From the NCBI GenBank assembly GCA_900635465.1, contig LR134135.1:1178001-1242000 (forward strand): 64,000 nt of DNA, in the 5' to 3' direction. The notes under the pieces were generated by a model, which did no database searches, was not told where the DNA came from, and saw nothing but the letters and a program-made list of their open reading frames with translations. Positions 1 through 64,000 of this stretch are shown here, piece by piece; position 1 is the stretch's first letter, and each line of letters opens with the position of its first letter. Position numbers and translations under genes: made by a program. This DNA is from Lelliottia amnigena. GTDB lineage: Bacteria > Pseudomonadota > Gammaproteobacteria > Enterobacterales > Enterobacteriaceae.

Positions 1-5
1 GATCC

Positions 6-959
6 TCAAAATGCCTGGCGGACAATGTTGATAACATTTTCCAGCACCGGATCGCGAAGGCTGAGTTTGTTGTAATGCAGTGAGATCTCGATGGATTCCG
101 CATTCAGGGGAGCGAAAGGTATTTGCTCAAGCGGCCAACAGTGACGCAGCAGATTGTACAGTCGCGCAGGCATAATTGTGATCAAATCACTGCTGCCAAT
201 CAGCGCGGCAATCGTGAACATATTGTAACTGCTAAAGTTAACCTGGCGATCGGGGAAGAGATCGTTAATACGCTGGCGAAGATGATTTAGATTGTGTCCC
301 TCATTCATGAATAAAGCGTATTCATAGTCGCGCAAATTTTCCATTGTTGCGGTCTGGCTCAGAGCAGGATGATTTTTGCGGCACACCAGCAGTAGTCCAT
401 CGGCATAAAGGACGCTGTGCGCCAGGGCGCGCGAGCCGAAAGAGTTACTGTCGATGATCAGGTCTGTCTGGAACTGAGCAAGCTGAGTCTCGGTGTCATT
501 AACCTGGATATTCCGCAGCAATAACTGCGGCGCTTCACGTTTCACTGCCTGATAAATCGTGGGTAAGACCAGCGCGCCTACCGAAGGGGAGGTGCCAATG
601 GTAATGGTCCGTTGCTTGTCATAACTTCCGGTCAGATCCAGCGCACCGAGAATCGACTCTAGCCCCTGGCTAATGTACTCATGCAGGTGAGTGGCATACG
701 CAGTAGGTGTGACTCCCTGGCCCTTACGAATAAAAAGGGGATCAGGAAAAATGGCTCGCAATTTTTGAATGGACTGACTAATTGCCGACGGGGTGAGATT
801 AAGAATTTTCGCAGCATTAACGATACCCTTATGGACATATACTGCCTCAAAGATCGTTAATAAATTGAGGTCAATATTGCGTAAAGTCCGAAAAACTTGC
901 GGCTTGTCTTGTCCACCAGGATCAATCAGTCGTTTAGCTGGTAAATTATTATAATCCAC
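6..959 (-). CDS. citR: LysR-family transcriptional regulator CitR (YbeF)
   Basis: A 317-residue LysR-type regulator. An N-terminal winged helix-turn-helix lies at about residues 28-90 (motif NLTPSAISQSIQKLR), followed by a periplasmic-binding-like effector domain. The N-terminal half matches E. coli YbeF/CitR almost residue for residue, while the effector domain is more diverged. The start is GTG at 957-959, with GGAG seven bases upstream. It precedes where lipA would lie (outside the window) and follows lipB, the K-12 order. In E. coli this protein has been linked to citrate-utilisation genes; the effector cannot be read from sequence. Two inverted repeats upstream (973-991 and 1102-1133) are candidate operators. 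Confidence 0.88.
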   Translation of the reverse strand: MDYNNLPAKRLIDPGGQDKPQVFRTLRNIDLNLLTIFEAVYVHKGIVNAAKILNLTPSAISQSIQKLRAIFPDPLFIRKGQGVTPTAYATHLHEYISQGLESILGALDLTGSYDKQRTITIGTSPSVGALVLPTIYQAVKREAPQLLLRNIQVNDTETQLAQFQTDLIIDSNSFGSRALAHSVLYADGLLLVCRKNHPALSQTATMENLRDYEYALFMNEGHNLNHLRQRINDLFPDRQVNFSSYNMFTIAALIGSSDLITIMPARLYNLLRHCWPLEQIPFAPLNAESIEISLHYNKLSLRDPVLENVINIVRQAF

Positions 960-972
960 GCTGTCACTCCGT

Positions 973-991
973 ATTCATTCACAATATGAAT
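973..991. promoter_or_regulatory. Inverted repeat with LysR-type T-N11-A geometry upstream of citR
   Basis: ATTCAT and ATGAAT arms are separated by seven bases, 14 bases upstream of the citR GTG start. The spacing fits the T-N11-A pattern of LysR operators, and LysR regulators often control themselves. Assignment to CitR is inference from position only. Confidence 0.35.
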
Positions 992-1101
992 GATAGTTGA
1001 ATTTATATATTATGCTTACAGTGATTTTTTGAAGTGTTTTGTGGATTTCACTTTTCTATCAAAATCAATCAGTTGAGAAATTCCTGATCAAATGATGACC
1101 A

Positions 1102-1133
1102 TTTATTCAGTAAATATTCATTTACTGAATAAA
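1102..1133. repeat. Near-perfect AT-rich palindrome, 14-bp arms and 4-base loop
   Basis: The arms TTTATTCAGTAAAT and ATTTACTGAATAAA flank ATTC. On the + strand seven A residues overlap or follow the right arm; on neither strand does a T-run follow the stem, so it is not a standard intrinsic terminator in either direction. It lies between citR and lipB and could be an operator, or a transcript-stabilising hairpin after lipB. Confidence 0.8.
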
Positions 1134-1259
1134 AAAAGATGAAATTAGTTCCACTCGCTCAAGCGCTTCGAAAATATAGAATCTGCGGATTATTGTAAAG
1201 CTGAAAAGCGGTAAATACGCGATGGCCTGCGAAATAAAGAGGCCATCATGTATAATATA

Positions 1260-1901
1260 TTAAGCTGTAATATATTCGTGCGGGGGATTGTTTAGCAGTG
1301 CTAAAAGCTTAGTCACCAGGACTGGGCCAATAATACCCGGTGTGACGTTTTCTACCCACTGGTGCATTTGGGTCATTTCCATTCCGGCGTAACCGCAGGG
1401 ATTGATGCGCAGGAAGGGGGAAAGATCCATGTTGATATTGAGCGCAAGCCCATGAAACGAACACCCTTTTCGGATGCGCAAACCCAGCGAGCAGATCTTC
1501 ATCTCACCGACATACACCCCAGGCGCATCGGCACGTGGATGAGCGTCAATATCATACTCTGCCAATGTATCGACCACGGTTTGTTCCAGCAATGTGACCA
1601 ATTCGCGGACACCCAGCTTTCGTCGCTTCAGATTCAGGAGAACGTACATCACCTGCTGACCAGGCCCGTGATAGGTCACTTGCCCGCCGCGGTCACTTTG
1701 GATAACAGGAATGTCACCTGGAACCAATACGTGCTCTGCTTTTCCAGCCTGGCCTTGCGTGAAAACGGGGGGATGCTCGACCAGCCAGATTTCGTCTGGC
1801 GTGAGGTCATCGCGAGAATCGGTGAAATCATGCATGGCCTGAGAGACTGGCTCATAGGGTTGCAGCCCAAGGTGGCGGACAAGAATTTTATCCTGATACA
1901 A
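1260..1901 (-). CDS. lipB: Octanoyl-[acyl-carrier-protein]:protein N-octanoyltransferase LipB
   Basis: Transfers octanoate from acyl carrier protein to lipoyl domains, the first step of endogenous lipoate synthesis; LipA then inserts sulfur. Family motifs are present: [12 protein letters not shown], the KICSLGLR segment with the catalytic lysine, and INPCGYAG with the acyl-carrying cysteine. I chose the TTG start at 1899-1901 because it gives 213 residues beginning at the YQDKILVR sequence that opens E. coli LipB, which also uses TTG. The open frame extends further upstream, but that part is unlike the family. It lies downstream of ybeD with a 94-base gap. Confidence 0.95.
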
Positions 1902-1995
1902 AACAGCAACTCCGGGGATGTGGCAACAAAAGGGTGTGGGGAGTATATCACAGAGGGCAAAGTGGGTTACCCGGCAAAGCGGGTAACCACGGGGA

Positions 1996-2259
1996 TTACA
2001 GCACCATACGAACGATATCGATATTACCCAACTCTTCGTACAGGGTCTCAACTTGCTCAATATGCGTAGCAGTGATGGTGATTGAGACGGAATGGTAGTT
2101 GCCTTTGCTGCTCGGTTTTACCGTCGGAGAGTAGTCACCTGGCGCATGGCGCTGTACCACTTCAACCACCTGGTCAACCAGCTCCGGCAATGCCTGACCC
2201 ATTACTTTGTAAGTAAATGAGGTTGGGAATTCAAGCAGTTCGTTAAGTTTGGTTTTCAT
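1996..2259 (-). CDS. ybeD: DUF493 family protein YbeD
   Basis: An 87-residue small cytoplasmic protein, the same length as E. coli YbeD, matching it through [19 protein letters not shown]. The family has an ACT-like alpha/beta fold without a catalytic signature. Its conserved position between dacA and lipB has led to suggestions of a role in lipoate metabolism or regulation, but the function is not established. It sits downstream of the dacA terminator at 2288-2313, so it probably has its own promoter in the short gap. Confidence 0.92.
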
Positions 2260-2287
2260 GTCAGCTCCGGCAGTACATCAAAAATAA

Positions 2288-2313
2288 TAACTCCCACGAC
2301 GGGTGGGAGTTAT
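2288..2313 (-). terminator. Intrinsic terminator after dacA
   Basis: On the minus strand AACTCCCAC and GTGGGAGTT form a stem with a short loop, followed by ATTATTTTT. It lies about 50 bases past the dacA stop. Confidence 0.8.
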
Positions 2314-2364
2314 CTGGATACCTAGTATATGGGGATGGAAATCACACTTTCAAGTGTTCAATTA

Positions 2365-3576
2365 TTAACCAAACCAGTGGTGGAACATCAATTTAATGTA
2401 ATCAATGATTTTGCCGAAGAAATTGCCTTCAGGAATTTCGTCAAGCACAACCAGAGGGCGCTGATCGATGGTTTTTCCATCCAGCTGGAAGTTGATAGTG
2501 CCAACAACCTGGTTTTTCTTCAGTGGCGCATGCAGTTCACTGGTGTTGAGCACGTAGCTGGCTTTCAGGTCTTTCATACGGCCACGAGGGATCGTCAGGT
2601 ACAGATCTTTATCAACACCCAGTGACGCACGGTCGTTGTCGCCAAACCACACGGGCTCTGAAGCAAACTCTTTACCGGCTTTCAGTGGGTTTACGGTTTC
2701 GAAGAAACGGAAGCCCCAGGTCAGCAGTTTTTTGCTTTCGGTTTCGCGCCCTTTAAAGGTTCGACCACCCATCACGGCGGAGATCAAACGCATCTGACCT
2801 TCGGTGGCAGACGCAACCAGGTTATAGCCGGCTTTGTCCGTATGGCCCGTTTTGATGCCATCAACCTTCAGGCTGTTATCCCACAGTAAGCCGTTGCGGT
2901 TGGTCTGACGGATGCCGTTAAAGGTAAATTCTTTTTCTTTATAGATGGTGTATTCGTTGGGAACGTCACGAATAAGTGCCTGACCAATCAGCGCCATGTC
3001 ACGCGCAGAACTGTACTGACCTTCAGCGTCCAGTCCATGAACGGTCTGGAAGTGGCTGTTTTTCAGACCCAGCGCGGAAACGTAGCTGTTCATCAAGCCA
3101 ACGAACGCATCCTGGCTGCCTGCCGCAAAATCGGCCATCGCAACACAGGCATCGTTACCCGATTGCAGGTTGATACCACGGATCAGCTGCGATACGGGAA
3201 CCTGCATGCCTGGTTTCAGGAACATCAGGGAAGAGCCTTTGAACACCGGGTTACCGGTAGCCCATGCATCGTTGCCCACGGTGACCAGATCAGTCTCTTT
3301 GAACTTGCCCGCTTTCATGGCCTGACCGATGACATAGCTGGTCATCATCTTGGTGAGGCTAGCCGGGTCACGGCGCGAATCCGCGTTCATTTCCGCCAGC
3401 ACTTTGCCAGAGTTGTAGTCGATCAGGATGTAAGATTCCGCGTCGATTTGCGGAACGCCAGGGATCATGGTCTTGATATTCAGGTCATCAGCGTGAGCAA
3501 CTGACAGCGTTGCTGCGCAAAGGGCCGTGGTCAGCGCCATGCGCTGCAAAAAACGAGCGGAGAAAGTGGTCTTCAT
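2365..3576 (-). CDS. dacA: D-alanyl-D-alanine carboxypeptidase DacA (PBP5)
   Basis: Removes the terminal D-Ala from peptidoglycan pentapeptides at the periplasmic face of the inner membrane. It has 403 residues, the E. coli length. The signal peptide ends near residue 29 (VAHA|DD). The penicillin-binding motifs are all present: SLTK with nucleophile Ser73, SGN near 139-141, and KTG near 242. The C-terminal amphipathic helix ([18 protein letters not shown]) is the membrane anchor. Located upstream of ybeD and downstream of rlpA, as in E. coli. Confidence 0.97.
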
Positions 3577-3715
3577 GGTCAGAACAACGACATCCGTGAT
3601 GGAATTAAAAAAAGTGCCTTACTATAGCAAAAGCTATACAGGCAGGCATCCGACTTTCAGCACGAGTTTGTGAACGTTGGTTACACAAGCTGACAATTCG
3701 GATACCGCCGATTAA

Positions 3716-4831
3716 TTAGTTTGCAACAGCGATAAACGACTGTAATTGCGCTTCGCTTTGCAGGCGTTGCTGTAACGCGCTGGCCTGTGACTTGCTGGCG
3801 AATGGGCCCATCTGGATACGCCAGACGGCGCCGTTCTGCACGACACGACCCGGAACGTCGAACTGTTGCGTCAGACGTTGTTGATACTGCTGCGCACGTG
3901 CCTGATCGCTCACCGCGCCGACCTGAACCACAAATCCACCTGCAGTAGATGCTGCGGCTGGGGCAGGGGTTGCCGTATTCTGTGCAGCGACCGGCGCCAC
4001 GACGGGAGCTGGCTGCGCGGCAGGTGTCGCAACGACCGGTGCAGGCGTAGGTTCGCTGCCTTCCAGAACACCCGTCGCGAGCGTGGTCGGTGCACCCAGG
4101 AAACCGCTGCTGCTTACAGGGGCGCCAGTCGTATCGTCACTTTTCAGCGTATCGTTGCTGATCGCGCGTACGTCACCCTGAGGCTGCATTGGCTCGGGAG
4201 CAGAAGAAGCGCCGCCCATACCCCCGCTTAAATCCGGGCGTGAGGGCAGGGCATAAGTCTGTTTCGCGACGGTGGTACACACCGTGCCAGGGCCGGAGAG
4301 CGTCCCGTCCTGCGCGACAATAATAGGATCGATACGGACTTTGGTATTGTTCGAGGTATTAAGACGGTCAGCCGCCGCGCGCGACAGCGAAATCACGCGG
4401 TCAGTGCCGTACGGTCCGCGGTCATTAATACGCACCACAATCATACGACCGTTGGCAAGGTTCGTGACGCGCACGTAGCTTGGGATAGGTAAGGTCGCAT
4501 GCGCCGCGGTGATTTGCATGGGATCAAACGCTTCACCCGATGCGGTCTGGTTACTGCCTGGCTCTGCGTCATAAATCGCCGCAAAACCGGCCTGGCTGAA
4601 ACGGGACGGATCCTGAACGATTTTATACCGCTTGCCGTCGCGCTCGTAATCCTGATTGGCGGTCGCATTCAGCGGCTCGTATACCGGATCGGCACCGCTG
4701 ATTTCAACCACCGGAGCGTTACAAACCGCAGGCTGCGGCGGCGCTATGGTCGCCTGCTGTTGACCATCATCACTTGAACAGGCAGCAAGTAAACTTGCCG
4801 CGATGCAGACACCCAGCCACTGCTTGCGCAT
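3716..4831 (-). CDS. rlpA: Septal ring lytic transglycosylase / rare lipoprotein A RlpA
   Basis: A 371-residue outer-membrane lipoprotein. A lipobox ending in Ala-Ala-Cys at Cys18 follows a short signal peptide. Next come a double-psi beta-barrel domain (about 80-170, with GEAFDPMQITAAHATLP and RINDRGPY), a long Ala/Pro/Val-rich linker (about 200-290), and a C-terminal SPOR domain (about 295-371) that binds denuded glycan strands at the septum. In Pseudomonas RlpA is a lytic transglycosylase on naked glycan; in E. coli the enzymatic role is less certain. The stop lies 138 bases upstream of dacA; rodA is 16 bases upstream. Confidence 0.95.
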   Translation of the reverse strand: MRKQWLGVCIAASLLAACSSDDGQQQATIAPPQPAVCNAPVVEISGADPVYEPLNATANQDYERDGKRYKIVQDPSRFSQAGFAAIYDAEPGSNQTASGEAFDPMQITAAHATLPIPSYVRVTNLANGRMIVVRINDRGPYGTDRVISLSRAAADRLNTSNNTKVRIDPIIVAQDGTLSGPGTVCTTVAKQTYALPSRPDLSGGMGGASSAPEPMQPQGDVRAISNDTLKSDDTTGAPVSSSGFLGAPTTLATGVLEGSEPTPAPVVATPAAQPAPVVAPVAAQNTATPAPAAASTAGGFVVQVGAVSDQARAQQYQQRLTQQFDVPGRVVQNGAVWRIQMGPFASKSQASALQQRLQSEAQLQSFIAVAN

Positions 4832-4847
4832 TGCAATCCCCTTATTT

Positions 4848-5960
4848 TTATACGCTCTTGGACAACATTTTTCTGTGGGTATGGATAGACATGACTATCC
4901 CGAACCCAGCCATCAAGACGATCAGTGCCGAGCCTCCGTAGCTCACCAGCGGGAGCGGCACGCCAACGACGGGCAGAATTCCACTCACCATACCAATATT
5001 TACGAAGACATAAACGAACAGAATCAACATCAACCCGCCGGCCATGACGCGCCCAAATGTGGTTTGCGCATGTGCGGCAATCCACAGGCCACGCATAATC
5101 AGCAGGAGGTATAATCCCAGCAAAATCAAAATGCCTACCAGACCCAGCTCTTCTGCCAGAACGGCGAAGATAAAGTCCGTGTGACGCTCCGGCAAGAATT
5201 CAAGCTGCGACTGCGTACCGTGTAGCCAGCCTTTGCCCCGCAATCCACCTGAACCAATGGCAATCTTAGACTGAATAATATGATAGCCCGCGCCGAGCGG
5301 ATCGGTTTCCGGATCGAGCAACATCATGACACGCTGTCGCTGATAATCGTGCATCAGGAAGAACCACAGTATCGGTATAAAGGCGGCGATCAACACCACC
5401 GCGATGCCGATCAATCGCCAGCTCAACCCGGATAAGAACAGGACAAACAGACCAGATAATGCGACGAGAATCGACGTCCCGAGGTCTGGCTGCGCGGCTA
5501 CCAGGAGCGTTGGCAGGAAAATCAGCACCAGCGCGATAGCGGTATTTTTTAGCGATGGCGGGCAGACGTCACGGTTGATAAAGCGGGCCACCATCAGCGG
5601 TACGGCGATTTTGGCAATTTCAGAGGGCTGGAAACGCACAATCCCCAAATCCAGCCAGCGCTGTGCCCCTTTTGATATCGCCCCGAACGCATCGACGGCG
5701 ATCAGCAAAATGATACAGACAAAGTATAGATAGGGGGCCCAGCCTTCGTAAACGCGCGGCGGAATTTGTGCCATCACCACCATGATCACCAGACCCATCG
5801 CGATCTGGCCGATTTTGCGTTCCATCATGCCGATATCCTGACCGCTGGCACTCCAGATAACCAGGGCGCTGTACGTCAGCAATGCCAGTAGGATCAGTAA
5901 CATCGCCGGGTCGATGTGGATTTTGTCCCACAGCGATTTTCTGTTCGGATTATCCGTCAT
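4848..5960 (-). CDS. mrdB: Peptidoglycan glycosyltransferase RodA (MrdB)
   Basis: The SEDS-family polymerase of the elongasome, working with PBP2 to extend glycan strands during rod growth. It has 370 residues with about ten transmembrane helices. Conserved segments include QPDLGTS with the essential aspartate, the long periplasmic loop after it, and the C-terminal [12 protein letters not shown] signature. The start lies two bases after the mrdA stop, indicating a tight mrdA-mrdB operon. Confidence 0.97.
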
Positions 5961-5962
5961 GA

Positions 5963-7864
5963 TTATTGGTCCTCCGCAGCAGTGGCGGCTGGGGTTTCAG
6001 CAGGTAGCTCGGTGTTGTTATCGCCCAGCATAATGTGGTCGAGGATTTGGCGCATGATTGTCCCGACAGCCGGGCCAGCACCACCGTTCTCGAGAATCAT
6101 CGCTACCGCAACCTGCGGATTATCATAAGGTGCAAATGCCGTCATGAGCTTATGGTCACGCAGGCGTTCAGCAATTTTATGCGCGTTATACGTTTCGTTC
6201 GCCTTCAGGCCAAAGACCTGCGCGGTACCCGATTTCGCCGCCACTTTATACGGTGCGCCTGCAAAGTATTTATGTGCGGTGCCGTTCGGACGATTCGCTA
6301 CGCCATACATGCCGTCTTTGGCAATTTCCCAGAAGCCGGAATGAATATCGCCCACCGGGGCTTCATGCGGTTGCGACCACGGCACTTGCTTCCCGTCTTC
6401 GATGGTGCTCATCAGCAGGTGCGGCACTTTTACCACGCCATCGTTAATGAGGATCATCATTGCTTTACTCATCTGAATCGGCGTAGCGGTCCAGTAACCC
6501 TGGCCGATGCCAACCGGAATGGTGTCGCCTTGATACCACGGTTTTTTAAAGCGTTTGAGCTTCCACTCACGCGTCGGCATGTTCCCTGAGCGCTCTTCCG
6601 ACAGGTCAATACCGGTGTAATGACCGTAACCAAATTTGCTCATCCACGCAGAGAGGCGATCAATACCCAAATCATAAGCTACCTGGTAGAAGAAGGTATC
6701 CGCCGACTCTTCCAGAGATTTGGTGATATTGAGGTGACCGTGGCCCCATTTTTTCCAGTCGCGATAACGTTTTTCGGAGCCAGGCAGCTGCCACCAGCCA
6801 GGGTCAAACAGGCTGGTATTGCGGTTGATCACGCCTGCACTCAACGCCGAGACGGCGACGTAAGGCTTAACGGTGGACGCTGGCGGGTAGACGCCTTGTG
6901 TTGCACGGTTAATCAGTGGGGTATTTGGATCGTTCAGCAAGCCGGAGTATTCTTTGCTTGAGATGCCATCAACAAACAGATTGGGATCGTAGCTTGGCAT
7001 AGAAACCAGAGCCAGAATCCCCCCGCTGCGCGGGTCGGTCACGACCACGGCGGCTCGACTGCCGGCCAGTAGCGTTTCAATATATTGCTGAAGCTTGAGA
7101 TCGAGCGTCAGGTAGACGTCATGGCCTGCTTGCGGAGGCACTTCTTTGAGCTGACGGATAACGCGACCGCGGTTATTGACTTCAACCTCTTCATAGCCCG
7201 TCTGGCCGTGCAACACGTCTTCATAATAGCGTTCGATACCGAGCTTGCCGATATCGTGGGTTGCAGCGTAGTTTGCCAGCTTGCCGTCTTTATCGAGGCG
7301 CTCAACGTCTTTATCGTTAATCTTAGAAACGTAGCCAATGACGTGCGTCAGCGCCGAGCCGTAAGGATAATAGCGGCGCTTATAACCTTTAACCTCAACT
7401 CCCGGGAAGCGATACTGGTTCACCGCAAAGCGGGCAACCTGAACTTCCGTCAAATTGGTTTTGACCGGAATAGAGGTAAAACGGTGGGAACGTGCACGCT
7501 CTTTCTTGAAGGCCGCGATATCGTCATCGGTAAGATCGACTACGCCTTTCAGCGCATCCAGCGCGTCCTGCACATTATCCACTTTCTCCGGCATCATCTC
7601 GATTTGGTAGATGGTACGGTTTAACGCCAGCGGCGTGCCGTTGCGGTCGTAGATAATGCCGCGGCTAGGCGCGATAGGCACCAGCTTGATACGGTTTTCG
7701 TTGGAACGCGTTTGATAGTCGGTAAAGCGGACGATTTGCAGATTATAGAGGTTGGCGATCAGCACGCCAGTCAGCAGCAAAATCCCGATAAAGGCGACCA
7801 AAGCCCGGCGCACAAACAGCGCGGACTCAGCCGAATAGTCGCGAAAAGAATTCTGTAGTTTCAT
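5963..7864 (-). CDS. mrdA: Peptidoglycan DD-transpeptidase MrdA (PBP2)
   Basis: The elongasome class B penicillin-binding protein that cross-links peptidoglycan together with RodA. It has 633 residues with one N-terminal membrane anchor (about 22-42), a PBP dimer/pedestal domain and a transpeptidase domain. The active-site serine is in PASTVKPY near residue 330, with SADTFFYQ near 384 and AAKSGTAQV (the KSGT motif) near 545. The gene precedes mrdB and follows rlmH, the typical order. Confidence 0.97.
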
Positions 7865-7892
7865 CCGCTGCTTAATTTGCCCTGGTCAATCA

Positions 7893-8360
7893 TTACTCAC
7901 GGTGATAAGGGTGGTTGGTAGTAATGCTCCACGCGCGGTAAAGGCTTTCCGCTACCAACACCCGGACAAGCGGATGGGGTAACGTAAGCGCGGAGAGGGA
8001 CCAACTTTGTTCTGCGGCCGCTTTACAGGCGGAGGATAATCCTTCTGGCCCGCCAATCAGCAGACTGACGTCGCGGCCATCCAGCTTCCAGCGCTCCAGC
8101 TCTTGCGCCAGTTGCGGCGTATCCCAGGGTTTGCCCGGGATATCAAGGGTCACGATGCGGTTCTTGCCAGCGGCAGCCAGCATCAACTCACCCTCTTTAT
8201 CGAGAATACGCTTGATATCTGCGTTTTTGCCGCGTTTTCCTGCTGGTATCTCTACCAGTTCGAACGGCATGTCTTTAGGAAAACGACGCAGATATTCAGT
8301 AAAACCCGTCTGTACCCAATCTGGCATTTTTGTGCCGACGGCTACCAGTTGCAACTTCAC
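7893..8360 (-). CDS. rlmH: 23S rRNA (pseudouridine1915-N3)-methyltransferase RlmH
   Basis: Methylates pseudouridine 1915 in helix 69 of 23S rRNA on assembled 70S ribosomes. It has 155 residues, the invariant family length, with the SPOUT knot: the SAM-binding segment [10 protein letters not shown] at about 102-111 and the C-terminal [18 protein letters not shown] helix ending NHPYHRE. It forms a unit with rsfS upstream (three-base gap), so two ribosome factors are co-transcribed ahead of the cell-wall genes. Confidence 0.96.
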
Positions 8361-8363
8361 GCA

Positions 8364-8681
8364 TCAACCCCAGAGCTTTTCCAGTTCATACAGACGACGG
8401 CTTTCGTCCTGCATGACATGGACAATCACATCGCCGAGGTCAACGACAACCCAGTCAGCAATGGCTTCGCCTTCCACACCCAGCGGCATAAGCCCTGCAG
8501 CGCGAGATTCCTGAACAACGTGGTCAGCAATAGAGGCAACGTGGCGAGTGGAAGTACCGGTGCAAATAATCATGCAGTCGGTGATACTGGAACGACCGTG
8601 AACGTCGATAGCGATGATGTCCTGACCTTTCAGGTCATCAATTTTGTCTATAACAAAATCCTGGAGTTCTTTACCCTGCAA
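8364..8681 (-). CDS. rsfS: Ribosome silencing factor RsfS (YbeB)
   Basis: Binds ribosomal protein uL14 and blocks subunit joining in stationary phase. I chose the TTG start at 8679-8681: AGGGGG lies five bases upstream and translation begins [14 protein letters not shown], matching the E. coli start, to give 105 residues. Frames from further upstream add 27 unrelated residues. Conserved segments are [13 protein letters not shown] and [15 protein letters not shown]. In E. coli cobC lies between this gene and nadD; here that gap is only about 260 bases. Confidence 0.95.
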
Positions 8682-8939
8682 GTTTTCCCCCTGGGTGAAT
8701 GAAGTTGAGCAATGAGTGAGTAGCCTGGCAGTATACCTGAACTGACGGCTGTGTCGGGACAAATGTCACCAGACGGAATTTTTAAGGTGGGTATCATCCC
8801 ATCCTCTGCCTGACAATGCATCGCCATTATTGTAAAACAATTTCTGTAAAGCTATGACTGGCAGAAGTCAGGCTGCGGAGGATATCAGCCTGGAAGGGGC
8901 TGTCAATGGCACGGCGTCGAATTAGCCGATTTTTCGCGC

Positions 8940-9602
8940 TTAGTCTGATGCATCTGTGCTTTTCTGATACAAACCTTGCTGGCGGATGTAGTCAAGCACG
9001 GAGGTGGGCAGCAGTTCATCGCAGGGTTGTGCGTTTTGCAACCGTTCACGTATCAACGTAGCAGAGATATCAAACCATGGCGTTTCGGCCAGATAAATTT
9101 TACCGGCAGGCAAAGTATGCAAATCTTCCACATTGTGCGTCAGATGCGCTTCAAGCCATGCCTGATACTGCTCGTCTTTCATCGTGAGGGGATAGCCTGG
9201 ACGGCGGCAAACGATGAGATGGCTGTTTTGCAGAATCGTTTCATACTGATGCCAGGTCGGGAAGTTCAGCAATGAATCCTGACCGATGATGAATCCTAAT
9301 GGCCGGGTGGGGCCTTGTTCCGCGCGCCACTCCATCAGAGTTTGCGAAGTGTAAGACGGCATATCCCGGCGCAGTTCCCGCTCGTCTAACTGAAAAAGGG
9401 GCTTATCTGCGATGGCCAGTTCCAGCATGTGTTTACGCTGTTCGCTTGTCGCTTCCGGCTGAGGACGGTGCGGCGGAACATTATTGGGCATGATAATAAC
9501 GCGCTGCAGGCCAATCAGATTCGCCAGTATTTCAACCGGTTTCAAATGACCATAATGGACAGGATCGAATGTACCGCCAAAAAGTGCCTGTAAAGAGTTC
9601 AT
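8940..9602 (-). CDS. nadD: Nicotinate-nucleotide adenylyltransferase NadD
   Basis: Converts nicotinate mononucleotide and ATP to deamido-NAD, the shared late step of NAD synthesis. It has 220 residues from the ATG at 9600-9602 ([19 protein letters not shown]), which agrees with the E. coli start; upstream codons in the same frame lie inside holA. Nucleotidyltransferase motifs are [13 protein letters not shown] at 9-21 and [10 protein letters not shown] near 180. The start is one base from the holA stop, so the two are translationally linked. Confidence 0.96.
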
Positions 9603-9603
9603 C

Positions 9604-10635
9604 TCAACCATCAATAAACACGTCTGCCAGCGCCTTATGACACAGCAGCAGCGAGAGGCTTTCCAGTTCGGCCCAAACCGACTGACCATAATCCTGCTTC
9701 AGCGTTAGCTCCGCACGGGTTAGAAGCTGTACTGCCTGACGGAGCTGCTCGTGGCTCAACCGGTTGACCGCTTCGGTGGTCATCGCCCGACGGTTTTGCC
9801 AGACACGGTGCTTATCAAAAAGCGCGCGTAATGGGGTGTTGGCCGACTGGCGTTTTAAGGTGTTAAGCAGTAACAACTCACGCTGGAGAGTGCGCAGCAA
9901 AATAACCGGTTCGCTTCCTTCCAGGCGCAGCTGCTGCAAAATGTGCAATGCGCGTTTACTTTTCGCCGCCAGCAGAGCATCGACCCAATGGAACGGGGTA
10001 AAGTGCGCGGCGTCGTTAACCGCTTGTTCAACACGGGGCAAGGTCAGTTTGCCATCTGGCCACAGCAACGACAGCCGATCCAGCGCTTGCGCGAGTGCCA
10101 GCAAGTTTCCCTCATAGCAATAACACAGCAGCTGATTAGCGGCGTCATCCAGCTGGAGATTCAGTTGTTTCGCCCGGACTGCAACCCATTTTGGCAGTTG
10201 CGCCTGTTCAGGCGTCTGGCATGTGACCTGAACGGAATGGGTTGCCAACTGGGTAAACCAGGCGGCATTTTCCTGTGCTTTGGTGAGCTTATTACCACGA
10301 ACAATCAGGAGTAAATCAGCGTGCAGCAGACTCACCAGCGTTGCGAGCTGCTCGTTAATGGCCGCATTAGGACCATTTTCCGGTAGCTGAATCAGGAGCG
10401 TCTGGCGGGATGCAAAAAGGCTCATCGCCTGGCAAAGCGAAAAGATCGTCTGCCAGTCGGTGCTGTTATCAAGCTGGAAAGTATGGTGTTCGTCAAAGCC
10501 CTGTGAAGCAGCAGCCTGACGCACAGCATCCTGACTTTCCTGGAGCAAAAGCGGATCGTTTCCGAGTAACAGATACGCCGCGCGCAGCCCTTCGTTGAGC
10601 TGCGCGCGGAGTTGTTCAGGATACAACCGTAGCAT
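9604..10635 (-). CDS. holA: DNA polymerase III subunit delta HolA
   Basis: The delta subunit of the clamp loader, which opens the beta sliding clamp. It has 343 residues, the E. coli length. The N-terminal AAA+-like fold lacks a functional Walker A, as is normal for delta; [21 protein letters not shown] around residues 68-88 holds the beta-clamp-binding region (MSLF). The C-terminal collar domain ends near [10 protein letters not shown]. The start overlaps the lptE stop by one base (TAATG), part of the leuS-lptE-holA-nadD operon. Confidence 0.96.
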
Positions 10636-11204
10636 TAGTTACCCAGCGTTCCGGTAACTTGCGGCGTGGTATCCAGTGGAACGGCGTGTTCCGTATCGGT
10701 GTCTTTTGACGCGACCTGGATGCTCGGCAGTTTGCGGATTAGCTGTTCCGCAGCCTTGTCGTACATTTCATTGATAATGATCTGCTGCTCGGCGTCTTTT
10801 GCCAGCGCAGTTTGTGGGTTATCAAAGAACGAACGATAGACCTTGGTGCTGATCGGGTAAATGTCGCGACCCGGGATCAGCACGGCAGCACTCACCGACA
10901 TCACCATCTGATATTCCGCTGTACGGCCATCCTGGAAGATGGACGCGGTATCTTTGCTCAGTGAAGAGCTTAATACGCGGAATGATGGAATATCCTGGCG
11001 CAGCGTTCCTTTCTCGATAAGCTCAACGCCATTAAGACGCAGCTGGTTACGAATCGCACGGCTCAGCGGACCATTTGGGTCCCCCGAATCGAAGATCATC
11101 GTTTTCATTTGTTCAGGCACTGCAGTAGTGTTACGCAGATGCCAGCCACAACCTGCGGTGACAAGCACCGTCAGGGATAAGAGTAATGTTGCCAGTTGTC
11201 GCAC
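10635..11204 (-). CDS. lptE: LPS assembly lipoprotein LptE (RlpB)
   Basis: An outer-membrane lipoprotein that plugs the LptD barrel and helps place lipopolysaccharide in the outer leaflet. It has 189 residues. The signal peptide ends in the lipobox VTAGC, making Cys19 the lipidated residue, followed by [11 protein letters not shown]. The C-terminal tail is variable. It lies 14 bases after leuS, as in E. coli. Confidence 0.95.
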
Positions 11205-11218
11205 GTTTCCTCCCGCGC

Positions 11219-13801
11219 TTAGCCAACGACCAGATTCAGCAGTTTACCGGGTACGTAGATCACTTTACGCACGGTAACGCCCTCAAGGTATTTCGCAACC
11301 AGATGTTCCTGGCCTGCGCGTTCACGAACCTGTTCTTCAGTTGCATCGACTGCAACGGTAATTTTACCGCGCACTTTACCGTTGACCTGAACCACAACCA
11401 GCATGGTGTTTTCAACCATTGCTGACTCATCAGCAACAGGCCACGGTGCGTTATCGATATCGCCTTCGCCTTTCAATTCCTGCCACAATGTGAAGCACGC
11501 ATGTGGTGTGAACGGGTTCAGCATACGAACGACAGCCAACAGCGCTTCACGCATCAAGGCACGATCCTGCTCGCCTTCCAGCGGTGCTTTCGCCAGCTTG
11601 TTCATCAGTTCCATAATAGCCGCAATTGCGGTGTTGAAGGTCTGACGACGACCAATATCATCGGTTACTTTTGCGATAGTTTTGTGAACATCGCGACGCA
11701 GTGCCTGCTGATCTTCACTCAGCGTACCGACGTTCAGGGCGGGCGCTTCGCCCTGAGAAGTATGCTCGTAGACCAGTTTCCAGACGCGTTTCAGGAAGCG
11801 GTTCGCGCCTTCTACGCCTGATTCCTGCCATTCCAGCGTCATATCCGCCGGGGACGCAAACATCATGAAGAGACGCACGGTATCTGCACCGTAACGTTCA
11901 ACCATCACCTGCGGGTCGATGCCGTTGTTTTTGGACTTGGACATCTTACTCATGCCGGTATACACCAGCTCATTGCCCGCCGCGTCTTTCGCTTTCACGA
12001 TACGGCCTTTCTCGTCGCGCTCAACGATCGCATCAACCGGGGATACCCAGTTACGCTCGCCGTTCACGCCGACATAGTAAAACGCATCCGCGAGAACCAT
12101 GCCCTGGCACAGCAGCTGTTTTGCTGGTTCATCAGAGTTAACCAGACCTGCGTCACGCATCAACTTATGGAAGAAGCGGAAGTAGAGCAGGTGCATGATG
12201 GCGTGTTCAATACCACCGATGTAAATATCAACCGGCAGCCAGTAGTTCGCTGCTTTGGAATCCAGCATACCTTCCTGATACTGCGGGCAGGTGTAGCGCG
12301 CGTAGTACCAGGATGACTCCATAAAGGTGTCGAACGTATCCGTTTCACGCAGCGCTGGCTGACCATTAACGGTGGTTTTCGCCCACTCCGGATCGGCTTT
12401 AATCGGGCTGCTGATCCCGTCCATGACCACGTCTTCCGGTAAAATAACCGGCAGTTGATCTTCTGGCGTTGGCAGCACGGTGCCATCTTCCAGCGTGACC
12501 ATTGGAATCGGCGCACCCCAGTAACGCTGACGGGAAACACCCCAGTCGCGCAGACGATAGTTCACTTTTCGCTCACCGACGCCCAGGGAGGCCAGTTTAT
12601 CCGCGATAGCGTTGAAGCCTTCTTCGAAGCTCAATCCGCTGAATTCACCAGAGTTAAACAGGGTGCCTTTTTCGGTCAGCGCCTGCTCAGACAGATCTGG
12701 TTCTGAACCGTCAGCCGCCAGGATAACCGGCTTGATGTTGAGGCCGTATTTGGTCGCAAACTCATAATCACGCTGATCGTGGCCCGGAACGGCCATAACT
12801 GCACCCGTGCCGTATTCCATCAGCACAAAGTTGGCTGCCCAAACGGGAACCGCTTCGCCGGTCAGTGGGTGAATGGCGTTGAAACCTGTCGCAACGCCTT
12901 TTTTCTCCATCGTCGCCATATCGGCTTCTGCCACTTTGGTATTGCGGCATTCGTCGATGAAAGCGGCCAGCGCTGGATTGTTCGCAGCAGCCTGCTGTGC
13001 CAGCGGATGACCCGCGGCAACGGCCAGGTAAGTCGCACCCATGAAGGTGTCGGGACGCGTGGTATACACCGTGAGCGTCTGATCGCTGTTTTCAACGTTG
13101 AAGGTGATTTCTACGCCTTCAGAGCGGCCAATCCAGTTGCGCTGCATCGTTTTAACGGTGTCTGGCCAGTGATCCAGATTATCGAGATCGCGCAGCAGTT
13201 CGTCAGCGTAAGCGGTGATTTTAATGAACCACTGTGGGATCTCTTTGCGCTCAACTTTGGTATCGCAGCGCCAGCAGCAGCCGTCGATAACCTGTTCGTT
13301 CGCGAGAACGGTCTGGTCGTTCGGGCACCAGTTCACCGCAGAGGTTTTCTTGTACACCAGGCCTTTTTTGTACAGCTCGGTGAAGAATTTTTGCTCCCAG
13401 CGGTAATACTCTGGGGTACAGGTCGCCAGCTCGCGGCTCCAGTCATAGCCGAAGCCCAGCATTTTGAGCTGGTTTTTCATGTAAGCGATGTTGTCGTAGG
13501 TCCACGGCGCAGGGGCCGTGTTGTTTTTCACTGCCGCGCCTTCAGCAGGCAGACCAAACGCATCCCAGCCAATCGGTTGCAGGACGTTTTTACCGAGCAT
13601 ACGCTGGTAGCGCGCGATCACATCACCGATGGTGTAGTTACGCACGTGGCCCATATGTAGTCGACCAGAAGGATAGGGAAGCATCGACAGGCAGTAATAC
13701 TTCTCTTTGCTCTCGTCTTCAGTGACTTCGAAAGTACGCTTCTCGTCCCAGTGTTGCTGGACTTTTGTTTCTATCTCTTCCGGGCGGTATTGCTCTTGCA
13801 T
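11219..13801 (-). CDS. leuS: Leucine--tRNA ligase LeuS
   Basis: Charges tRNA-Leu. It has 860 residues from the ATG at 13799-13801 ([13 protein letters not shown]), the E. coli length; the 25 upstream codons in frame are not conserved. The class I HIGH motif is in [17 protein letters not shown] near residues 42-58, the KMSKSKNNG motif near 619, and the CP1 editing domain lies between, with a TTRPDT segment. An anticodon-binding domain and a C-terminal domain follow. It heads an operon with lptE, holA and nadD. Confidence 0.97.
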
Positions 13802-14015
13802 GGCAGCCAGTGGTCCTGTTCTCAATACAGCTACAAACGTAGCCAATGGATGGGGAATTTCAGATCCGCCTAGCATAGCCCAAACGTCCGCCTCAAAACA
13901 GCCTTTCCCAAAAAACGCGCTTGCAGGAATTTACGCAGAGTGTGGATGACCTGACACAGCGCTTCGCAAATAAGGTCTATCATTAGAGACAGTTACTTAC
14001 CCGGGAGGCGAAATG

Positions 14016-14498
14016 ATGAACAAGGTTGCTCAATATTACCGCGAACTGGTGGCCACACTGACGGAACGGCTGCGCAATGGAGAACGCGATATCGACGCGC
14101 TGGTCGAACAGGCTCGTGCGCGGGTCGTGCAAACGGGTGAATTAACGCGTACCGAAGTCGAAGAGGTAACGCGAGCCGTGCGGCGCGATCTGGAAGAGTT
14201 CGCGAGAAGCTACGAAGAGAGTCAGAATGAAATCACGGACAGCGTATTTATGCGCGTCATCAAAGAAAGTCTGTGGCAGGAGCTGGCGGATATTACCGAT
14301 AAAACCCAGCTGGAGTGGCGCGAAGTTTTCCAGGATCTGAATCATCACGGCGTGTATCACAGTGGCGAAGTGGTGGGATTGGGTAATCTGGTGTGCGAGA
14401 ACTGTCACTTCCACCTGGCGGTATACACGCCTGACGTGCTGCCGCGCTGCCCAAAATGTGGTCACGATCAGTTCCAGAGGCGACCGTTTGAGCCCTAG
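14016..14498 (+). CDS. ybeL: DUF1451 zinc-ribbon protein YbeL
   Basis: A 160-residue cytoplasmic protein of unknown function. The N-terminal two-thirds is a charged helical region (NKVAQYYRELVATLTERL, then TRTEVEEVTRAVRRDLEEF), and the C-terminus holds a zinc ribbon with CENCHFHL and CPKCGHDQF. Two ATGs are adjacent at 14013 and 14016. I prefer the second, which sits seven bases from GGAGG and matches E. coli. It is divergent from leuS. In K-12 the djlB-hscC region separates ybeL from rihA; here rihA follows directly in the opposite direction. Confidence 0.9.
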   Translation: MNKVAQYYRELVATLTERLRNGERDIDALVEQARARVVQTGELTRTEVEEVTRAVRRDLEEFARSYEESQNEITDSVFMRVIKESLWQELADITDKTQLEWREVFQDLNHHGVYHSGEVVGLGNLVCENCHFHLAVYTPDVLPRCPKCGHDQFQRRPFEP

Positions 14499-14540
14499 GT
14501 AGATGTACTCTCCCGCCGAAACGGAGAGAATGGGTGTTAC

Positions 14541-14576
14541 CTCCCTCTCCCCGTGGAGAGGGGCAGGGTGAGGGCA
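14541..14576. repeat. GC-rich REP-like hairpin
   Basis: CCTCTCCCC and GGGGAGAGG-like arms, followed by GCAGGGTGAGGGC, lie between the convergent ybeL and rihA genes. Related hairpins occur at 14636-14658 and 26246-26280, so this is a dispersed intergenic repeat family. Confidence 0.6.
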
Positions 14577-14598
14577 AGAGACCGCACAAGGGAAAAGC

Positions 14599-14625
14599 AA
14601 AAAGGCAACGCCAGTTGCCTTTTTT
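14599..14625. terminator. Bidirectional intrinsic terminator between ybeL and rihA
   Basis: AAAAAGGCAAC and GTTGCCTTTTTT arms flank a four-base loop. The A-tract and T-tract make it work in both directions for the convergent genes. Confidence 0.85.
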
Positions 14626-14635
14626 AGTGTTTGCT

Positions 14636-14658
14636 CCCTCTTCCCGTGGGAGAGGGCA
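14636..14658. repeat. GC-rich REP-like hairpin, second copy
   Basis: CCCTCTTCCC and GGGAGAGGGC flank a short loop, just before the rihA stop. It is related to the element at 14541-14576. Confidence 0.55.
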
Positions 14659-14668
14659 TCAGAACGCA

Positions 14669-15604
14669 CTAGTTGTAAAACGTCAGCCGCTCCGCGAGTA
14701 AATCCACAAAACCCTGTCTGTCGATATCGACCATCAGCGTGGTATTCGGTTTGTTACCGGTCAGCGAATAATAATCCACCACCGTCATCCCTTGCGTGTA
14801 TTTCCCCTGCGTTTCCACGCCGACCCAGCGATCAACTGTGGTAAACAGCTCCGGTTTTAACAGCCAGGCAATCGTACATGGATCGTGTAACGGCGCGCCA
14901 TGGAATCCCCATTTTTCCGCTTTGTGGTACTCCATAAAGAAGTCGAGCAATTCTGCCACGGTGGTCGCAACAGGGTTGCCAATCGCGCGGAAACGCTCAA
15001 CGTCTGCTGCCATAATTTGCGCGCGATGGGTGACGTCAAGGCCTGCCATCACAACCGGTAAGCCGGACTGGAACACAATCTCAGCCGCTTCGGGATCGAC
15101 AAAAATGTTAAATTCGGCGGCAGGCGTCCAGTTCCCTAACCCCATCGAACCACCCATGATCACAATACGCGCGATCTTACTGTGCAGTTCTGGGTGGCTA
15201 TTGAGCAGTAGCGCCACGTTCGTTTGCGGGCCGGTTGCCACCAGCGTGACGGGGTCATCGCTTTCGCGCAGCACGTTGGCCATCAGCTCGACCGCTGTAC
15301 ACTCCTGGGGGTTGAAAGCCGGTTCTGGCAGTGCCGGGCCGTCAAGTCCGGTCTCGCCATGGACGTTATCAGCAATAATTAAATCACGCATCAGGGGCTT
15401 GCGCGCGCCACCCGCTACCGGAATATCGGTACGGTTAAGCAACGTCAACATGCGCAACACGTTACGCAACGTTTTGTCGGGCGTTTGATTTCCAGCGGAA
15501 GAGGTAACTGCTTTGAGAGCCAACTCCGGTGACGCGAGGGCAAGAACAAGTGCGATAGCGTCATCATGACCCGGATCGCAATCGAGAATAATAGGCAGTG
15601 CCAT
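14669..15604 (-). CDS. rihA: Pyrimidine-specific ribonucleoside hydrolase RihA
   Basis: Hydrolyses cytidine and uridine to base and ribose in the cytoplasm. It has 311 residues from the ATG at 15602-15604 ([15 protein letters not shown]), the E. coli length; the longer upstream frame is not conserved. The Ca2+-binding DCDPGHDDA motif is at residues 8-16, with [11 protein letters not shown] near 80 and a C-terminal [10 protein letters not shown]. It lies downstream of gltL in the same orientation with a 125-base gap, so it may receive read-through from the glt operon. Confidence 0.95.
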
Positions 15605-15729
15605 AGCGTTCTGTTCTCCATTCTGAGCGTGAGTTTGTGACAAGGTTAACGCCGCGATGTGATACAGACGAGAAAAAGAGAGGCAAAGCGTGAAGTCGTG
15701 CGCAATCCGAAGATTGCGCACGGTATTGA

Positions 15730-16455
15730 TTAGTGCAGGATTTTTGCGAGGAAGTCTTTAGCGCGATCGGATTGCGGATTGGCAAAGAAATCTTCTTTCG
15801 GAGAATCTTCGACAATCTTGCCTTCATCCATAAAGATCACGCGATTCGCCACTTTACGGGCAAAGCCCATTTCGTGGGTCACCACCATCATGGTCATGCC
15901 TTCGTGAGCCAGCTCAACCATGACGTCCAGCACTTCGTTAATCATCTCTGGATCGAGTGCAGAAGTGGGTTCATCGAACAGCATGGCAATCGGGTCCATA
16001 CACAGCGCGCGGGCGATAGCCACACGTTGCTGCTGACCGCCGGAAAGCTGCGCCGGGAACTTATTTGCATGGGCAGACAACCCGACACGTTCCAAAAGCT
16101 TTAACCCTTTTTCACGCGCGGCCGTTTTATCGCGCTTGAGCACTTTAATCTGTGCCAGCGTCAGGTTCTCAATAATCGACAGATGCGGGAACAGCTCAAA
16201 GTGCTGGAATACCATGCCGACATGAGAACGCAATTTCGCGAGGTCAGTGCTTTTGTCGTTCACCTTCGTGCCATCGACTGTAATCTCACCCTGCTGAACA
16301 GGTTCAAGGCCGTTAACGGTTTTGATAAGCGTAGATTTACCGGAACCTGACGGCCCGCAAACCACCACCACTTCGCCTTTTTTTACTTCCGTTGAGCAGT
16401 CGGTCAGCACCTGAAAGTGCCCATACCATTTTGAAACATTTTTCAGGGAAATCAT
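15730..16455 (-). CDS. gltL: Glutamate/aspartate ABC transporter ATP-binding protein GltL
   Basis: The ATPase subunit of the GltIJKL importer at the inner membrane. It has 241 residues with Walker [10 protein letters not shown] (about 35-43), signature LSGGQQQR (about 136-143), Walker [15 protein letters not shown] (about 156-169) and the switch histidine in VVTHEMGFA. Its start overlaps the gltK stop by four bases (ATGA), a sign of coupled translation. Confidence 0.97.
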
Positions 16456-17129
16456 TGCACTGTCCTTTTCTTCAGCCAGCTGACCAATAGCGATGCACTT
16501 AAACTAATTGCAAAATAAACCGCACCTGCAAACAGGATCATCTCCACCTGCGTACCGTCACGCTCACCGATTGTGGAGGCTGTACGGAAGAAGTCCGCAA
16601 GACTCAGCACATACACAAGCGACGTATCCTGGAAGAGGACAATACCCTGCGTGAGCAGCAGTGGAACCATGGCGCGAAACGCCTGCGGCAAAATGATGAG
16701 CTTCATTGACTGCCAGTGGGTCATGCCTAGCGCAAGCGCTGCGCTGGATTGCCCACGTGAAATGCTCTGAATTCCTGCGCGAATAATTTCTGAATAATAA
16801 GCCGCCTCAAACATCGAGAAAGCGACCATCGCAGAGATCAGGCGGATATCCGCTTTCGGCGAAAGCCCAAGCACGTTTTGCAACAGACCCGGTACGATCA
16901 GATAAAACCACAGCAGCACCATCACCAGTGGAATGGAGCGGAAAACGTTGACATAAGCCGTGGCGAACCAGGCAAATGGTTTAAAGCTCGACAGGCGCAT
17001 GACCGCCAGAATCGTGCCCCAGACAATACCGATAACGATGGCAATGACGGTGATTTTTAAGGTAATCAACAGTCCGTCCAGCAGATACGGCATCGATGGG
17101 ACGATGGAACTCCAGTCAAACTCGTACAT
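16452..17129 (-). CDS. gltK: Glutamate/aspartate ABC transporter permease GltK
   Basis: One of the two membrane subunits of the glutamate/aspartate importer. It has 225 residues with about five transmembrane helices and the HisMQ-type permease signature [21 protein letters not shown], in which the EAA-like loop docks on GltL. The start overlaps the gltJ stop by one base (TAATG). Confidence 0.96.
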
Positions 17130-17869
17130 TATTTGCCCCCCAGATTGCCCGGCAGGCGAGTTTTACGTTCAACCAGGTTCATCACCAGCATGATGACAGT
17201 GTTAATCAGCACATAGGCGAGCGTGATCGCGGTGAAGGATTCCCACGCGTGCGCGGAGTAATCCAAAAGCTTGCCCGCTTGCGCCGCCATATCGACCAGA
17301 CCGATGGTCGAGGCGATCGCCGAGTTTTTCACCAGGTTCATCATCTCTGAGGTCATCGGCGGCACGATCACGCGATAGGCGTTTGGCAGCAGCACATAGC
17401 GGTAGGCTTGTGGCAGCGTCAGTCCCATTGCCAGCGCGGCATTTTTTTGCCCACGCGGCAGAGACTGGATGCCTGAACGAACCTGCTCACAGACGCGCGC
17501 CGCGGTGAACAACCCAAGGCAGAGCATGGAGGAGACGAAGAACTGAATGTTAGGGTCCAGCTCCGACTTAAACCACATGCCGAGATTTTCAGGTAACAGT
17601 TCAGGAACGACCAGATACCACGTAAAGAACTGCACGATTAACGGAACGTTACGGAACAGTTCAACGTAAAGCGTGCCAAGAGAAGAGAGGAAACGGTTAG
17701 GTACGGTACGCAAAATACCGAACAGCGAGCCGACAAGGAAAGCGATAATCCAGGCCGTTATAGAGAGCGCAACGGTGACCTGAAAGCCGCTCCACAGCCA
17801 GCCGAGATAGGTTGTGTTGCCGAACGGGGCTTGTTGCAGAAAAATGCCCCAGTTCCAGTCTATTGACAT
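17129..17869 (-). CDS. gltJ: Glutamate/aspartate ABC transporter permease GltJ
   Basis: The second membrane subunit. It has 246 residues from the ATG at 17867-17869 ([17 protein letters not shown]), matching E. coli; the open frame continues 29 codons upstream into the SroC terminator and is not coding. The permease loop is [26 protein letters not shown] lies eight bases before the start. The gene is separated from gltI by the SroC region and its terminator, which would lower membrane-subunit expression relative to the binding protein. Confidence 0.96.
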
Positions 17870-17880
17870 AATCAACTCCA

Positions 17881-18040
17881 GAAAAAAAAGGGTAGCAGCG
17901 CTACCCTCGAAGATTGGTGAGAAGCTCAATTTTCGCGCTGAGTGGGGAACGACCACTCAGCGTATAGTCTGTCCACGCTTCCCGACAATCGAGAGGGCAG
18001 GAGATCCCGCCCCTATGGTTCTAATTAGTTAAGTGCTTTG
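17881..18040 (-). ncRNA. sroC: SroC small RNA from the gltI-gltJ interval
   Basis: In E. coli and Salmonella the gltI 3' end and the gltI-gltJ gap are processed into SroC, an sRNA that sponges GcvB. The same gap is here, about 155 bases with no ORF, and contains a stable stem (CTGAGTGG with CCACTCAG at about 17937-17960). It ends in a strong terminator stem followed by T8. Identity is by position and architecture; the 5' end is approximate. Confidence 0.6.
17882..17907 (-). terminator. Intrinsic terminator between gltI and gltJ (SroC 3' end)
   Basis: On the minus strand AGGGTAGCGCTGCTACCCT forms a tight stem followed by eight T residues. Partial read-through would allow expression of gltJKL. 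Confidence 0.85.
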
Positions 18041-18930
18041 TCGTTTGGTTCTTTGAACAGGGCTTTCATGTCGCTAGACAGTTCAAAGTTCATGTTGAGA
18101 TTTTTTGGTGGAATCGGGTTCTTGAACCACTTATCGAACCATTTTTCCGCTTCGCCAGAGGTCTGCGTCTTCGCGATGGTGTCATCGATCAGCTTTTTGA
18201 AGTCTGCATCGTCTTTACGCAGCATACAGCCGTAAGCTTCTTTAGACTGCGCGGTGCCGACGATTTCCCAGTTATCAGGCTTCTTCGCTTTTGCACGTTC
18301 GCCAGCCAGCAGAGCGTCATCCATCATAAAGGCCACTGCACGACCGCTTTCCAGCGTACGGAAGGAGTCACCGTGGTCTTTCGCACTGATGATGCGCATA
18401 TCCATTTTCTTCTCTTCGTTCAGCTTGTGCAGCAGAACTTCAGAAGTGGTACCCGAGGTCACAACAACGGCTTTGCCTTTCAGGTCCGCGAAGTCTTTAA
18501 TGTCACCGCCTTTTTTGGTCAGCAAACGCGTACCGACCACGAAAATGGTGTCGGAGAAGGCCGCTTGTTTTTGACGCTCAAGGTTGTTCGTCGTAGAACC
18601 ACACTCAAAATCGAAAGTGCCGTTTTGCAGCAGCGGAATACGGTTTTGTGAGGTAATTGGAATCAGCTTCACCTCAAGATCGGGCTTGTTCAGCTTTTTC
18701 TTGACGGCTTCAACGATTGCGTTGGAGTAATCCTGTGAGTAACCCACGACTTTTTGCGTGTTGTCGTAGTATGAGAACGGGACGGAAGATTCACGGTGGC
18801 CGACCACGATCACGCCATTTTTGGCAATCTTGTCGAGAGTGCTCCCGGCTGCCGGGGCGTCTTCAGCGTGAACGACGCTTGCGGACATTCCCATTACCAG
18901 CATTGCTGTGGCCAGTTTACGTAATTGCAT
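18025..18930 (-). CDS. gltI: Glutamate/aspartate periplasmic binding protein GltI
   Basis: The periplasmic solute-binding protein for L-glutamate and L-aspartate. It has 301 residues with a signal peptide ending near VVHA|ED, then the family-3 SBP fold (GVIVVGHRESSVPFSYYD; NGTFDFECGSTTNN). The ATG at 18928-18930 has AGGAG six bases upstream; a TTG two codons earlier overlaps that site and is rejected. It is the first and most strongly expressed gene of gltIJKL, transcribed from the 357-base gap upstream. Confidence 0.96.
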   Translation of the reverse strand: MQLRKLATAMLVMGMSASVVHAEDAPAAGSTLDKIAKNGVIVVGHRESSVPFSYYDNTQKVVGYSQDYSNAIVEAVKKKLNKPDLEVKLIPITSQNRIPLLQNGTFDFECGSTTNNLERQKQAAFSDTIFVVGTRLLTKKGGDIKDFADLKGKAVVVTSGTTSEVLLHKLNEEKKMDMRIISAKDHGDSFRTLESGRAVAFMMDDALLAGERAKAKKPDNWEIVGTAQSKEAYGCMLRKDDADFKKLIDDTIAKTQTSGEAEKWFDKWFKNPIPPKNLNMNFELSSDMKALFKEPNDKALN

Positions 18931-19287
18931 ACCCAACTCCTTTTATTATCTGCGCCAGAGACGCATCGATACCCATTGTGATGTTGTTATATCTCGCGCT
19001 ATGCGAGTGCAGTGTTATGCAAGCTTGTTAACATTTAGTCTGGCTTAATGTAAAGATTTTGCTGCGTTATTGTTTATTTTTGCGAAGCGCGCCGCACCAT
19101 TCAGAGGCAATAATCTTTCGTTGCACCGTTTCGGTGCTACCGCTGAACTGCGATGGTGCGACTGAGTTGCACGTCAAGCCAAACGACTGAATATGTGATT
19201 TAACAAAGCAATAGGTGTGCCAGAAATGGCAAATAAGGCAGGATTTTTTTGCCCGGCACACAACGCGTGGCCGGGCAAAGGAGGGGC
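18931..19287. other. lnt-gltI intergenic region
   Basis: 357 bases without a conserved ORF. The right part should hold no more than the lnt 3' flank. The left part must contain the gltI promoter, with an AT-rich TATAAC about 50 bases upstream of the start as a possible -10. A CTCGCGCTATGCGAG imperfect palindrome lies at 18992-19006. A GCCCGGC/GCCGGGC hairpin lies at about 19251-19276. Confidence 0.5.
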
Positions 19288-20826
19288 TTAACGACGACGC
19301 CGACGTAAACTCATCAGTAGCGCGCCAAAACCAAATAGCACAGTCAGGATCCACAGCGGCCAGTTTCCGGTACGAGCGTACGGCGTCAGGCCAGTGGTTG
19401 GGGTAACTTTCGTGGTCAATACCGCACGGGTGAACTGCGGGATCATCGCCTGGATTTCGCCCTGCGGGCCAATCACTGCGGTGATGCCGTTGTTGGTGCT
19501 GCGCAGTAACGGTCGGGCCAGCTCCAGCGAACGCATACGCGCCATCTGGAAATGTTGCCACGGGCCAATCGACTTACCAAACCAGGCATCGTTTGAAATG
19601 GTCAGCAGATAGTCGGTGTCAGCGCGGAAGTTGTCGCGGACCTGCTCGCCAAGAATAATTTCGTAGCAAATGGCGGGGGTCAGCGCTAACCCATGGGCAT
19701 GCAGCTGTGGCTGGACGTAGGGGCCGCGGCTAAAGGACGACATTGGCAGATCGAAGAACGGGGCGAGCGGGCGAAGAATTGATTCCAGAGGGACAAATTC
19801 GCCAAACGGCACCAGGTGATTTTTGTTGTAGCGGTTGGTCGACTCGTAGCTGTACGGATTGTCCTTCCCAAGCGTAATGATGGTGTTGTAGGTGTCGTAA
19901 CGGTTTTGCTTATTCAGCCGCGCGTCGACAATCCCGGTGATCAGCGTGCTATTACGCGCACGCAGCAGATCGTCCATCATGCTCAGAAAACGTTGCTGAT
20001 TGATTTCCAGATCCGGAATCGCCGATTCAGGCCAGATAATCAGCTGCGATTTACCCATCTCTTTTTGCGTCGCATCGAGATAGATTTTCAGCGTGTTAAT
20101 GAGCTGGTTCTCGTCCCACTTCAGCGACTGAGGGATATTGCCCTGTACCATAGACACTTGGGTGGCGCGTTCAGGCTCCAGCGTAAACCACTGGATGTAA
20201 CGCAGCGGGAAGGGCAGTGCGAACAGCACAACCGCAACAACCAGCGGTTTCCAGTTACGTTTAATCAGTGCCAGAACGAGCAGGCCGGTGACCACCATCA
20301 GCAGGAAGTTGATCGCCTCGACGCCCATGACAGGTGCGAGTCCTTTCAATGGACCGTCAATCTGGCTGTATCCGAACTGGAGCCACGGGAAACCGGTGAG
20401 TACCCAGCCGCGCAGGAATTCGGTAATTTGCCAAACGACAGGCGCAGCAATGGCGACACGAATCCAGGTCGTTTTAGGCCACAGGCGAGAAAGAATGCCT
20501 GCAAACAAACCGGTATACAGTGAAAGATAGGCGGCCAGCAGCAGCACAAGGAAAACGTTAACTGGCCCCGGCATTCCGCCAAACTGCGCGATACTGACGT
20601 AAACCCAGTTAATGCCTGAGCCGAACAGGCCAAGCCCCCAGAAGTAGCCGATTGCGGCGGCCTGTACCGGGCGACGGTTAAGCGTTAATCCTTGCAAACC
20701 CATCAGCGAAACAAGCGCTGCGGGCCAGATGTCGTAAGGAGAAAAAGCCAGCGTTCCGCTGGCTCCGAATAACAGCGCCAGCAGCAAACGTACGCGCTGG
20801 CGTTCAAATAATGGGGCAAATGCCAT
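19288..20826 (-). CDS. lnt: Apolipoprotein N-acyltransferase Lnt
   Basis: Adds the third acyl chain to the N-terminal cysteine of lipoproteins, acting at the periplasmic face of the inner membrane. It has 512 residues, the E. coli length. An N-terminal block of six membrane helices (about 1-215) is followed by the nitrilase domain, with the catalytic glutamate in IWPESAIPD (near 267), the lysine in [13 protein letters not shown] (near 335) and the cysteine in AICYEIILG (near 387). A final membrane helix ends in RRRRR. It is downstream of corC with a five-base gap. Confidence 0.97.
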
Positions 20827-20831
20827 TTACA

Positions 20832-21710
20832 TTAGTCTTCCAGTTTTGGTACCGGGGAGTCGTCCGGCATTCGGACGTGAACCTGTATAATACGGCGACT
20901 GTCGGCCATGGCGACCTTAAACTGGTAACCGTCGATTTCAACGGATTCGCCACGCGCAGGAAGATGACCAAATGCCTGCATCACCAGACCACCGATAGTA
21001 TCGACCTCTTCATCGCTGAAGTGGGTGCCGAAAGTTTCGTTGAACTCTTCAATAGAGGCCAGCGCGCGCACGGTCCAGGTGTGACGACTCAACTGACGGA
21101 ATTCGATATCGTCTTCTTCGTCATATTCGTCTTCAATCTCGCCGACAATCAGTTCGAGAATGTCTTCAATCGTAACAAGGCCGGAAACACCGCCAAATTC
21201 ATCGATAACAATCGCCATGTGGTAGCGTTGGGAGCGGAACTCTTTCAGCATGCGATCGACACGCTTACTTTCCGGAACCACCACCGCCTGACGTAACACT
21301 TTTTCCATGCTGAAGGCTTCGGCATCGCTGCGCATAAACGGCAGCAGATCTTTCGCCATCAGAATCCCTTCGATGTGATCTTTGTCTTCGCTGATGACCG
21401 GGAAACGCGAGTGGGCAGATTCGATGATGACATCGAGGCACTCGTCCAACGTCTGGTTGCGTTTCAGGGTAATCATCTGCGAGCGGGGGATCATAATATC
21501 GCGAACGCGCTGGTCGGCGATGTCCATGACCCCTTCGAGCATTTCGCGCGTATCTTCGTCGATAAGATCGTTCTGCCCGGAATCACGAATCAGCTCCAGA
21601 AGTTCATCACGGTTTTTTGGCTCACCGTGGAAAAGCTGGCTCAGAATGAGGGAGAAAAATCCCTTCTTGCTGGTTGTCGTGTCGCTACTGTGTGAATTGT
21701 CGTCGCTCAT
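20832..21710 (-). CDS. corC: CNNM/CorC-type Mg2+ efflux accessory protein CorC (YbeX)
   Basis: A cytoplasmic protein linked to Mg2+/Co2+ efflux and, in recent work, to ribosome maturation. It has 292 residues from the ATG at 21708-21710. It carries two CBS domains (about 65-195; [15 protein letters not shown] and [20 protein letters not shown]) and a C-terminal CorC_HlyC domain. There is no membrane domain, as is normal for this short form. Its neighbours ybeY and ybeZ are ribosome-quality factors, and the ybeZYX-lnt order is conserved. Confidence 0.94.
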
Positions 21711-21813
21711 GGCGTTTGTTAAGGGTTCTCTCGTCAGTGTAAAGCGCACCGCCGCAGGAAATGTCCCTTTGCGGCGGCATGATGTGTCAGTTCAGCTACA
21801 TAAGCTTCGCTGA

Positions 21814-22281
21814 CTATTCTTTCTCGGCAATGTACGGATCCTCATAGCCCAGAGCAAGCATTATCTCTGTCTCAAGGGATTCCATCTCTTCCGCTTCTTC
21901 GTCTTCGATATGATCGTAACCAAGCAGATGCAGGCTACCGTGAATGACCATATGCGCCCAATGCGCGTCGAGCGGTTTTTGCTGTTCTTTGGCTTCCTGT
22001 TCAACCACCTGGCGGCAGATGATTAAATCACCCAGCAGCGGCAGCTCAATACCAGGAGGTGCTTCAAACGGGAACGAGAGCACGTTAGTCGGCTTATCTT
22101 TCCCGCGGTAGGTCAGGTTGAGCTCGTGGCTTTCCGCTTCATCCACCACACGAATCGTCACTTCTGACTCTTCCTGAAACTGGGGTATCACCGCATCCAG
22201 CCATTTCTGGAACTGACTCTCTTCCGGCAAACCGGAATTGTCTTCACATGCCAGCTGTAAATCGAGGATCACCTGACTCAT
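21814..22281 (-). CDS. ybeY: Endoribonuclease YbeY, 16S rRNA 3'-end maturation and quality control
   Basis: A single-strand endoribonuclease with a zinc-bound active site. It has 155 residues with the signature [11 protein letters not shown] (three-histidine site, about 114-124) and the conserved arginine in [19 protein letters not shown]. In E. coli it acts in 16S 3' maturation and 70S quality control. The start overlaps the ybeZ stop by four bases, so the pair is coupled. Confidence 0.96.
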
Positions 22282-23324
22282 TTATTCTCTTGCTCCTGGG
22301 ATTCGCGTTTGCGTTCCGCTGCGTGTTCTGCTTTACGTTTTTGCTCTGCCTCTTCCCACGCCTCATAGGCGTTAACGATGCGCGCTACCACCGGATGGCG
22401 GACCACGTCTTCGCTGTTGAAGAAGTTAAAGCTGATTTCATCCACTTCCGCCAGCACTTCTATGGCGTGGCGCAGACCGGATTTCGTGCTGCGCGGCAGG
22501 TCGATCTGGGTAATATCGCCGGTAATCACGGCTTTCGAGTTGAAGCCAATACGCGTCAGGAACATCTTCATCTGTTCGATGGTGGTGTTCTGGCTCTCAT
22601 CAAGAATAATAAACGCGTCATTCAGCGTACGGCCGCGCATGTAGGCCAGCGGGGCGACTTCGATAACGTTTCGTTCAATCAGCTTTTCGACTTTTTCAAA
22701 GCCCAGCATTTCGAACAAGGCGTCATACAGTGGACGCAGATACGGATCGACTTTTTGGCTCAAATCGCCCGGCAGGAAGCCCAGTTTTTCACCGGCTTCG
22801 ACCGCTGGACGGGTCAGCAGAATTCGGCGAATGTCCTGGCGTTCCAGCGCATCAACTGCCGCTGCAACGGCCAGATACGTTTTACCGGTCCCCGCAGGGC
22901 CGACGCCGAACGTGATGTCATGATCAAGAATGTTGGCGATGTACTGCGCCTGATTCGGCGTGCGTGGCTTGATGACGCCGCGCTTAGTTTTGATATTAAT
23001 CACCTTGCCGTATTCAGGAACGCTGTCCGCGCTCTGTTCCAGTACGCGCGCTTCTTTAATCGCGAGGTGAATTTTTTCAGGCTCGATATCCTGCGTCTCT
23101 CCGCGCATCGGGGCGGTATCGACATACAGGCTGCGCAGGATATCCGCCGCGGCGTTGACGCAGAGGGTGCGTCCGGTGAGTTTGAAGTGATTATCGCGAC
23201 GATTGATTTCAATACCCAGACGTCGCTCCAGTTGTTTGATGTTGTCATCAAACGGCCCGCACAGGCTCAGCAGGCGAGCGTTGTCTGCTGGCTCAAGGGA
23301 CATTTCACGCGTTTCTGTATTCAA
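22278..23324 (-). CDS. ybeZ: PhoH-like ATPase YbeZ
   Basis: A PhoH-family P-loop ATPase that partners YbeY. It has 348 residues from a TTG start at 23322-23324, chosen because AGAGGA lies five bases upstream and the sequence then follows E. coli YbeZ ([20 protein letters not shown]). Walker A is [12 protein letters not shown] near residue 135 and Walker B is [11 protein letters not shown] near 233. A charged C-terminal helix ends the protein ([20 protein letters not shown]). Located between miaB and ybeY. Confidence 0.94.
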
Positions 23325-23496
23325 ACTGTTCCTCTTAAGGTGTGTATTGCCGGATTGCAATATGCAAATTCGGCCTACAGACGAGTCGTCATAACGAAAT
23401 TATTCACGCCACAGATTAAAGGCGCAAGCTTATGCTTGCATATTGGGGATGCAGAAGGGAATTACAAGGCCTGCCAGACGGGCAGGCCTGAACGCA

Positions 23497-24921
23497 TCAC
23501 GGCTGATACACCACCGCGCCTGAATCATTTTCTTTGCGCGTACGGGCAATGACGGAGGCAGGTGTTTCCGCCACGCGCAGTCCCATCTGATCTTCTGTAC
23601 GAACCACTTTGCCACGCATGGAGTTGGTGAGCACTTCCAGAATTTCAATGTCGACAAACTTGCCGATCATGTCCGGCGTGCCTTCAAAGTTAACCACGCG
23701 GTTGTTCTCGGTACGGCCTGAAAGCTGCATGACGCTCTTGCGGGACGTGCCTTCCACCAGAATACGCTGGGTCGTGCCAAGCATGCGACGACTCCAGGCC
23801 GTGACCTGCTGGTTAATACGCTCCTGTAAAATGTACAGGCGCTGTTTCTTTTCGTCTTCCGGCACATCGTCAACCATATCGGCAGCAGGTGTTCCCGGAC
23901 GTGCGGAGAAGATAAAGCTAAAGCTGACGTCAAAATTGATTTCACCGATAAGCTTCATGGTGCGCTCAAAGTCGTCGGTCGTTTCGCCAGGGAAGCCAAC
24001 GATAAAATCGGAGCTTATCTGGATATCCGGACGCGCTTCACGCAGCTTACGGATGATAGCTTTGTATTCCAGCACGGTATGGGTGCGGCCCATCAGGTTC
24101 AGTATACGGTCAGAACCGCACTGGACCGGCAGATGCAGGAAACTCACCAGCTCTGGGGTATCGCGATAAACGTCAATGATGTCATCCGTGAATTCGATCG
24201 GATGGCTGGTGGTAAAGCGCACGCGATCGATACCGTCGATAGCGGCAACCAGACGCAGCAGTTCGGCAAAAGTACCGGTGCTGCCATCGTAGTTTTCGCC
24301 GCGCCAGGCGTTGACGTTCTGGCCTAGCAGGTTCACTTCACGTACGCCTTGCGCCGCAAGCTGGGCGACTTCAAACAGGATGTCATCACACGGGCGACTG
24401 ACTTCTTCGCCGCGGGTGTACGGCACCACGCAGTAGGTACAATATTTATTGCAGCCTTCCATGATAGAGACGAACGCGCTCGGGCCGTCGGCACGAGGCT
24501 CCGGCAGGCGGTCAAATTTTTCGATTTCCGGGAAGCTGACATCGACAACCGGGCTGCGGTCGCCGCGCACCGAGTTGATCATTTCTGGCAGGCGATGCAA
24601 GGTCTGCGGGCCAAATACGATATCAACGTACGGGGAGCGGGTGCGAATCAGTTTACCTTCTTGCGAGGCCACGCAACCACCGACACCGATGATCAGATCC
24701 GGATTTTTCTTTTTGAGAAGTTTCCAGCGGCCTAACAGATGGAAGACTTTTTCCTGCGCTTTTTCACGAATTGAGCAGGTGTTAAGCAGCAGCACATCGG
24801 CTTCTTCTGCGAGTTCGGTCAGTTCATACCCGTGGGTCGCATTCAGCAGATCGGCCATCTTTGATGAATCGTATTCGTTCATCTGACAGCCCCAGGTTTT
24901 TATATGGAGTTTTTTAGTCAT
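23497..24921 (-). CDS. miaB: tRNA-2-methylthio-N6-dimethylallyladenosine synthase MiaB
   Basis: A radical-SAM methylthiotransferase acting on i6A37 of tRNAs reading UNN codons. It has 474 residues from the ATG at 24919-24921 ([20 protein letters not shown]); 46 upstream in-frame codons run into the promoter and ubiF start and are not coding. The N-terminal MTTase cluster cysteines are in [17 protein letters not shown] and GVGGCVAS. The radical-SAM motif is CNKYCTYC near 157, and a TRAM domain ends the protein. The strand after the core reads LPVQCGSDR, where E. coli has Ser for Cys. Divergent from ubiF. Confidence 0.96.
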
Positions 24922-25057
24922 CGACTTGCTCAGGCTCAGGATTGCAAGCCGCGTATTGTAATGCTTTGGTGGGGTTGTGACCAGTATGAAGGTTGGCAGC
25001 CGCAAGGGCGTAAAAATCCGGTAAACTGAAGGGATTCTCTTAAAAGGATTATTGACC

Positions 25058-26233
25058 ATGACACTCCAACAAACCGAAATTGCCGTTGTCGGCGGCGGGA
25101 TGGTCGGCGGCGCACTGGCGCTCGGGCTGGCACAGCAGGGATTTCAGGTAACGGTCATCGAACAGGCCGCACCGCCTGCGTTTGATAATACGCAGCAACC
25201 CGATGTTCGGATCTCCGCGATCAGTGCGGCATCGGTGGATCTTCTGCGTGGGCTGGGGATTTGGGATGCAATCCTGGCGATGCGCGCCCATCCGTATCGC
25301 CGGCTGGAAACCTGGGAGTGGGAAAACGCCCATGTCACGTTTGATGCCGCCGAGCTGAAATTGCCGCTGCTGGGTTACATGGTGGAAAATAATATCCTGC
25401 AACTGGCGCTCTGGCAGGCGCTTGAGGCGCACCCAAACGTCACGTTACGCGTCCCGGCTTCGCTGAAAGCACTTCATTGTCGCGAAGGTGGGCATTTACT
25501 CGTGCTGGACAACGGCGATGAGCTGGCAGTCACGCTGGTCGTTGGGGCGGACGGCGCGAATTCGCAGGTCCGACAGATGGCGGGGATTGGTATTCATGCC
25601 TGGCAGTATCAGCAGTCTTGTATGCTGATTACGGTTAAATGCGAGAACGATCCAGGTAACAGCACCTGGCAGCATTTTACGCCAAACGGCCCGCATGCCT
25701 TTTTGCCGCTTTTTGATAACTGGGCTTCGCTGGTGTGGTACGACACCCCTGCGCGAATTCGTCAGCTACAAGGGCTGTCGATGGAGCAATTACAGCGCGA
25801 AATTGAACACCATTTCCCGGCTCGGCTCGGTAAGGTGACTCCGGTTGCGGCGGGTGGCTTCCCGTTAACGCGTCGGCACGCGCTGCAATATACGCAGGAA
25901 GGACTGGCGCTGGTGGGCGATGCGGCGCATACCATTCATCCGCTGGCAGGACAGGGCGTTAATCTCGGCTATCGTGATGTCGAAGCGTTGCTGGATGTAT
26001 TACAGAGTGCACGAGGACACGCAGAGCCTTGGGCGAGCGCGGCAGTGCTTAAGCGTTACCAGATGCGGCGTATGGCGGATAATTTCCTGATGCAGTCGGG
26101 GATGGACTTGTTTTACGCGGGATTCAGCAACGATCTCGGTCCGTTGCGCGTGTTGCGTAATGTGGGGCTGATGGCTGCGGAACGTGCGGGCGGCCTTAAG
26201 CGGCAGGCCTTGAAGTACGCCTTGGGTCTTTAA
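25058..26233 (+). CDS. ubiF: 3-demethoxyubiquinol 3-hydroxylase UbiF
   Basis: A flavin monooxygenase of aerobic ubiquinone-8 synthesis, adding the last ring hydroxyl. It has 391 residues from ATG at 25058, giving the E. coli length; a TTG two codons earlier is less likely. FAD motifs: the dinucleotide fold [17 protein letters not shown] (about 9-25), [13 protein letters not shown] (about 160), and [21 protein letters not shown] (about 287-307). Divergent from miaB across about 135 bases that hold both promoters. Confidence 0.96.
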
Positions 26234-26245
26234 ACTTTGCACTGA

Positions 26246-26280
26246 CCCTTCCCTTTTCCCTTTGGGGAGAAGGGAAGGGG
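26246..26280. repeat. GC-rich REP-like hairpin, third copy
   Basis: CCCTTCCC and GGGAAGGG arms around a CTTTGGGG centre, just after the ubiF stop and before the shared terminator. It resembles the elements at 14541-14576 and 14636-14658. Confidence 0.5.
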
Positions 26281-26300
26281 ACGCACTATACGACAAAAAC

Positions 26301-26327
26301 AAAAAAGCCCGCAGAGCGGGCTTTTTT
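26301..26327. terminator. Bidirectional terminator between ubiF and the tRNA operon
   Basis: AAAAAAGCCCGC and GCGGGCTTTTTT arms flank a short AGA loop. It serves ubiF on the + strand and the seven-tRNA operon on the minus strand. Confidence 0.9.
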
Positions 26328-26336
26328 GTGACTTAT

Positions 26337-26411
26337 TGGCTGGGGTGCAGGGATTCGAACCCCGGAATGCTGGTATCAGAAACCAGTGCCTTACCGCTTG
26401 GCGACACCCCA
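26337..26411 (-). tRNA. glnX: tRNA-Gln (anticodon CTG)
   Basis: A 75-base cloverleaf with encoded CCA. The anticodon loop is TTTCTGATA. The acceptor arm pairs TGGGGTG with CACCCCA, and the T-stem is CGGGG/CCCTG with one G-U pair. It differs from the neighbouring glnV in the seventh acceptor pair (G-C instead of A-U), in the T-stem and at the base after the D-stem. Glutaminyl identity pairs at the acceptor end (U1-A72, G2-C71, G3-C70) are kept. Last gene of the operon. Confidence 0.96.
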
Positions 26412-26448
26412 ATTGCGTTAAACAAAAGGGTCAACGACTTTTTAAAAT

Positions 26449-26523
26449 TGGCTGGGGTACGAGGATTCGAACCTCGGAATGCTGGTATCAGAAACCAGAG
26501 CCTTACCGCTTGGCGATACCCCA
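26449..26523 (-). tRNA. glnV: tRNA-Gln (anticodon CTG)
   Basis: A 75-base cloverleaf with CCA, anticodon CTG, acceptor TGGGGTA/TACCCCA and T-stem CGAGG/CCTCG. This is the locus whose E. coli counterpart mutates to the supE amber suppressor. Confidence 0.97.
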
Positions 26524-26568
26524 ACAATTTTTTCTGGGTGACCGACGTTAATCGATACGTCCCTAATT

Positions 26569-26645
26569 TGGTGGCTACGACGGGATTCGAACCTGTGACC
26601 CCATCATTATGAGTGATGTGCTCTAACCAACTGAGCTACGTAGCC
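26569..26645 (-). tRNA. metU: tRNA-Met, elongator (anticodon CAT)
   Basis: 77 bases with CCA. It starts GGCTACGTAGCTCAG, and the anticodon loop is CTCATAA. The sequence is identical to metT at 26959-27035. The acceptor G1-C72 pair and T-arm show the elongator rather than the initiator type. Confidence 0.97.
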
Positions 26646-26661
26646 GAACTGCATTCTTCGA

Positions 26662-26736
26662 TGGCTGGGGTACCTGGATTCGAACCAGGGAATGCCGGTA
26701 TCAAAAACCGGTGCCTTACCGCTTGGCGATACCCCA
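26662..26736 (-). tRNA. glnW: tRNA-Gln (anticodon TTG)
   Basis: 75 bases with CCA and anticodon TTG in the TTTTTGATA loop. Identical to glnU at 26768-26842. Confidence 0.97.
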
Positions 26737-26767
26737 ATAACCACGGAGAACCGCAAATCGAAGAAAA

Positions 26768-26842
26768 TGGCTGGGGTACCTGGATTCGAACCAGGGAATG
26801 CCGGTATCAAAAACCGGTGCCTTACCGCTTGGCGATACCCCA
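26768..26842 (-). tRNA. glnU: tRNA-Gln (anticodon TTG)
   Basis: 75 bases with CCA and anticodon TTG. Identical to glnW, so a recent tandem duplication or gene conversion. Confidence 0.97.
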
Positions 26843-26864
26843 TCCGTGCAACGCTAAATGAGAA

Positions 26865-26949
26865 TGGTGCGGGAGGCGAGACTTGAACTCGCACACCTTG
26901 CGGCGCCAGAACCTAAATCTGGTGCGTCTACCAATTTCGCCACTCCCGC
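26865..26949 (-). tRNA. leuW: tRNA-Leu (anticodon TAG)
   Basis: 85 bases with CCA and a long class II variable arm (GGCGCCGCAAGGTGT region); the anticodon loop is ATTTAGGT. Starts GCGGGAGTGGCGAAATTGG. Confidence 0.97.
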
Positions 26950-26958
26950 AAAAAAAGA

Positions 26959-27035
26959 TGGTGGCTACGACGGGATTCGAACCTGTGACCCCATCATTAT
27001 GAGTGATGTGCTCTAACCAACTGAGCTACGTAGCC
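26959..27035 (-). tRNA. metT: tRNA-Met, elongator (anticodon CAT)
   Basis: 77 bases with CCA, identical to metU. It is the first gene of the seven-tRNA operon, about 30 bases downstream of the promoter at 27074-27102. Confidence 0.97.
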
Positions 27036-27073
27036 ATCTTTTTTCACGCTACCTTATCGGCGTTGCGGGGCGC

Positions 27074-27102
27074 ATTATGCGTATAGACCCTTGCAGCGTC
27101 AA
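27074..27102 (-). promoter_or_regulatory. Sigma-70 promoter of the metT tRNA operon
   Basis: On the minus strand TTGACG (-35) and CATAAT (-10) are separated by exactly 17 bases and followed by a GC-rich discriminator (GCGCCCCGC). That discriminator is characteristic of stringently controlled stable-RNA promoters repressed by ppGpp. The tRNA operon starts about 30 bases downstream. Confidence 0.85.
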
Positions 27103-27220
27103 CACCTTTTTCAACGAAAATGGCCAGAATGTGAGTGTTTGGTTAGGTTGCGAACAGCGTGACCGAATATTCGGCAATTATTGGTTATTAATCGATTTTA
27201 TTTAACGAAACACGAGCAAT

Positions 27221-27241
27221 AAAAAAGGCCCCGAAGGGCCT
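27221..27241 (-). terminator. Intrinsic terminator after asnB
   Basis: On the minus strand AGGCCCTTCGGGGCCTTTTTT forms a tight stem-loop with a T-tract, 18 bases past the asnB stop. Confidence 0.85.
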
Positions 27242-27258
27242 GTTATTGATTGTTTGGA

Positions 27259-28923
27259 TCATTTGTAGGCTGACTGGTGCACGCCTACAGCGCGGCCTGA
27301 TGGATCGTTCATGGATTTGAACGATTCGTCCCATTCGATGGCTTTTGCAGAAGAGCAGGCCACTGACGGACCGCCTGGTACACATTCTGCAGCACTTGGC
27401 ACCGGGAACAGTTCTTCGAAAATCTCACGGTACAAATAGGCTTCTTTTGAGCCTGGCGTGTTGTACGGGAAGCGGAAGCTCGCGGTTTCCAGTTGTTTAT
27501 CTGAAACCTGCTTCGCTGCTACCTCTTTCAGGGTGTCGATCCAGCTGTAGCCCACGCCGTCGGAGAACTGTTCTTTCTGACGCCATGCGACGCTTGCAGG
27601 CAAATAAGATTCAAAACATTCGCGCAGAACGTGTTTTTCCATTTTGCCGTTGCCACACATTTTATCCTGCGGGTTGATCCGCATTGCCACGTCGAGGAAA
27701 TTCTTATCCAAGAACGGGACGCGGGCTTCCACACCCCATGCGGACATGGCTTTGTTGGCGCGAGCGCAGTCAAACATATGCAGCGCCTGCAGTTTGCGCA
27801 CCGTTTCTTCATGCAGTTCTTTGGCATTTGGTGCTTTATGGAAGTACAAGTAACCGCCGAAGACTTCGTCAGAACCTTCGCCTGACAGCACCATTTTAAT
27901 GCCCATCGCCTTGATTTTACGGGACATCAAATACATCGGCGTTGACGCGCGAATGGTTGTCACGTCATACGTTTCGATGTGATAAATCACGTCGCGGATC
28001 GCGTCCAGACCTTCCTGCACGGTGAAGTGAATTTCATGGTGCACGGTGCCCAAATGGTTGGCGACTTCCTGCGCGGCTTTCAGATCCGGCGCACCTTCAA
28101 GGCCAACGGCAAAAGAGTGCAGCTGCGGCCACCAGGCTTCAGAGCGTTCTTGATCTTCTACGCGACGCGCAGCAAATTTTTTGGTGATTGCCGAGATAAC
28201 AGAAGAATCCAGGCCGCCAGACAGCAGCACGCCGTAAGGAACGTCTGACATCAAATGGCTTTTCACTGCATCTTCCAGCGCTTGCGCCAGCTCGGCTTTA
28301 TCGGTCACGTTATCCTTAACGGCATCGTAATCGAACCAGTCACGCTGGTAGTAAGAACGGATTTCGCCGTCTTTACTCCACAGGAAACTGCCCGCCGGGA
28401 ATTCTTTGATAGTGCGGCAAACCGGTACCAGGGCTTTCATTTCAGAGGCAACATAGAAGTTGCCGTGTTCGTCGTGGCCCATATACAGCGGGATGATACC
28501 GATATGGTCACGGGCAATCAGATAGGCGTCTTTTTCGCTGTCGTACAATGCGAAGGCGAACATACCCTGCAAATCGTCGAGGAATTCCGGTCCTTTCTCC
28601 TGGTACAGCGCCAGAATCACTTCACAGTCGGAACCGGTCTGGAATGCGTAGCGATCGCCATATTCTGCACGCAACGCCTGATGGTTATAAATTTCACCGT
28701 TAACGGCCAGCGCGTGCGTTTTTTTATCGTTATACAGCGGCTGCGCGCCTGCGTTGACGTCAACAATCGACAGACGTTCGTGAGCCAGAATCGCTTTATC
28801 GCTGGCATAGACGCCGGACCAGTCCGGACCGCGATGGCGCATCAGGCGAGACAACTCAAGTGCCTTTTTACGCAGTTCGACCGCGTCAGTTTTAATATCC
28901 AGTACGCCAAAAATTGAACACAT
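27259..28923 (-). CDS. asnB: Asparagine synthetase B (glutamine-hydrolysing)
   Basis: Makes asparagine from aspartate, ATP and glutamine-derived ammonia. It has 554 residues, the E. coli length. The mature N-terminus is the catalytic Cys of MCSIFG (Ntn-type glutaminase domain to about 190). The synthetase domain carries the PP-loop SGGLDSS near 234-240 and SGEGSDEVFGGY near 347. Transcribed alone, with a terminator downstream; a promoter is expected in the 250-base gap upstream that it shares with the nagD 3' flank. Confidence 0.97.
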   Translation of the reverse strand: MCSIFGVLDIKTDAVELRKKALELSRLMRHRGPDWSGVYASDKAILAHERLSIVDVNAGAQPLYNDKKTHALAVNGEIYNHQALRAEYGDRYAFQTGSDCEVILALYQEKGPEFLDDLQGMFAFALYDSEKDAYLIARDHIGIIPLYMGHDEHGNFYVASEMKALVPVCRTIKEFPAGSFLWSKDGEIRSYYQRDWFDYDAVKDNVTDKAELAQALEDAVKSHLMSDVPYGVLLSGGLDSSVISAITKKFAARRVEDQERSEAWWPQLHSFAVGLEGAPDLKAAQEVANHLGTVHHEIHFTVQEGLDAIRDVIYHIETYDVTTIRASTPMYLMSRKIKAMGIKMVLSGEGSDEVFGGYLYFHKAPNAKELHEETVRKLQALHMFDCARANKAMSAWGVEARVPFLDKNFLDVAMRINPQDKMCGNGKMEKHVLRECFESYLPASVAWRQKEQFSDGVGYSWIDTLKEVAAKQVSDKQLETASFRFPYNTPGSKEAYLYREIFEELFPVPSAAECVPGGPSVACSSAKAIEWDESFKSMNDPSGRAVGVHQSAYK

Positions 28924-29143
28924 AACCTTCTCCGTTAACCCTGTTGCATTGTGATGTTGCTTGCTTATGAAAATGCCGCAAAAAGGGGGGGGCGCGCAAG
29001 GCTTTTACGGAGTAAAACGTAAAAAGTGCAATAGTGATTGCTGAATGTTGAAAAACGCACACTTAGCAGACGGTTTTATTGATGATAATTCAATTTTTTA
29101 GGGTTTTTGTTAGATGTGATTGCGTTTTTAACCGTTAGAAATG

Positions 29144-29169
29144 AAAAACCACGCGCTTGGGCGTGGTTG
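29144..29169 (-). terminator. Intrinsic terminator after nagD
   Basis: On the minus strand AACCACGC and GCGTGGTT arms are followed by TTTC. It ends the nagBACD operon just past the nagD stop. Confidence 0.8.
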
Positions 29170-29173
29170 ATTA

Positions 29174-29926
29174 TCAGATAACGTCAATTTCTTCGACGGA
29201 GGGGTATATCCAGCTTGGCCGGAATGGCATGGCGTCGATGTCATCGATGGTCGACACGCCGGAAAGCACGAGGATAGTTTCAAGCCCGGCCTGGAATCCA
29301 GCCAGGATATCGGTGCGAAGGTTATCGCCAACGATCACGGTGTGCTCGGAGTGGGCCTGCATTTTGTTCAGCGCCGCGCGAATAATCCACGGGCTGGGTT
29401 TACCGACAACGAAAGGCTTGCGTCCAGAAATCTTCTCGATTCCCGCGCAGAGTGCGCCACAGGCGGGATAAAAACCGCGGCCATGGGTATCCGGGTTGGT
29501 GGCGATAAAGCGCGCGCCGTTGGCCACAAAATAAGACGCTTTATGCATCATTTCCCAGTTATAGGAACGCGTTTCACCCACGATCACAAAATCCGGATTC
29601 ACATCAGTGATGGTAAATCCCGCTTTATACAGTTCGTGGATTAATGCGCCTTCACCCACGACGTAGGCTTTTTTCCCTTCCTGACGTTTCAGAAAGTCAG
29701 CGGTAGCCATCGCTGAGGTATAAAACACGCTGTCCGGCACATTCACACCGGCCGTGGCAAAACGGTTTGCCAGGTCTTGCCCAGTTTGTGACGGATAATT
29801 CGTGAGCAGTACCAGCGGCATCCCTTTTTCCATGATGCGGTTCAGAAATTCTGCTGCACCGGGCACAGCAACGTTATCGTGCATCAGCACGCCGTCAATA
29901 TCACAAATCACATTCTGAATGGTCAT
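29174..29926 (-). CDS. nagD: Ribonucleotide monophosphatase NagD
   Basis: A HAD-superfamily phosphatase acting on UMP, GMP and related nucleotides in vitro; its link to aminosugar use is not understood. It has 250 residues with HAD motif I DIDGVLMHDN at 9-18, motif II LLTNYPS near 40, lysine in GKPSP near 177 and motif III GDNLRTDILAG near 201. Last gene of nagBACD, 47 bases after nagC. Confidence 0.95.
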   Translation of the reverse strand: MTIQNVICDIDGVLMHDNVAVPGAAEFLNRIMEKGMPLVLLTNYPSQTGQDLANRFATAGVNVPDSVFYTSAMATADFLKRQEGKKAYVVGEGALIHELYKAGFTITDVNPDFVIVGETRSYNWEMMHKASYFVANGARFIATNPDTHGRGFYPACGALCAGIEKISGRKPFVVGKPSPWIIRAALNKMQAHSEHTVIVGDNLRTDILAGFQAGLETILVLSGVSTIDDIDAMPFRPSWIYPSVEEIDVI

Positions 29927-29973
29927 GGACTACCTGGCATCTCGAAAAAAGAAGGGGTCACTATAAAGGGTGC

Positions 29974-31194
29974 TTAGCTTTCCAGCAAACGCTGGAGCAG
30001 CAGACCGTTAAGCATGGCGCGTTTGACCAGCGCAAACGCGCCAATCGCTGAGCGGTGATCAAGCGTTGAACGCACGACGGGTAAATTCTGGCGAAAGGCT
30101 TTCAGCGCCTGAGCATTAATGCAGCCTTCAATGGCCGGAAGCAGCACTTTTTCTGCTTCAGTAATTTCGCCTGCGATAACCACTTTTTGCGGGTTGAACA
30201 GGTTGATGGCGATAGCAATGGTTTTACCTAAGTGGCGACCCACCTGCTCAATCACTTCACATGCCAGGGCATCGCCTTTGTTGGCGGCTTTGCAAATGGT
30301 ATGGATCTTACAATCGTCCAGCGTGAGACGGCTTTGATAACCTTGTTCAAGCAAATGCCGGACGCGGTGTTCAATGGCAGCGTTAGCCGCAACCGTTTCC
30401 AGACAGCCGAAATTGCCGCAATGGCAGCGCTCGCCGAGCGGATCGACCTGGATATGACCGATCTCACCGACGTTGCCGTTACGGCCAATGAAAATTCGCC
30501 CGTTAGAGATAATTCCGGCGCCGGTTCCCCGGTGTACCCGCACCAGAATGGAGTCTTCACAGTCCTGGCTCGCACCAAAATAGTGCTCAGCCAGCGCCAG
30601 ACTACGAATATCATGGCCGACGTAACAGGTGACGTTGAAACGCTTTTCGAGCGCGCCCACCAGACCCCAGTTTTCAACCTGAATGTGCGGCATATAACGA
30701 ATGACGCCGGTTTCTGGATCCACGAGCCCTGGCAAAATGACAGAGATGGCAATTAACTCACGGATTTTGCGCTGACAGTTTTCAATAAACTGCGCGATGG
30801 TGTTGAGCAACGCATGTTCAAGCGTTTCCTGAGTGCGTTCTGGAAGCGGGTAGTGCTCTTCTGCGATCACTTTGCTGCTCAAATCGTACAGAGTCAGCGT
30901 GGTGTCATGACGGCCCAGGCGCACGCCGATGGCGTGGAAATTGCGGGTTTCGGTAATGATAGAGATGGCGCGTCGGCCTCCGGTGGAGGCCTGCTGATCG
31001 ACTTCTTTGATCAATCCGCGCTCAATAAGCTGACGCGTAATTTTTGTCACGCTGGCGGGAGCAAGCTGGCTCTGTTCAGCAATCTGTATGCGCGAGATCG
31101 GACCGTGCTGGTCAATCAGGCGATAAACTGCCGCACTGTTAAGTTGTTTAACGAGGTCAACATTACCGATTTGAGCTTGTCCGCCAGATGTCAT
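29974..31194 (-). CDS. nagC: N-acetylglucosamine repressor NagC
   Basis: An ROK-family regulator that represses nagBACD, nagE and chiPQ and is induced by GlcNAc-6-phosphate. It has 406 residues with an N-terminal winged helix (about 15-80; QLAPASVTKITRQLIERGL) and an ROK sugar-binding domain with the zinc site CHCGNFGC near 257-264. It lies eight bases after nagA. Candidate NagC operators in this window lie upstream of nagB and nagE and near chiP, so the gene sits among its own targets. Confidence 0.96.
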   Translation of the reverse strand: MTSGGQAQIGNVDLVKQLNSAAVYRLIDQHGPISRIQIAEQSQLAPASVTKITRQLIERGLIKEVDQQASTGGRRAISIITETRNFHAIGVRLGRHDTTLTLYDLSSKVIAEEHYPLPERTQETLEHALLNTIAQFIENCQRKIRELIAISVILPGLVDPETGVIRYMPHIQVENWGLVGALEKRFNVTCYVGHDIRSLALAEHYFGASQDCEDSILVRVHRGTGAGIISNGRIFIGRNGNVGEIGHIQVDPLGERCHCGNFGCLETVAANAAIEHRVRHLLEQGYQSRLTLDDCKIHTICKAANKGDALACEVIEQVGRHLGKTIAIAINLFNPQKVVIAGEITEAEKVLLPAIEGCINAQALKAFRQNLPVVRSTLDHRSAIGAFALVKRAMLNGLLLQRLLES

Positions 31195-31202
31195 ACTTTT
31201 AC

Positions 31203-32351
31203 TTACTCAGTGACGACCTCGTTACCATTAACGATGGTCTTAGTAATTTTATAATCGTGCGTGAAGGCGGTCAGGTTGGCAACCATGCCCGGCGCAATCC
31301 CGCCCAGCTGTTTGTCTACACCGATAGCACGAGCCGGATAGAGCGTTGCCATACGCAGCACTTCGTCCAGTGCGATGCCGCAATGTTCAACCAGGTTGCG
31401 TACCCCTTCGATCATGGTCAGCGCAGAGCCGCTCAGCGTACCGTTCTCATCCACACACAATCCATTACGGTAGTATATTGTTTTACCAGCAAAAATGAAC
31501 TGTTCAATGTTTGCCCCTGCTGGAGCCGTCGCGTCAGTCACCAGGCACAGCTTATCGCCCTTGAGGCGTTTGGCATTGCGGATGTTGGTGTAATCCACGT
31601 GCAGGCCGTCGGCGATAATGCCGCAGTACACGTCGGGTTCATCCAGAATCGCGCCTACCAGGCCTGGTTCGCGGCCCGTAATGTACGGCATCGCGTTATA
31701 CAGATGGGTGGCAAAAGTAATCCCTGCACGGAAACCGGTTTTAGCCTCTTTTAACGTGGCATTGGAGTGACCAGCCGATACCACAATGCCTGACGCCGCC
31801 AGTTTGCTGATCACGTCTGGGCCCGTCATTTCGGGGGCAAGTGTCACTTTGGTGATCACATCTGCGTTTGCGCACATAAAATCGACCAGCTCGGCATCGG
31901 GTTTACGCACGAAGCTTGGATTGTGCGTTCCTTTTTTGACGATGTTCAGCCACGGCCCTTCCAGATGCAGACCCAACGCCTGATTCGGATGTTTTGCCAG
32001 GTATTCACGCATTACGCGGATACCTTGTTTCATCAGGTCATCGCTGGTGGTGATAAGTGTGGGCAGATAGCTGGTGCAGCCTGATTTCTCATTGGCTTTC
32101 TGCATGATCTCCAGAGTGTCGACCGAAACGGCCTCTGCCGTGTCATTAAACTGCACGCCGCCGCAGCCGTTGAGCTGAACGTCGATAAAACCGGGGGAGA
32201 GTATTGCTCCATTGAGTGAGCGCTGCTCGATCCCTGGCGGCAGGTCAGCCAGTGGGCAGACACGTTCAATCAGGCCATTAGCGATAACAATCGCATGGTC
32301 ATCCAGAATTTCATGGCCGGTATAAATCCGACCGTGGGTTAAAGCGTACAT
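31203..32351 (-). CDS. nagA: N-acetylglucosamine-6-phosphate deacetylase NagA
   Basis: Deacetylates GlcNAc-6-P to glucosamine-6-P and so removes the NagC inducer. It has 382 residues with metal-binding LHLEGPWLN near 127-135, SAGHSNAT near 193, THLYNAM near 214 and the catalytic aspartate in [10 protein letters not shown] near 271. It lies downstream of nagB with a 59-base gap. Confidence 0.96.
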
Positions 32352-32410
32352 AACGACCCCCGGTTAAAAATGCGACCGTCTCTCTCTATTATGAAGAGAC
32401 GGTAATTCAA

Positions 32411-33211
32411 TTACAGACCTTTGATGTTTTCAGCTTCTAACTCGTTGAAGTATTTCAGCGTTTTCACTTTCAGTTCCATCGTGGATGGCTCATCGCACAC
32501 GACGACGGCTTTTGGATGCAACTGCAGGCAGCTGATGGTCCACATGTGATTGACGTTGCCTTCAACGGCAGCCTGAAGCGCCTGTGCTTTCACGTTGCCC
32601 AGCACCAGAATCATCACTTCTTCCGCATCCAGCAGCGTACCCACGCCAACAGTCAGTGCATATTTAGGCACCTGACTAACATCGCCGTCGAAGAAGCGAG
32701 AGTTTGCCACGCGGGTGTCATGCGTCAGCGTTTTAATACGGGTGCGAGAAGCCAGAGAGGACGCAGGTTCGTTAAACGCAATGTGACCATCGTTACCCAC
32801 GCCACCCATAAACAGGTTAATTTTGCCGTATGAGCGGATTTTTTCTTCGTACTGACGGCATTCTGCGTCAATATCAGGCGCGTTGCCATTCAGCAGGTTA
32901 ATATTTTCAGCTGGGATATCAACATGATCAAAGAAATTACGGTGCATGAAGCTGTGATAGCTTTCTGGATGCTCTTTCGCCAGGCCGACATATTCGTCCA
33001 TATTGAAAGTCACCACATGTTTGAAGCTAACCTGGCCCGCTTTATGCATTTCGACTAATGCTTTATACGCCGTCAGCGGCGTACCGCCGGTTGGGAGACC
33101 CAGAACGAAAGGACGATCGGCAGTCGGTTTAAACGCATTAATGCGGTTAACGATATGGCGAGCGGCCCATTTACCGACTTGTTCAGCCGTTGCCAGGGGA
33201 ATCAGTCTCAT
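32411..33211 (-). CDS. nagB: Glucosamine-6-phosphate deaminase NagB
   Basis: Converts glucosamine-6-P to fructose-6-P and ammonia, feeding glycolysis; allosterically activated by GlcNAc-6-P. It has 266 residues with the catalytic Asp72 in FNMDEYVGL, the HxFF loop [12 protein letters not shown] and [13 protein letters not shown] (residues about 136-148), which holds the catalytic histidine and glutamate. It heads nagBACD and is divergent from nagE across the shared control region. Confidence 0.97.
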
Positions 33212-33310
33212 TGTTCACCTCTAAGTTAAAGTAAAAAAAGTGGGCGGATGGCGCGCCTGGAGTTTTAATAAGCGTAACCTGGATCACGTCAAGCAGGGGC
33301 AATCCGTCTT

Positions 33311-33333
33311 GATTTTTTGAATGATAAAATAAG
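33311..33333. promoter_or_regulatory. NagC operator, nagB side
   Basis: On the minus strand the site reads CTTATTTTATCATTC followed by AAAAAATC, matching the E. coli nagB-side operator as I recall it. About 100 bases upstream of the nagB start. Confidence 0.7.
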
Positions 33334-33377
33334 TTTTCCCTGTTAGCCAGTGGAAGGGAGGGTTAATAACGATATTT

Positions 33378-33395
33378 GGTGACAAAACTCACAAA
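33378..33395. promoter_or_regulatory. CRP-cAMP binding site between nagB and nagE
   Basis: GGTGACAAAACTCACA fits the TGTGA-N6-TCACA consensus except for one base in the left half. It lies between the two NagC sites, as in E. coli, where one CRP site activates both divergent promoters. Confidence 0.75.
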
Positions 33396-33402
33396 AAGTA
33401 CG

Positions 33403-33430
33403 CATTTAATTTGCGATACGAATTAATTTT
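33403..33430. promoter_or_regulatory. NagC operator, nagE side
   Basis: The palindromic ATTTAATTTGCGATACGAAT and the following TAATTTT match the high-affinity E. coli nagE operator in sequence and in distance from the GTG start. Confidence 0.75.
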
Positions 33431-33536
33431 TCACACACTCAGAATGCCAGTGATTCATCAACTGTATAGATAAGTTAGTGACACAATAAAAAACAGCTGA
33501 GAACGTGCCTTAAACGGGGTCTCAAGGGGGAAGAAA

Positions 33537-35558
33537 GTGAGTATTCTAGGTTATTTACAAAAGGTTGGCCGCGCACTGATGGTGCCGGTTGCCACGCTGC
33601 CAGCGGCAGCAATTCTGATGGGTGTCGGTTACTGGATTGACCCGGTTAGCTGGGGTGGAGACAACGCATTAGCGGCGCTCTTCATTAAATCGGGTTCCGC
33701 CATCATCGACAACATGTCCGTTTTGTTTGCGATTGGTGTCGCTTACGGCATGTCCAAAGATAAAGACGGTGCTGCGGCGCTGACCGGTTTTGTGGGCTTC
33801 CTCGTGTTGACCACTCTGTGTTCACCGGCGGCGGTGGCGATGATTCAGAAGATCCCAGCAGATCAGGTGCCTGCTGCGTTCGGTAAAATCAGCAACCAGT
33901 TCGTGGGTATTATGGTGGGTATTATCTCCGCTGAACTGTACAACCGCTTCAGCAGCGTAGAGTTGCCAAAAGCGCTCTCCTTCTTCAGCGGCCGTCGTCT
34001 GGTGCCGATTCTGACCTCTTTCGTGATGATCGTTGTTGCCTTCATCATGATGTACATCTGGCCGCTGATCTTTGATGGTCTGGTGAACTTTGGTGAACAC
34101 ATTCAGAAACTGGGCTCTGCCGGTGCGGGCGTGTATGCGTTCTTCAACCGCTTGCTGATTCCAGTCGGTCTGCATCATGCGCTGAACTCCGTATTCTGGT
34201 TTGACGTTGCGGGTATTAACGATATCCCTAACTTCCTGGGTGGCGCACAGTCCATCGAAGCGGGTAAAGCGGTTGTCGGTATCACGGGTCGTTACCAGGC
34301 GGGCTTCTTCCCGATCATGATGTTCGGTCTGCCGGGTGCGGCGCTGGCCATCTACCACTGCGCACGTCCAGAGAATAAAGCGAAAGTTCTGGGTATCATG
34401 ATGGCGGGTGCGTTTGCAGCCTTCTTCACCGGTATCACCGAGCCGCTGGAATTCTCCTTCATGTTCGTTGCGCCGGTGCTGTACTTCATTCACGCCGTGC
34501 TGACCGGTATCTCTGTGTTCATCGCCGCGTCGATGCACTGGATTGCAGGTTTCGGCTTCAGCGCAGGTCTGGTGGATATGGTGCTGTCCTCTCGTAACCC
34601 GCTGGCAACCCACTGGTGGATGCTGATCCCGCAGGGTCTGGTGTTCTTCGCGATCTATTACGTGGTGTTCCGCTTCACAATCACTAAATTCAACCTGATG
34701 ACTCCGGGTCGTGAACTGGCTGTTGCCGGCAGCGAAGCGGATGGTCAGGACGTGAATGTGAGTGGCAACGCAGACCAGGATGTTGCCGGTCTGGCGCGTC
34801 AGTACATCGCCGCAGTGGGCGGTTCTGATAACCTGACGGGGATTGATGCATGCATCACGCGTCTGCGCCTGAACGTGAAAGACTCCTCTCTGGTTAACGA
34901 AGCGCTGGCAAAACGCCTGGGTGCATCAGGCGTGATTCGTCTGAATAAAACCAGCGTGCAGATTATTGTTGGCTTCGTTGCAGAAAAAATCGCTAACGCA
35001 ATGAAAACCACCGGTCCGGTTGCCGCATCAGAATCCGGTTCTGCTCCAGTTGCAGCGCCAGTCGCCGCCAAACCGCAGGCCGTCCCCAACGCAACCACTA
35101 TCGCAGCGCTGGTTTCGCCAGTGACCGGCGACGTTGTGGCGATTGAACAGGTTCCTGACGAAGCCTTTGCCAGCAAAGCGGTGGGCGACGGTGTGGCAGT
35201 GATTCCAACCGAAAAACTCGTTGTATCACCGGCGGCCGGCACTATCGTTAAAATCTTCAACACCAACCATGCGTTCTGTCTGGAAACCGAAAAGGGTGCC
35301 GAAATCGTTGTCCATATGGGCATTGATACGGTTGCTTTGGGTGGTAAAGGCTTTACGCGTCTGGTTGAAGAGGGCGCAGAAGTGGTCGCAGGTGAGCCGA
35401 TTCTGGAAATGGATCTGGACTTCCTGAACGCCCATGCGCGCTCCATGATAAGCCCGGTTGTCTGTAGCAATATCGACGACTTTAGCGGCCTGGTGATTCA
35501 GGCAAAAGGTCAGGTTGTTGCAGGCCAGACCCCGCTGTATGAGATTAAAGGCAAGTAA
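33537..35558 (+). CDS. nagE: N-acetylglucosamine-specific PTS transporter, EIICBA, NagE
   Basis: Imports and phosphorylates GlcNAc. It has 673 residues, somewhat longer than E. coli NagE (648). Domains: membrane EIIC (about 1-375) with SGRRLVPI and the ITEPLEFSFMF signature, EIIB (about 415-490) with the phosphorylated cysteine in GIDACITRLRL, and EIIA (about 525-655) with phosphohistidine in VVHMGIDTV. The extra length lies in the Ala/Pro/Val-rich linker between EIIB and EIIA (about 490-520) and in the EIIC-EIIB joint. GTG start, preceded by a GGGGGAAG purine tract, as in E. coli. Confidence 0.97.
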   Translation: MSILGYLQKVGRALMVPVATLPAAAILMGVGYWIDPVSWGGDNALAALFIKSGSAIIDNMSVLFAIGVAYGMSKDKDGAAALTGFVGFLVLTTLCSPAAVAMIQKIPADQVPAAFGKISNQFVGIMVGIISAELYNRFSSVELPKALSFFSGRRLVPILTSFVMIVVAFIMMYIWPLIFDGLVNFGEHIQKLGSAGAGVYAFFNRLLIPVGLHHALNSVFWFDVAGINDIPNFLGGAQSIEAGKAVVGITGRYQAGFFPIMMFGLPGAALAIYHCARPENKAKVLGIMMAGAFAAFFTGITEPLEFSFMFVAPVLYFIHAVLTGISVFIAASMHWIAGFGFSAGLVDMVLSSRNPLATHWWMLIPQGLVFFAIYYVVFRFTITKFNLMTPGRELAVAGSEADGQDVNVSGNADQDVAGLARQYIAAVGGSDNLTGIDACITRLRLNVKDSSLVNEALAKRLGASGVIRLNKTSVQIIVGFVAEKIANAMKTTGPVAASESGSAPVAAPVAAKPQAVPNATTIAALVSPVTGDVVAIEQVPDEAFASKAVGDGVAVIPTEKLVVSPAAGTIVKIFNTNHAFCLETEKGAEIVVHMGIDTVALGGKGFTRLVEEGAEVVAGEPILEMDLDFLNAHARSMISPVVCSNIDDFSGLVIQAKGQVVAGQTPLYEIKGK

Positions 35559-35587
35559 TCGCTCCTGAGTAGAGTTCATGCCTTAAG

Positions 35588-35619
35588 CGGCGGGGGTTAT
35601 CCTCCGCCGCTTTTTTTTG
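35588..35619 (+). terminator. Intrinsic terminator after nagE
   Basis: GCGGCGGGGG and CCTCCGCCGC arms around a short loop, followed by eight T residues. Confidence 0.9.
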
Positions 35620-35729
35620 CATCAATCGCCCCCATTATTTTCCTCCTGGACGTTTTAAGGGTTGTCACTACGTCCGGCTTATAAGATCATACGCCGCTAT
35701 ACGTTATTTATGCCTTTGAGGAATCCACG

Positions 35730-37397
35730 ATGAGTGAGGCTGAAGCCCGCCCGAGTAACTTTATTCGTCAGATCATCGATGAAGATCTGGCCAGTGGTAA
35801 GCACACCACGGTGCATACCCGTTTTCCGCCGGAGCCTAATGGCTACCTGCACATTGGCCATGCGAAATCCATCTGCCTGAACTTTGGCATTGCGCAAGAC
35901 TATCAGGGCCAATGCAACCTGCGTTTCGATGACACCAACCCAGTAAAAGAAGACATCGAATACGTTGAGTCCATTAAAAACGATGTGCAGTGGCTAGGAT
36001 TCAACTGGTCAGGCGACATTTGCTACTCTTCAGACTATTTTGATCAGCTCTTTGCCTATGCGGTTGAGCTGATCAATAAAGGCCTGGCCTACGTTGACGA
36101 ACTGTCTGCTGACGAAATCCGTGAATATCGCGGCTCGCTGACTGCGCCGGGCAAAAACAGCCCATACCGCGATCGCAGCGTCGAAGAAAACCTCGCACTG
36201 TTCGAAAAAATGCGTGCCGGTGGTTTCGAAGAAGGTAAAGCGTGTCTGCGTGCCAAAATCGACATGGCATCGCCTTTCATCGTGATGCGCGATCCGGTTC
36301 TGTACCGTATCAAATTTGCCGAACACCACCAGACCGGCAACAAGTGGTGCATCTACCCGATGTACGACTTCACCCATTGCATCAGCGATGCGCTGGAAGG
36401 CATCACGCACTCTCTGTGTACGCTGGAATTCCAGGACAACCGTCGTCTGTACGACTGGGTGCTGGATAACATCACCATTCCTGTGCATCCGCGCCAGTAC
36501 GAGTTCTCTCGTCTGAATCTGGAATACACCGTGATGTCTAAGCGTAAGCTGAATCTGCTGGTGACAGACAAGCACGTTGAAGGTTGGGATGACCCGCGTA
36601 TGCCGACCATTTCCGGTCTGCGTCGTCGTGGTTACAGCGCCTCCTCTATCCGCGAATTCATCAAGCGTATCGGCGTGACCAAGCAAGACAACACCATCGA
36701 GATGGCGTCGCTGGAATCCTGTATTCGCGAAGATTTGAACGAAAATGCGCCGCGCGCAATGGCCGTTATCGATCCGGTTAAACTGGTTATCGAAAACTAT
36801 CCGCAGGGCGAAAGCGAGCTGGTGACGATGCCTAACCATCCGAGCAAACCGGAAATGGGTAGCCGCGAAGTGCCATTCAGCGCAGAACTCTGGATCGACC
36901 GCGCCGATTTCCGCGAAGAAGCCAACAAACAGTACAAACGTCTGGTGATGGGCAAAGAAGTGCGCCTGCGCAATGCCTACGTGATCAAAGCTGAACGCGT
37001 AGAAAAGGACGCAGAAGGCAATATCACGACGATTTTCTGCAGCTATGACGCCGAAACCCTCAGCAAAGATCCGGCGGATGGCCGTAAAGTGAAAGGCGTT
37101 ATTCACTGGGTCAGCGCTGCGCACGCGCTGCCGGTTGAAATTCGTCTTTACGATCGTCTGTTCAGCGTGCCGAATCCGGGCGCTGCGGAAGATTTCCTGG
37201 CGACGATCAATCCGGAATCACTGCTGATCAAACAGGGCTACGCTGAGCCGTCACTGAAAAATGCTGAAGCCGGCAAGGCTTACCAGTTTGAGCGTGAAGG
37301 CTACTTCTGTCTCGACAGCCGTTATGCAACCGCTACCAAACTGGTCTTTAACCGTACCGTAGGTCTGCGTGACACCTGGGCGAAAGCTGGCGAGTAA
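35730..37397 (+). CDS. glnS: Glutamine--tRNA ligase GlnS
   Basis: Charges tRNA-Gln directly, as in gamma-proteobacteria. It has 555 residues (E. coli 554). Class I motifs: [15 protein letters not shown] (HIGH, about 33-47) and VMSKRKL (KMSKS, near 269-275), followed by the two beta-barrel anticodon-binding domains. It stands alone with terminators on both sides. Its substrates glnU, glnW, glnV and glnX lie about 9 kb away in the tRNA operon. Confidence 0.97.
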
Positions 37398-37415
37398 TCC
37401 AGGTCAATGAGAGAC

Positions 37416-37443
37416 AAACGCCGCACATTGCGGCGTTTTTTTT
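37416..37443 (+). terminator. Intrinsic terminator after glnS
   Basis: AAACGCCGC and GCGGCGTTT arms around ACATT, followed by a run of T residues, 20 bases past the stop. Confidence 0.9.
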
Positions 37444-37512
37444 GCTTGTCGATCAGGCTGTTAGTATTTCATCGAAAAAAAGATGCCTAAAAATAAGGTC
37501 AATGAGCTGCTA

Positions 37513-37534
37513 CTTATTTTATTAAATAAAATTT
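37513..37534. promoter_or_regulatory. Candidate NagC site upstream of chiP (distal)
   Basis: CTTATTTTATTAAATAAAAT shares the TTATTTTAT core of the nagB operator at 33311-33333 and is palindromic. Prediction by resemblance only. Confidence 0.4.
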
Positions 37535-37602
37535 GATGCGCATGAGAAGAGTAAAATAAAACGATGTAATCGCTATCAATAATTATTAGTGATTGAATTT
37601 AG

Positions 37603-37625
37603 TTGATTTTTTAATGATAAAACCC
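37603..37625. promoter_or_regulatory. Candidate NagC site upstream of chiP (proximal)
   Basis: GATTTTTTAATGATAAAA is the nagB-side operator sequence GATTTTTTGAATGATAAAA with one base missing, on the same strand. It lies about 210 bases upstream of the chiP start. Confidence 0.5.
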
Positions 37626-37660
37626 TTCCTGATGTATATGTTACAAATCACTACCAATTA

Positions 37661-37676
37661 TGTGCACTTCGTCATA
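37661..37676. promoter_or_regulatory. Candidate CRP site upstream of chiP
   Basis: TGTGC-ACTTCG-TCATA matches the CRP half-sites at four of five positions each with the correct six-base spacer. Confidence 0.4.
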
Positions 37677-37818
37677 ATCCTGCATTTTGCCCACTGAAAA
37701 GCATTGATAATTCGCGTCGCGAAAAATAGTCTACAGACGGTAGTTAATTCGAGGGTATTTATAACTACCCCTGACCGTTTGGTCTTTTAGATTTTTCGCC
37801 GTTTAAGGCGCTTTAATT

Positions 37819-37832
37819 CGTCAAAGAGGAAC
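37819..37832 (+). promoter_or_regulatory. ChiX sRNA pairing site over the chiP ribosome-binding site
   Basis: The sequence CGTCAAAGAGGAA is the exact complement of the seed of the E. coli sRNA ChiX (TTCCTCTTTGACG, from memory). It includes the GAGGA Shine-Dalgarno sequence five to ten bases before the chiP ATG, so pairing would block initiation. In E. coli chitosugars relieve this through the chb transcript, which traps ChiX. Confidence 0.8.
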
Positions 37833-37836
37833 AACT

Positions 37837-39235
37837 ATGCGTACGTTTCAGTGGCAAACGTAGTGCGCTGGCGCTGGCTATTGCCGGTGTGACAGCAATG
37901 TCTGGCTTTATCGCTTCTCCGCAGGCTCAGGCAGCAGGCTTTATCGATGATTCCACGCTCACGGGCGGTATTTACTATTGGCAACGTGAACGTGACCGTA
38001 AAGACGTCACCGAAGACAAATACAAAACCAACCTGTCCCATTCTACCTGGAACGCCAATCTTGATTTCCAGTCAGGTTACGCTGCGGACATGTTCGGGCT
38101 GGATATTGCGGCGTTCACTGCCATTGAAATGGCCGAAAATGGCGACAGCGCCCACCCGAACGAAATCGCGTTCTCCTCCAGTAACAAAGCCTACAAAGAA
38201 GACTGGTCGGGTGATAAAAGCGGAATCAGCCTCTACAAAGCGGCCGCTAAATTCAAATACGGTCCGGTTTGGGCACGCGGTGGCTATATTCAGCCAACCG
38301 GTCAGACGCTGTTAGCCCCACACTGGAGCTTTATGCCAGGGACGTATCAGGGCGCTGAAGCCGGGGCAAACTTTGACTATGGCGATGCGGGCGCGTTGAG
38401 TTTCTCCTATATGTGGACCAACGAATATAAAGCGCCATGGCACCTTGAGATGGACAAGTTCTATCAGAATGACAAGAAAACCAAAGTCGAGTATCTCCAC
38501 TCGTTAGGGGCGAAATATGACTTTAAAAACGATTTAGTGCTGGAAGCGGCGTTTGGTCAGGCAGAAGGATACGTGGATCAGTACTTCGCCAAAGCCAGCT
38601 ATAAATTCGATATCGTTGGCGGCCCGCTGTCGACCAGTTATCAGTTCTACGGTACGCGTGACAAAGTCAGCGATGGCGGTGTGAACGATCTGTATGACGG
38701 CACGGCATGGCTTCAGGCGCTGACCTTTGGCTACAAAATCGGGCAGGTTGATTTACGCCTGGAAGGGACATACGTGAAGGCCGAAGGTCAGCAGGGCTAC
38801 TTCCTGCAGCGTATGACGCCGACCTACGCATCTTCAAATGGTCGCCTGGATATCTGGTGGGATAACCGTTCGGATTTCAACGCCGATGGCGAGAAAGCCG
38901 TATTCTTCGGTGCCATGTATGACCTGAAAAACTGGAATCTGCCGGGCTGGGCAGTTGGTGCATCTTACGCGTATGCATGGGACGCAAAACCTGCTGATAT
39001 GGCGACGCCGGACGCTTACTACGATCCGAACTATCGCCTGAAAGAGTCCTCATACAGCCTCGATGCCATCTACACGCTTCAGGACGGTCGCGCGAAGGGC
39101 ACGATGTTTAAACTGCACTTCACTCAATACGACAACCATTCCGACATTCCAAGCTACTCGGGCGGTTACGGCAACATCTTCCAGGACGAGCGTGACGTGA
39201 AATTCATGGTCATCGCACCCTTCACCATTTTCTGA
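37837..39235 (+). CDS. chiP: Chitoporin ChiP (YbfM), with one-base frameshift in the signal peptide
   Basis: An outer-membrane beta-barrel porin of the OprD family for chitooligosaccharide uptake. The ATG at 37837 follows the GAGGA/ChiX site and opens MRTF as in E. coli, but a TTT at 37846-37848, where TT is expected, throws the frame to a TAG after eight codons. Dropping one T gives [17 protein letters not shown] and joins the long frame (open from 37889), for about 465 residues with signal cleavage near [10 protein letters not shown]. The rest is intact, ending in the aromatic barrel terminus APFTIF. It is probably a consensus error rather than a dead gene. Confidence 0.9.
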
Positions 39236-39286
39236 TGAACGCGCCGGCGGGATGATTCCCCCCATCCCGCCGGAATGGAGACTGAT

Positions 39287-39617
39287 ATGCTGAAAAATGT
39301 GTTATCGTCGCGATGCTTGCATCGGGACTGGTCGCTTGCGCACAACCGCAGGCACCAAAAGAAGACTCTCGACTGAAAGAGGCCTACAGCGCCTGTATTA
39401 ACACCGCCGAAGGATCGCCAGAAAAAATTGAAGCCTGCCAGAGCGTGCTGAATGTGCTGAAAAAGAGAAAGCGCACGAGCAGTTTGCGACGCAGGAAAAT
39501 GTGCGGGTGCTGGATTACCAGGCCTGTATCCAGGCGCGTCAAACCGGCAACGATCAGGAAGTGGCAAAGCGTTGTGACAAGATCTGGCAGGAGATTCGCA
39601 GCAATAACAGCAAGTAA
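39287..39617 (+). pseudogene. chiQ: Chitosugar-induced lipoprotein ChiQ (YbfN), two one-base frameshifts
   Basis: A small outer-membrane lipoprotein co-transcribed with chiP; its role is unknown. The ATG at 39287 leads into A5 (39292-39296) where A6 is needed to read MLKKCVIVAMLASGLVACAQ, a good lipoprotein signal with lipobox LVAC. A second A5 (at about 39462-39466, in LNVLKK) also needs one more A to continue KEKAHEQFATQENVRVLDYQ to the conserved end WQEIRSNNSK and the TAA at 39615. With both A residues restored the protein is about 110 residues, the family length. The absence of other lesions suggests sequencing error. Confidence 0.8.
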
Positions 39618-39631
39618 TCCTCTTTTGCCAC

Positions 39632-39688
39632 GCCCGGCTGTGCGCCATCCTGATGTGAGTTGGATGGCGCACAACCGGGTTTTTTATT
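39632..39688 (+). terminator. Intrinsic terminator after chiPQ
   Basis: A very long stem: TGTGCGCCATCC pairs with GGATGGCGCACA, extended by CCCGG/CCGGG, followed by TTTTTT. Confidence 0.9.
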
Positions 39689-39698
39689 TATAGCAGGC

Positions 39699-39725
39699 AA
39701 AAAAAAGCCAACCGTCAGGTTGGCT
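39699..39725 (-). terminator. Intrinsic terminator after fur
   Basis: On the minus strand AGCCAACC and GGTTGGCT arms around TGAC, followed by a T-tract of seven to eight bases, 18 bases past the fur stop. Confidence 0.9.
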
Positions 39726-39742
39726 CAGTGTATGAAAAACGA

Positions 39743-40189
39743 TTATTTCGTGTCGTGCGCGTGATCGTTTTCGCGGCAATCGCCTTCAGCACAGTGACCG
39801 TAGAGGTACAGGCTGTGGTTGGTCAGACGGATACCATGACGAGTGGCAATCTCACGCTGACGAGATTCGATAGATTCATCGCTAAATTCAATCACCTTGC
39901 CGCAATCCAGGCAGATGAGGTGATCGTGGTGATGCTGTTGTGTCAGTTCGAAAACGGATTTACCGCCTTCAAAATTATGACGGGTGACAATCCCGGCGTC
40001 ATCAAATTGGTTCAGAACGCGATAAACGGTCGCCAGGCCAATCTCTTCGCCCATGTCGATCAGACGTTTATACAAGTCTTCCGCACTGACATGGTGATTG
40101 TCCGGCCCTTGCAGTACTTCCAGAATTTTTAAACGAGGAAGCGTAACTTTCAGGCCAGCCTTCTTTAATGCGGTATTGTTGTCAGTCAT
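39743..40189 (-). CDS. fur: Ferric uptake regulator Fur
   Basis: The Fe2+-dependent global repressor of iron uptake. It has 148 residues, the E. coli length. A winged helix lies at 1-82 (HVSAEDLYKRLIDMGEEIGLATVYRVLNQ, here described by position 33-61). The metal-binding QQHHHDHLICLDCGKV segment is near 85-100, with the structural-zinc cysteines in CLDCG. The His-rich tail ends DHAHDTK. Its start codon lies inside the leader ORF uof, whose translation is needed for fur translation in E. coli and is the target of RyhB. Confidence 0.97.
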   Translation of the reverse strand: MTDNNTALKKAGLKVTLPRLKILEVLQGPDNHHVSAEDLYKRLIDMGEEIGLATVYRVLNQFDDAGIVTRHNFEGGKSVFELTQQHHHDHLICLDCGKVIEFSDESIESRQREIATRHGIRLTNHSLYLYGHCAEGDCRENDHAHDTK

Positions 40190-40268
40190 GCGGAATCTGT
40201 CCTGTTGCTAAACGATTCACTTCTAAAGAAGAAGTGACAGAAAATGCACTTGGGATAATGCGTTTCAT
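40182..40268 (-). CDS. uof: Fur leader peptide Uof
   Basis: A 28-codon ORF, MKRIIPSAFSVTSS then LEVNRLATGQIPHD, overlapping the fur start (the CAT GAC TGA end of uof contains the fur ATG). E. coli has the same ORF at this place with a very similar sequence. There, RyhB pairs near the uof start and lowers fur translation through coupling. It is too short for most gene callers. Confidence 0.85.
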   Translation of the reverse strand: MKRIIPSAFSVTSSLEVNRLATGQIPHD

Positions 40269-40480
40269 TATAGAACTGCCATGCCTAAATGAAAACTGCA
40301 AGTCTCAAGCAAAGTATGCTTATAAAAACGTGGTATCGCCAACAAAGTTGAGCGAAGGCATCCACTTTAACCTGGGATATTGTACAGGTATGAAAGCAAA
40401 AGTTAAAAATTTGTAGCAATTATTTTAATTGGAATTACCTATCAATGCGGCGCAACAGTTTTGCAGCGCCGCACGATCAA

Positions 40481-41011
40481 TCAGGCATTCAGGATATCGT
40501 CGAGGTGAAGTTCTTCGCGGATCTGCTTAACCCATTTGTCTACGCGTTCTGCGGTGAGCTCTGGTTGACGGTCTTCGTCAATCGCCAGGCCCACAAAATG
40601 ATCGTCATCCGCAAGGCCTTTAGACGCTTCAAAGTGATAACCCGCCGTTGGCCAATGACCGACAATCGCCGCGCCGCGCGGTTCGATGATGTCGCGAATG
40701 GTGCCCAGCGCATCACAGAAATACTCTGCGTAATCTTCCTGGTCACCGCAACCGAACAGCGCGACCAGCTTACCGTTAAAGTCGACTTCTTCCAGCGTTG
40801 GGAAGAAATCGTCCCAGTCACACTGTGCTTCGCCGTAGTACCAGGTTGGAATGCCCAGCAGCAGAATATCGTAACCTTCGAGATCTTCTTTGCTGCTCTT
40901 CGCAATGTCATGGACGTCGGCAACGTCTTTACCTAGCTGTTTTTGAATGTTTTTTGCGATGTTTTCGGTATTACCGGTATCGCTGCCGAAGAAAATGCCG
41001 ATGATTGCCAT
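40481..41011 (-). CDS. fldA: Flavodoxin 1 FldA
   Basis: A low-potential FMN electron carrier, essential in E. coli, serving IspG/IspH, biotin synthase and methionine synthase reactivation. It has 176 residues from the ATG at 41009-41011 ([17 protein letters not shown]); the upstream in-frame extension is unconserved. The FMN phosphate loop is SDTGNT at 10-15, with aromatic stacking residues in [16 protein letters not shown] (about 55-70) and [11 protein letters not shown] (about 94-104). It precedes uof-fur in the same orientation with a 212-base gap. Confidence 0.97.
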
Positions 41012-41168
41012 GAGTAAAATAACCTCTTGAAACTTAATGGTATGGTGGCACAAATTGTCCACGGATGAGGGCAATCATAGCAGAACAGAGAAGTCAGCGG
41101 AAACAGCTATCACGCGGGACTGCACTCTGTGCTACATGAAAGTGGGGTAAGGGCGATTTTTCAGACTT

Positions 41169-41456
41169 TTACTGTGAATGGCGCAATGCCTGCAGTTGCA
41201 GCATAAGCATCTCTTCGATCAGCTCGCTGCGGCTGATTTCACGGGCCTCAGCCAGTTCGCTTAGGGCGTCGACTGCGTCCGCATTGAGTTTTAACTCGAC
41301 GCGTTTAAGCCCACGACTTTTGTCGCGTTTAAGCTGGTTTCGCTTATTGATGCGCAACTGTTCATCGCGCGAAAGCGGATTGGTTTTAGGTCGTCCCGGT
41401 CGACGTTCAGTCGCGAACAGATCTAATGTCGTACGGTCCGTTTGTTCTTTGGCCAT
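41169..41456 (-). CDS. ybfE: LexA-regulated protein YbfE
   Basis: A 95-residue basic protein of unknown function, close to E. coli YbfE (97). The sequence RRPGRPKTNPLSRDEQLR is AT-hook-like. It is followed by a predicted ribbon-helix-helix region (VELKLNADAVDALSELAEA, then SRSELIEEML), suggesting DNA binding. In E. coli it is SOS-induced. The LexA site there resembles the weak TGATTAAAATGTCAGCG at about 41573-41590 on the minus strand, but I see no consensus LexA box. Confidence 0.88.
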   Translation of the reverse strand: MAKEQTDRTTLDLFATERRPGRPKTNPLSRDEQLRINKRNQLKRDKSRGLKRVELKLNADAVDALSELAEAREISRSELIEEMLMLQLQALRHSQ

Positions 41457-41584
41457 GATTCAGAGACTTCGGGGAAAACGAGCGGCCCTGCTATTGCCGG
41501 GGCGATGAGCGCGACATCATACATTACTGATATCAGCACGCCAACGACTGGAGGCCAACAGGCGTCCAGTCGCTGACATTTTAA

Positions 41585-42358
41585 TCAAATCGCGTTCTCA
41601 GAGAGATAACGGCGGATGGCGCGCAGCACCGCGTCCGGTTTTTCGGCGTGAACCCAGTGGCCTGCACCGGCAATCACATGCGCACGCGCCTGCGGGAATT
41701 GCGCCAGCAGCGTATCGCGATAGGCTTCTGTGACATACGGTGAATTGCCGCCGCGAATAAAGAGCGTAGGGGCCTGCCAGGCTGGAATTGGCTGCCAGCC
41801 AACAATGTTATCGTATTGATCCCACAGAACCGGGACGTTAAACCGCCACGCGCCCTCGACGAACGACTTCAGCAGAAACTGCACCACGCCTTCTTCATCT
41901 AAATGCTCGCGCATAATCGCCGCAGCCTGCTGACGGGTTGCAACGCCCGCCTCAGTGACGGCGTTGATCGCCGCAAAAATTTCGTCGTGTCGACGCACAT
42001 CGTAATCCACAGGTGCTACATCAATCACCACCAGCTGGTTGATGCGCTCTGGCGCAATCGCCGTCAGGGCCATCACCGCTTTACCGCCCATTGAATGGCC
42101 AATCAGCGTCGCTTTTTCGATGTTATTCGCATCGAGCGTATCCAGTAGATCATGAGCCATCGCCGCATACGTCATCTCTGGATCGCGCGGTGAAACCCCA
42201 TGGTTGCGCATATCGACCTGCAGAATATTGTGATCGGTAACCAGATCGCGCGCGAGCACGCCCAAATTATCGAGGCTGCCAAAAAGCCCGTGAACCAGTA
42301 CGATGGGAGAATTATTGTTCGGCGATTGTGCAGATTGCGCTCGGCTATTCAATTTCAT
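41585..42358 (-). CDS. ybfF: Alpha/beta-hydrolase esterase YbfF
   Basis: A 257-residue cytoplasmic esterase active on short acyl-CoA and pNP esters in E. coli. Motifs: oxyanion HGLFGSLDNLG near 24-34, nucleophile elbow GHSMGG near 88-93, and the catalytic histidine in GAGHWVHAE near 235. It is divergent from seqA. The natural substrate is unknown. Confidence 0.93.
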   Translation of the reverse strand: MKLNSRAQSAQSPNNNSPIVLVHGLFGSLDNLGVLARDLVTDHNILQVDMRNHGVSPRDPEMTYAAMAHDLLDTLDANNIEKATLIGHSMGGKAVMALTAIAPERINQLVVIDVAPVDYDVRRHDEIFAAINAVTEAGVATRQQAAAIMREHLDEEGVVQFLLKSFVEGAWRFNVPVLWDQYDNIVGWQPIPAWQAPTLFIRGGNSPYVTEAYRDTLLAQFPQARAHVIAGAGHWVHAEKPDAVLRAIRRYLSENAI

Positions 42359-42541
42359 GGCAAAGTTCTTTTTTTACGTATGTCAGGTTAGGGTATTATG
42401 TTGACCATTCTGCCGCCCGGCTGCAAGGATCCAGTTTATTCTGACTTTTGCCGCCACCCTGGCTTGACCCTATCCGCGGTTGGGATTAGCCCCTATAATC
42501 CCAACGACTTGTATTCAGATAAGATATTGCACTGGATTAAG

Positions 42542-43084
42542 ATGAAAACAATCGAAGTTGATGATGAGCTCTATGCGTATATTGCCAGCCACACGCGACA
42601 TATTGGCGAGAGTGCGTCCGACATTTTACGTCGCATGCTGAAATTTTCTGCCGCTTCACAGCCTGCAACTCCGGTTTCGAAAGAGGTTCGCGCGTCAAAC
42701 GTCGTGGCGGAAGCTAAAACCGTAGCGCCGGTTAAAGACAAAGTGCGCGCGGTGCGTGAACTGCTGCTCTCCGACGAATACGCAGAGCAAAAGAAAGCGG
42801 TTAACCGTTTTCTGCTGGTGCTGACTACACTTTATTCACTGGATAACAAAGCGTTTGCTGAGGCGACCGAGTCGCTTCACGGCCGTACGCGCGTGTACTT
42901 CGCGGCGGATGAGCAGACGCTGATTCAAAACGGTAACCAAACCAAACCAAAACAGGTTCCGGGTACCCCTTATTGGGTCATCACCAATACCAATACCGGA
43001 CGCAAATGCAGCATGGTCGAACACATCATGCAGTCAATGCAATTCCCGGCGGAATTGATTGAAAAGGTTTGCGGTACAATTTAA
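42542..43084 (+). CDS. seqA: Replication initiation negative regulator SeqA
   Basis: Binds hemimethylated GATC sites and sequesters oriC after initiation. It has 180 residues from the ATG at 42542 (MKTIEVDDELYAYIASHT), the E. coli start; the frame upstream is open but unconserved. The N-terminal oligomerisation domain is at 1-50. The C-terminal DNA-binding domain (about 65-180) carries NGNQTKPKQVPGTPYWVITN (the hemimethyl-GATC contact region). It lies 24 bases before pgm, as in E. coli. Confidence 0.96.
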   Translation: MKTIEVDDELYAYIASHTRHIGESASDILRRMLKFSAASQPATPVSKEVRASNVVAEAKTVAPVKDKVRAVRELLLSDEYAEQKKAVNRFLLVLTTLYSLDNKAFAEATESLHGRTRVYFAADEQTLIQNGNQTKPKQVPGTPYWVITNTNTGRKCSMVEHIMQSMQFPAELIEKVCGTI

Positions 43085-43108
43085 CCCTTGCATAAGAAGG
43101 ACCAGGCA

Positions 43109-44749
43109 ATGGCAAATCACGAACGCGCGGGTCAGCCTGCGCAACAAAGCGATTTGATTAACGTCGCTCAGCTTACCGCTCAGTACTATGTATTGAAGCC
43201 GGAAGTGGGCAACGCAGAACACGCAGTGAAGTTTGGTACGTCTGGCCACCGCGGCGGCGCGGCGCGCCACAGCTTTAACGAACCGCATATTCTGGCCATT
43301 GCTCAGGCCATCGCTGAAGAACGCGCTAAAAATGGTATTACCGGTCCGTGCTTCGTCGGTAAAGATACTCATGCGCTGTCCGAACCGGCCTTCATCTCCG
43401 TACTGGAAGTGCTGGCAGCGAATGGTGTGGATGTCATCATCCAGGAAGACAACGGCTATACGCCAACGCCTGCGGTCTCGAACGCTATTCTGGTGCACAA
43501 CAAAAAAGGCGGCGCGCAGGCGGACGGTATCGTTATCACGCCATCGCACAACCCACCGGATGATGGCGGTATCAAATACAACCCACCTAACGGCGGCCCG
43601 GCTGATACCAACGTCACGAAAGTGGTGGAAGACCGTGCGAACGCGCTGCTGGCGGATGGTCTGAAAGGTGTTAAACGTATTTCTCTGGATGCCGCGATGG
43701 CTTCTGGTCACGTGAAAGAGATCGATCTGGTTCAGCCGTTTATCGAAGGGCTGGCGGATATCGTGGATATCGCAGCGATTCAGAAAGCCGGTTTAAAACT
43801 GGGCGTGGATCCCCTTGGCGGCTCCGGTATTGAATACTGGAAACGCATCGCGGAGTTCTACAAGCTGGATCTGACCATTGTGAACGATCAGGTCGATCAG
43901 ACGTTCCGCTTTATGCATCTGGATAAAGACGGCGCAATCCGTATGGACTGCTCGTCAGAGTGCGCGATGGCCGGCCTGCTGGCGCTGCGCGACAAATTCG
44001 ATCTGGCGTTTGCCAACGACCCGGATTATGACCGTCACGGTATCGTCACCCCTGCGGGCCTGATGAATCCAAACCACTATCTGGCGGTGGCGATTAACTA
44101 TCTGTTCCAGCATCGCCCTCAGTGGGGCAAAGAGGTAGCGGTAGGTAAAACGCTGGTGTCATCTGCGATGATTGACCGCGTGGTGAACGATCTGGGCCGA
44201 CGGCTTGTGGAAGTGCCGGTAGGTTTCAAATGGTTCGTTGACGGTCTGCATGACGGCAGCTTCGGTTTTGGCGGCGAAGAGAGTGCGGGCGCTTCCTTCC
44301 TGCGTTTCGACGGCACACCGTGGTCGACCGATAAAGACGGGATCATCATGTGCCTGCTGGCGGCGGAAATCACGGCCGTCACCGGTAAAAATCCGCAGGA
44401 ACATTACAATGAGCTGGCTGCGCGATTTGGTGCGCCGAGCTACAACCGTATTCAGGCGAGTGCAACCTCGGCTCAGAAAGCCGCGTTGTCTAAGCTCTCT
44501 CCAGAGATGGTGAGCGCGAGCACGCTGGCGGGTGACCCGATCACTGCACGTTTGACGGCGGCGCCGGGTAACGGTGCGTCCATCGGCGGTCTGAAAGTGA
44601 TGACTGAAAACGGCTGGTTCGCAGCGCGTCCGTCCGGTACGGAAGATGCATACAAAATCTATTGCGAAAGCTTCCTCGGCGACGAACACCGTCAGCTGAT
44701 TGAGAAAGAAGCGGTAGAGATTGTCAGCGAAGTGCTGAAAAACGCGTAA
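43109..44749 (+). CDS. pgm: Phosphoglucomutase Pgm (alpha-D-glucose phosphate-specific)
   Basis: Interconverts glucose-1-P and glucose-6-P, linking glycogen, trehalose and UDP-glucose pathways. It has 546 residues from the ATG at 43109, the E. coli length. The phosphoserine loop is TPSHNPP near residue 146, the Mg2+ loop DPDYDRHG near 304, the sugar-binding loop GEESAGASF near 390 and the phosphate-binding [10 protein letters not shown] near 512. Co-oriented with seqA and probably co-transcribed. Confidence 0.96.
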
Positions 44750-44810
44750 ATGTGTTTGAGCGGGTGGGACTGAAGCTCTCACCTCAACCTTCTTTCACGG
44801 AAGAGGGAAA

Positions 44811-44838
44811 ACAACGGCAACCGCAGGGTTGCCGTTTT
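44811..44838. terminator. Bidirectional terminator between pgm and potE
   Basis: ACGGCAACC and GGTTGCCGT arms around GCA, with TTT on one side and AAA on the other, lie between the convergent genes. Confidence 0.7.
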
Positions 44839-44847
44839 ACGTTTACC

Positions 44848-46161
44848 TCAGCTGTGCTTATTTTTCAGTTCAAAACGCGGTGACACCAGACCGTACAGCG
44901 TCCAGCCCATAAACGTCACCATCGCGCCATACAGCATCGCTTCCTGGCCGGAAGAGTAGAGCGCATAGAAGCTGTAAATCGCCCCGACCAGCGCCACAAA
45001 ATTGGCCACTTTCGCTTTGCCTGGTTCAACATTTGCCATTTTCTGAATGATCACCAGCGCTGCCATCGACAAGATATACGGAATGATATTCGTCACGACG
45101 GCCAGATTAACCAGAACGTTGAATTGAGTGCTCAGGGACGGACTAATGGTCATCAGCGACAAACCGCTCTGGAAAATGACAATCGCCAGCATCCCCTGAA
45201 TCGGCGCTTCTGACTTGCTCACACGCGAGAAGATTTTTGGGAAATAGCCGGAATCCGCAGAAGATTTAAACACCTGCGCAATCGTGAACTGCCAGCCGAG
45301 CAGTGAACCGCAGCAGGACATCACCATCAGCCCCATGATCACTTTCCCGACTTCCGGCGTAAACATCTGCGCAAAAGCCAGACCAAACGGCGCGGTAGAG
45401 TTTGCCAGATCCATATTCGGCACAATCCCGGCGATCACGTTGGTCGAAACGATGTAAATCACTGCAGCACCCAGCGTGCCGCCCAGCACCGCTATCGGCA
45501 CGTTGCGCTCTGGGTTTTCCACTACTTCGGCGTTGGCACACGCTGACTCCAGTCCAAGAAATGCCCACAGCGTCATCGCAATCGACGACCCAACCGCGGT
45601 AAAGAACGGTACGTGATGCGGGTTCCAGGAGTTGGCGTACAGCGTCGGGCTAAACCAGAACCAGCCGATAATGCACAGTCCGACGACCGGGATGATCACT
45701 CCCCAGACCGTCACGCTGCTGATTTGCCCGGTAATGCGCGCGCCGCCAAAGTTGGCGATAGTACAAATCCACAGCACGCCAATGGTCGCGAGGCCGATCT
45801 GCACTGGGGTGAGTGCTGCGCCAAACAGCTCCGTCCCGTAGCCAACCGCCGAGATCGCGATCGCCACATTGGCGATCAGCAGCGACACGCCGTAGGTGTA
45901 GTTCGCCATAAAGTTGCCCGACTTACCGAAGGCGTATTCGGCGTAACCGCCCATCCCGCCGGACTTACGGCTAAACATTCCGCATTTAGCAAATGCCCAC
46001 GCCAGCGCCATCGACCCGACGGCTGTGACCAGCCAGGAGATAATCGAGATCGTCCCCACTTCCGCGAGTTTGGTGGGCAGCATGATGATGCCTGAGCCCA
46101 TCATATTCACCATTGTCAGAATAGTGAGCTGCACAACGCCCATCTTATTGGATTTACTCAT
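44848..46161 (-). CDS. potE: Putrescine-ornithine antiporter PotE
   Basis: An inner-membrane APC-family transporter with 12 predicted helices that exchanges intracellular putrescine for ornithine, completing the proton-consuming SpeF cycle. It has 437 residues (E. coli 439), opening NMMGSGIIMLPTKLAEVG, the substrate-binding GSGI signature. It overlaps the speF stop by four bases (ATGA), so expression is tied to speF and to the SpeFL leader. Confidence 0.96.
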   Translation of the reverse strand: MSKSNKMGVVQLTILTMVNMMGSGIIMLPTKLAEVGTISIISWLVTAVGSMALAWAFAKCGMFSRKSGGMGGYAEYAFGKSGNFMANYTYGVSLLIANVAIAISAVGYGTELFGAALTPVQIGLATIGVLWICTIANFGGARITGQISSVTVWGVIIPVVGLCIIGWFWFSPTLYANSWNPHHVPFFTAVGSSIAMTLWAFLGLESACANAEVVENPERNVPIAVLGGTLGAAVIYIVSTNVIAGIVPNMDLANSTAPFGLAFAQMFTPEVGKVIMGLMVMSCCGSLLGWQFTIAQVFKSSADSGYFPKIFSRVSKSEAPIQGMLAIVIFQSGLSLMTISPSLSTQFNVLVNLAVVTNIIPYILSMAALVIIQKMANVEPGKAKVANFVALVGAIYSFYALYSSGQEAMLYGAMVTFMGWTLYGLVSPRFELKNKHS

Positions 46162-48356
46162 AGTTTTTCCCCTTTCAGCAGCGTGGGTTGAGCAATGGGT
46201 TGTTTAATCACGTAGCAACGCACCTGTTTGCGTCCGTCACACTCTTCGATATACACACCCTGCAGTTCCGGTGCGAAGCCCGGCAGCAGGTTGATACCCT
46301 CTTCAAGCGCAGTGAAATAGCGCAGAACCGCATCTCCCCAAACTTCCCCTGGGACCACGCACAGCACGCCCGGTGGGTAAGGGAGAGCACCTTCGGCGGC
46401 AATTCGGCCTTCGGCGTCGCGCAGAGATACCAGTTCCACTTCACCGCGCAGATAGGCGTAATTGGCCTCCTGCGGGTTCATCATCACCCGTGGGAAATGC
46501 GCTTTACGGAACATCTCTTTTTGCAGCTGTTTCACGTTGTGACGGGCGTAGAGATCGTGCATCTCCTGGCAAATCTGGCGCAGCGAATAACCGGCGTAGC
46601 GTTCAGGATGCTGTTTATACAGTGACGGGAGCACCTCCTTCAGCGGCGCGTCGGTTTCCAGAAGTTTTTCGAAACGCACCAGTTGCGCAATAAGCTGCTG
46701 CAGCTTGCCCATATCCTCGGCCGGCGTGAGCAGGAACAGAATCGAGTTGAGATCGCATTTCTCCGGGACGATACCATTCTCGCGCAGGAAATTAGCGAGG
46801 ATGGTGGCCGGCACGCCGAAATCATCGTACTCACCGGTACGCGCGTTAATGCCCGGCGTCGTGAGCAGTAATTTGCACGGATCGATAAAATATTGGTGCT
46901 CGGCATACCCCTCAAAGGCGTGCCACCGTTCGCCGGGTACAAAGTGGAAGAAGCGTAAATCTGATGAAATATCGGCAGTTGGACAGCTTTCCCACGCTTT
47001 GCCATCCACCGTTTCCGGAACAAACGGGCGGATAAACCGGCAGTTTTGCAGAATCAACTTGCGCGCCTCAATGCCATTGACCACGCAGTCCATCCACATG
47101 TTGCGTCCGCTCTGCCCCTCGTGCATGCGGGCGTTGATATCCAGGGCCGCAAACAGCGGATAGAACGGGCTGGTGGAGGCGTGCATCATAAAAGCGTTGT
47201 TCAGCCGTTTGTGCGGAACGTAACGCTGCTGACCTTTAATGTGGCCGTCTTTCTTGTGGATCTGCGAGGTTTGCGAGAATCCAGCCTGCTGTTTATGCAC
47301 CGATTGCGTGACCAAAATACCCGGATCGTTTTCGTTCAGATCCAGCAGCAGCGGGGAACAATCCGCCATCATCGGGATAAATTGTTCGTAGCCGACCCAG
47401 GCGGAATCAAACAGAATGTAGTCGCAGAGATGACCAATCTTATCGACCACCTGACGGGCGTTATAAATGGTGCCGTCGTAGGTTCCCAATTGAATCACCG
47501 CCAGACGGAAAGGGCGCGCATCGCGGGCGCGTCCAGGCGCCACTTCAGAAACCTGCTCACGCAGATAACTCTCTTCGAAACAGTGCGCGTCGATACCGCC
47601 GATAAACCCGTACGGGTTGCGTGCAGTTTCCAGATAAACCGGCGTAGCGCCTGCCTGAATGAGTGCGCCGTGGTGATTAGATTTATGATTATTGCGGTCG
47701 AAAAGGACCAAATCACCCGGTGTCAGCAGGGCATTAAGCACGACTTTATTGGACGACGACGTTCCGTTCAGCACGAAATAGGTTTTATCCGCGTTAAACA
47801 CTTTTGCGGCGTGTTTCTGTGCCGTGCAGGGCGCGCCCTCGTGGATCAACAGATCGCCCATGGCCACATCGGCGTTGCACAGATCGGAACGGAACAGCGT
47901 CTCGCCGAAGAAATCCACAAACTGATTACCGGCGGGATGGCGGCGGAAAAACTGGCCGCCCTGATGCCCCGGACAGTCGAATGCGCTGTTGCCCTGGTTG
48001 ACATAGTCCACCAGCGCGCGGAAAAACGGCGGGCGCAGTTGGGTTTCGTACTTCTGCGCGGCGGCTTCCAGCTGGCGTCCGTAAAAGTCGTTGCTGGTGT
48101 CATTGCATTCAAAAACACCCTGAATGCGCGATAAATATTCTGCCGGAACAATCTCTTCTTTGTGAGTGGCAATAAATACCGGAATACCAAAACCGGTGCC
48201 TTCAATTTCTTCTATTGTGCCGTTAAAGATATCACTGACGGCCAGAACCACGGCGGCGATATCAATATAATCTGAGGCGCTGATATCGACCGTTTCACGT
48301 GTGGTGGTAAAACAATCTGGGCAGGCACGACTGACAGCGATTTTTAGCAGTTTCAT
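46158..48356 (-). CDS. speF: Inducible ornithine decarboxylase SpeF
   Basis: A PLP enzyme converting ornithine to putrescine, consuming a proton under mild acid. It has 732 residues from the ATG at 48354-48356 (MKLLKIAVSRACPDCF), with AGAG six bases upstream; that is the E. coli length, so the ten extra upstream codons are rejected. The PLP lysine is in SVHKQQAGFSQTSQ near 356. The fold has wing, catalytic and C-terminal domains. It is controlled by the upstream leader speFL. Confidence 0.96.
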   Translation of the reverse strand: MKLLKIAVSRACPDCFTTTRETVDISASDYIDIAAVVLAVSDIFNGTIEEIEGTGFGIPVFIATHKEEIVPAEYLSRIQGVFECNDTSNDFYGRQLEAAAQKYETQLRPPFFRALVDYVNQGNSAFDCPGHQGGQFFRRHPAGNQFVDFFGETLFRSDLCNADVAMGDLLIHEGAPCTAQKHAAKVFNADKTYFVLNGTSSSNKVVLNALLTPGDLVLFDRNNHKSNHHGALIQAGATPVYLETARNPYGFIGGIDAHCFEESYLREQVSEVAPGRARDARPFRLAVIQLGTYDGTIYNARQVVDKIGHLCDYILFDSAWVGYEQFIPMMADCSPLLLDLNENDPGILVTQSVHKQQAGFSQTSQIHKKDGHIKGQQRYVPHKRLNNAFMMHASTSPFYPLFAALDINARMHEGQSGRNMWMDCVVNGIEARKLILQNCRFIRPFVPETVDGKAWESCPTADISSDLRFFHFVPGERWHAFEGYAEHQYFIDPCKLLLTTPGINARTGEYDDFGVPATILANFLRENGIVPEKCDLNSILFLLTPAEDMGKLQQLIAQLVRFEKLLETDAPLKEVLPSLYKQHPERYAGYSLRQICQEMHDLYARHNVKQLQKEMFRKAHFPRVMMNPQEANYAYLRGEVELVSLRDAEGRIAAEGALPYPPGVLCVVPGEVWGDAVLRYFTALEEGINLLPGFAPELQGVYIEECDGRKQVRCYVIKQPIAQPTLLKGEKL

Positions 48357-48610
48357 ATTCATCTCTTTATTTTTGGCAATATTCACCCATCGGTTTCTTT
48401 TAAATAAGAAATCGATATTTCCCGGAAAAAAACAAAGTGTGGCCGCTGATAAAAAATCAGTAAATTTGCTTTTTTGATGAGTTAAATCCCAATCGTCCGG
48501 TGACGAAGCACTCAGGATTTAAAAGGATAAGCGTGCAGGTTCACAGACAATGGCCTGTAAAACAAGGGGTTCAGAATAACCTGTGTACGAACACGCCAGC
48601 AGACGGGGAT

Positions 48611-48715
48611 CTACCGGGCGTTGAAGAAATGAAAATCAAAGCTGTTGCGGTGGGCGAACATCATAATATGCGTTGTCCGCCTGATATGAGGCATTAAACG
48701 ATTATTGTTTTCCAT
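48611..48715 (-). CDS. speFL: speF operon leader peptide SpeFL
   Basis: A 34-residue ORF, MENNNRLMPHIRRTTHIM then MFAHRNSFDFHFFNAR, differing from E. coli SpeFL at only a few positions. In E. coli and Salmonella its nascent chain stalls ribosomes when it binds ornithine, which blocks Rho termination and switches on speF-potE. The conserved HIRRTTHIM and the FDFHFFNAR stalling end are intact. The stop lies about 255 bases before speF, leaving the room for the Rho-dependent attenuation region seen in E. coli. Confidence 0.92.
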   Translation of the reverse strand: MENNNRLMPHIRRTTHIMMFAHRNSFDFHFFNAR

Positions 48716-48992
48716 GCTTATTTTCCTTTCAGTAATTGAAAGCATGGTCATTCTATCCAGGAAAGGGCGGTAAACCGTGAGTATGATCACCATTAACCGA
48801 TCAAATCAGAAATAAATATTCGTTTTGAGTGAATAGTGCAGATCAAAATTCTGCATTGTAATGATGGTGTTAATCTTGTGTTGAATGGATGTTCTGATTT
48901 ATTTTAAATAAATCATCTATAAACTTTTTGATATTGGGTAAATATAAAAAGAGAGATTTTAGGTTGGCGCTTTAAATAAAGTGAATACTTAT

Positions 48993-49670
48993 TCAAAGCA
49001 TAAAGCGATAACCGATACCGGTTTCTGTTAATAAATGGCGAGGGCGTGCAGGGTCAACTTCGAGTTTCTGACGAAGATGGCCCATATATATGCGTAAATA
49101 ATGACTATGCTCGACGGCATTCGGGCCCCATACCTGATTGAGTAGCTGGCGCTGTGTCAGTACCTTGCCGTGGTTATTCAGCAGAATCGCCAGCAGGCGA
49201 AATTCAATCGGGGTAAGGTGAATCTCTTGCGCGCCGCGAAGAATGCGCCGCGCGGCGAGATCAACCTGAATGTCTGAGAAGGTGTAGACCGGTTCCGCGG
49301 GCGTTGTGGTGCTATGACGACGTAACGCCACGCGCAGTCGCGCCTGCAGTTCGCCGATACCAAAGGGTTTGCTGAGATAATCATCGGCACCGGCATCCAG
49401 CGCGGCAATTTTATCGGTCTCTTCCGCGCGGGCAGAAAGCACAATAATCGGCATCTGGCTCCACTGGCGAACCTCGCGGATAAAATCGATGCCGTCGCCG
49501 TCTGGCAAACCTAAATCGAGGATCACCAGATCGGGTTTGCGCGTCGCGGCTTCAATCAGGCCACGCTGTAACGTTCCGGCGTCAAACACGCGCAAGCCGT
49601 CCCCCTCCAGCGCGGCGCGCAGGAAACGGCTAATCGCATGTTCGTCTTCAACAATCAGAACGTTAATCAC
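48993..49670 (-). CDS. kdpE: Two-component response regulator KdpE
   Basis: An OmpR-family activator of kdpFABC. It has 225 residues with a receiver domain (1-115) holding acidic pocket EDE at 8-10, phosphoacceptor Asp52 in LVILDLGLPDGDG and Lys near 101 in YLSKPFG, and a C-terminal winged helix (about 130-225). The GTG start overlaps the kdpD stop by four bases. No terminator is evident in the AT-rich 48.7-49.0 kb interval downstream. Confidence 0.96.
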   Translation of the reverse strand: MINVLIVEDEHAISRFLRAALEGDGLRVFDAGTLQRGLIEAATRKPDLVILDLGLPDGDGIDFIREVRQWSQMPIIVLSARAEETDKIAALDAGADDYLSKPFGIGELQARLRVALRRHSTTTPAEPVYTFSDIQVDLAARRILRGAQEIHLTPIEFRLLAILLNNHGKVLTQRQLLNQVWGPNAVEHSHYLRIYMGHLRQKLEVDPARPRHLLTETGIGYRFML

Positions 49671-52354
49671 AAATCCTCTGGTAATTCATCAAGTTCCGGC
49701 GGGGCTTCTAGCGGAAGTGTAACACAAAAACAGGCCCCGCCTTCCGGACGGTTGTGCGCGTCGATGGTCCCACCGTGAACCTCGACGATGGCCTGGCATA
49801 TCGCCAGCCCAAGCCCGACACCCGGAATGGCAGACTCTTTATTTCCCCGGGCAAATTTTTCAAAAATAGCCGATTCTTGTCCAACGGGAATGCCGGGGCC
49901 GTCGTCCCAGATCTCAAGACGTAATGCCTGATTTGCCACGCCCGCATTCAGCCCAATCTCTGCTTTTGAACCGGCGTATTTCGCCGCGTTTTCCAGCAGA
50001 TTAATCAGCACACGCTCAAACAGCGGCCCGTCAACGTGAATCAGCGCCAGCGGCTCCGGCATGTTTAAAGAAATGTGTCGCCCGCCGAGACCCGGTTCCA
50101 GCATTTTCAGGGCGCTGCCCACCACCTCTTCCAGCGTCAGCCACTCTTTTTTGAGGTTAAATCCGCCGGACTGAATGCGCGCCATATCCAGCAGATTATT
50201 CACCAGCCGCGTCGTGTTGAGCACATGCTGGCGTATTTCACTGGCCTGCGGTGCGTGCGGGGAATTCTCTGCCGCCAGATCGAGCGTTAAAATTTCCGCC
50301 TGGCCAAACAGGACGGTCAGCGGCGTGCGCAGATCGTGAGAGAGCGCCGCCAGCAAGGAGTTGCGGATGCTCTCACGCTCGCTGGCCATTCGGGCCTGCT
50401 CTTCGCTTGCCGTCAGCGCCAGTCTTTCGAGAGCGCTGGCGACCAGCAACGTGAAGGTTTCCAGTAGACGCTGCTGTTCCGGGATCATCAGCTGTCGCAG
50501 ATGTGTCGGCTCCACAATCACCAGCCCCAGCGTCTTGTTGGCGCTACGCAGCGGCAAAATGAGGTAGGGCACGCCGGGTAAAGTGTCCGTACCCGCGCCT
50601 GCGGGTAAACCTTTATCAAAACTCCAGCGGGCAATCGCGTCATCCCACGGCGTCATACCGCTGGACGAGGTCAACGGGCGCAGTTTCCCGTGCTCATCGG
50701 GCAGCAAAATCAGGCTGCTGGCGTGGAACGTCGAGCGAATAAACTGCTCGCTGGTCTGAACGATATCGCGCGGCGTGCGGCCCACTGCCAGCGATTTTGA
50801 CATCTCATAAAGATGACGCGTGCGTTGCTCGCGATAGCGGGCGATACGTGCCTGATAGCGCACACCTGCGGTGAGATTCCCGACGATAAGGCCGACGGTA
50901 AGCATCACTGCGAACGTCAGAATGTACTGCACGTCCGACACCGCCAGCGTTCCGCGCGGGGCGATAAAAAACAGATCAAAGCTGGCGACGTTAATCACCG
51001 TGGCGAGCACTGACGGCCAGCGACCGTAAAGCAGGGCGACAATCACCACGCCCAGCAGATAAATCATCACCAGATTGGCCGCGTCAAAGGCGAAAAGCCA
51101 CTGGCTGGCCACGAACGTGATCAGCGCGCACAGAACCGTCGCGACCAGACAGCCACGCAGCTGAATACGCCATTTCTCGCCGAAAGGGCGCACATCTGCT
51201 GTTCGGTTTGGCAGGGGGGCGGGTTTGTCGTCAAGGGCGACAATCACCAAATCTAAATCGGGCGCGCGTTTTGCCAGTTTATCGGCGAACGACTCACGGC
51301 TAAACCAGCGGCGATGATGGCGACGGCCAATCACAATTTTGCCCAGATTGTGCTCGCGGGCGTAGCGGAGAATGGCTTTGTCTTCTGCGGGATCGGACAG
51401 CGTGGCGGTTTCTGCGCCCAATTCTTGTGCCAGGCGTAAGGCGCTCAAAATGGCGCGACGTTGATGTTCAGGCAGCGCATGCAGATGCGGCGTTTCGACA
51501 TAAACCGCATGCCAGACGCTGCCAAATTTTGCCGCCAGCCGCGCGGCGGTGCGCACCAGCTTTTCGTTGCCGCTCCCGTGGCCGATGCACAGTAAAATCG
51601 CGTCGCGGGTGTGCCAGACGCGATCCTGCCCCTGTCGGTCACGCCAGGCACGCATCTGATCGTCCACCCGATCGGCGGTGCGTCTGAGCGCCAGTTCACG
51701 CAGGGCGATCAAATTCCCTTTGCGGAAGAAATGTTCGATGGCCCGTTCGGCCTGACCGGTAATATAGACTTTGCCCTCGTGCAGGCGCTGGCGCAGGTCG
51801 TCCGGCGGCAAATCGACCAGCACCACCTCGTCGGCGGAATCAAAAAAGGGATCGGGCACGGTTTCGCGCACCTGAATTCCTGTCACGCCACTGACCACAT
51901 CGTTCAGGCTTTCCAGATGCTGCACGTTAACGGTGGTAAAGACGTCGATACCCGCTTCCAGCAGCTCCTCGACATCCTGCCAGCGCTTTGGATGACGCGA
52001 GCCTGGCGCGTTGCTGTGCGCCAGTTCGTCCATCAGGATCAGCGCCGGACGGCGGGCGAGGGCGGCATCGAGATCAAATTCCGTCACCAGACGACCGCGA
52101 TGGCTGGTCCGCCGGGCGGGCAGCGTGGCTAATCCTTCCAGCAGCGCCGCCGTCTCTTTACGTCCATGCGTTTCCACCACGCCTACCACAATGTCTAAAC
52201 CTTGCGCCCGCAGCCGCTGCGCTTCCGCCAGCATGGCGTACGTTTTCCCGACGCCAGCGCAGGCGCCAAAGAACACTTTCAGCTTGCCGCGATGCGGGGC
52301 GGCTGTCTGTTCCAGCAGTCGGTCAGGGTCCGGGCGCACAGGCTCGTCGGTCAT
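49667..52354 (-). CDS. kdpD: Sensor histidine kinase KdpD
   Basis: The K+-limitation sensor. It has 895 residues. The N-terminal KdpD domain has Walker A GACAGVGKTYAMLAEAQ (about 31-47). A USP-like domain (about 250-370) is followed by four close membrane helices (about 400-495), a GAF-like segment, the HisKA box LSHDLRTPLTVL with the phosphorylated histidine near 674, and an HATPase domain with DDGPGIP and GVGLGLAICQ. It directly abuts kdpC and overlaps kdpE, so all six kdp genes can be one transcript. Confidence 0.96.
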   Translation of the reverse strand: MTDEPVRPDPDRLLEQTAAPHRGKLKVFFGACAGVGKTYAMLAEAQRLRAQGLDIVVGVVETHGRKETAALLEGLATLPARRTSHRGRLVTEFDLDAALARRPALILMDELAHSNAPGSRHPKRWQDVEELLEAGIDVFTTVNVQHLESLNDVVSGVTGIQVRETVPDPFFDSADEVVLVDLPPDDLRQRLHEGKVYITGQAERAIEHFFRKGNLIALRELALRRTADRVDDQMRAWRDRQGQDRVWHTRDAILLCIGHGSGNEKLVRTAARLAAKFGSVWHAVYVETPHLHALPEHQRRAILSALRLAQELGAETATLSDPAEDKAILRYAREHNLGKIVIGRRHHRRWFSRESFADKLAKRAPDLDLVIVALDDKPAPLPNRTADVRPFGEKWRIQLRGCLVATVLCALITFVASQWLFAFDAANLVMIYLLGVVIVALLYGRWPSVLATVINVASFDLFFIAPRGTLAVSDVQYILTFAVMLTVGLIVGNLTAGVRYQARIARYREQRTRHLYEMSKSLAVGRTPRDIVQTSEQFIRSTFHASSLILLPDEHGKLRPLTSSSGMTPWDDAIARWSFDKGLPAGAGTDTLPGVPYLILPLRSANKTLGLVIVEPTHLRQLMIPEQQRLLETFTLLVASALERLALTASEEQARMASERESIRNSLLAALSHDLRTPLTVLFGQAEILTLDLAAENSPHAPQASEIRQHVLNTTRLVNNLLDMARIQSGGFNLKKEWLTLEEVVGSALKMLEPGLGGRHISLNMPEPLALIHVDGPLFERVLINLLENAAKYAGSKAEIGLNAGVANQALRLEIWDDGPGIPVGQESAIFEKFARGNKESAIPGVGLGLAICQAIVEVHGGTIDAHNRPEGGACFCVTLPLEAPPELDELPEDL

Positions 52355-52930
52355 TTAGTTTTTCCTTAGCGCGTCCAGCGCCAGATTCAGCTCAACAATA
52401 TTCACTACCGGCATACCGATAAAATTGACCAGCGGTTTTTGCGTATGTTCCTCAACGACCTGACGCACCTGTTCCGTGGTCAACTGGCGGGCAGCCGCCA
52501 CGCGCGGGATCTGCCATGCGACCGATTCGGGCGTCAGGCTGTAATCCAGCCCGCTGGCAGAGGCCGTGACCAGCTCAACGGGCACATCACGGCTGGCCTG
52601 CGGGTTGGCGGCGCGAAGTGTGGCAACGCGTTCGCCGATCGCTTTATCCAGCTCGGGATTGCTCCCCGCCAGATTACTCCCGCCAGACGCCATCGGATTA
52701 TACGGGCTTTCCGCGGTGGCGGAAGGACGCCCCTGAAAGTAGCCCGCGTCGGTAAAATTCTGCCCTATCAGGCGCGAGCCGCGATTTTCACCGTTCTGGA
52801 TAATCAGCGAACCGTTGGCCTGATCGGTAAACCACCATTGGCCGAGTGCCGTTGTGAGCAGCGGATAAAGCCCGCCGGTCACCAGCGTTAACAGAATAAA
52901 CAGCAGTATAGCGGGGCGTAACATCGTCAT
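52355..52930 (-). CDS. kdpC: K+-transporting ATPase subunit KdpC
   Basis: The single-pass membrane subunit that helps KdpB bind ATP. It has 191 residues with one N-terminal helix (about 6-28) and a periplasmic/soluble portion with [20 protein letters not shown] near 70-90 and [12 protein letters not shown]. Located 12 bases after kdpB. An ATG two codons downstream is an alternative start. Confidence 0.95.
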
Positions 52931-52942
52931 TTGATTTACCTT

Positions 52943-54991
52943 TTAAACCAGCCCGAACACGGTCAGCAGCATGTCGATAATTTTGATACCGATAAACGGC
53001 ACCACCAGTCCACCCAGACCATAAATCCACAGGTTGCGACGCAGCATAGCGGCCGCCGTCAGCGGTTTATAGCTCACGCCTTTAAGCGCCAGCGGGATCA
53101 GGAAGACAATAATCAGCGCGTTAAAAATCACGGCGCTGAGAATGGCCGACGCCGGAGAGTGCAGATGCATCACGTTCAGGGCGTTGAGCTGGGGATAGGT
53201 CGCCGCAAACGCCGCCGGAATAATGGCGAAATACTTCGCCACGTCGTTGGCGATACTGAACGTGGTCAGCGATCCGCGCGTCATTAGCATCTGTTTGCCG
53301 ATGTGCACCACTTCAATCAGCTTGGTCGGGTTAGAGTCGAGATCGACCATATTGCCCGCCTCTTTCGCCGCCTGAGTGCCCGAGTTCATCGCCACCGCGA
53401 CGTCCGCCTGTGCCAGTGCCGGGGCGTCGTTGGTGCCGTCGCCGGTCATTGCCACCAGGCGTCCTTCGGCCTGGTACTGACGAATCAACGCCAGTTTGGC
53501 TTCCGGCGTGGCTTCAGACAGAAAATCATCCACGCCCGCTTCGGCGGCAATCGCGGCGGCGGTTAACCGGTTATCGCCGGTGATCATCACCGTTTTAATC
53601 CCCATCTTACGCAGCTGGGCAAAGCGTTCTTTAATGCCACCTTTCACGATATCTTTCAGGGCAATGACGCCGAGCACGGTTGCACCTTCGGCGACCACCA
53701 GCGGCGTTGCGCCCTGACGCGCCACGTTCTCCACCAGACGATCGACTTCCGGTGGGAAGTGGCCGTTGTTGGCTTCAATGTGGCGGCGGATTGCGTCAAC
53801 GGAGCCTTTGCGAATCATGCGATCCTGGATGTTAATCCCGCTCATACGCGTTTGCGCGGTGAATGGCACAAAGGTGGCCTGCAGGCTTTGCACATCCCGC
53901 TGGCGCAGGTTAAAGCGCTGTTTTGCGAGGATAACAATGCTGCGGCCTTCCGGCGTTTCGTCGGCCAGCGATGAGAGCTGCGCGGCGTCGGCCAGCGTTT
54001 TTTCATCCACGCCGGGCGCGGGCAGGAACTCAGATGCCTGGCGGTTGCCGAGGGTAATGGTCCCGGTTTTATCGAGCAGCAACACATCCACGTCGCCCGC
54101 CGCTTCTACGGCGCGACCGCTGGTGGCGATGACATTTGCGCCGAGCATCCGACTCATCCCCGCCACGCCAATCGCCGACAGCAATCCGCCGATGGTGGTT
54201 GGGATCAGGCAGACCAGCAGCGCGACCAGTACCGTGACGCTGACCGCCGTACCGCCGTAGGCGGAGAACGGCCACAGGGTGGCGGTTGCCAGCAGGAAAA
54301 CAATCGTCAGGGCCACCAGTAAAATGGTCAGCGCGATTTCGTTTGGCGTTTTACGGCGCTGCGCGCCTTCGACCATCGCGATCATGCGGTCGAGAAAGGT
54401 TTCGCCTGGGTTGACGCTGCACTGGATCACCAGCCAGTCGGAGAGGATCCGCGTCCCGCCGGTGACGGAAGCGAAATCGCCGCCAGACTCACGAATCACC
54501 GGTGCAGATTCCCCGGTGATCGCGCTCTCATCGACCGATGCGCCGCCTTCGATGACTTCCCCGTCGCACGGGATGATATCGCCCGCTTCGACCAGCACGA
54601 CGTCGCCTTTGCGCAGCTCGTCAGCCGGGACGTGATCCATCTGCGCGCCATATTTTGGCTCGCGCAGTTTGCGGGCAAATGCCGTCTTATTGATGCCTTT
54701 CAGGCTGTTGGCCTGCGCCTTACTGCGGCCTTCAGCCAGCGCTTCGGCTACGTTGGCGAAAAGCACCGTAAACCACAGCCAAACGCTAATCGCGCCGGTA
54801 AAGCCCGCATCGCCCGCCAGATGCCCGGTTGCCATTGCAACAGCCAGCGCGGTGGTGACCACGCTGCCAATCCAGACAATAAACATCACCGGGTTGTGCC
54901 ATTGCACGCGCGGGCTGAGTTTTTTGACCGCATCCATCAACGCCTGGCGAACCAGCGCGGGTTCTAAGAGGGCCAGTTGTTTACGACTCAT
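52943..54991 (-). CDS. kdpB: K+-transporting P-type ATPase subunit KdpB
   Basis: The catalytic P-type ATPase subunit. It has 682 residues, identical in length to E. coli. Actuator loop TGES is near 159-162 (Ser162 is the inhibitory phosphorylation site in E. coli). The phosphorylated aspartate is Asp307 in [13 protein letters not shown], with the nucleotide-binding region containing KGSVDAIRR and the hinge [20 protein letters not shown] near 515-534. It lies 19 bases after the restored kdpA stop. Confidence 0.97.
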
Positions 54992-55010
54992 GACTTATGT
55001 CTCCGCTCAA

Positions 55011-56689
55011 TTAGCGTAAAGAAAGATGTTCCGCGACCGGGCCTAACGCGAGGGCGGGGATAAAGGTCAATGCACCCACCAGCAGCACGGTGCCAATCAG
55101 CAGGCCGACAAACAGCGCCCCGTGGGTGGGCAGCGTTCCGCTGGAGGTGGGCTGAATGTTTTGCTGACAAGCGTCCCGGCAATCGCCATCACCGGGATGA
55201 TTACCCCAAAGCGACCGACGAACATGCAGAACGCCAGCAGGCAGTTCCAGAACGGAGAGTTAGCGCTTAATCCGGCGAAGGCGCTGCCGTTGTTGTTAGC
55301 GGCGGATGAGACGGCGTACAGCACTTCGCTAAAGCCATGAATGCCAGGGTTGAAAATGCCGCTGCGTCCGGCGTCGGTCATCAGCGCCAGCGCCGTACCC
55401 ATCAGCACCAGTGCAGGGGTCACCAGAATCGCCAGCGCGGTCAGTTTCATCTCCCTCACGTCGATTTTTTTACCCAGGTATTCCGGCGTGCGGCCAATCA
55501 TCAGCCCGGCGATAAACACCGCCAGCAGGACAAACAGCAGCATGCCGTACAGACCGGATCCGACCCCGCCAAAGACCACTTCACCAATCTGCATCAGCCA
55601 CAGCGGGATCATCCCGCCAAGCGCCGTGAAGGAGTCATGCATCGCATTCACCGCGCCGCAGGAGGCCGCCGTGGTGACCACTGCATACAGACTGCTGGCG
55701 AGAATGCCGAAACGGCTCTCTTTACCTTCCATATTGATGTTGCTGTCGGCACCGATCTGCATAAAGTGCGCGTTGCCGTGCCATTCCGCCCACATCACCA
55801 GCGCGGCGCAGACCACGAAGATAATTGACATCGCCCAGAGCAACGTGCGGCCCTGACGGCGGTCGTTCACCACATCGCCAAAGGCAAAGCAGAGCGCGGA
55901 GGGGATCAGGAAGATCGCCAGCATCTGCACGAAGTTAGTCAGCGCAGTGGGGTTTTCGAACGGGTGCGAGGAGTTGGCATTGAAGAATCCGCCGCCGTTC
56001 GTTCCGAGCATTTTGATGGCTTCCTGTGAGGCCACTGGCCCCATCGGCAGCATCTGTTTTACCCCCTCAAGCGAGGTATAAGACGAATACGGCAGCAGGT
56101 TTTGCAACGTGCCTTGCTGGATAAAGAACAGAGCGATAAGCAGAGCAATCGGCAGCAGCACCCACAGCGTGATCCGCGTGAGATCGACCCAGGCATTACC
56201 CAGCGTATTCATTTTTTGCCGCGCAAAAGCGCGCGTCAGCGCGAAGATCACCGCGATGCCGCTGGCTGCAGACAGGAAGTTTTGTACGGTTAATCCTGCC
56301 ATCTGGCTGAAATAGCTCAGCGTGGTTTCACCTGCATACGATTGCCAGTTGGTATTGGTGACGAAACTGACGGCCGTATTGAGCGCCAGATGCCAGCTTA
56401 ACCCCGGCAACTGCTGCGGGTTGAGCGGCAAAATGCCCTGCAACATCAGCATCGCGAAGAGGACAAACAGGCCGCACACATTCAGCAGCAGAATAGCGAG
56501 CAGATATTGCCGCCAGTTCATCTCCTGATTTTGGATGCCGAGTACGCGCCATAATCCGTTTTCCACGCCGCCAACCAGAGGCAGCGGAACGCCATTTATC
56601 ATCCGCGCCAGTACGGTTCCCAGCGGTCGTGCCAGCAGGAACAGCACCAGTAAAAAGCTGGCGATAAGTAAAAATCCTTGAGCGGCCAT
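55011..56689 (-). CDS. kdpA: K+-transporting ATPase subunit KdpA, with one-base frameshift near the C-terminus
   Basis: The channel-like K+-binding subunit of the SKT superfamily, with four selectivity-filter repeats. The open frame from 56689 is broken after LVSK at a run of four T (+ strand 55159-55162; A4 on the coding strand). Beyond that it reads unrelated residues and stops at 55097, 530 residues in. Adding one base (A5) gives [19 protein letters not shown], the last membrane helix and the end [10 protein letters not shown] at 55011, about 559 residues as expected. The filter segments, such as [11 protein letters not shown], are intact. The break is probably a consensus error. Confidence 0.92.
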
Positions 56690-56778
56690 CAGAATGCCTC
56701 CGCATTAAACAAGGCGTAGACCAGATACCCTAATAACAGAAAAACCAACACGATGCCGGCAATCAGACCTGCACTCAC
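56689..56778 (-). CDS. kdpF: K+-transporting ATPase small subunit KdpF
   Basis: A 29-residue single-helix peptide, [19 protein letters not shown] followed by [10 protein letters not shown], nearly the same as E. coli KdpF, that stabilises the Kdp complex. GTG start at 56776-56778 with GGAGG seven bases upstream. The stop overlaps the kdpA start by one base (TGATG). It is the first gene of the kdp operon. Confidence 0.93.
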
Positions 56779-57086
56779 AATTCACCTCCGGGTGACATTT
56801 GTCTTTGTGCAAAAGGTAGGATTTATGGCGCAAAGATTTCGCAAAAATCGGCGGGGGAGGTGTAAAAAAAGTATAAAAACGATAAAGCCCCAATTTAACT
56901 ATTGGTAAGTATCTCGTTAACTTTTTCGTAACTTAATTACGGGAGAAGTGTAAATATTCACTAAATGAATGAAAAGAAGTGGTCGGATGAGTAGTAAAAT
57001 TACAAACAAAACGGTACTATTTTAGCCAGATAACCACTTTTGAATTTTCCGGATAATGTTTCCGGCCAACTATAGGGGAGAAAATA
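56779..57086. other. Divergent kdpF-ybfA intergenic region
   Basis: 308 AT-rich bases with the KdpE site and kdp promoter toward the left and the ybfA promoter toward the right. No ORF is supported. Confidence 0.7.
56853..56880 (-). promoter_or_regulatory. KdpE operator upstream of kdpF
   Basis: On the minus strand TTTTTATACTTTTTTTACAC followed by CTCCCCC matches the T-rich E. coli KdpE site. It is followed by the conserved GATTTTTGCGAAATCTTTGC stretch in the same spacing to the operon start. Confidence 0.8.
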
Positions 57087-57293
57087 ATGGACCTTTACAA
57101 AGAGTATCCTGCACATGTTGTCTTTTTACGTCGCACCTTCGCTGTAGTGGCGGGTGTTCTGGCGTTACCGGTAATGCTTTTCTGGAAAGACCGTGCCCGT
57201 TTTTACAGCTATCTGCACCGCGTCTGGGCGAAAACCAGCGAGAAACCGGTATGGATGGATCAGGCCGAAAAAGCGACCTGCGACTTCTATTAA
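57087..57293 (+). CDS. ybfA: DUF2517 family protein YbfA
   Basis: A 68-residue protein of unknown function, the same length as E. coli YbfA. A hydrophobic segment (about 18-33, [14 protein letters not shown]) suggests one membrane helix, followed by a conserved basic/aromatic tail ([14 protein letters not shown] and [11 protein letters not shown]). GGGGAG lies ten bases upstream. Divergent from kdpF; in E. coli it has been reported as stress-responsive, but no role is established. Confidence 0.92.
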
Positions 57294-57321
57294 AATAAAG
57301 ACGACACACAGCAATGTCGTA

Positions 57322-57350
57322 ACCGCCACAGAGATGTGGCGGTTTTTTTA
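57322..57350 (+). terminator. Intrinsic terminator after ybfA
   Basis: AACCGCCAC and GTGGCGGTT arms around AGAGAT, followed by T6. Confidence 0.9.
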
Positions 57351-57550
57351 TGCCGCGATAAAGGTTTACCCCTTGAGAGTGTCAGGAGTTATCCGCAGTT
57401 AACCGGCATTAACGGTGTTGTACTGCTTGCTCCAGTAACATAACTTAAACATTATAGCGTCAGGTATTCCGACGCTGTTTCGGACGACGCGATGTTAGCG
57501 TGCGGCCGGAAACGCTACGCTTAGGTTATGGACAATTATTCAGGAGTGTT

Positions 57551-58962
57551 ATGACCACGCATCTGGTCTGGTTTCGCGCGGATCTGCGCCTTCATGACAA
57601 TATCGCCCTCGCGGCTGCCTGCCGCAGCCAAAACACGCGGGTGCTGGCCGTGTTTATCGCCACGCCCGATCAGTGGCGGCAGCACGATATGGCCCCGCGA
57701 CAGGCGTCATATCTGCGCGCGCATCTTAAGGGGTTGCAGCAGGGCCTGGCGGAGAGAGGCATTCCCCTCATCTATGAAGAGGTGAGTGATTTTGCGGCGC
57801 AAAGCGCAAAAGTGCAGCAGCTCTGCGAGCAGCACGGGGTCACCCATCTTTTTTACAACTATCAATACGAATTCAACGAGCAGCAGCGCGACCGACAGCT
57901 CGAAAAAACGCTCGACGGCGTGGTCTGTCAGGGCTTTGACGACAGCGTGATGTTGCCGCCCGGCAGCGTCATGACCGGGAATCACGAGATGTACAAAGTG
58001 TTTACCCCGTTCAAGAATGCGTACGTCAAGCGCCTGAAAGAGGGGCTGCCGGAATGCGTGGCCGCGCCCGCAGCCAGAGAACAAAAGCTGCCGCCACCCG
58101 CTGAAATTGACTTCAACTACCCGCAGCAGGATTTTGATGCTGAACGGTTTCCTGCCAGTGAAAAGGCCGCCATCGCGCAGCTGCGCCATTTCTGTCAGCA
58201 CGGCGCGGGTGAGTACGAGGCGCGACGCGATTTCCCTTCCATCGACGGCACCAGCCGGTTATCTGCCTGTTTAGCGCTGGGCGTGCTCTCGCCGCGTCAG
58301 TGTTTGCACCGACTGCTGGCGGAGCAGCCCAGAGCGCTGGACGGCGGTGAGGGTGCGGTGTGGCTTAACGAGCTTATCTGGCGAGAATTTTATCGCCATC
58401 TGATGACCTATCATCCTGATTTATGTAAACACCGGCCCTTTATTCGCTGGACGGATAATGTGCAGTGGCAGCACGACGAGGTGCTGCTGCAGGCCTGGCA
58501 GGACGGGAAAACGGGCTATCCGATTGTCGATGCGGCGATGCGCCAGCTCAACGAAACGGGGTGGATGCATAACCGCCTGCGAATGATCGTGGCGAGTTTT
58601 TGGTGAAAGACTTGCTTATCGACTGGCGTGCCGGAGAGCGATATTTTATGGCACAGCTGATCGACGGCGATTTGGCCGCCAATAATGGCGGCTGGCAATG
58701 GGCGGCCTCAACCGGAACGGACGCCGCGCCCTATTTTCGTATTTTTAATCCGACCACGCAGGGGCAACGGTTTGACGACAAAGGCGAGTTTATCCGTCAG
58801 TGGCTGCCATCACTTCGTGATGTGCCAATTAAATCCGTTCATGAACCCTGGGTGTGGGCAGATAAAGCGGGCGTGAAGCTCGATTATCCGCGCCCGATTG
58901 TCGATCATAAACAGGCGCGCGTCGCCACACTGGCGGCCTATGAAGCCGCCCGCAAAGTGTAA
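57551..58962 (+). pseudogene. phrB: Deoxyribodipyrimidine photolyase PhrB, with one-base frameshift
   Basis: Repairs cyclobutane pyrimidine dimers with blue light, using FADH- and an MTHF antenna. The ATG at 57551 opens MTTHLVWFRADLRLHDN. The frame is intact through [11 protein letters not shown] and then stops at 58606, because the run at 58597-58601 is T5 where T6 is needed. Continuing in the next frame gives [17 protein letters not shown] and the rest to TAA at 58962, including [20 protein letters not shown] with FAD-binding residues. Restored length is 470 (E. coli 472). In K-12 ybgA precedes and dtpD follows it; both are absent here. Confidence 0.9.
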
Positions 58963-58972
58963 GAGAGTCATG

Positions 58973-59717
58973 ATGAAAAAACACCGAACTTGAACAACTG
59001 ATCAACGAAAAACTGAACAGCGCCAGCTTTAGCGACTATGGCCCGAACGGCCTGCAGGTGGAAGGGCGCGACACGGTGCAAAAGATTGTCACGGGCGTCA
59101 CGGCAAGCCAGGCGCTGCTCGATGAAGCGGTGCGTCTGCAAGCCGATGCAGTGATCGTACATCACGGTTATTTCTGGAAAAACGAAGCGCCCGTGATTCG
59201 CGGCATGAAGCGCAATCGCCTGAAAACACTGCTGGCAAACGACATCAACCTGTATGGCTGGCATTTACCGCTGGATGCGCACCCGGAGCTGGGCAATAAC
59301 GTGCAGCTGGCCGCGCTGCTCGGCATCACCGTGATGGGCGAAATTGAACAGTTAGTGCCGTGGGGTGAGTTATCGATGCCGGTCCCAGGTCTGGAGCTGG
59401 CCTCCTGGATTGAGGCGCGTCTGGGGCGTCGTCCGCTGTGGAGCGGTGATACCGGGCCCGATTTGGTGAAACGCGTCGCCTGGTGTACGGGCGGTGGTCA
59501 GGGCTTTATCGACAACGCTGCGCGCTTTGGCGTTGACGCGTTTATTACCGGTGAAGTGTCTGAACAGACGATCCATTCCGCGCGTGAACAGGGGCTGCAT
59601 TTTTATGCCGCCGGGCATCACGCCACTGAACGCGGCGGCATTCGCGCCCTGAGCGAGTGGTTGACGGAAAATACCGATCTGGATGTGACCTTTATTGATA
59701 TTCCTAATCCTGCCTGA
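58973..59717 (+). CDS. ybgI: NIF3-family metal-binding protein YbgI, with one-base frameshift at the start
   Basis: A toroidal dinuclear-metal protein of the NIF3/DUF34 family; the reaction is unproven, with GTP cyclohydrolase-like and stress roles suggested. The ATG at 58973 is followed by A6 where A5 is needed, so the ATG frame stops after six codons. Removing one A gives MKNTELEQLINEKLN and joins the long frame, for 247 residues, the E. coli length. Metal ligands are in IVHHGYFWKNE (about 60-70), DAHPELGNN and GHHATERGGI near 215-224. It precedes pxpB by 14 bases. Confidence 0.92.
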
Positions 59718-59731
59718 TGAGAGGTACGTAA

Positions 59732-60388
59732 GTGCAGCGAGCGCGTTGTTATTTATTAGGCGAAACCGCCGTGGTACTGGAGCTTGAGCCTCCGGTCACG
59801 CTGGCGACGCAAAAGAGGATCTGGCGCTTAACGCAGCGGCTAGCGGAGATCCCCGAAGTGGTGGAAGCCATTCCGGGGATGAATAACATTACGGTCGTAT
59901 TGCGCAATCCGCAGTCCCTGGCGTTGGATGCAATCGAGCGATTGCAGCGCTGGTGGGAAGAGAGCGAGGCGCTTGAGCCTGAGTCACGCTTTATCGAAAT
60001 CCCGGTAGTGTACGGCGGGGCGGGTGGCCCGGATTTGGGCGAGGTCGCCCGACATGCCGGACTGTCTGAAAAGCAGGTGGTCGAGCTGCATAGCTCGATT
60101 GATTACGTGGTGTGGTTCCTGGGCTTCCAGCCAGGATTCCCCTATTTGGGGGGATTGCCGGAACAGCTGGCCACGCCGCGTCGCGCTGAGCCGCGCCTGC
60201 AGGTTCCTGCCGGTTCGGTCGGGATTGGCGGGGCGCAGACCGGGATTTACCCGCTGGTGTCGCCGGGCGGCTGGCAGCTGATTGGCCATACCCCTCTGCC
60301 GTTATTTGATTCAAAACGCGATGAACCGGTGCTGTTGCGACCGGGTGATACCGTGCGGTTTGTGCCGAAGAAGGAGGGGGTATGTTGA
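59732..60388 (+). CDS. pxpB: 5-oxoprolinase subunit PxpB (YbgJ)
   Basis: A subunit of the ATP-dependent PxpABC 5-oxoprolinase; homologous to the N-terminal part of allophanate-hydrolase/KipI proteins. It has 218 residues from GTG, the E. coli start and length. Conserved segments are [11 protein letters not shown] and [15 protein letters not shown], and [18 protein letters not shown]. PxpB and PxpC are thought to phosphorylate 5-oxoproline. Overlaps pxpC by seven bases. Confidence 0.96.
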
Positions 60389-61314
60389 AGGTGATTCGCG
60401 CGGGGCTGTACACCTCGGTACAGGACGAGGGCCGTATTGGCCTGCGTCAGTCGGGGATCAGCTATTGCGGGGCGCTGGATAAACCGGCGTTGCAGATTGC
60501 GAATCTGCTGGTGGGCAACGATCCAAATACGGCGGCGCTGGAAATGACCCTGGGTCAATGCAGCGTCGAGTTTGAGCGCGACAGCTGGTTCGCCCTGACC
60601 GGCGCAGGCTGCGATGCCACGCTTGATGGCGCAGCGGTCTGGACCGGATGGCGATTAAGGGCTAAAGCCGGGCAGCGCCTGACGCTGAATCGCCCGTTGC
60701 ACGGGATGCGCAGCTATCTGGCGATCGATGGCGGCATTGACGTACCGGAAGTGATGAACTCATTCAGCACCGACCTCAAAACGGGTATCGGCGGGTTTGA
60801 AGGCCGTTTGCTGAAAGATGGCGACAGGTTACCGCTTCGTCCCGCCACGCGGGAATTTGCCGAAACGCAGGGGGTTAAGCAACTGCTGTGGACCAACCGT
60901 ATTCGCGCACTGCCTGGGCCGGAATACCATGAGTTTGACCAGCCTTCGCAGGATGCCTTCTGGCGTCTGCCGTGGAAGCTCAGCCCGCAAAGTAACCGCA
61001 TGGGCTATCGTTTACAGGGTCAACAACTGGCACGCACTACCGATCGCGAAATGCTGTCACATGGCCTGCTGCCGGGCGTGATTCAGGTGCCGCATAACGG
61101 CCAACCGATTGTCCTGATGAATGATGCGCAGACCACAGGGGGCTATCCGCGTATCGCCTGCATCATCGAGGCGGATATGTACCATCTGGCGCAAATTCCG
61201 TTGGGTCAGCCGATTCATTTTGTGCAGTGCACGCTGGAAGAGGCGCTCGAAGCGCGACGCGTGCAGAGACAACATATCGAACAACTGGCATGGAGGTTGA
61301 ATGATCGTCGTTGA
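60382..61314 (+). CDS. pxpC: 5-oxoprolinase subunit PxpC (YbgK)
   Basis: The biotin-dependent carboxylase-like (KipA/AHS2) subunit of 5-oxoprolinase. It has 310 residues, the E. coli length. Family motifs are [40 protein letters not shown] and [13 protein letters not shown]. It overlaps pxpB at its start and pxpA by 14 bases at its end, so the three subunits are translationally coupled. Confidence 0.96.
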
Positions 61315-62038
61315 TTTGAATGCGGATTTAGGCGAAGGCTGTGAGAGCGATGCTGAATTATTGACGCTTGTCTCTTCCGCCAATATCGCCTGCGGATTTC
61401 ACGCCGGGGATGCGCAAACCATGCAGGCGTGCGTTCGCGAGGCGTTAAAAAATGGCGTGGCGATCGGCGCCCATCCGAGCTTTCCCGATCGGGAGAACTT
61501 TGGCCGCACGGCGATGAACCTGCCACCGGAAACGGTGTACGCCCAAATGCTGTATCAAATTGGGGCGCTGGAGGCTATCGCGCGCGCCGAAGGAGGGCAA
61601 CTTCGTCACGTTAAGCCGCACGGGATGCTCTATAACCAGGCGGCAAAAGACGCCGCGCTGGCGGACGCTATCGCCCGTGCGGTTCATGCCGTCTGCCCGA
61701 CGTTGATTCTGGTAGGACTGGCCGGCAGCGAACTGATCCGCGCCGGGGAGCGTCATGGTTTGGTCACGCGCGAAGAGGTGTTTGCCGATCGCGGTTATCA
61801 GGCTGACGGAAGTCTGGTGTCGCGCACGGCGGCGGGCGCGCTGATTGACGATGAAGAACTGGCGCTGGGGCAAACCCTGGAAATGGTGCAGCAGGGGCGG
61901 GTCAAAAGCATCACCGGGGAGTGGGCCAGCGTGCGGGCGCAGACCGTCTGCCTGCATGGCGATGGCGAACACGCGCTGGCGTTTGCCCGCCGCTTACGCA
62001 AAGAATTTGACGTTAAAAATATAACAATCAGTGCATAA
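61301..62038 (+). CDS. pxpA: 5-oxoprolinase subunit PxpA (YbgL)
   Basis: The LamB/YcsF-family subunit that completes ring opening of 5-oxoproline to glutamate. It has 245 residues with [10 protein letters not shown] near 5-14, [11 protein letters not shown] near 29-39, [14 protein letters not shown] near 59-72, and [11 protein letters not shown] near 107-117, all signature segments. In K-12 nei follows; here a transporter and pcp follow instead. Confidence 0.96.
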
Positions 62039-62078
62039 CGCACAAACGCAAACACAACTTAACAACAGGAAAGAGAAT

Positions 62079-62798
62079 ATGGCAGAGACGCTATCGCTCT
62101 GGCCACTCATCGGTATCGCGGTGATTGTGGTCGGATTTTTATTACGTTTTAATCCGGTGCTGGTGGTGATTGTCGCCGGTATCGTCACCGGCCTTGCGGC
62201 GCATATGCCTGTCGCCACTATCCTCGAAAAGCTCGGCGAGGGGTTCCTGAATACCCGTAACCTGCCGTATATCCTGCTAATTCCTCTTGCGGTTATCGGT
62301 CTGCTGGAGCGCCACGGGCTGAAAGAGCGCGCGCAGGCCTGGATTGCCAAAATTCACAGCGCCACTGCGGGCCGTTTGCTGATTGTCTATCTGTTCGTGC
62401 GTGAAGCGTCGGCCGCAATGGGACTGACCAGCCTCGGCGGTCATCCGCAGATGGTGCGCCCGCTGCTGGCCCCGATGGCGGAGGGTGCAGCAGAGAAAAA
62501 ATACGGTGAACTGCCGGGCGCGGTGCGTTACCGCCTGCGGGCCATGTCGGCGGCGACCGATAACGTCGGGCTGTTCTTCGGCGAAGACATTTTTGTCGCC
62601 TTCGGCGCGATCATCTTTATGCATAACTTTATGCTTGAGTCTGGCGGTATTCAGACCGAGCCGCTGCATATTGCCTTGTGGGGCATCCCGACGGCGATCT
62701 GCGCCTTTATCATCCACGCCACTCGCCTGTGGCGGCTGGATAAGCATCTTGAGCGCGAGCTGGCGAAAACCACGCGTACGCAGGGAGATGCCTCATGA
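62079..62798 (+). CDS. 5-oxoproline transporter, DUF969 family subunit
   Basis: A 239-residue inner-membrane protein with about six hydrophobic helices. The ATG at 62079 has AGGAAAGAG upstream; the 16 codons before it in frame overlap the pxpA flank and are rejected. DUF969 proteins are always paired with DUF979 and lie by 5-oxoprolinase or pyrrolidone-carboxylate peptidase genes, which is the basis of the oxoproline transport assignment. Overlaps the next gene by four bases. Confidence 0.85.
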   Translation: MAETLSLWPLIGIAVIVVGFLLRFNPVLVVIVAGIVTGLAAHMPVATILEKLGEGFLNTRNLPYILLIPLAVIGLLERHGLKERAQAWIAKIHSATAGRLLIVYLFVREASAAMGLTSLGGHPQMVRPLLAPMAEGAAEKKYGELPGAVRYRLRAMSAATDNVGLFFGEDIFVAFGAIIFMHNFMLESGGIQTEPLHIALWGIPTAICAFIIHATRLWRLDKHLERELAKTTRTQGDAS

Positions 62799-63790
62799 AT
62801 TTCCAGCAAAGCTATTTGTACTGGCTGGCGGGGCTGATCCTGCTGATCGTCGCGGTGATGTCGTTCCGCGATAAAGCTAACCCGCGCCGCGTGACGACCG
62901 GAATGTTCTGGGGCATTTACGGCCTGATGTTCCTGCTGGGTGACTGGACGTATCAGCTGGTGGGCGATAAGCGCACCGTGCATATTGCGGTGGGTGTCGC
63001 GGTGGTGGGGCTGGCGCTGATTGCTGGTTTTGGCGGCGTGCGTCTGGGCAGCTATCATCAACGCAAGCAGGAAGAACGTGAAGCCAGCGCAACGCGTCTG
63101 GGTAACCGACTGTTCTATCCGGCGCTCGCCATTCCCGTGGTGACGGTTGTTGGCGTGCTGATGTTCAACCATATTCCGGGATTGCAGGAGACGCTGTTTG
63201 GGCCGGGCAATCACGCGACCCTGGTGACGCTGTTTTCCATGACGATCGGCACGCTCATTGGCCTGGCGCTGGCAATCAAAATGACGCACGAAAAAGTGCA
63301 TCAACCGCTGCAGGAAGCGCGTCGTCTGCTGGATTCCATCGGCTGGGCGTTTATTTTGCCGCAAATTCTGGCGACGCTCGGGCTGCTGTTTACCGCAGCA
63401 GGCGTGGGCGATGGGATCTCCTGGCTCACGAAAACCTATCTGGCGGTGGATAGCCGCTTTATCGCGGTGGCGGTCTACGCGATTGGCATGGCTGTGCTGA
63501 CGATGGTGATGGGCAATGCGTTTGCTGCGTTCCCGATTGTGACGGCAGGGATCGGTATTCCGATTCTGGTGCTGCAACACGGCGGCAATCCGGCCGTCAT
63601 GGCGGCTATTGGGATGTTCTCCGGGTATTGCGGGACGCTGATGACGCCGATGGCGGCTAACTTCAATATTGTTCCCGCCGCCCTGCTGGAACTGCCGGAT
63701 AAAAATGCGGTGATCAAGGCGCAAATACCGACCGGCGTGCTGTTACTGATCGTCAACGTGTTCCTGATGTACTTCCTGATGTTCTTATAA
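62795..63790 (+). CDS. 5-oxoproline transporter, DUF979 family subunit
   Basis: A 331-residue inner-membrane protein with roughly nine to ten predicted helices and a short basic loop (YHQRKQEEREASATRLG near 87-103). Conserved glycine-rich segments include NAFAAFPIVTAGIGIPIL and MFSGYCGTLMTPMAANFN. Partner of the DUF969 subunit (ATGA overlap); the C-terminus lies nine bases before pcp. Transport of 5-oxoproline is inferred from family and operon. Confidence 0.85.
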   Translation: MNFQQSYLYWLAGLILLIVAVMSFRDKANPRRVTTGMFWGIYGLMFLLGDWTYQLVGDKRTVHIAVGVAVVGLALIAGFGGVRLGSYHQRKQEEREASATRLGNRLFYPALAIPVVTVVGVLMFNHIPGLQETLFGPGNHATLVTLFSMTIGTLIGLALAIKMTHEKVHQPLQEARRLLDSIGWAFILPQILATLGLLFTAAGVGDGISWLTKTYLAVDSRFIAVAVYAIGMAVLTMVMGNAFAAFPIVTAGIGIPILVLQHGGNPAVMAAIGMFSGYCGTLMTPMAANFNIVPAALLELPDKNAVIKAQIPTGVLLLIVNVFLMYFLMFL

Positions 63791-63799
63791 GGAGGCGTG

Positions 63800-64000
63800 A
63801 TGCGTCATATTTTAGTGACCGGTTTTGAGCCTTTTGGCGGTGAGACCATCAACCCTTCCTGGGTAGTGGTCAAACAGCTTGAGGGGATGATAATTGATGA
63901 TTGCCGCGTGGTGACGCGGCAGTTGCCTTGCGTGTTTGGCGTGTCGCTGACGGTGCTGAATGCCGCTATCGACGAATTGAATCCGGCCGTAGTGATTGCC
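63800..64000 (+). CDS. pcp: Pyrrolidone-carboxylate peptidase Pcp (partial, cut by window end)
   Basis: A cysteine peptidase that removes N-terminal pyroglutamate from peptides. Only the first 67 residues are present: [20 protein letters not shown], the family opening, then KQL and ELNPAVVIA. The catalytic Glu, Cys and His lie beyond the window. GGAGG five bases upstream of the ATG. As last visible gene of the pxp block it would supply 5-oxoproline for PxpABC. Confidence 0.93.

Follow-up and report, generated by a model that had tools for sequence, protein, structure and literature searches.

The deposited genome of Lelliottia amnigena studied here (G000, a single contig of 4,471,442 bases) carries numerous one-base insertions and deletions that are almost certainly uncorrected consensus errors of the assembly and not mutations of the bacterium, and from the sequence comparisons we infer a cause in sequencing or assembly. 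Differences of this kind are spread over the sampled blocks of the chromosome, occur in single-copy housekeeping genes as well as in rRNA genes, and are absent from the relatives compared. The window (the whole stretch of 64,000 nucleotides that was analysed, G000:C1:1178001-1242000) contains five genes that appear broken by them; in the living cell, all five are most likely intact. The artefact is an ordinary one; the preliminary description of the window guessed its kind rightly, and its extent is wider than was supposed there.

Genomes and Comparisons

The closest genome in the comparison set, G004, shows 94% identity to positions 52943-59000 of the window. A region of 144 kb that includes the window was aligned to G004, and the six sites reported previously were checked on this alignment. 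The frames of the window genes were obtained by tblastn of G004 proteins on the window, and G004 open reading frames (ORFs) were named by NCBIfam models with an E value of 1e-10 or better. The polarity of frame differences over the 144 kb was assigned with three references (G004, G008 and G013), support by at least two of the three being required. Additionally, seven blocks totalling 504 kb were sampled from G000, of which 462.9 kb (about 463 kb) was aligned to G004; block G of this sample (3.00 Mb) matched poorly, with only 12,230 of its 40,000 bases aligned. Named relatives were found through kdpC and provided 31 loci, chiefly from Enterobacter and Lelliottia together with some allied genera.

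Reading Frames in the Window

All six one-base insertions or deletions of the preliminary description are present with respect to G004 and the genes that carry them are frame-shifted (Table 1), although the phrB site is not a clean homopolymer change (T5 in G000 versus TTTTCT in G004). Read from the ATG at 37837, chiP reaches a stop after 8 codons, while residues 4-465 of the G004 ChiP protein, which scores above the cut-off of the NCBIfam model NF047822 (ChiP), match positions 37847-39232 in a single frame at 99%, the start codon lying in another frame. The chiQ ORF of G004 matches the window in two frames by tblastn (residues 8-66 and 63-114); no NCBIfam match at 1e-10 was found for this G004 ORF, and the gene name is that of the preliminary description. 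The kdpA ORF comprises 530 aa in the window compared to 559 aa in G004, and the G004 proteins KdpA (TIGR00680), PhrB (NF007955) and YbgI (NF008064, the model match starting at ORF residue 26), all three above the cut-offs of their NCBIfam models, are each matched partly in one window frame and partly in a second.

Table 1. Coordinates (window positions) of the frame-shifted genes and of the stretch free of curated events
Feature	Position	Strand	Observation
chiP (chitoporin)	37837..39235	+	one-base difference at 37846; by comparison with G004, frame lost near codon 4
chiQ reading frame	39275..39617	+	two one-base differences, at 39293 and 39460
kdpA (K+-transporting ATPase subunit A)	55011..56689	-	frame change at about 55159
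phrB (deoxyribodipyrimidine photolyase)	57551..58962	+	frame change at 58601
ybgI (type 2 GTP cyclohydrolase I / Nif3-like)	58973..59717	+	frame change among the first codons, at 58976
Stretch without curated coding frame difference	1..37800	.	0 events in 33,716 CDS nt

Comparison with independent genomes, made for kdpA, phrB, ybgI and chiQ, came out in favor of intact genes. A single frame was found for kdpA in 31 of the 31 named loci, for phrB in 30 (the remaining locus being partial at a contig end) and for ybgI in 29, the gene being absent from one locus and, in another (L046), lying in two frames only upstream of the start of the family model. The chiQ gene was covered in only two of the 31 loci and occupied a single frame in both. 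KdpA proteins are 558 or 559 aa long in 117 of the best 120 listed matches (8,000 scored); one KdpA cluster (P0001), 97% identical and located on a contig of 4,413,049 bases, hints at a second assembly from this species or a very close one. Both pieces of PhrB match one database protein of 470 aa (P0121), at 99.4% and 100%. Taken together, the frames in the named loci, the KdpA lengths and the PhrB match indicate that intact, near-identical copies are present in sequence collections.

Housekeeping and Ribosomal RNA Genes

A probe set of 70 Escherichia coli proteins was taken from the dcw, secA-mutT, tufB, rpoBC, S10-spc-alpha, mutS and mutL regions; all but murB and birA were covered, giving 68 proteins compared in both genomes. 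In G000, seven of the 68 are broken across frames (FtsW, MurG, DdlB, SecA, TufB, RpoC and HflX), SecA being divided into three pieces in three frames, whereas none is truly split in G004, where TufB was flagged only because two full-length copies occupy different frames. The genes secA, rpoC, murG, ftsW and ispD are essential in enterobacteria, and ddlB and hflX are dispensable. The breaks in ddlB, hflX and tufB are therefore weak witnesses, the first two because of this dispensability and the last because a second, full-length tuf copy is also present in G000. Whole-genome searches of 20 genomes placed SecA, MurG and RpoC each in a single open frame in all 11 congeners; the G000 genes are split, and no second full-length copy of any of the three was found in that genome. 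The same searches did not find RpoC in G020, a genome that is 89% complete. SecA is also split in G018, which belongs to another family (G018:C1:4794081-4796793; residues 1-724 and 722-900, with one TAA), perhaps through an assembly error. In the S10-spc-alpha region, the 27 proteins tested are all present at 95% of their length or more, in a single piece and frame, in G000 and G004 alike. MutT of E. coli is matched in G000 over residues 16-126 only and in G004 from residue 1; the G000 gene (G000:C1:708755) appears to be shifted near codon 15 with respect to both G004 and E. coli, probably by consensus error.

The 23S rRNA genes served as a non-coding control, with seven matches in each of the two genomes. 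In the joint alignment, the G000 copies contain 13 singleton indels, distributed over five copies (1, 7, 2, 1 and 2), and no singleton substitution; among the G004 copies, the only singleton is one substitution. Eight of the 13 indels involve G. Since a single copy (L158, G000:C1:4418176-4421088) accounts for seven of them, error density is very uneven among the 23S copies. Two more insertions are not singletons, one being shared by two G000 copies and the other by three, and these could be either systematic miscounts or real copy variants. A sequence in which secA, rpoC, murG and several 23S copies are damaged in this way would hardly describe a living cell, which suggests that the sequence is at fault and not the organism. 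The contrasts with G004, in proteins split between frames as in 23S indels, support the consensus error that the preliminary description favored.

Frame Differences along the Chromosome

In the genome sample, G004 ORFs with a length of 120 aa or more were mapped; of these 378, 48 are shifted in G000 (13%, before curation) through 72 indels, 71 of which are of one base. The NCBIfam scan covered 46 of these ORFs, with a family match for 41; the other two, one of them ftsW, cross the boundary between sequence pieces. Before the rate was calculated, 15 of the 72 events were removed: nine in five ORFs without an NCBIfam match, including the sole event of more than one base, and six that precede the part of the ORF covered by its family model. 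One of these six falls in an ORF that matches a chromosomal class C beta-lactamase model and was not counted as broken. A set-aside ORF of 354 aa is open in G008 too, and its two events may rightly belong to the catalogue. Conversely, the event at G000 position 3424470 was kept, as it precedes the first residue of the best model but lies inside the match of a second one; the count without it is 56. Curation left 57 one-base events (0.146 per kb of CDS, one per 6.8 kb), and other named ORFs affected in the sample include ispD, cysI (two events), cysJ (two events), lipA, purF, efp and thiC.

The preliminary description regarded all of its events as homopolymer changes, which holds loosely for its six sites and only in part genome-wide. 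The curated events, 34 insertions and 23 deletions, lie in runs of at least three identical bases in 37 cases (16% for random bases), in pairs in 13 and in single bases in seven, so that not every one of them is a classical homopolymer miscount.

In the reverse comparison, 43 G000 ORFs are shifted in G004, and 32 of them share all their breakpoints with the 48 ORFs above; the breakpoints of the other 11 are not all common to the catalogue, and these ORFs were left uncurated. Over the 144 kb, with support by at least two of the three references, 20 frame differences were assigned to G000. Nine of them coincide with the nine assigned to G004 and are therefore common to both sister genomes, 11 are found only in G000 (one of these being only a 22-base segment in a start region) and none is found only in G004. 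Differences backed by all three references number four in G000, one in G008 and none in G004 or G013. The possibility that the errors lie in G004 rather than G000 was ruled out by the polarity observed with G008, G013 and the E. coli proteins.

The problem had also been thought to be confined to one stretch of 21 kb. However, similar events occur on either side of the window and elsewhere along the chromosome, and the interval 37.8-59 kb is not special, with three catalogue events versus 2.67 expected (P(>=3) = 0.50); a local effect limited to it was rejected on this count. The chiP event and both chiQ events fall below the size limits of the catalogue; if they are counted, P(>=6) = 0.054, although events of this small size do not enter the expected number. 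The absence of events before 37.8 kb, on the other hand, was correctly noticed: 4.92 curated events would be expected there at the average rate of the sample, and the Poisson probability of an event-free stretch is 0.007. Two raw events in this stretch (23492 and 26284) were set aside as belonging to ORFs without a family match. Several small differences with respect to the relatives also occur at window positions 26200-27000, where the one scanned ORF has no family match and a tRNA cluster may be present.

Overall, the distribution of the events is patchy: in 44 bins of 10 kb each, the index of dispersion is 2.46 (P = 3e-6 by chi-square). This clumping, with which the clean first part of the window and the clean ribosomal-protein genes go together, argues against an evenly distributed random error. 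Such a pattern would follow from read depth that varies along the chromosome or from polishing of some parts only; selection on real mutations would clear some essential regions too, but it would not leave secA, rpoC and murG broken. Two dense patches of frame differences, at G000:C1:667660-670594 (about 667.7-670.6 kb; araC, a DedA-like gene and thiQ) and at G000:C1:738413-739995 (about 738.5-739.3 kb; cueO), are either of low quality or truly decaying.

Alternative Explanations

Real gene decay would mean that chiP, chiQ, kdpA, phrB and ybgI were truly lost by recent frameshifts. The five genes are dispensable in the laboratory, and both the tested ribosomal-protein genes and the first 37.8 kb of the window, which presumably holds essential genes as judged by E. 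coli gene order, are clean, as decay restricted to losable genes would predict. Nevertheless, lesions are not restricted in this manner, since the same type is found in secA (twice), rpoC, murG, ftsW, ispD and the 23S copies, and the 11 events found only in G000 over 144 kb are missing from at least two of the three relatives; decay of the five window genes is accordingly very improbable. It is possible, if unlikely, that a few real frame losses exist beneath the background of error, the araC/DedA-like/thiQ patch or the cueO patch being truly in decay.

A mutator strain, in which loss of mismatch repair raises frameshifts at runs, would agree with the finding that one lineage has too many runs altered in length by one base, and mutT itself is apparently shifted. 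However, the repair genes examined were mutS and mutL, and neither is inactivated, 100% of each E. coli protein being matched in G000 without a change of frame; loss of MutT leads to A:T to C:G transversions and not to frameshifts, and breaks in secA, rpoC or murG would be lethal. With mutS and mutL intact and housekeeping genes broken, a mutator was rejected and seems scarcely credible. The chance that the cell reads through the shifted genes by programmed slippage or frameshifting is smaller still and practically negligible. In its favor, 37 of the curated events lie in runs of at least three bases, but the runs are mostly short, G or C is involved in 32 of the 57 events and 20 affect single bases or pairs, whereas efficient bacterial slippage requires long A or T runs; in addition, it leaves both indels in rRNA and the absence of such events from congeners unexplained. 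The preliminary description likewise ranked the mutator and slippage as the weaker options.

On the reading of consensus error in the assembly, short homopolymer runs were given one base too many or too few, and no accurate read set put the miscounts right. The errors are present chromosome-wide, at about one per 7 kb of CDS in the sample and in a patchy manner, and they affect both essential and dispensable genes as well as those for rRNA. The individual sites are probably errors of this type.

Significance and Comparison with Known Cases

Apparent gene losses in the G000 sequence are not to be trusted. Taken literally, it would describe a bacterium without working secA, rpoC, kdpA, phrB and cysI, and analyses of gene loss, pseudogenes or 23S variation built on this assembly would be misled. 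The frames of housekeeping genes across congeners and singleton indels among rRNA copies provide flags for such assemblies that do not need reads.

In one example of the Kastor report, detected errors amounted to less than 0.05% of a genome with 23.3% pseudogenes, a proportion that became 5.6% once corrected (PMC12007338). The figure for G000 differs from that example, as 13% of the ORFs were shifted before curation, and it was obtained from the assembled sequence alone. Insertions outnumber deletions in G000. As in the long-read-only bacterial assemblies described for Polypolish (PMC8812927), the residual error type is homopolymer length. G000 also resembles in kind the cases that the Kastor report presents, in which many apparent frameshift pseudogenes, mainly due to short indels linked to homopolymers, were recognized by comparison with reference genomes (PMC12007338).
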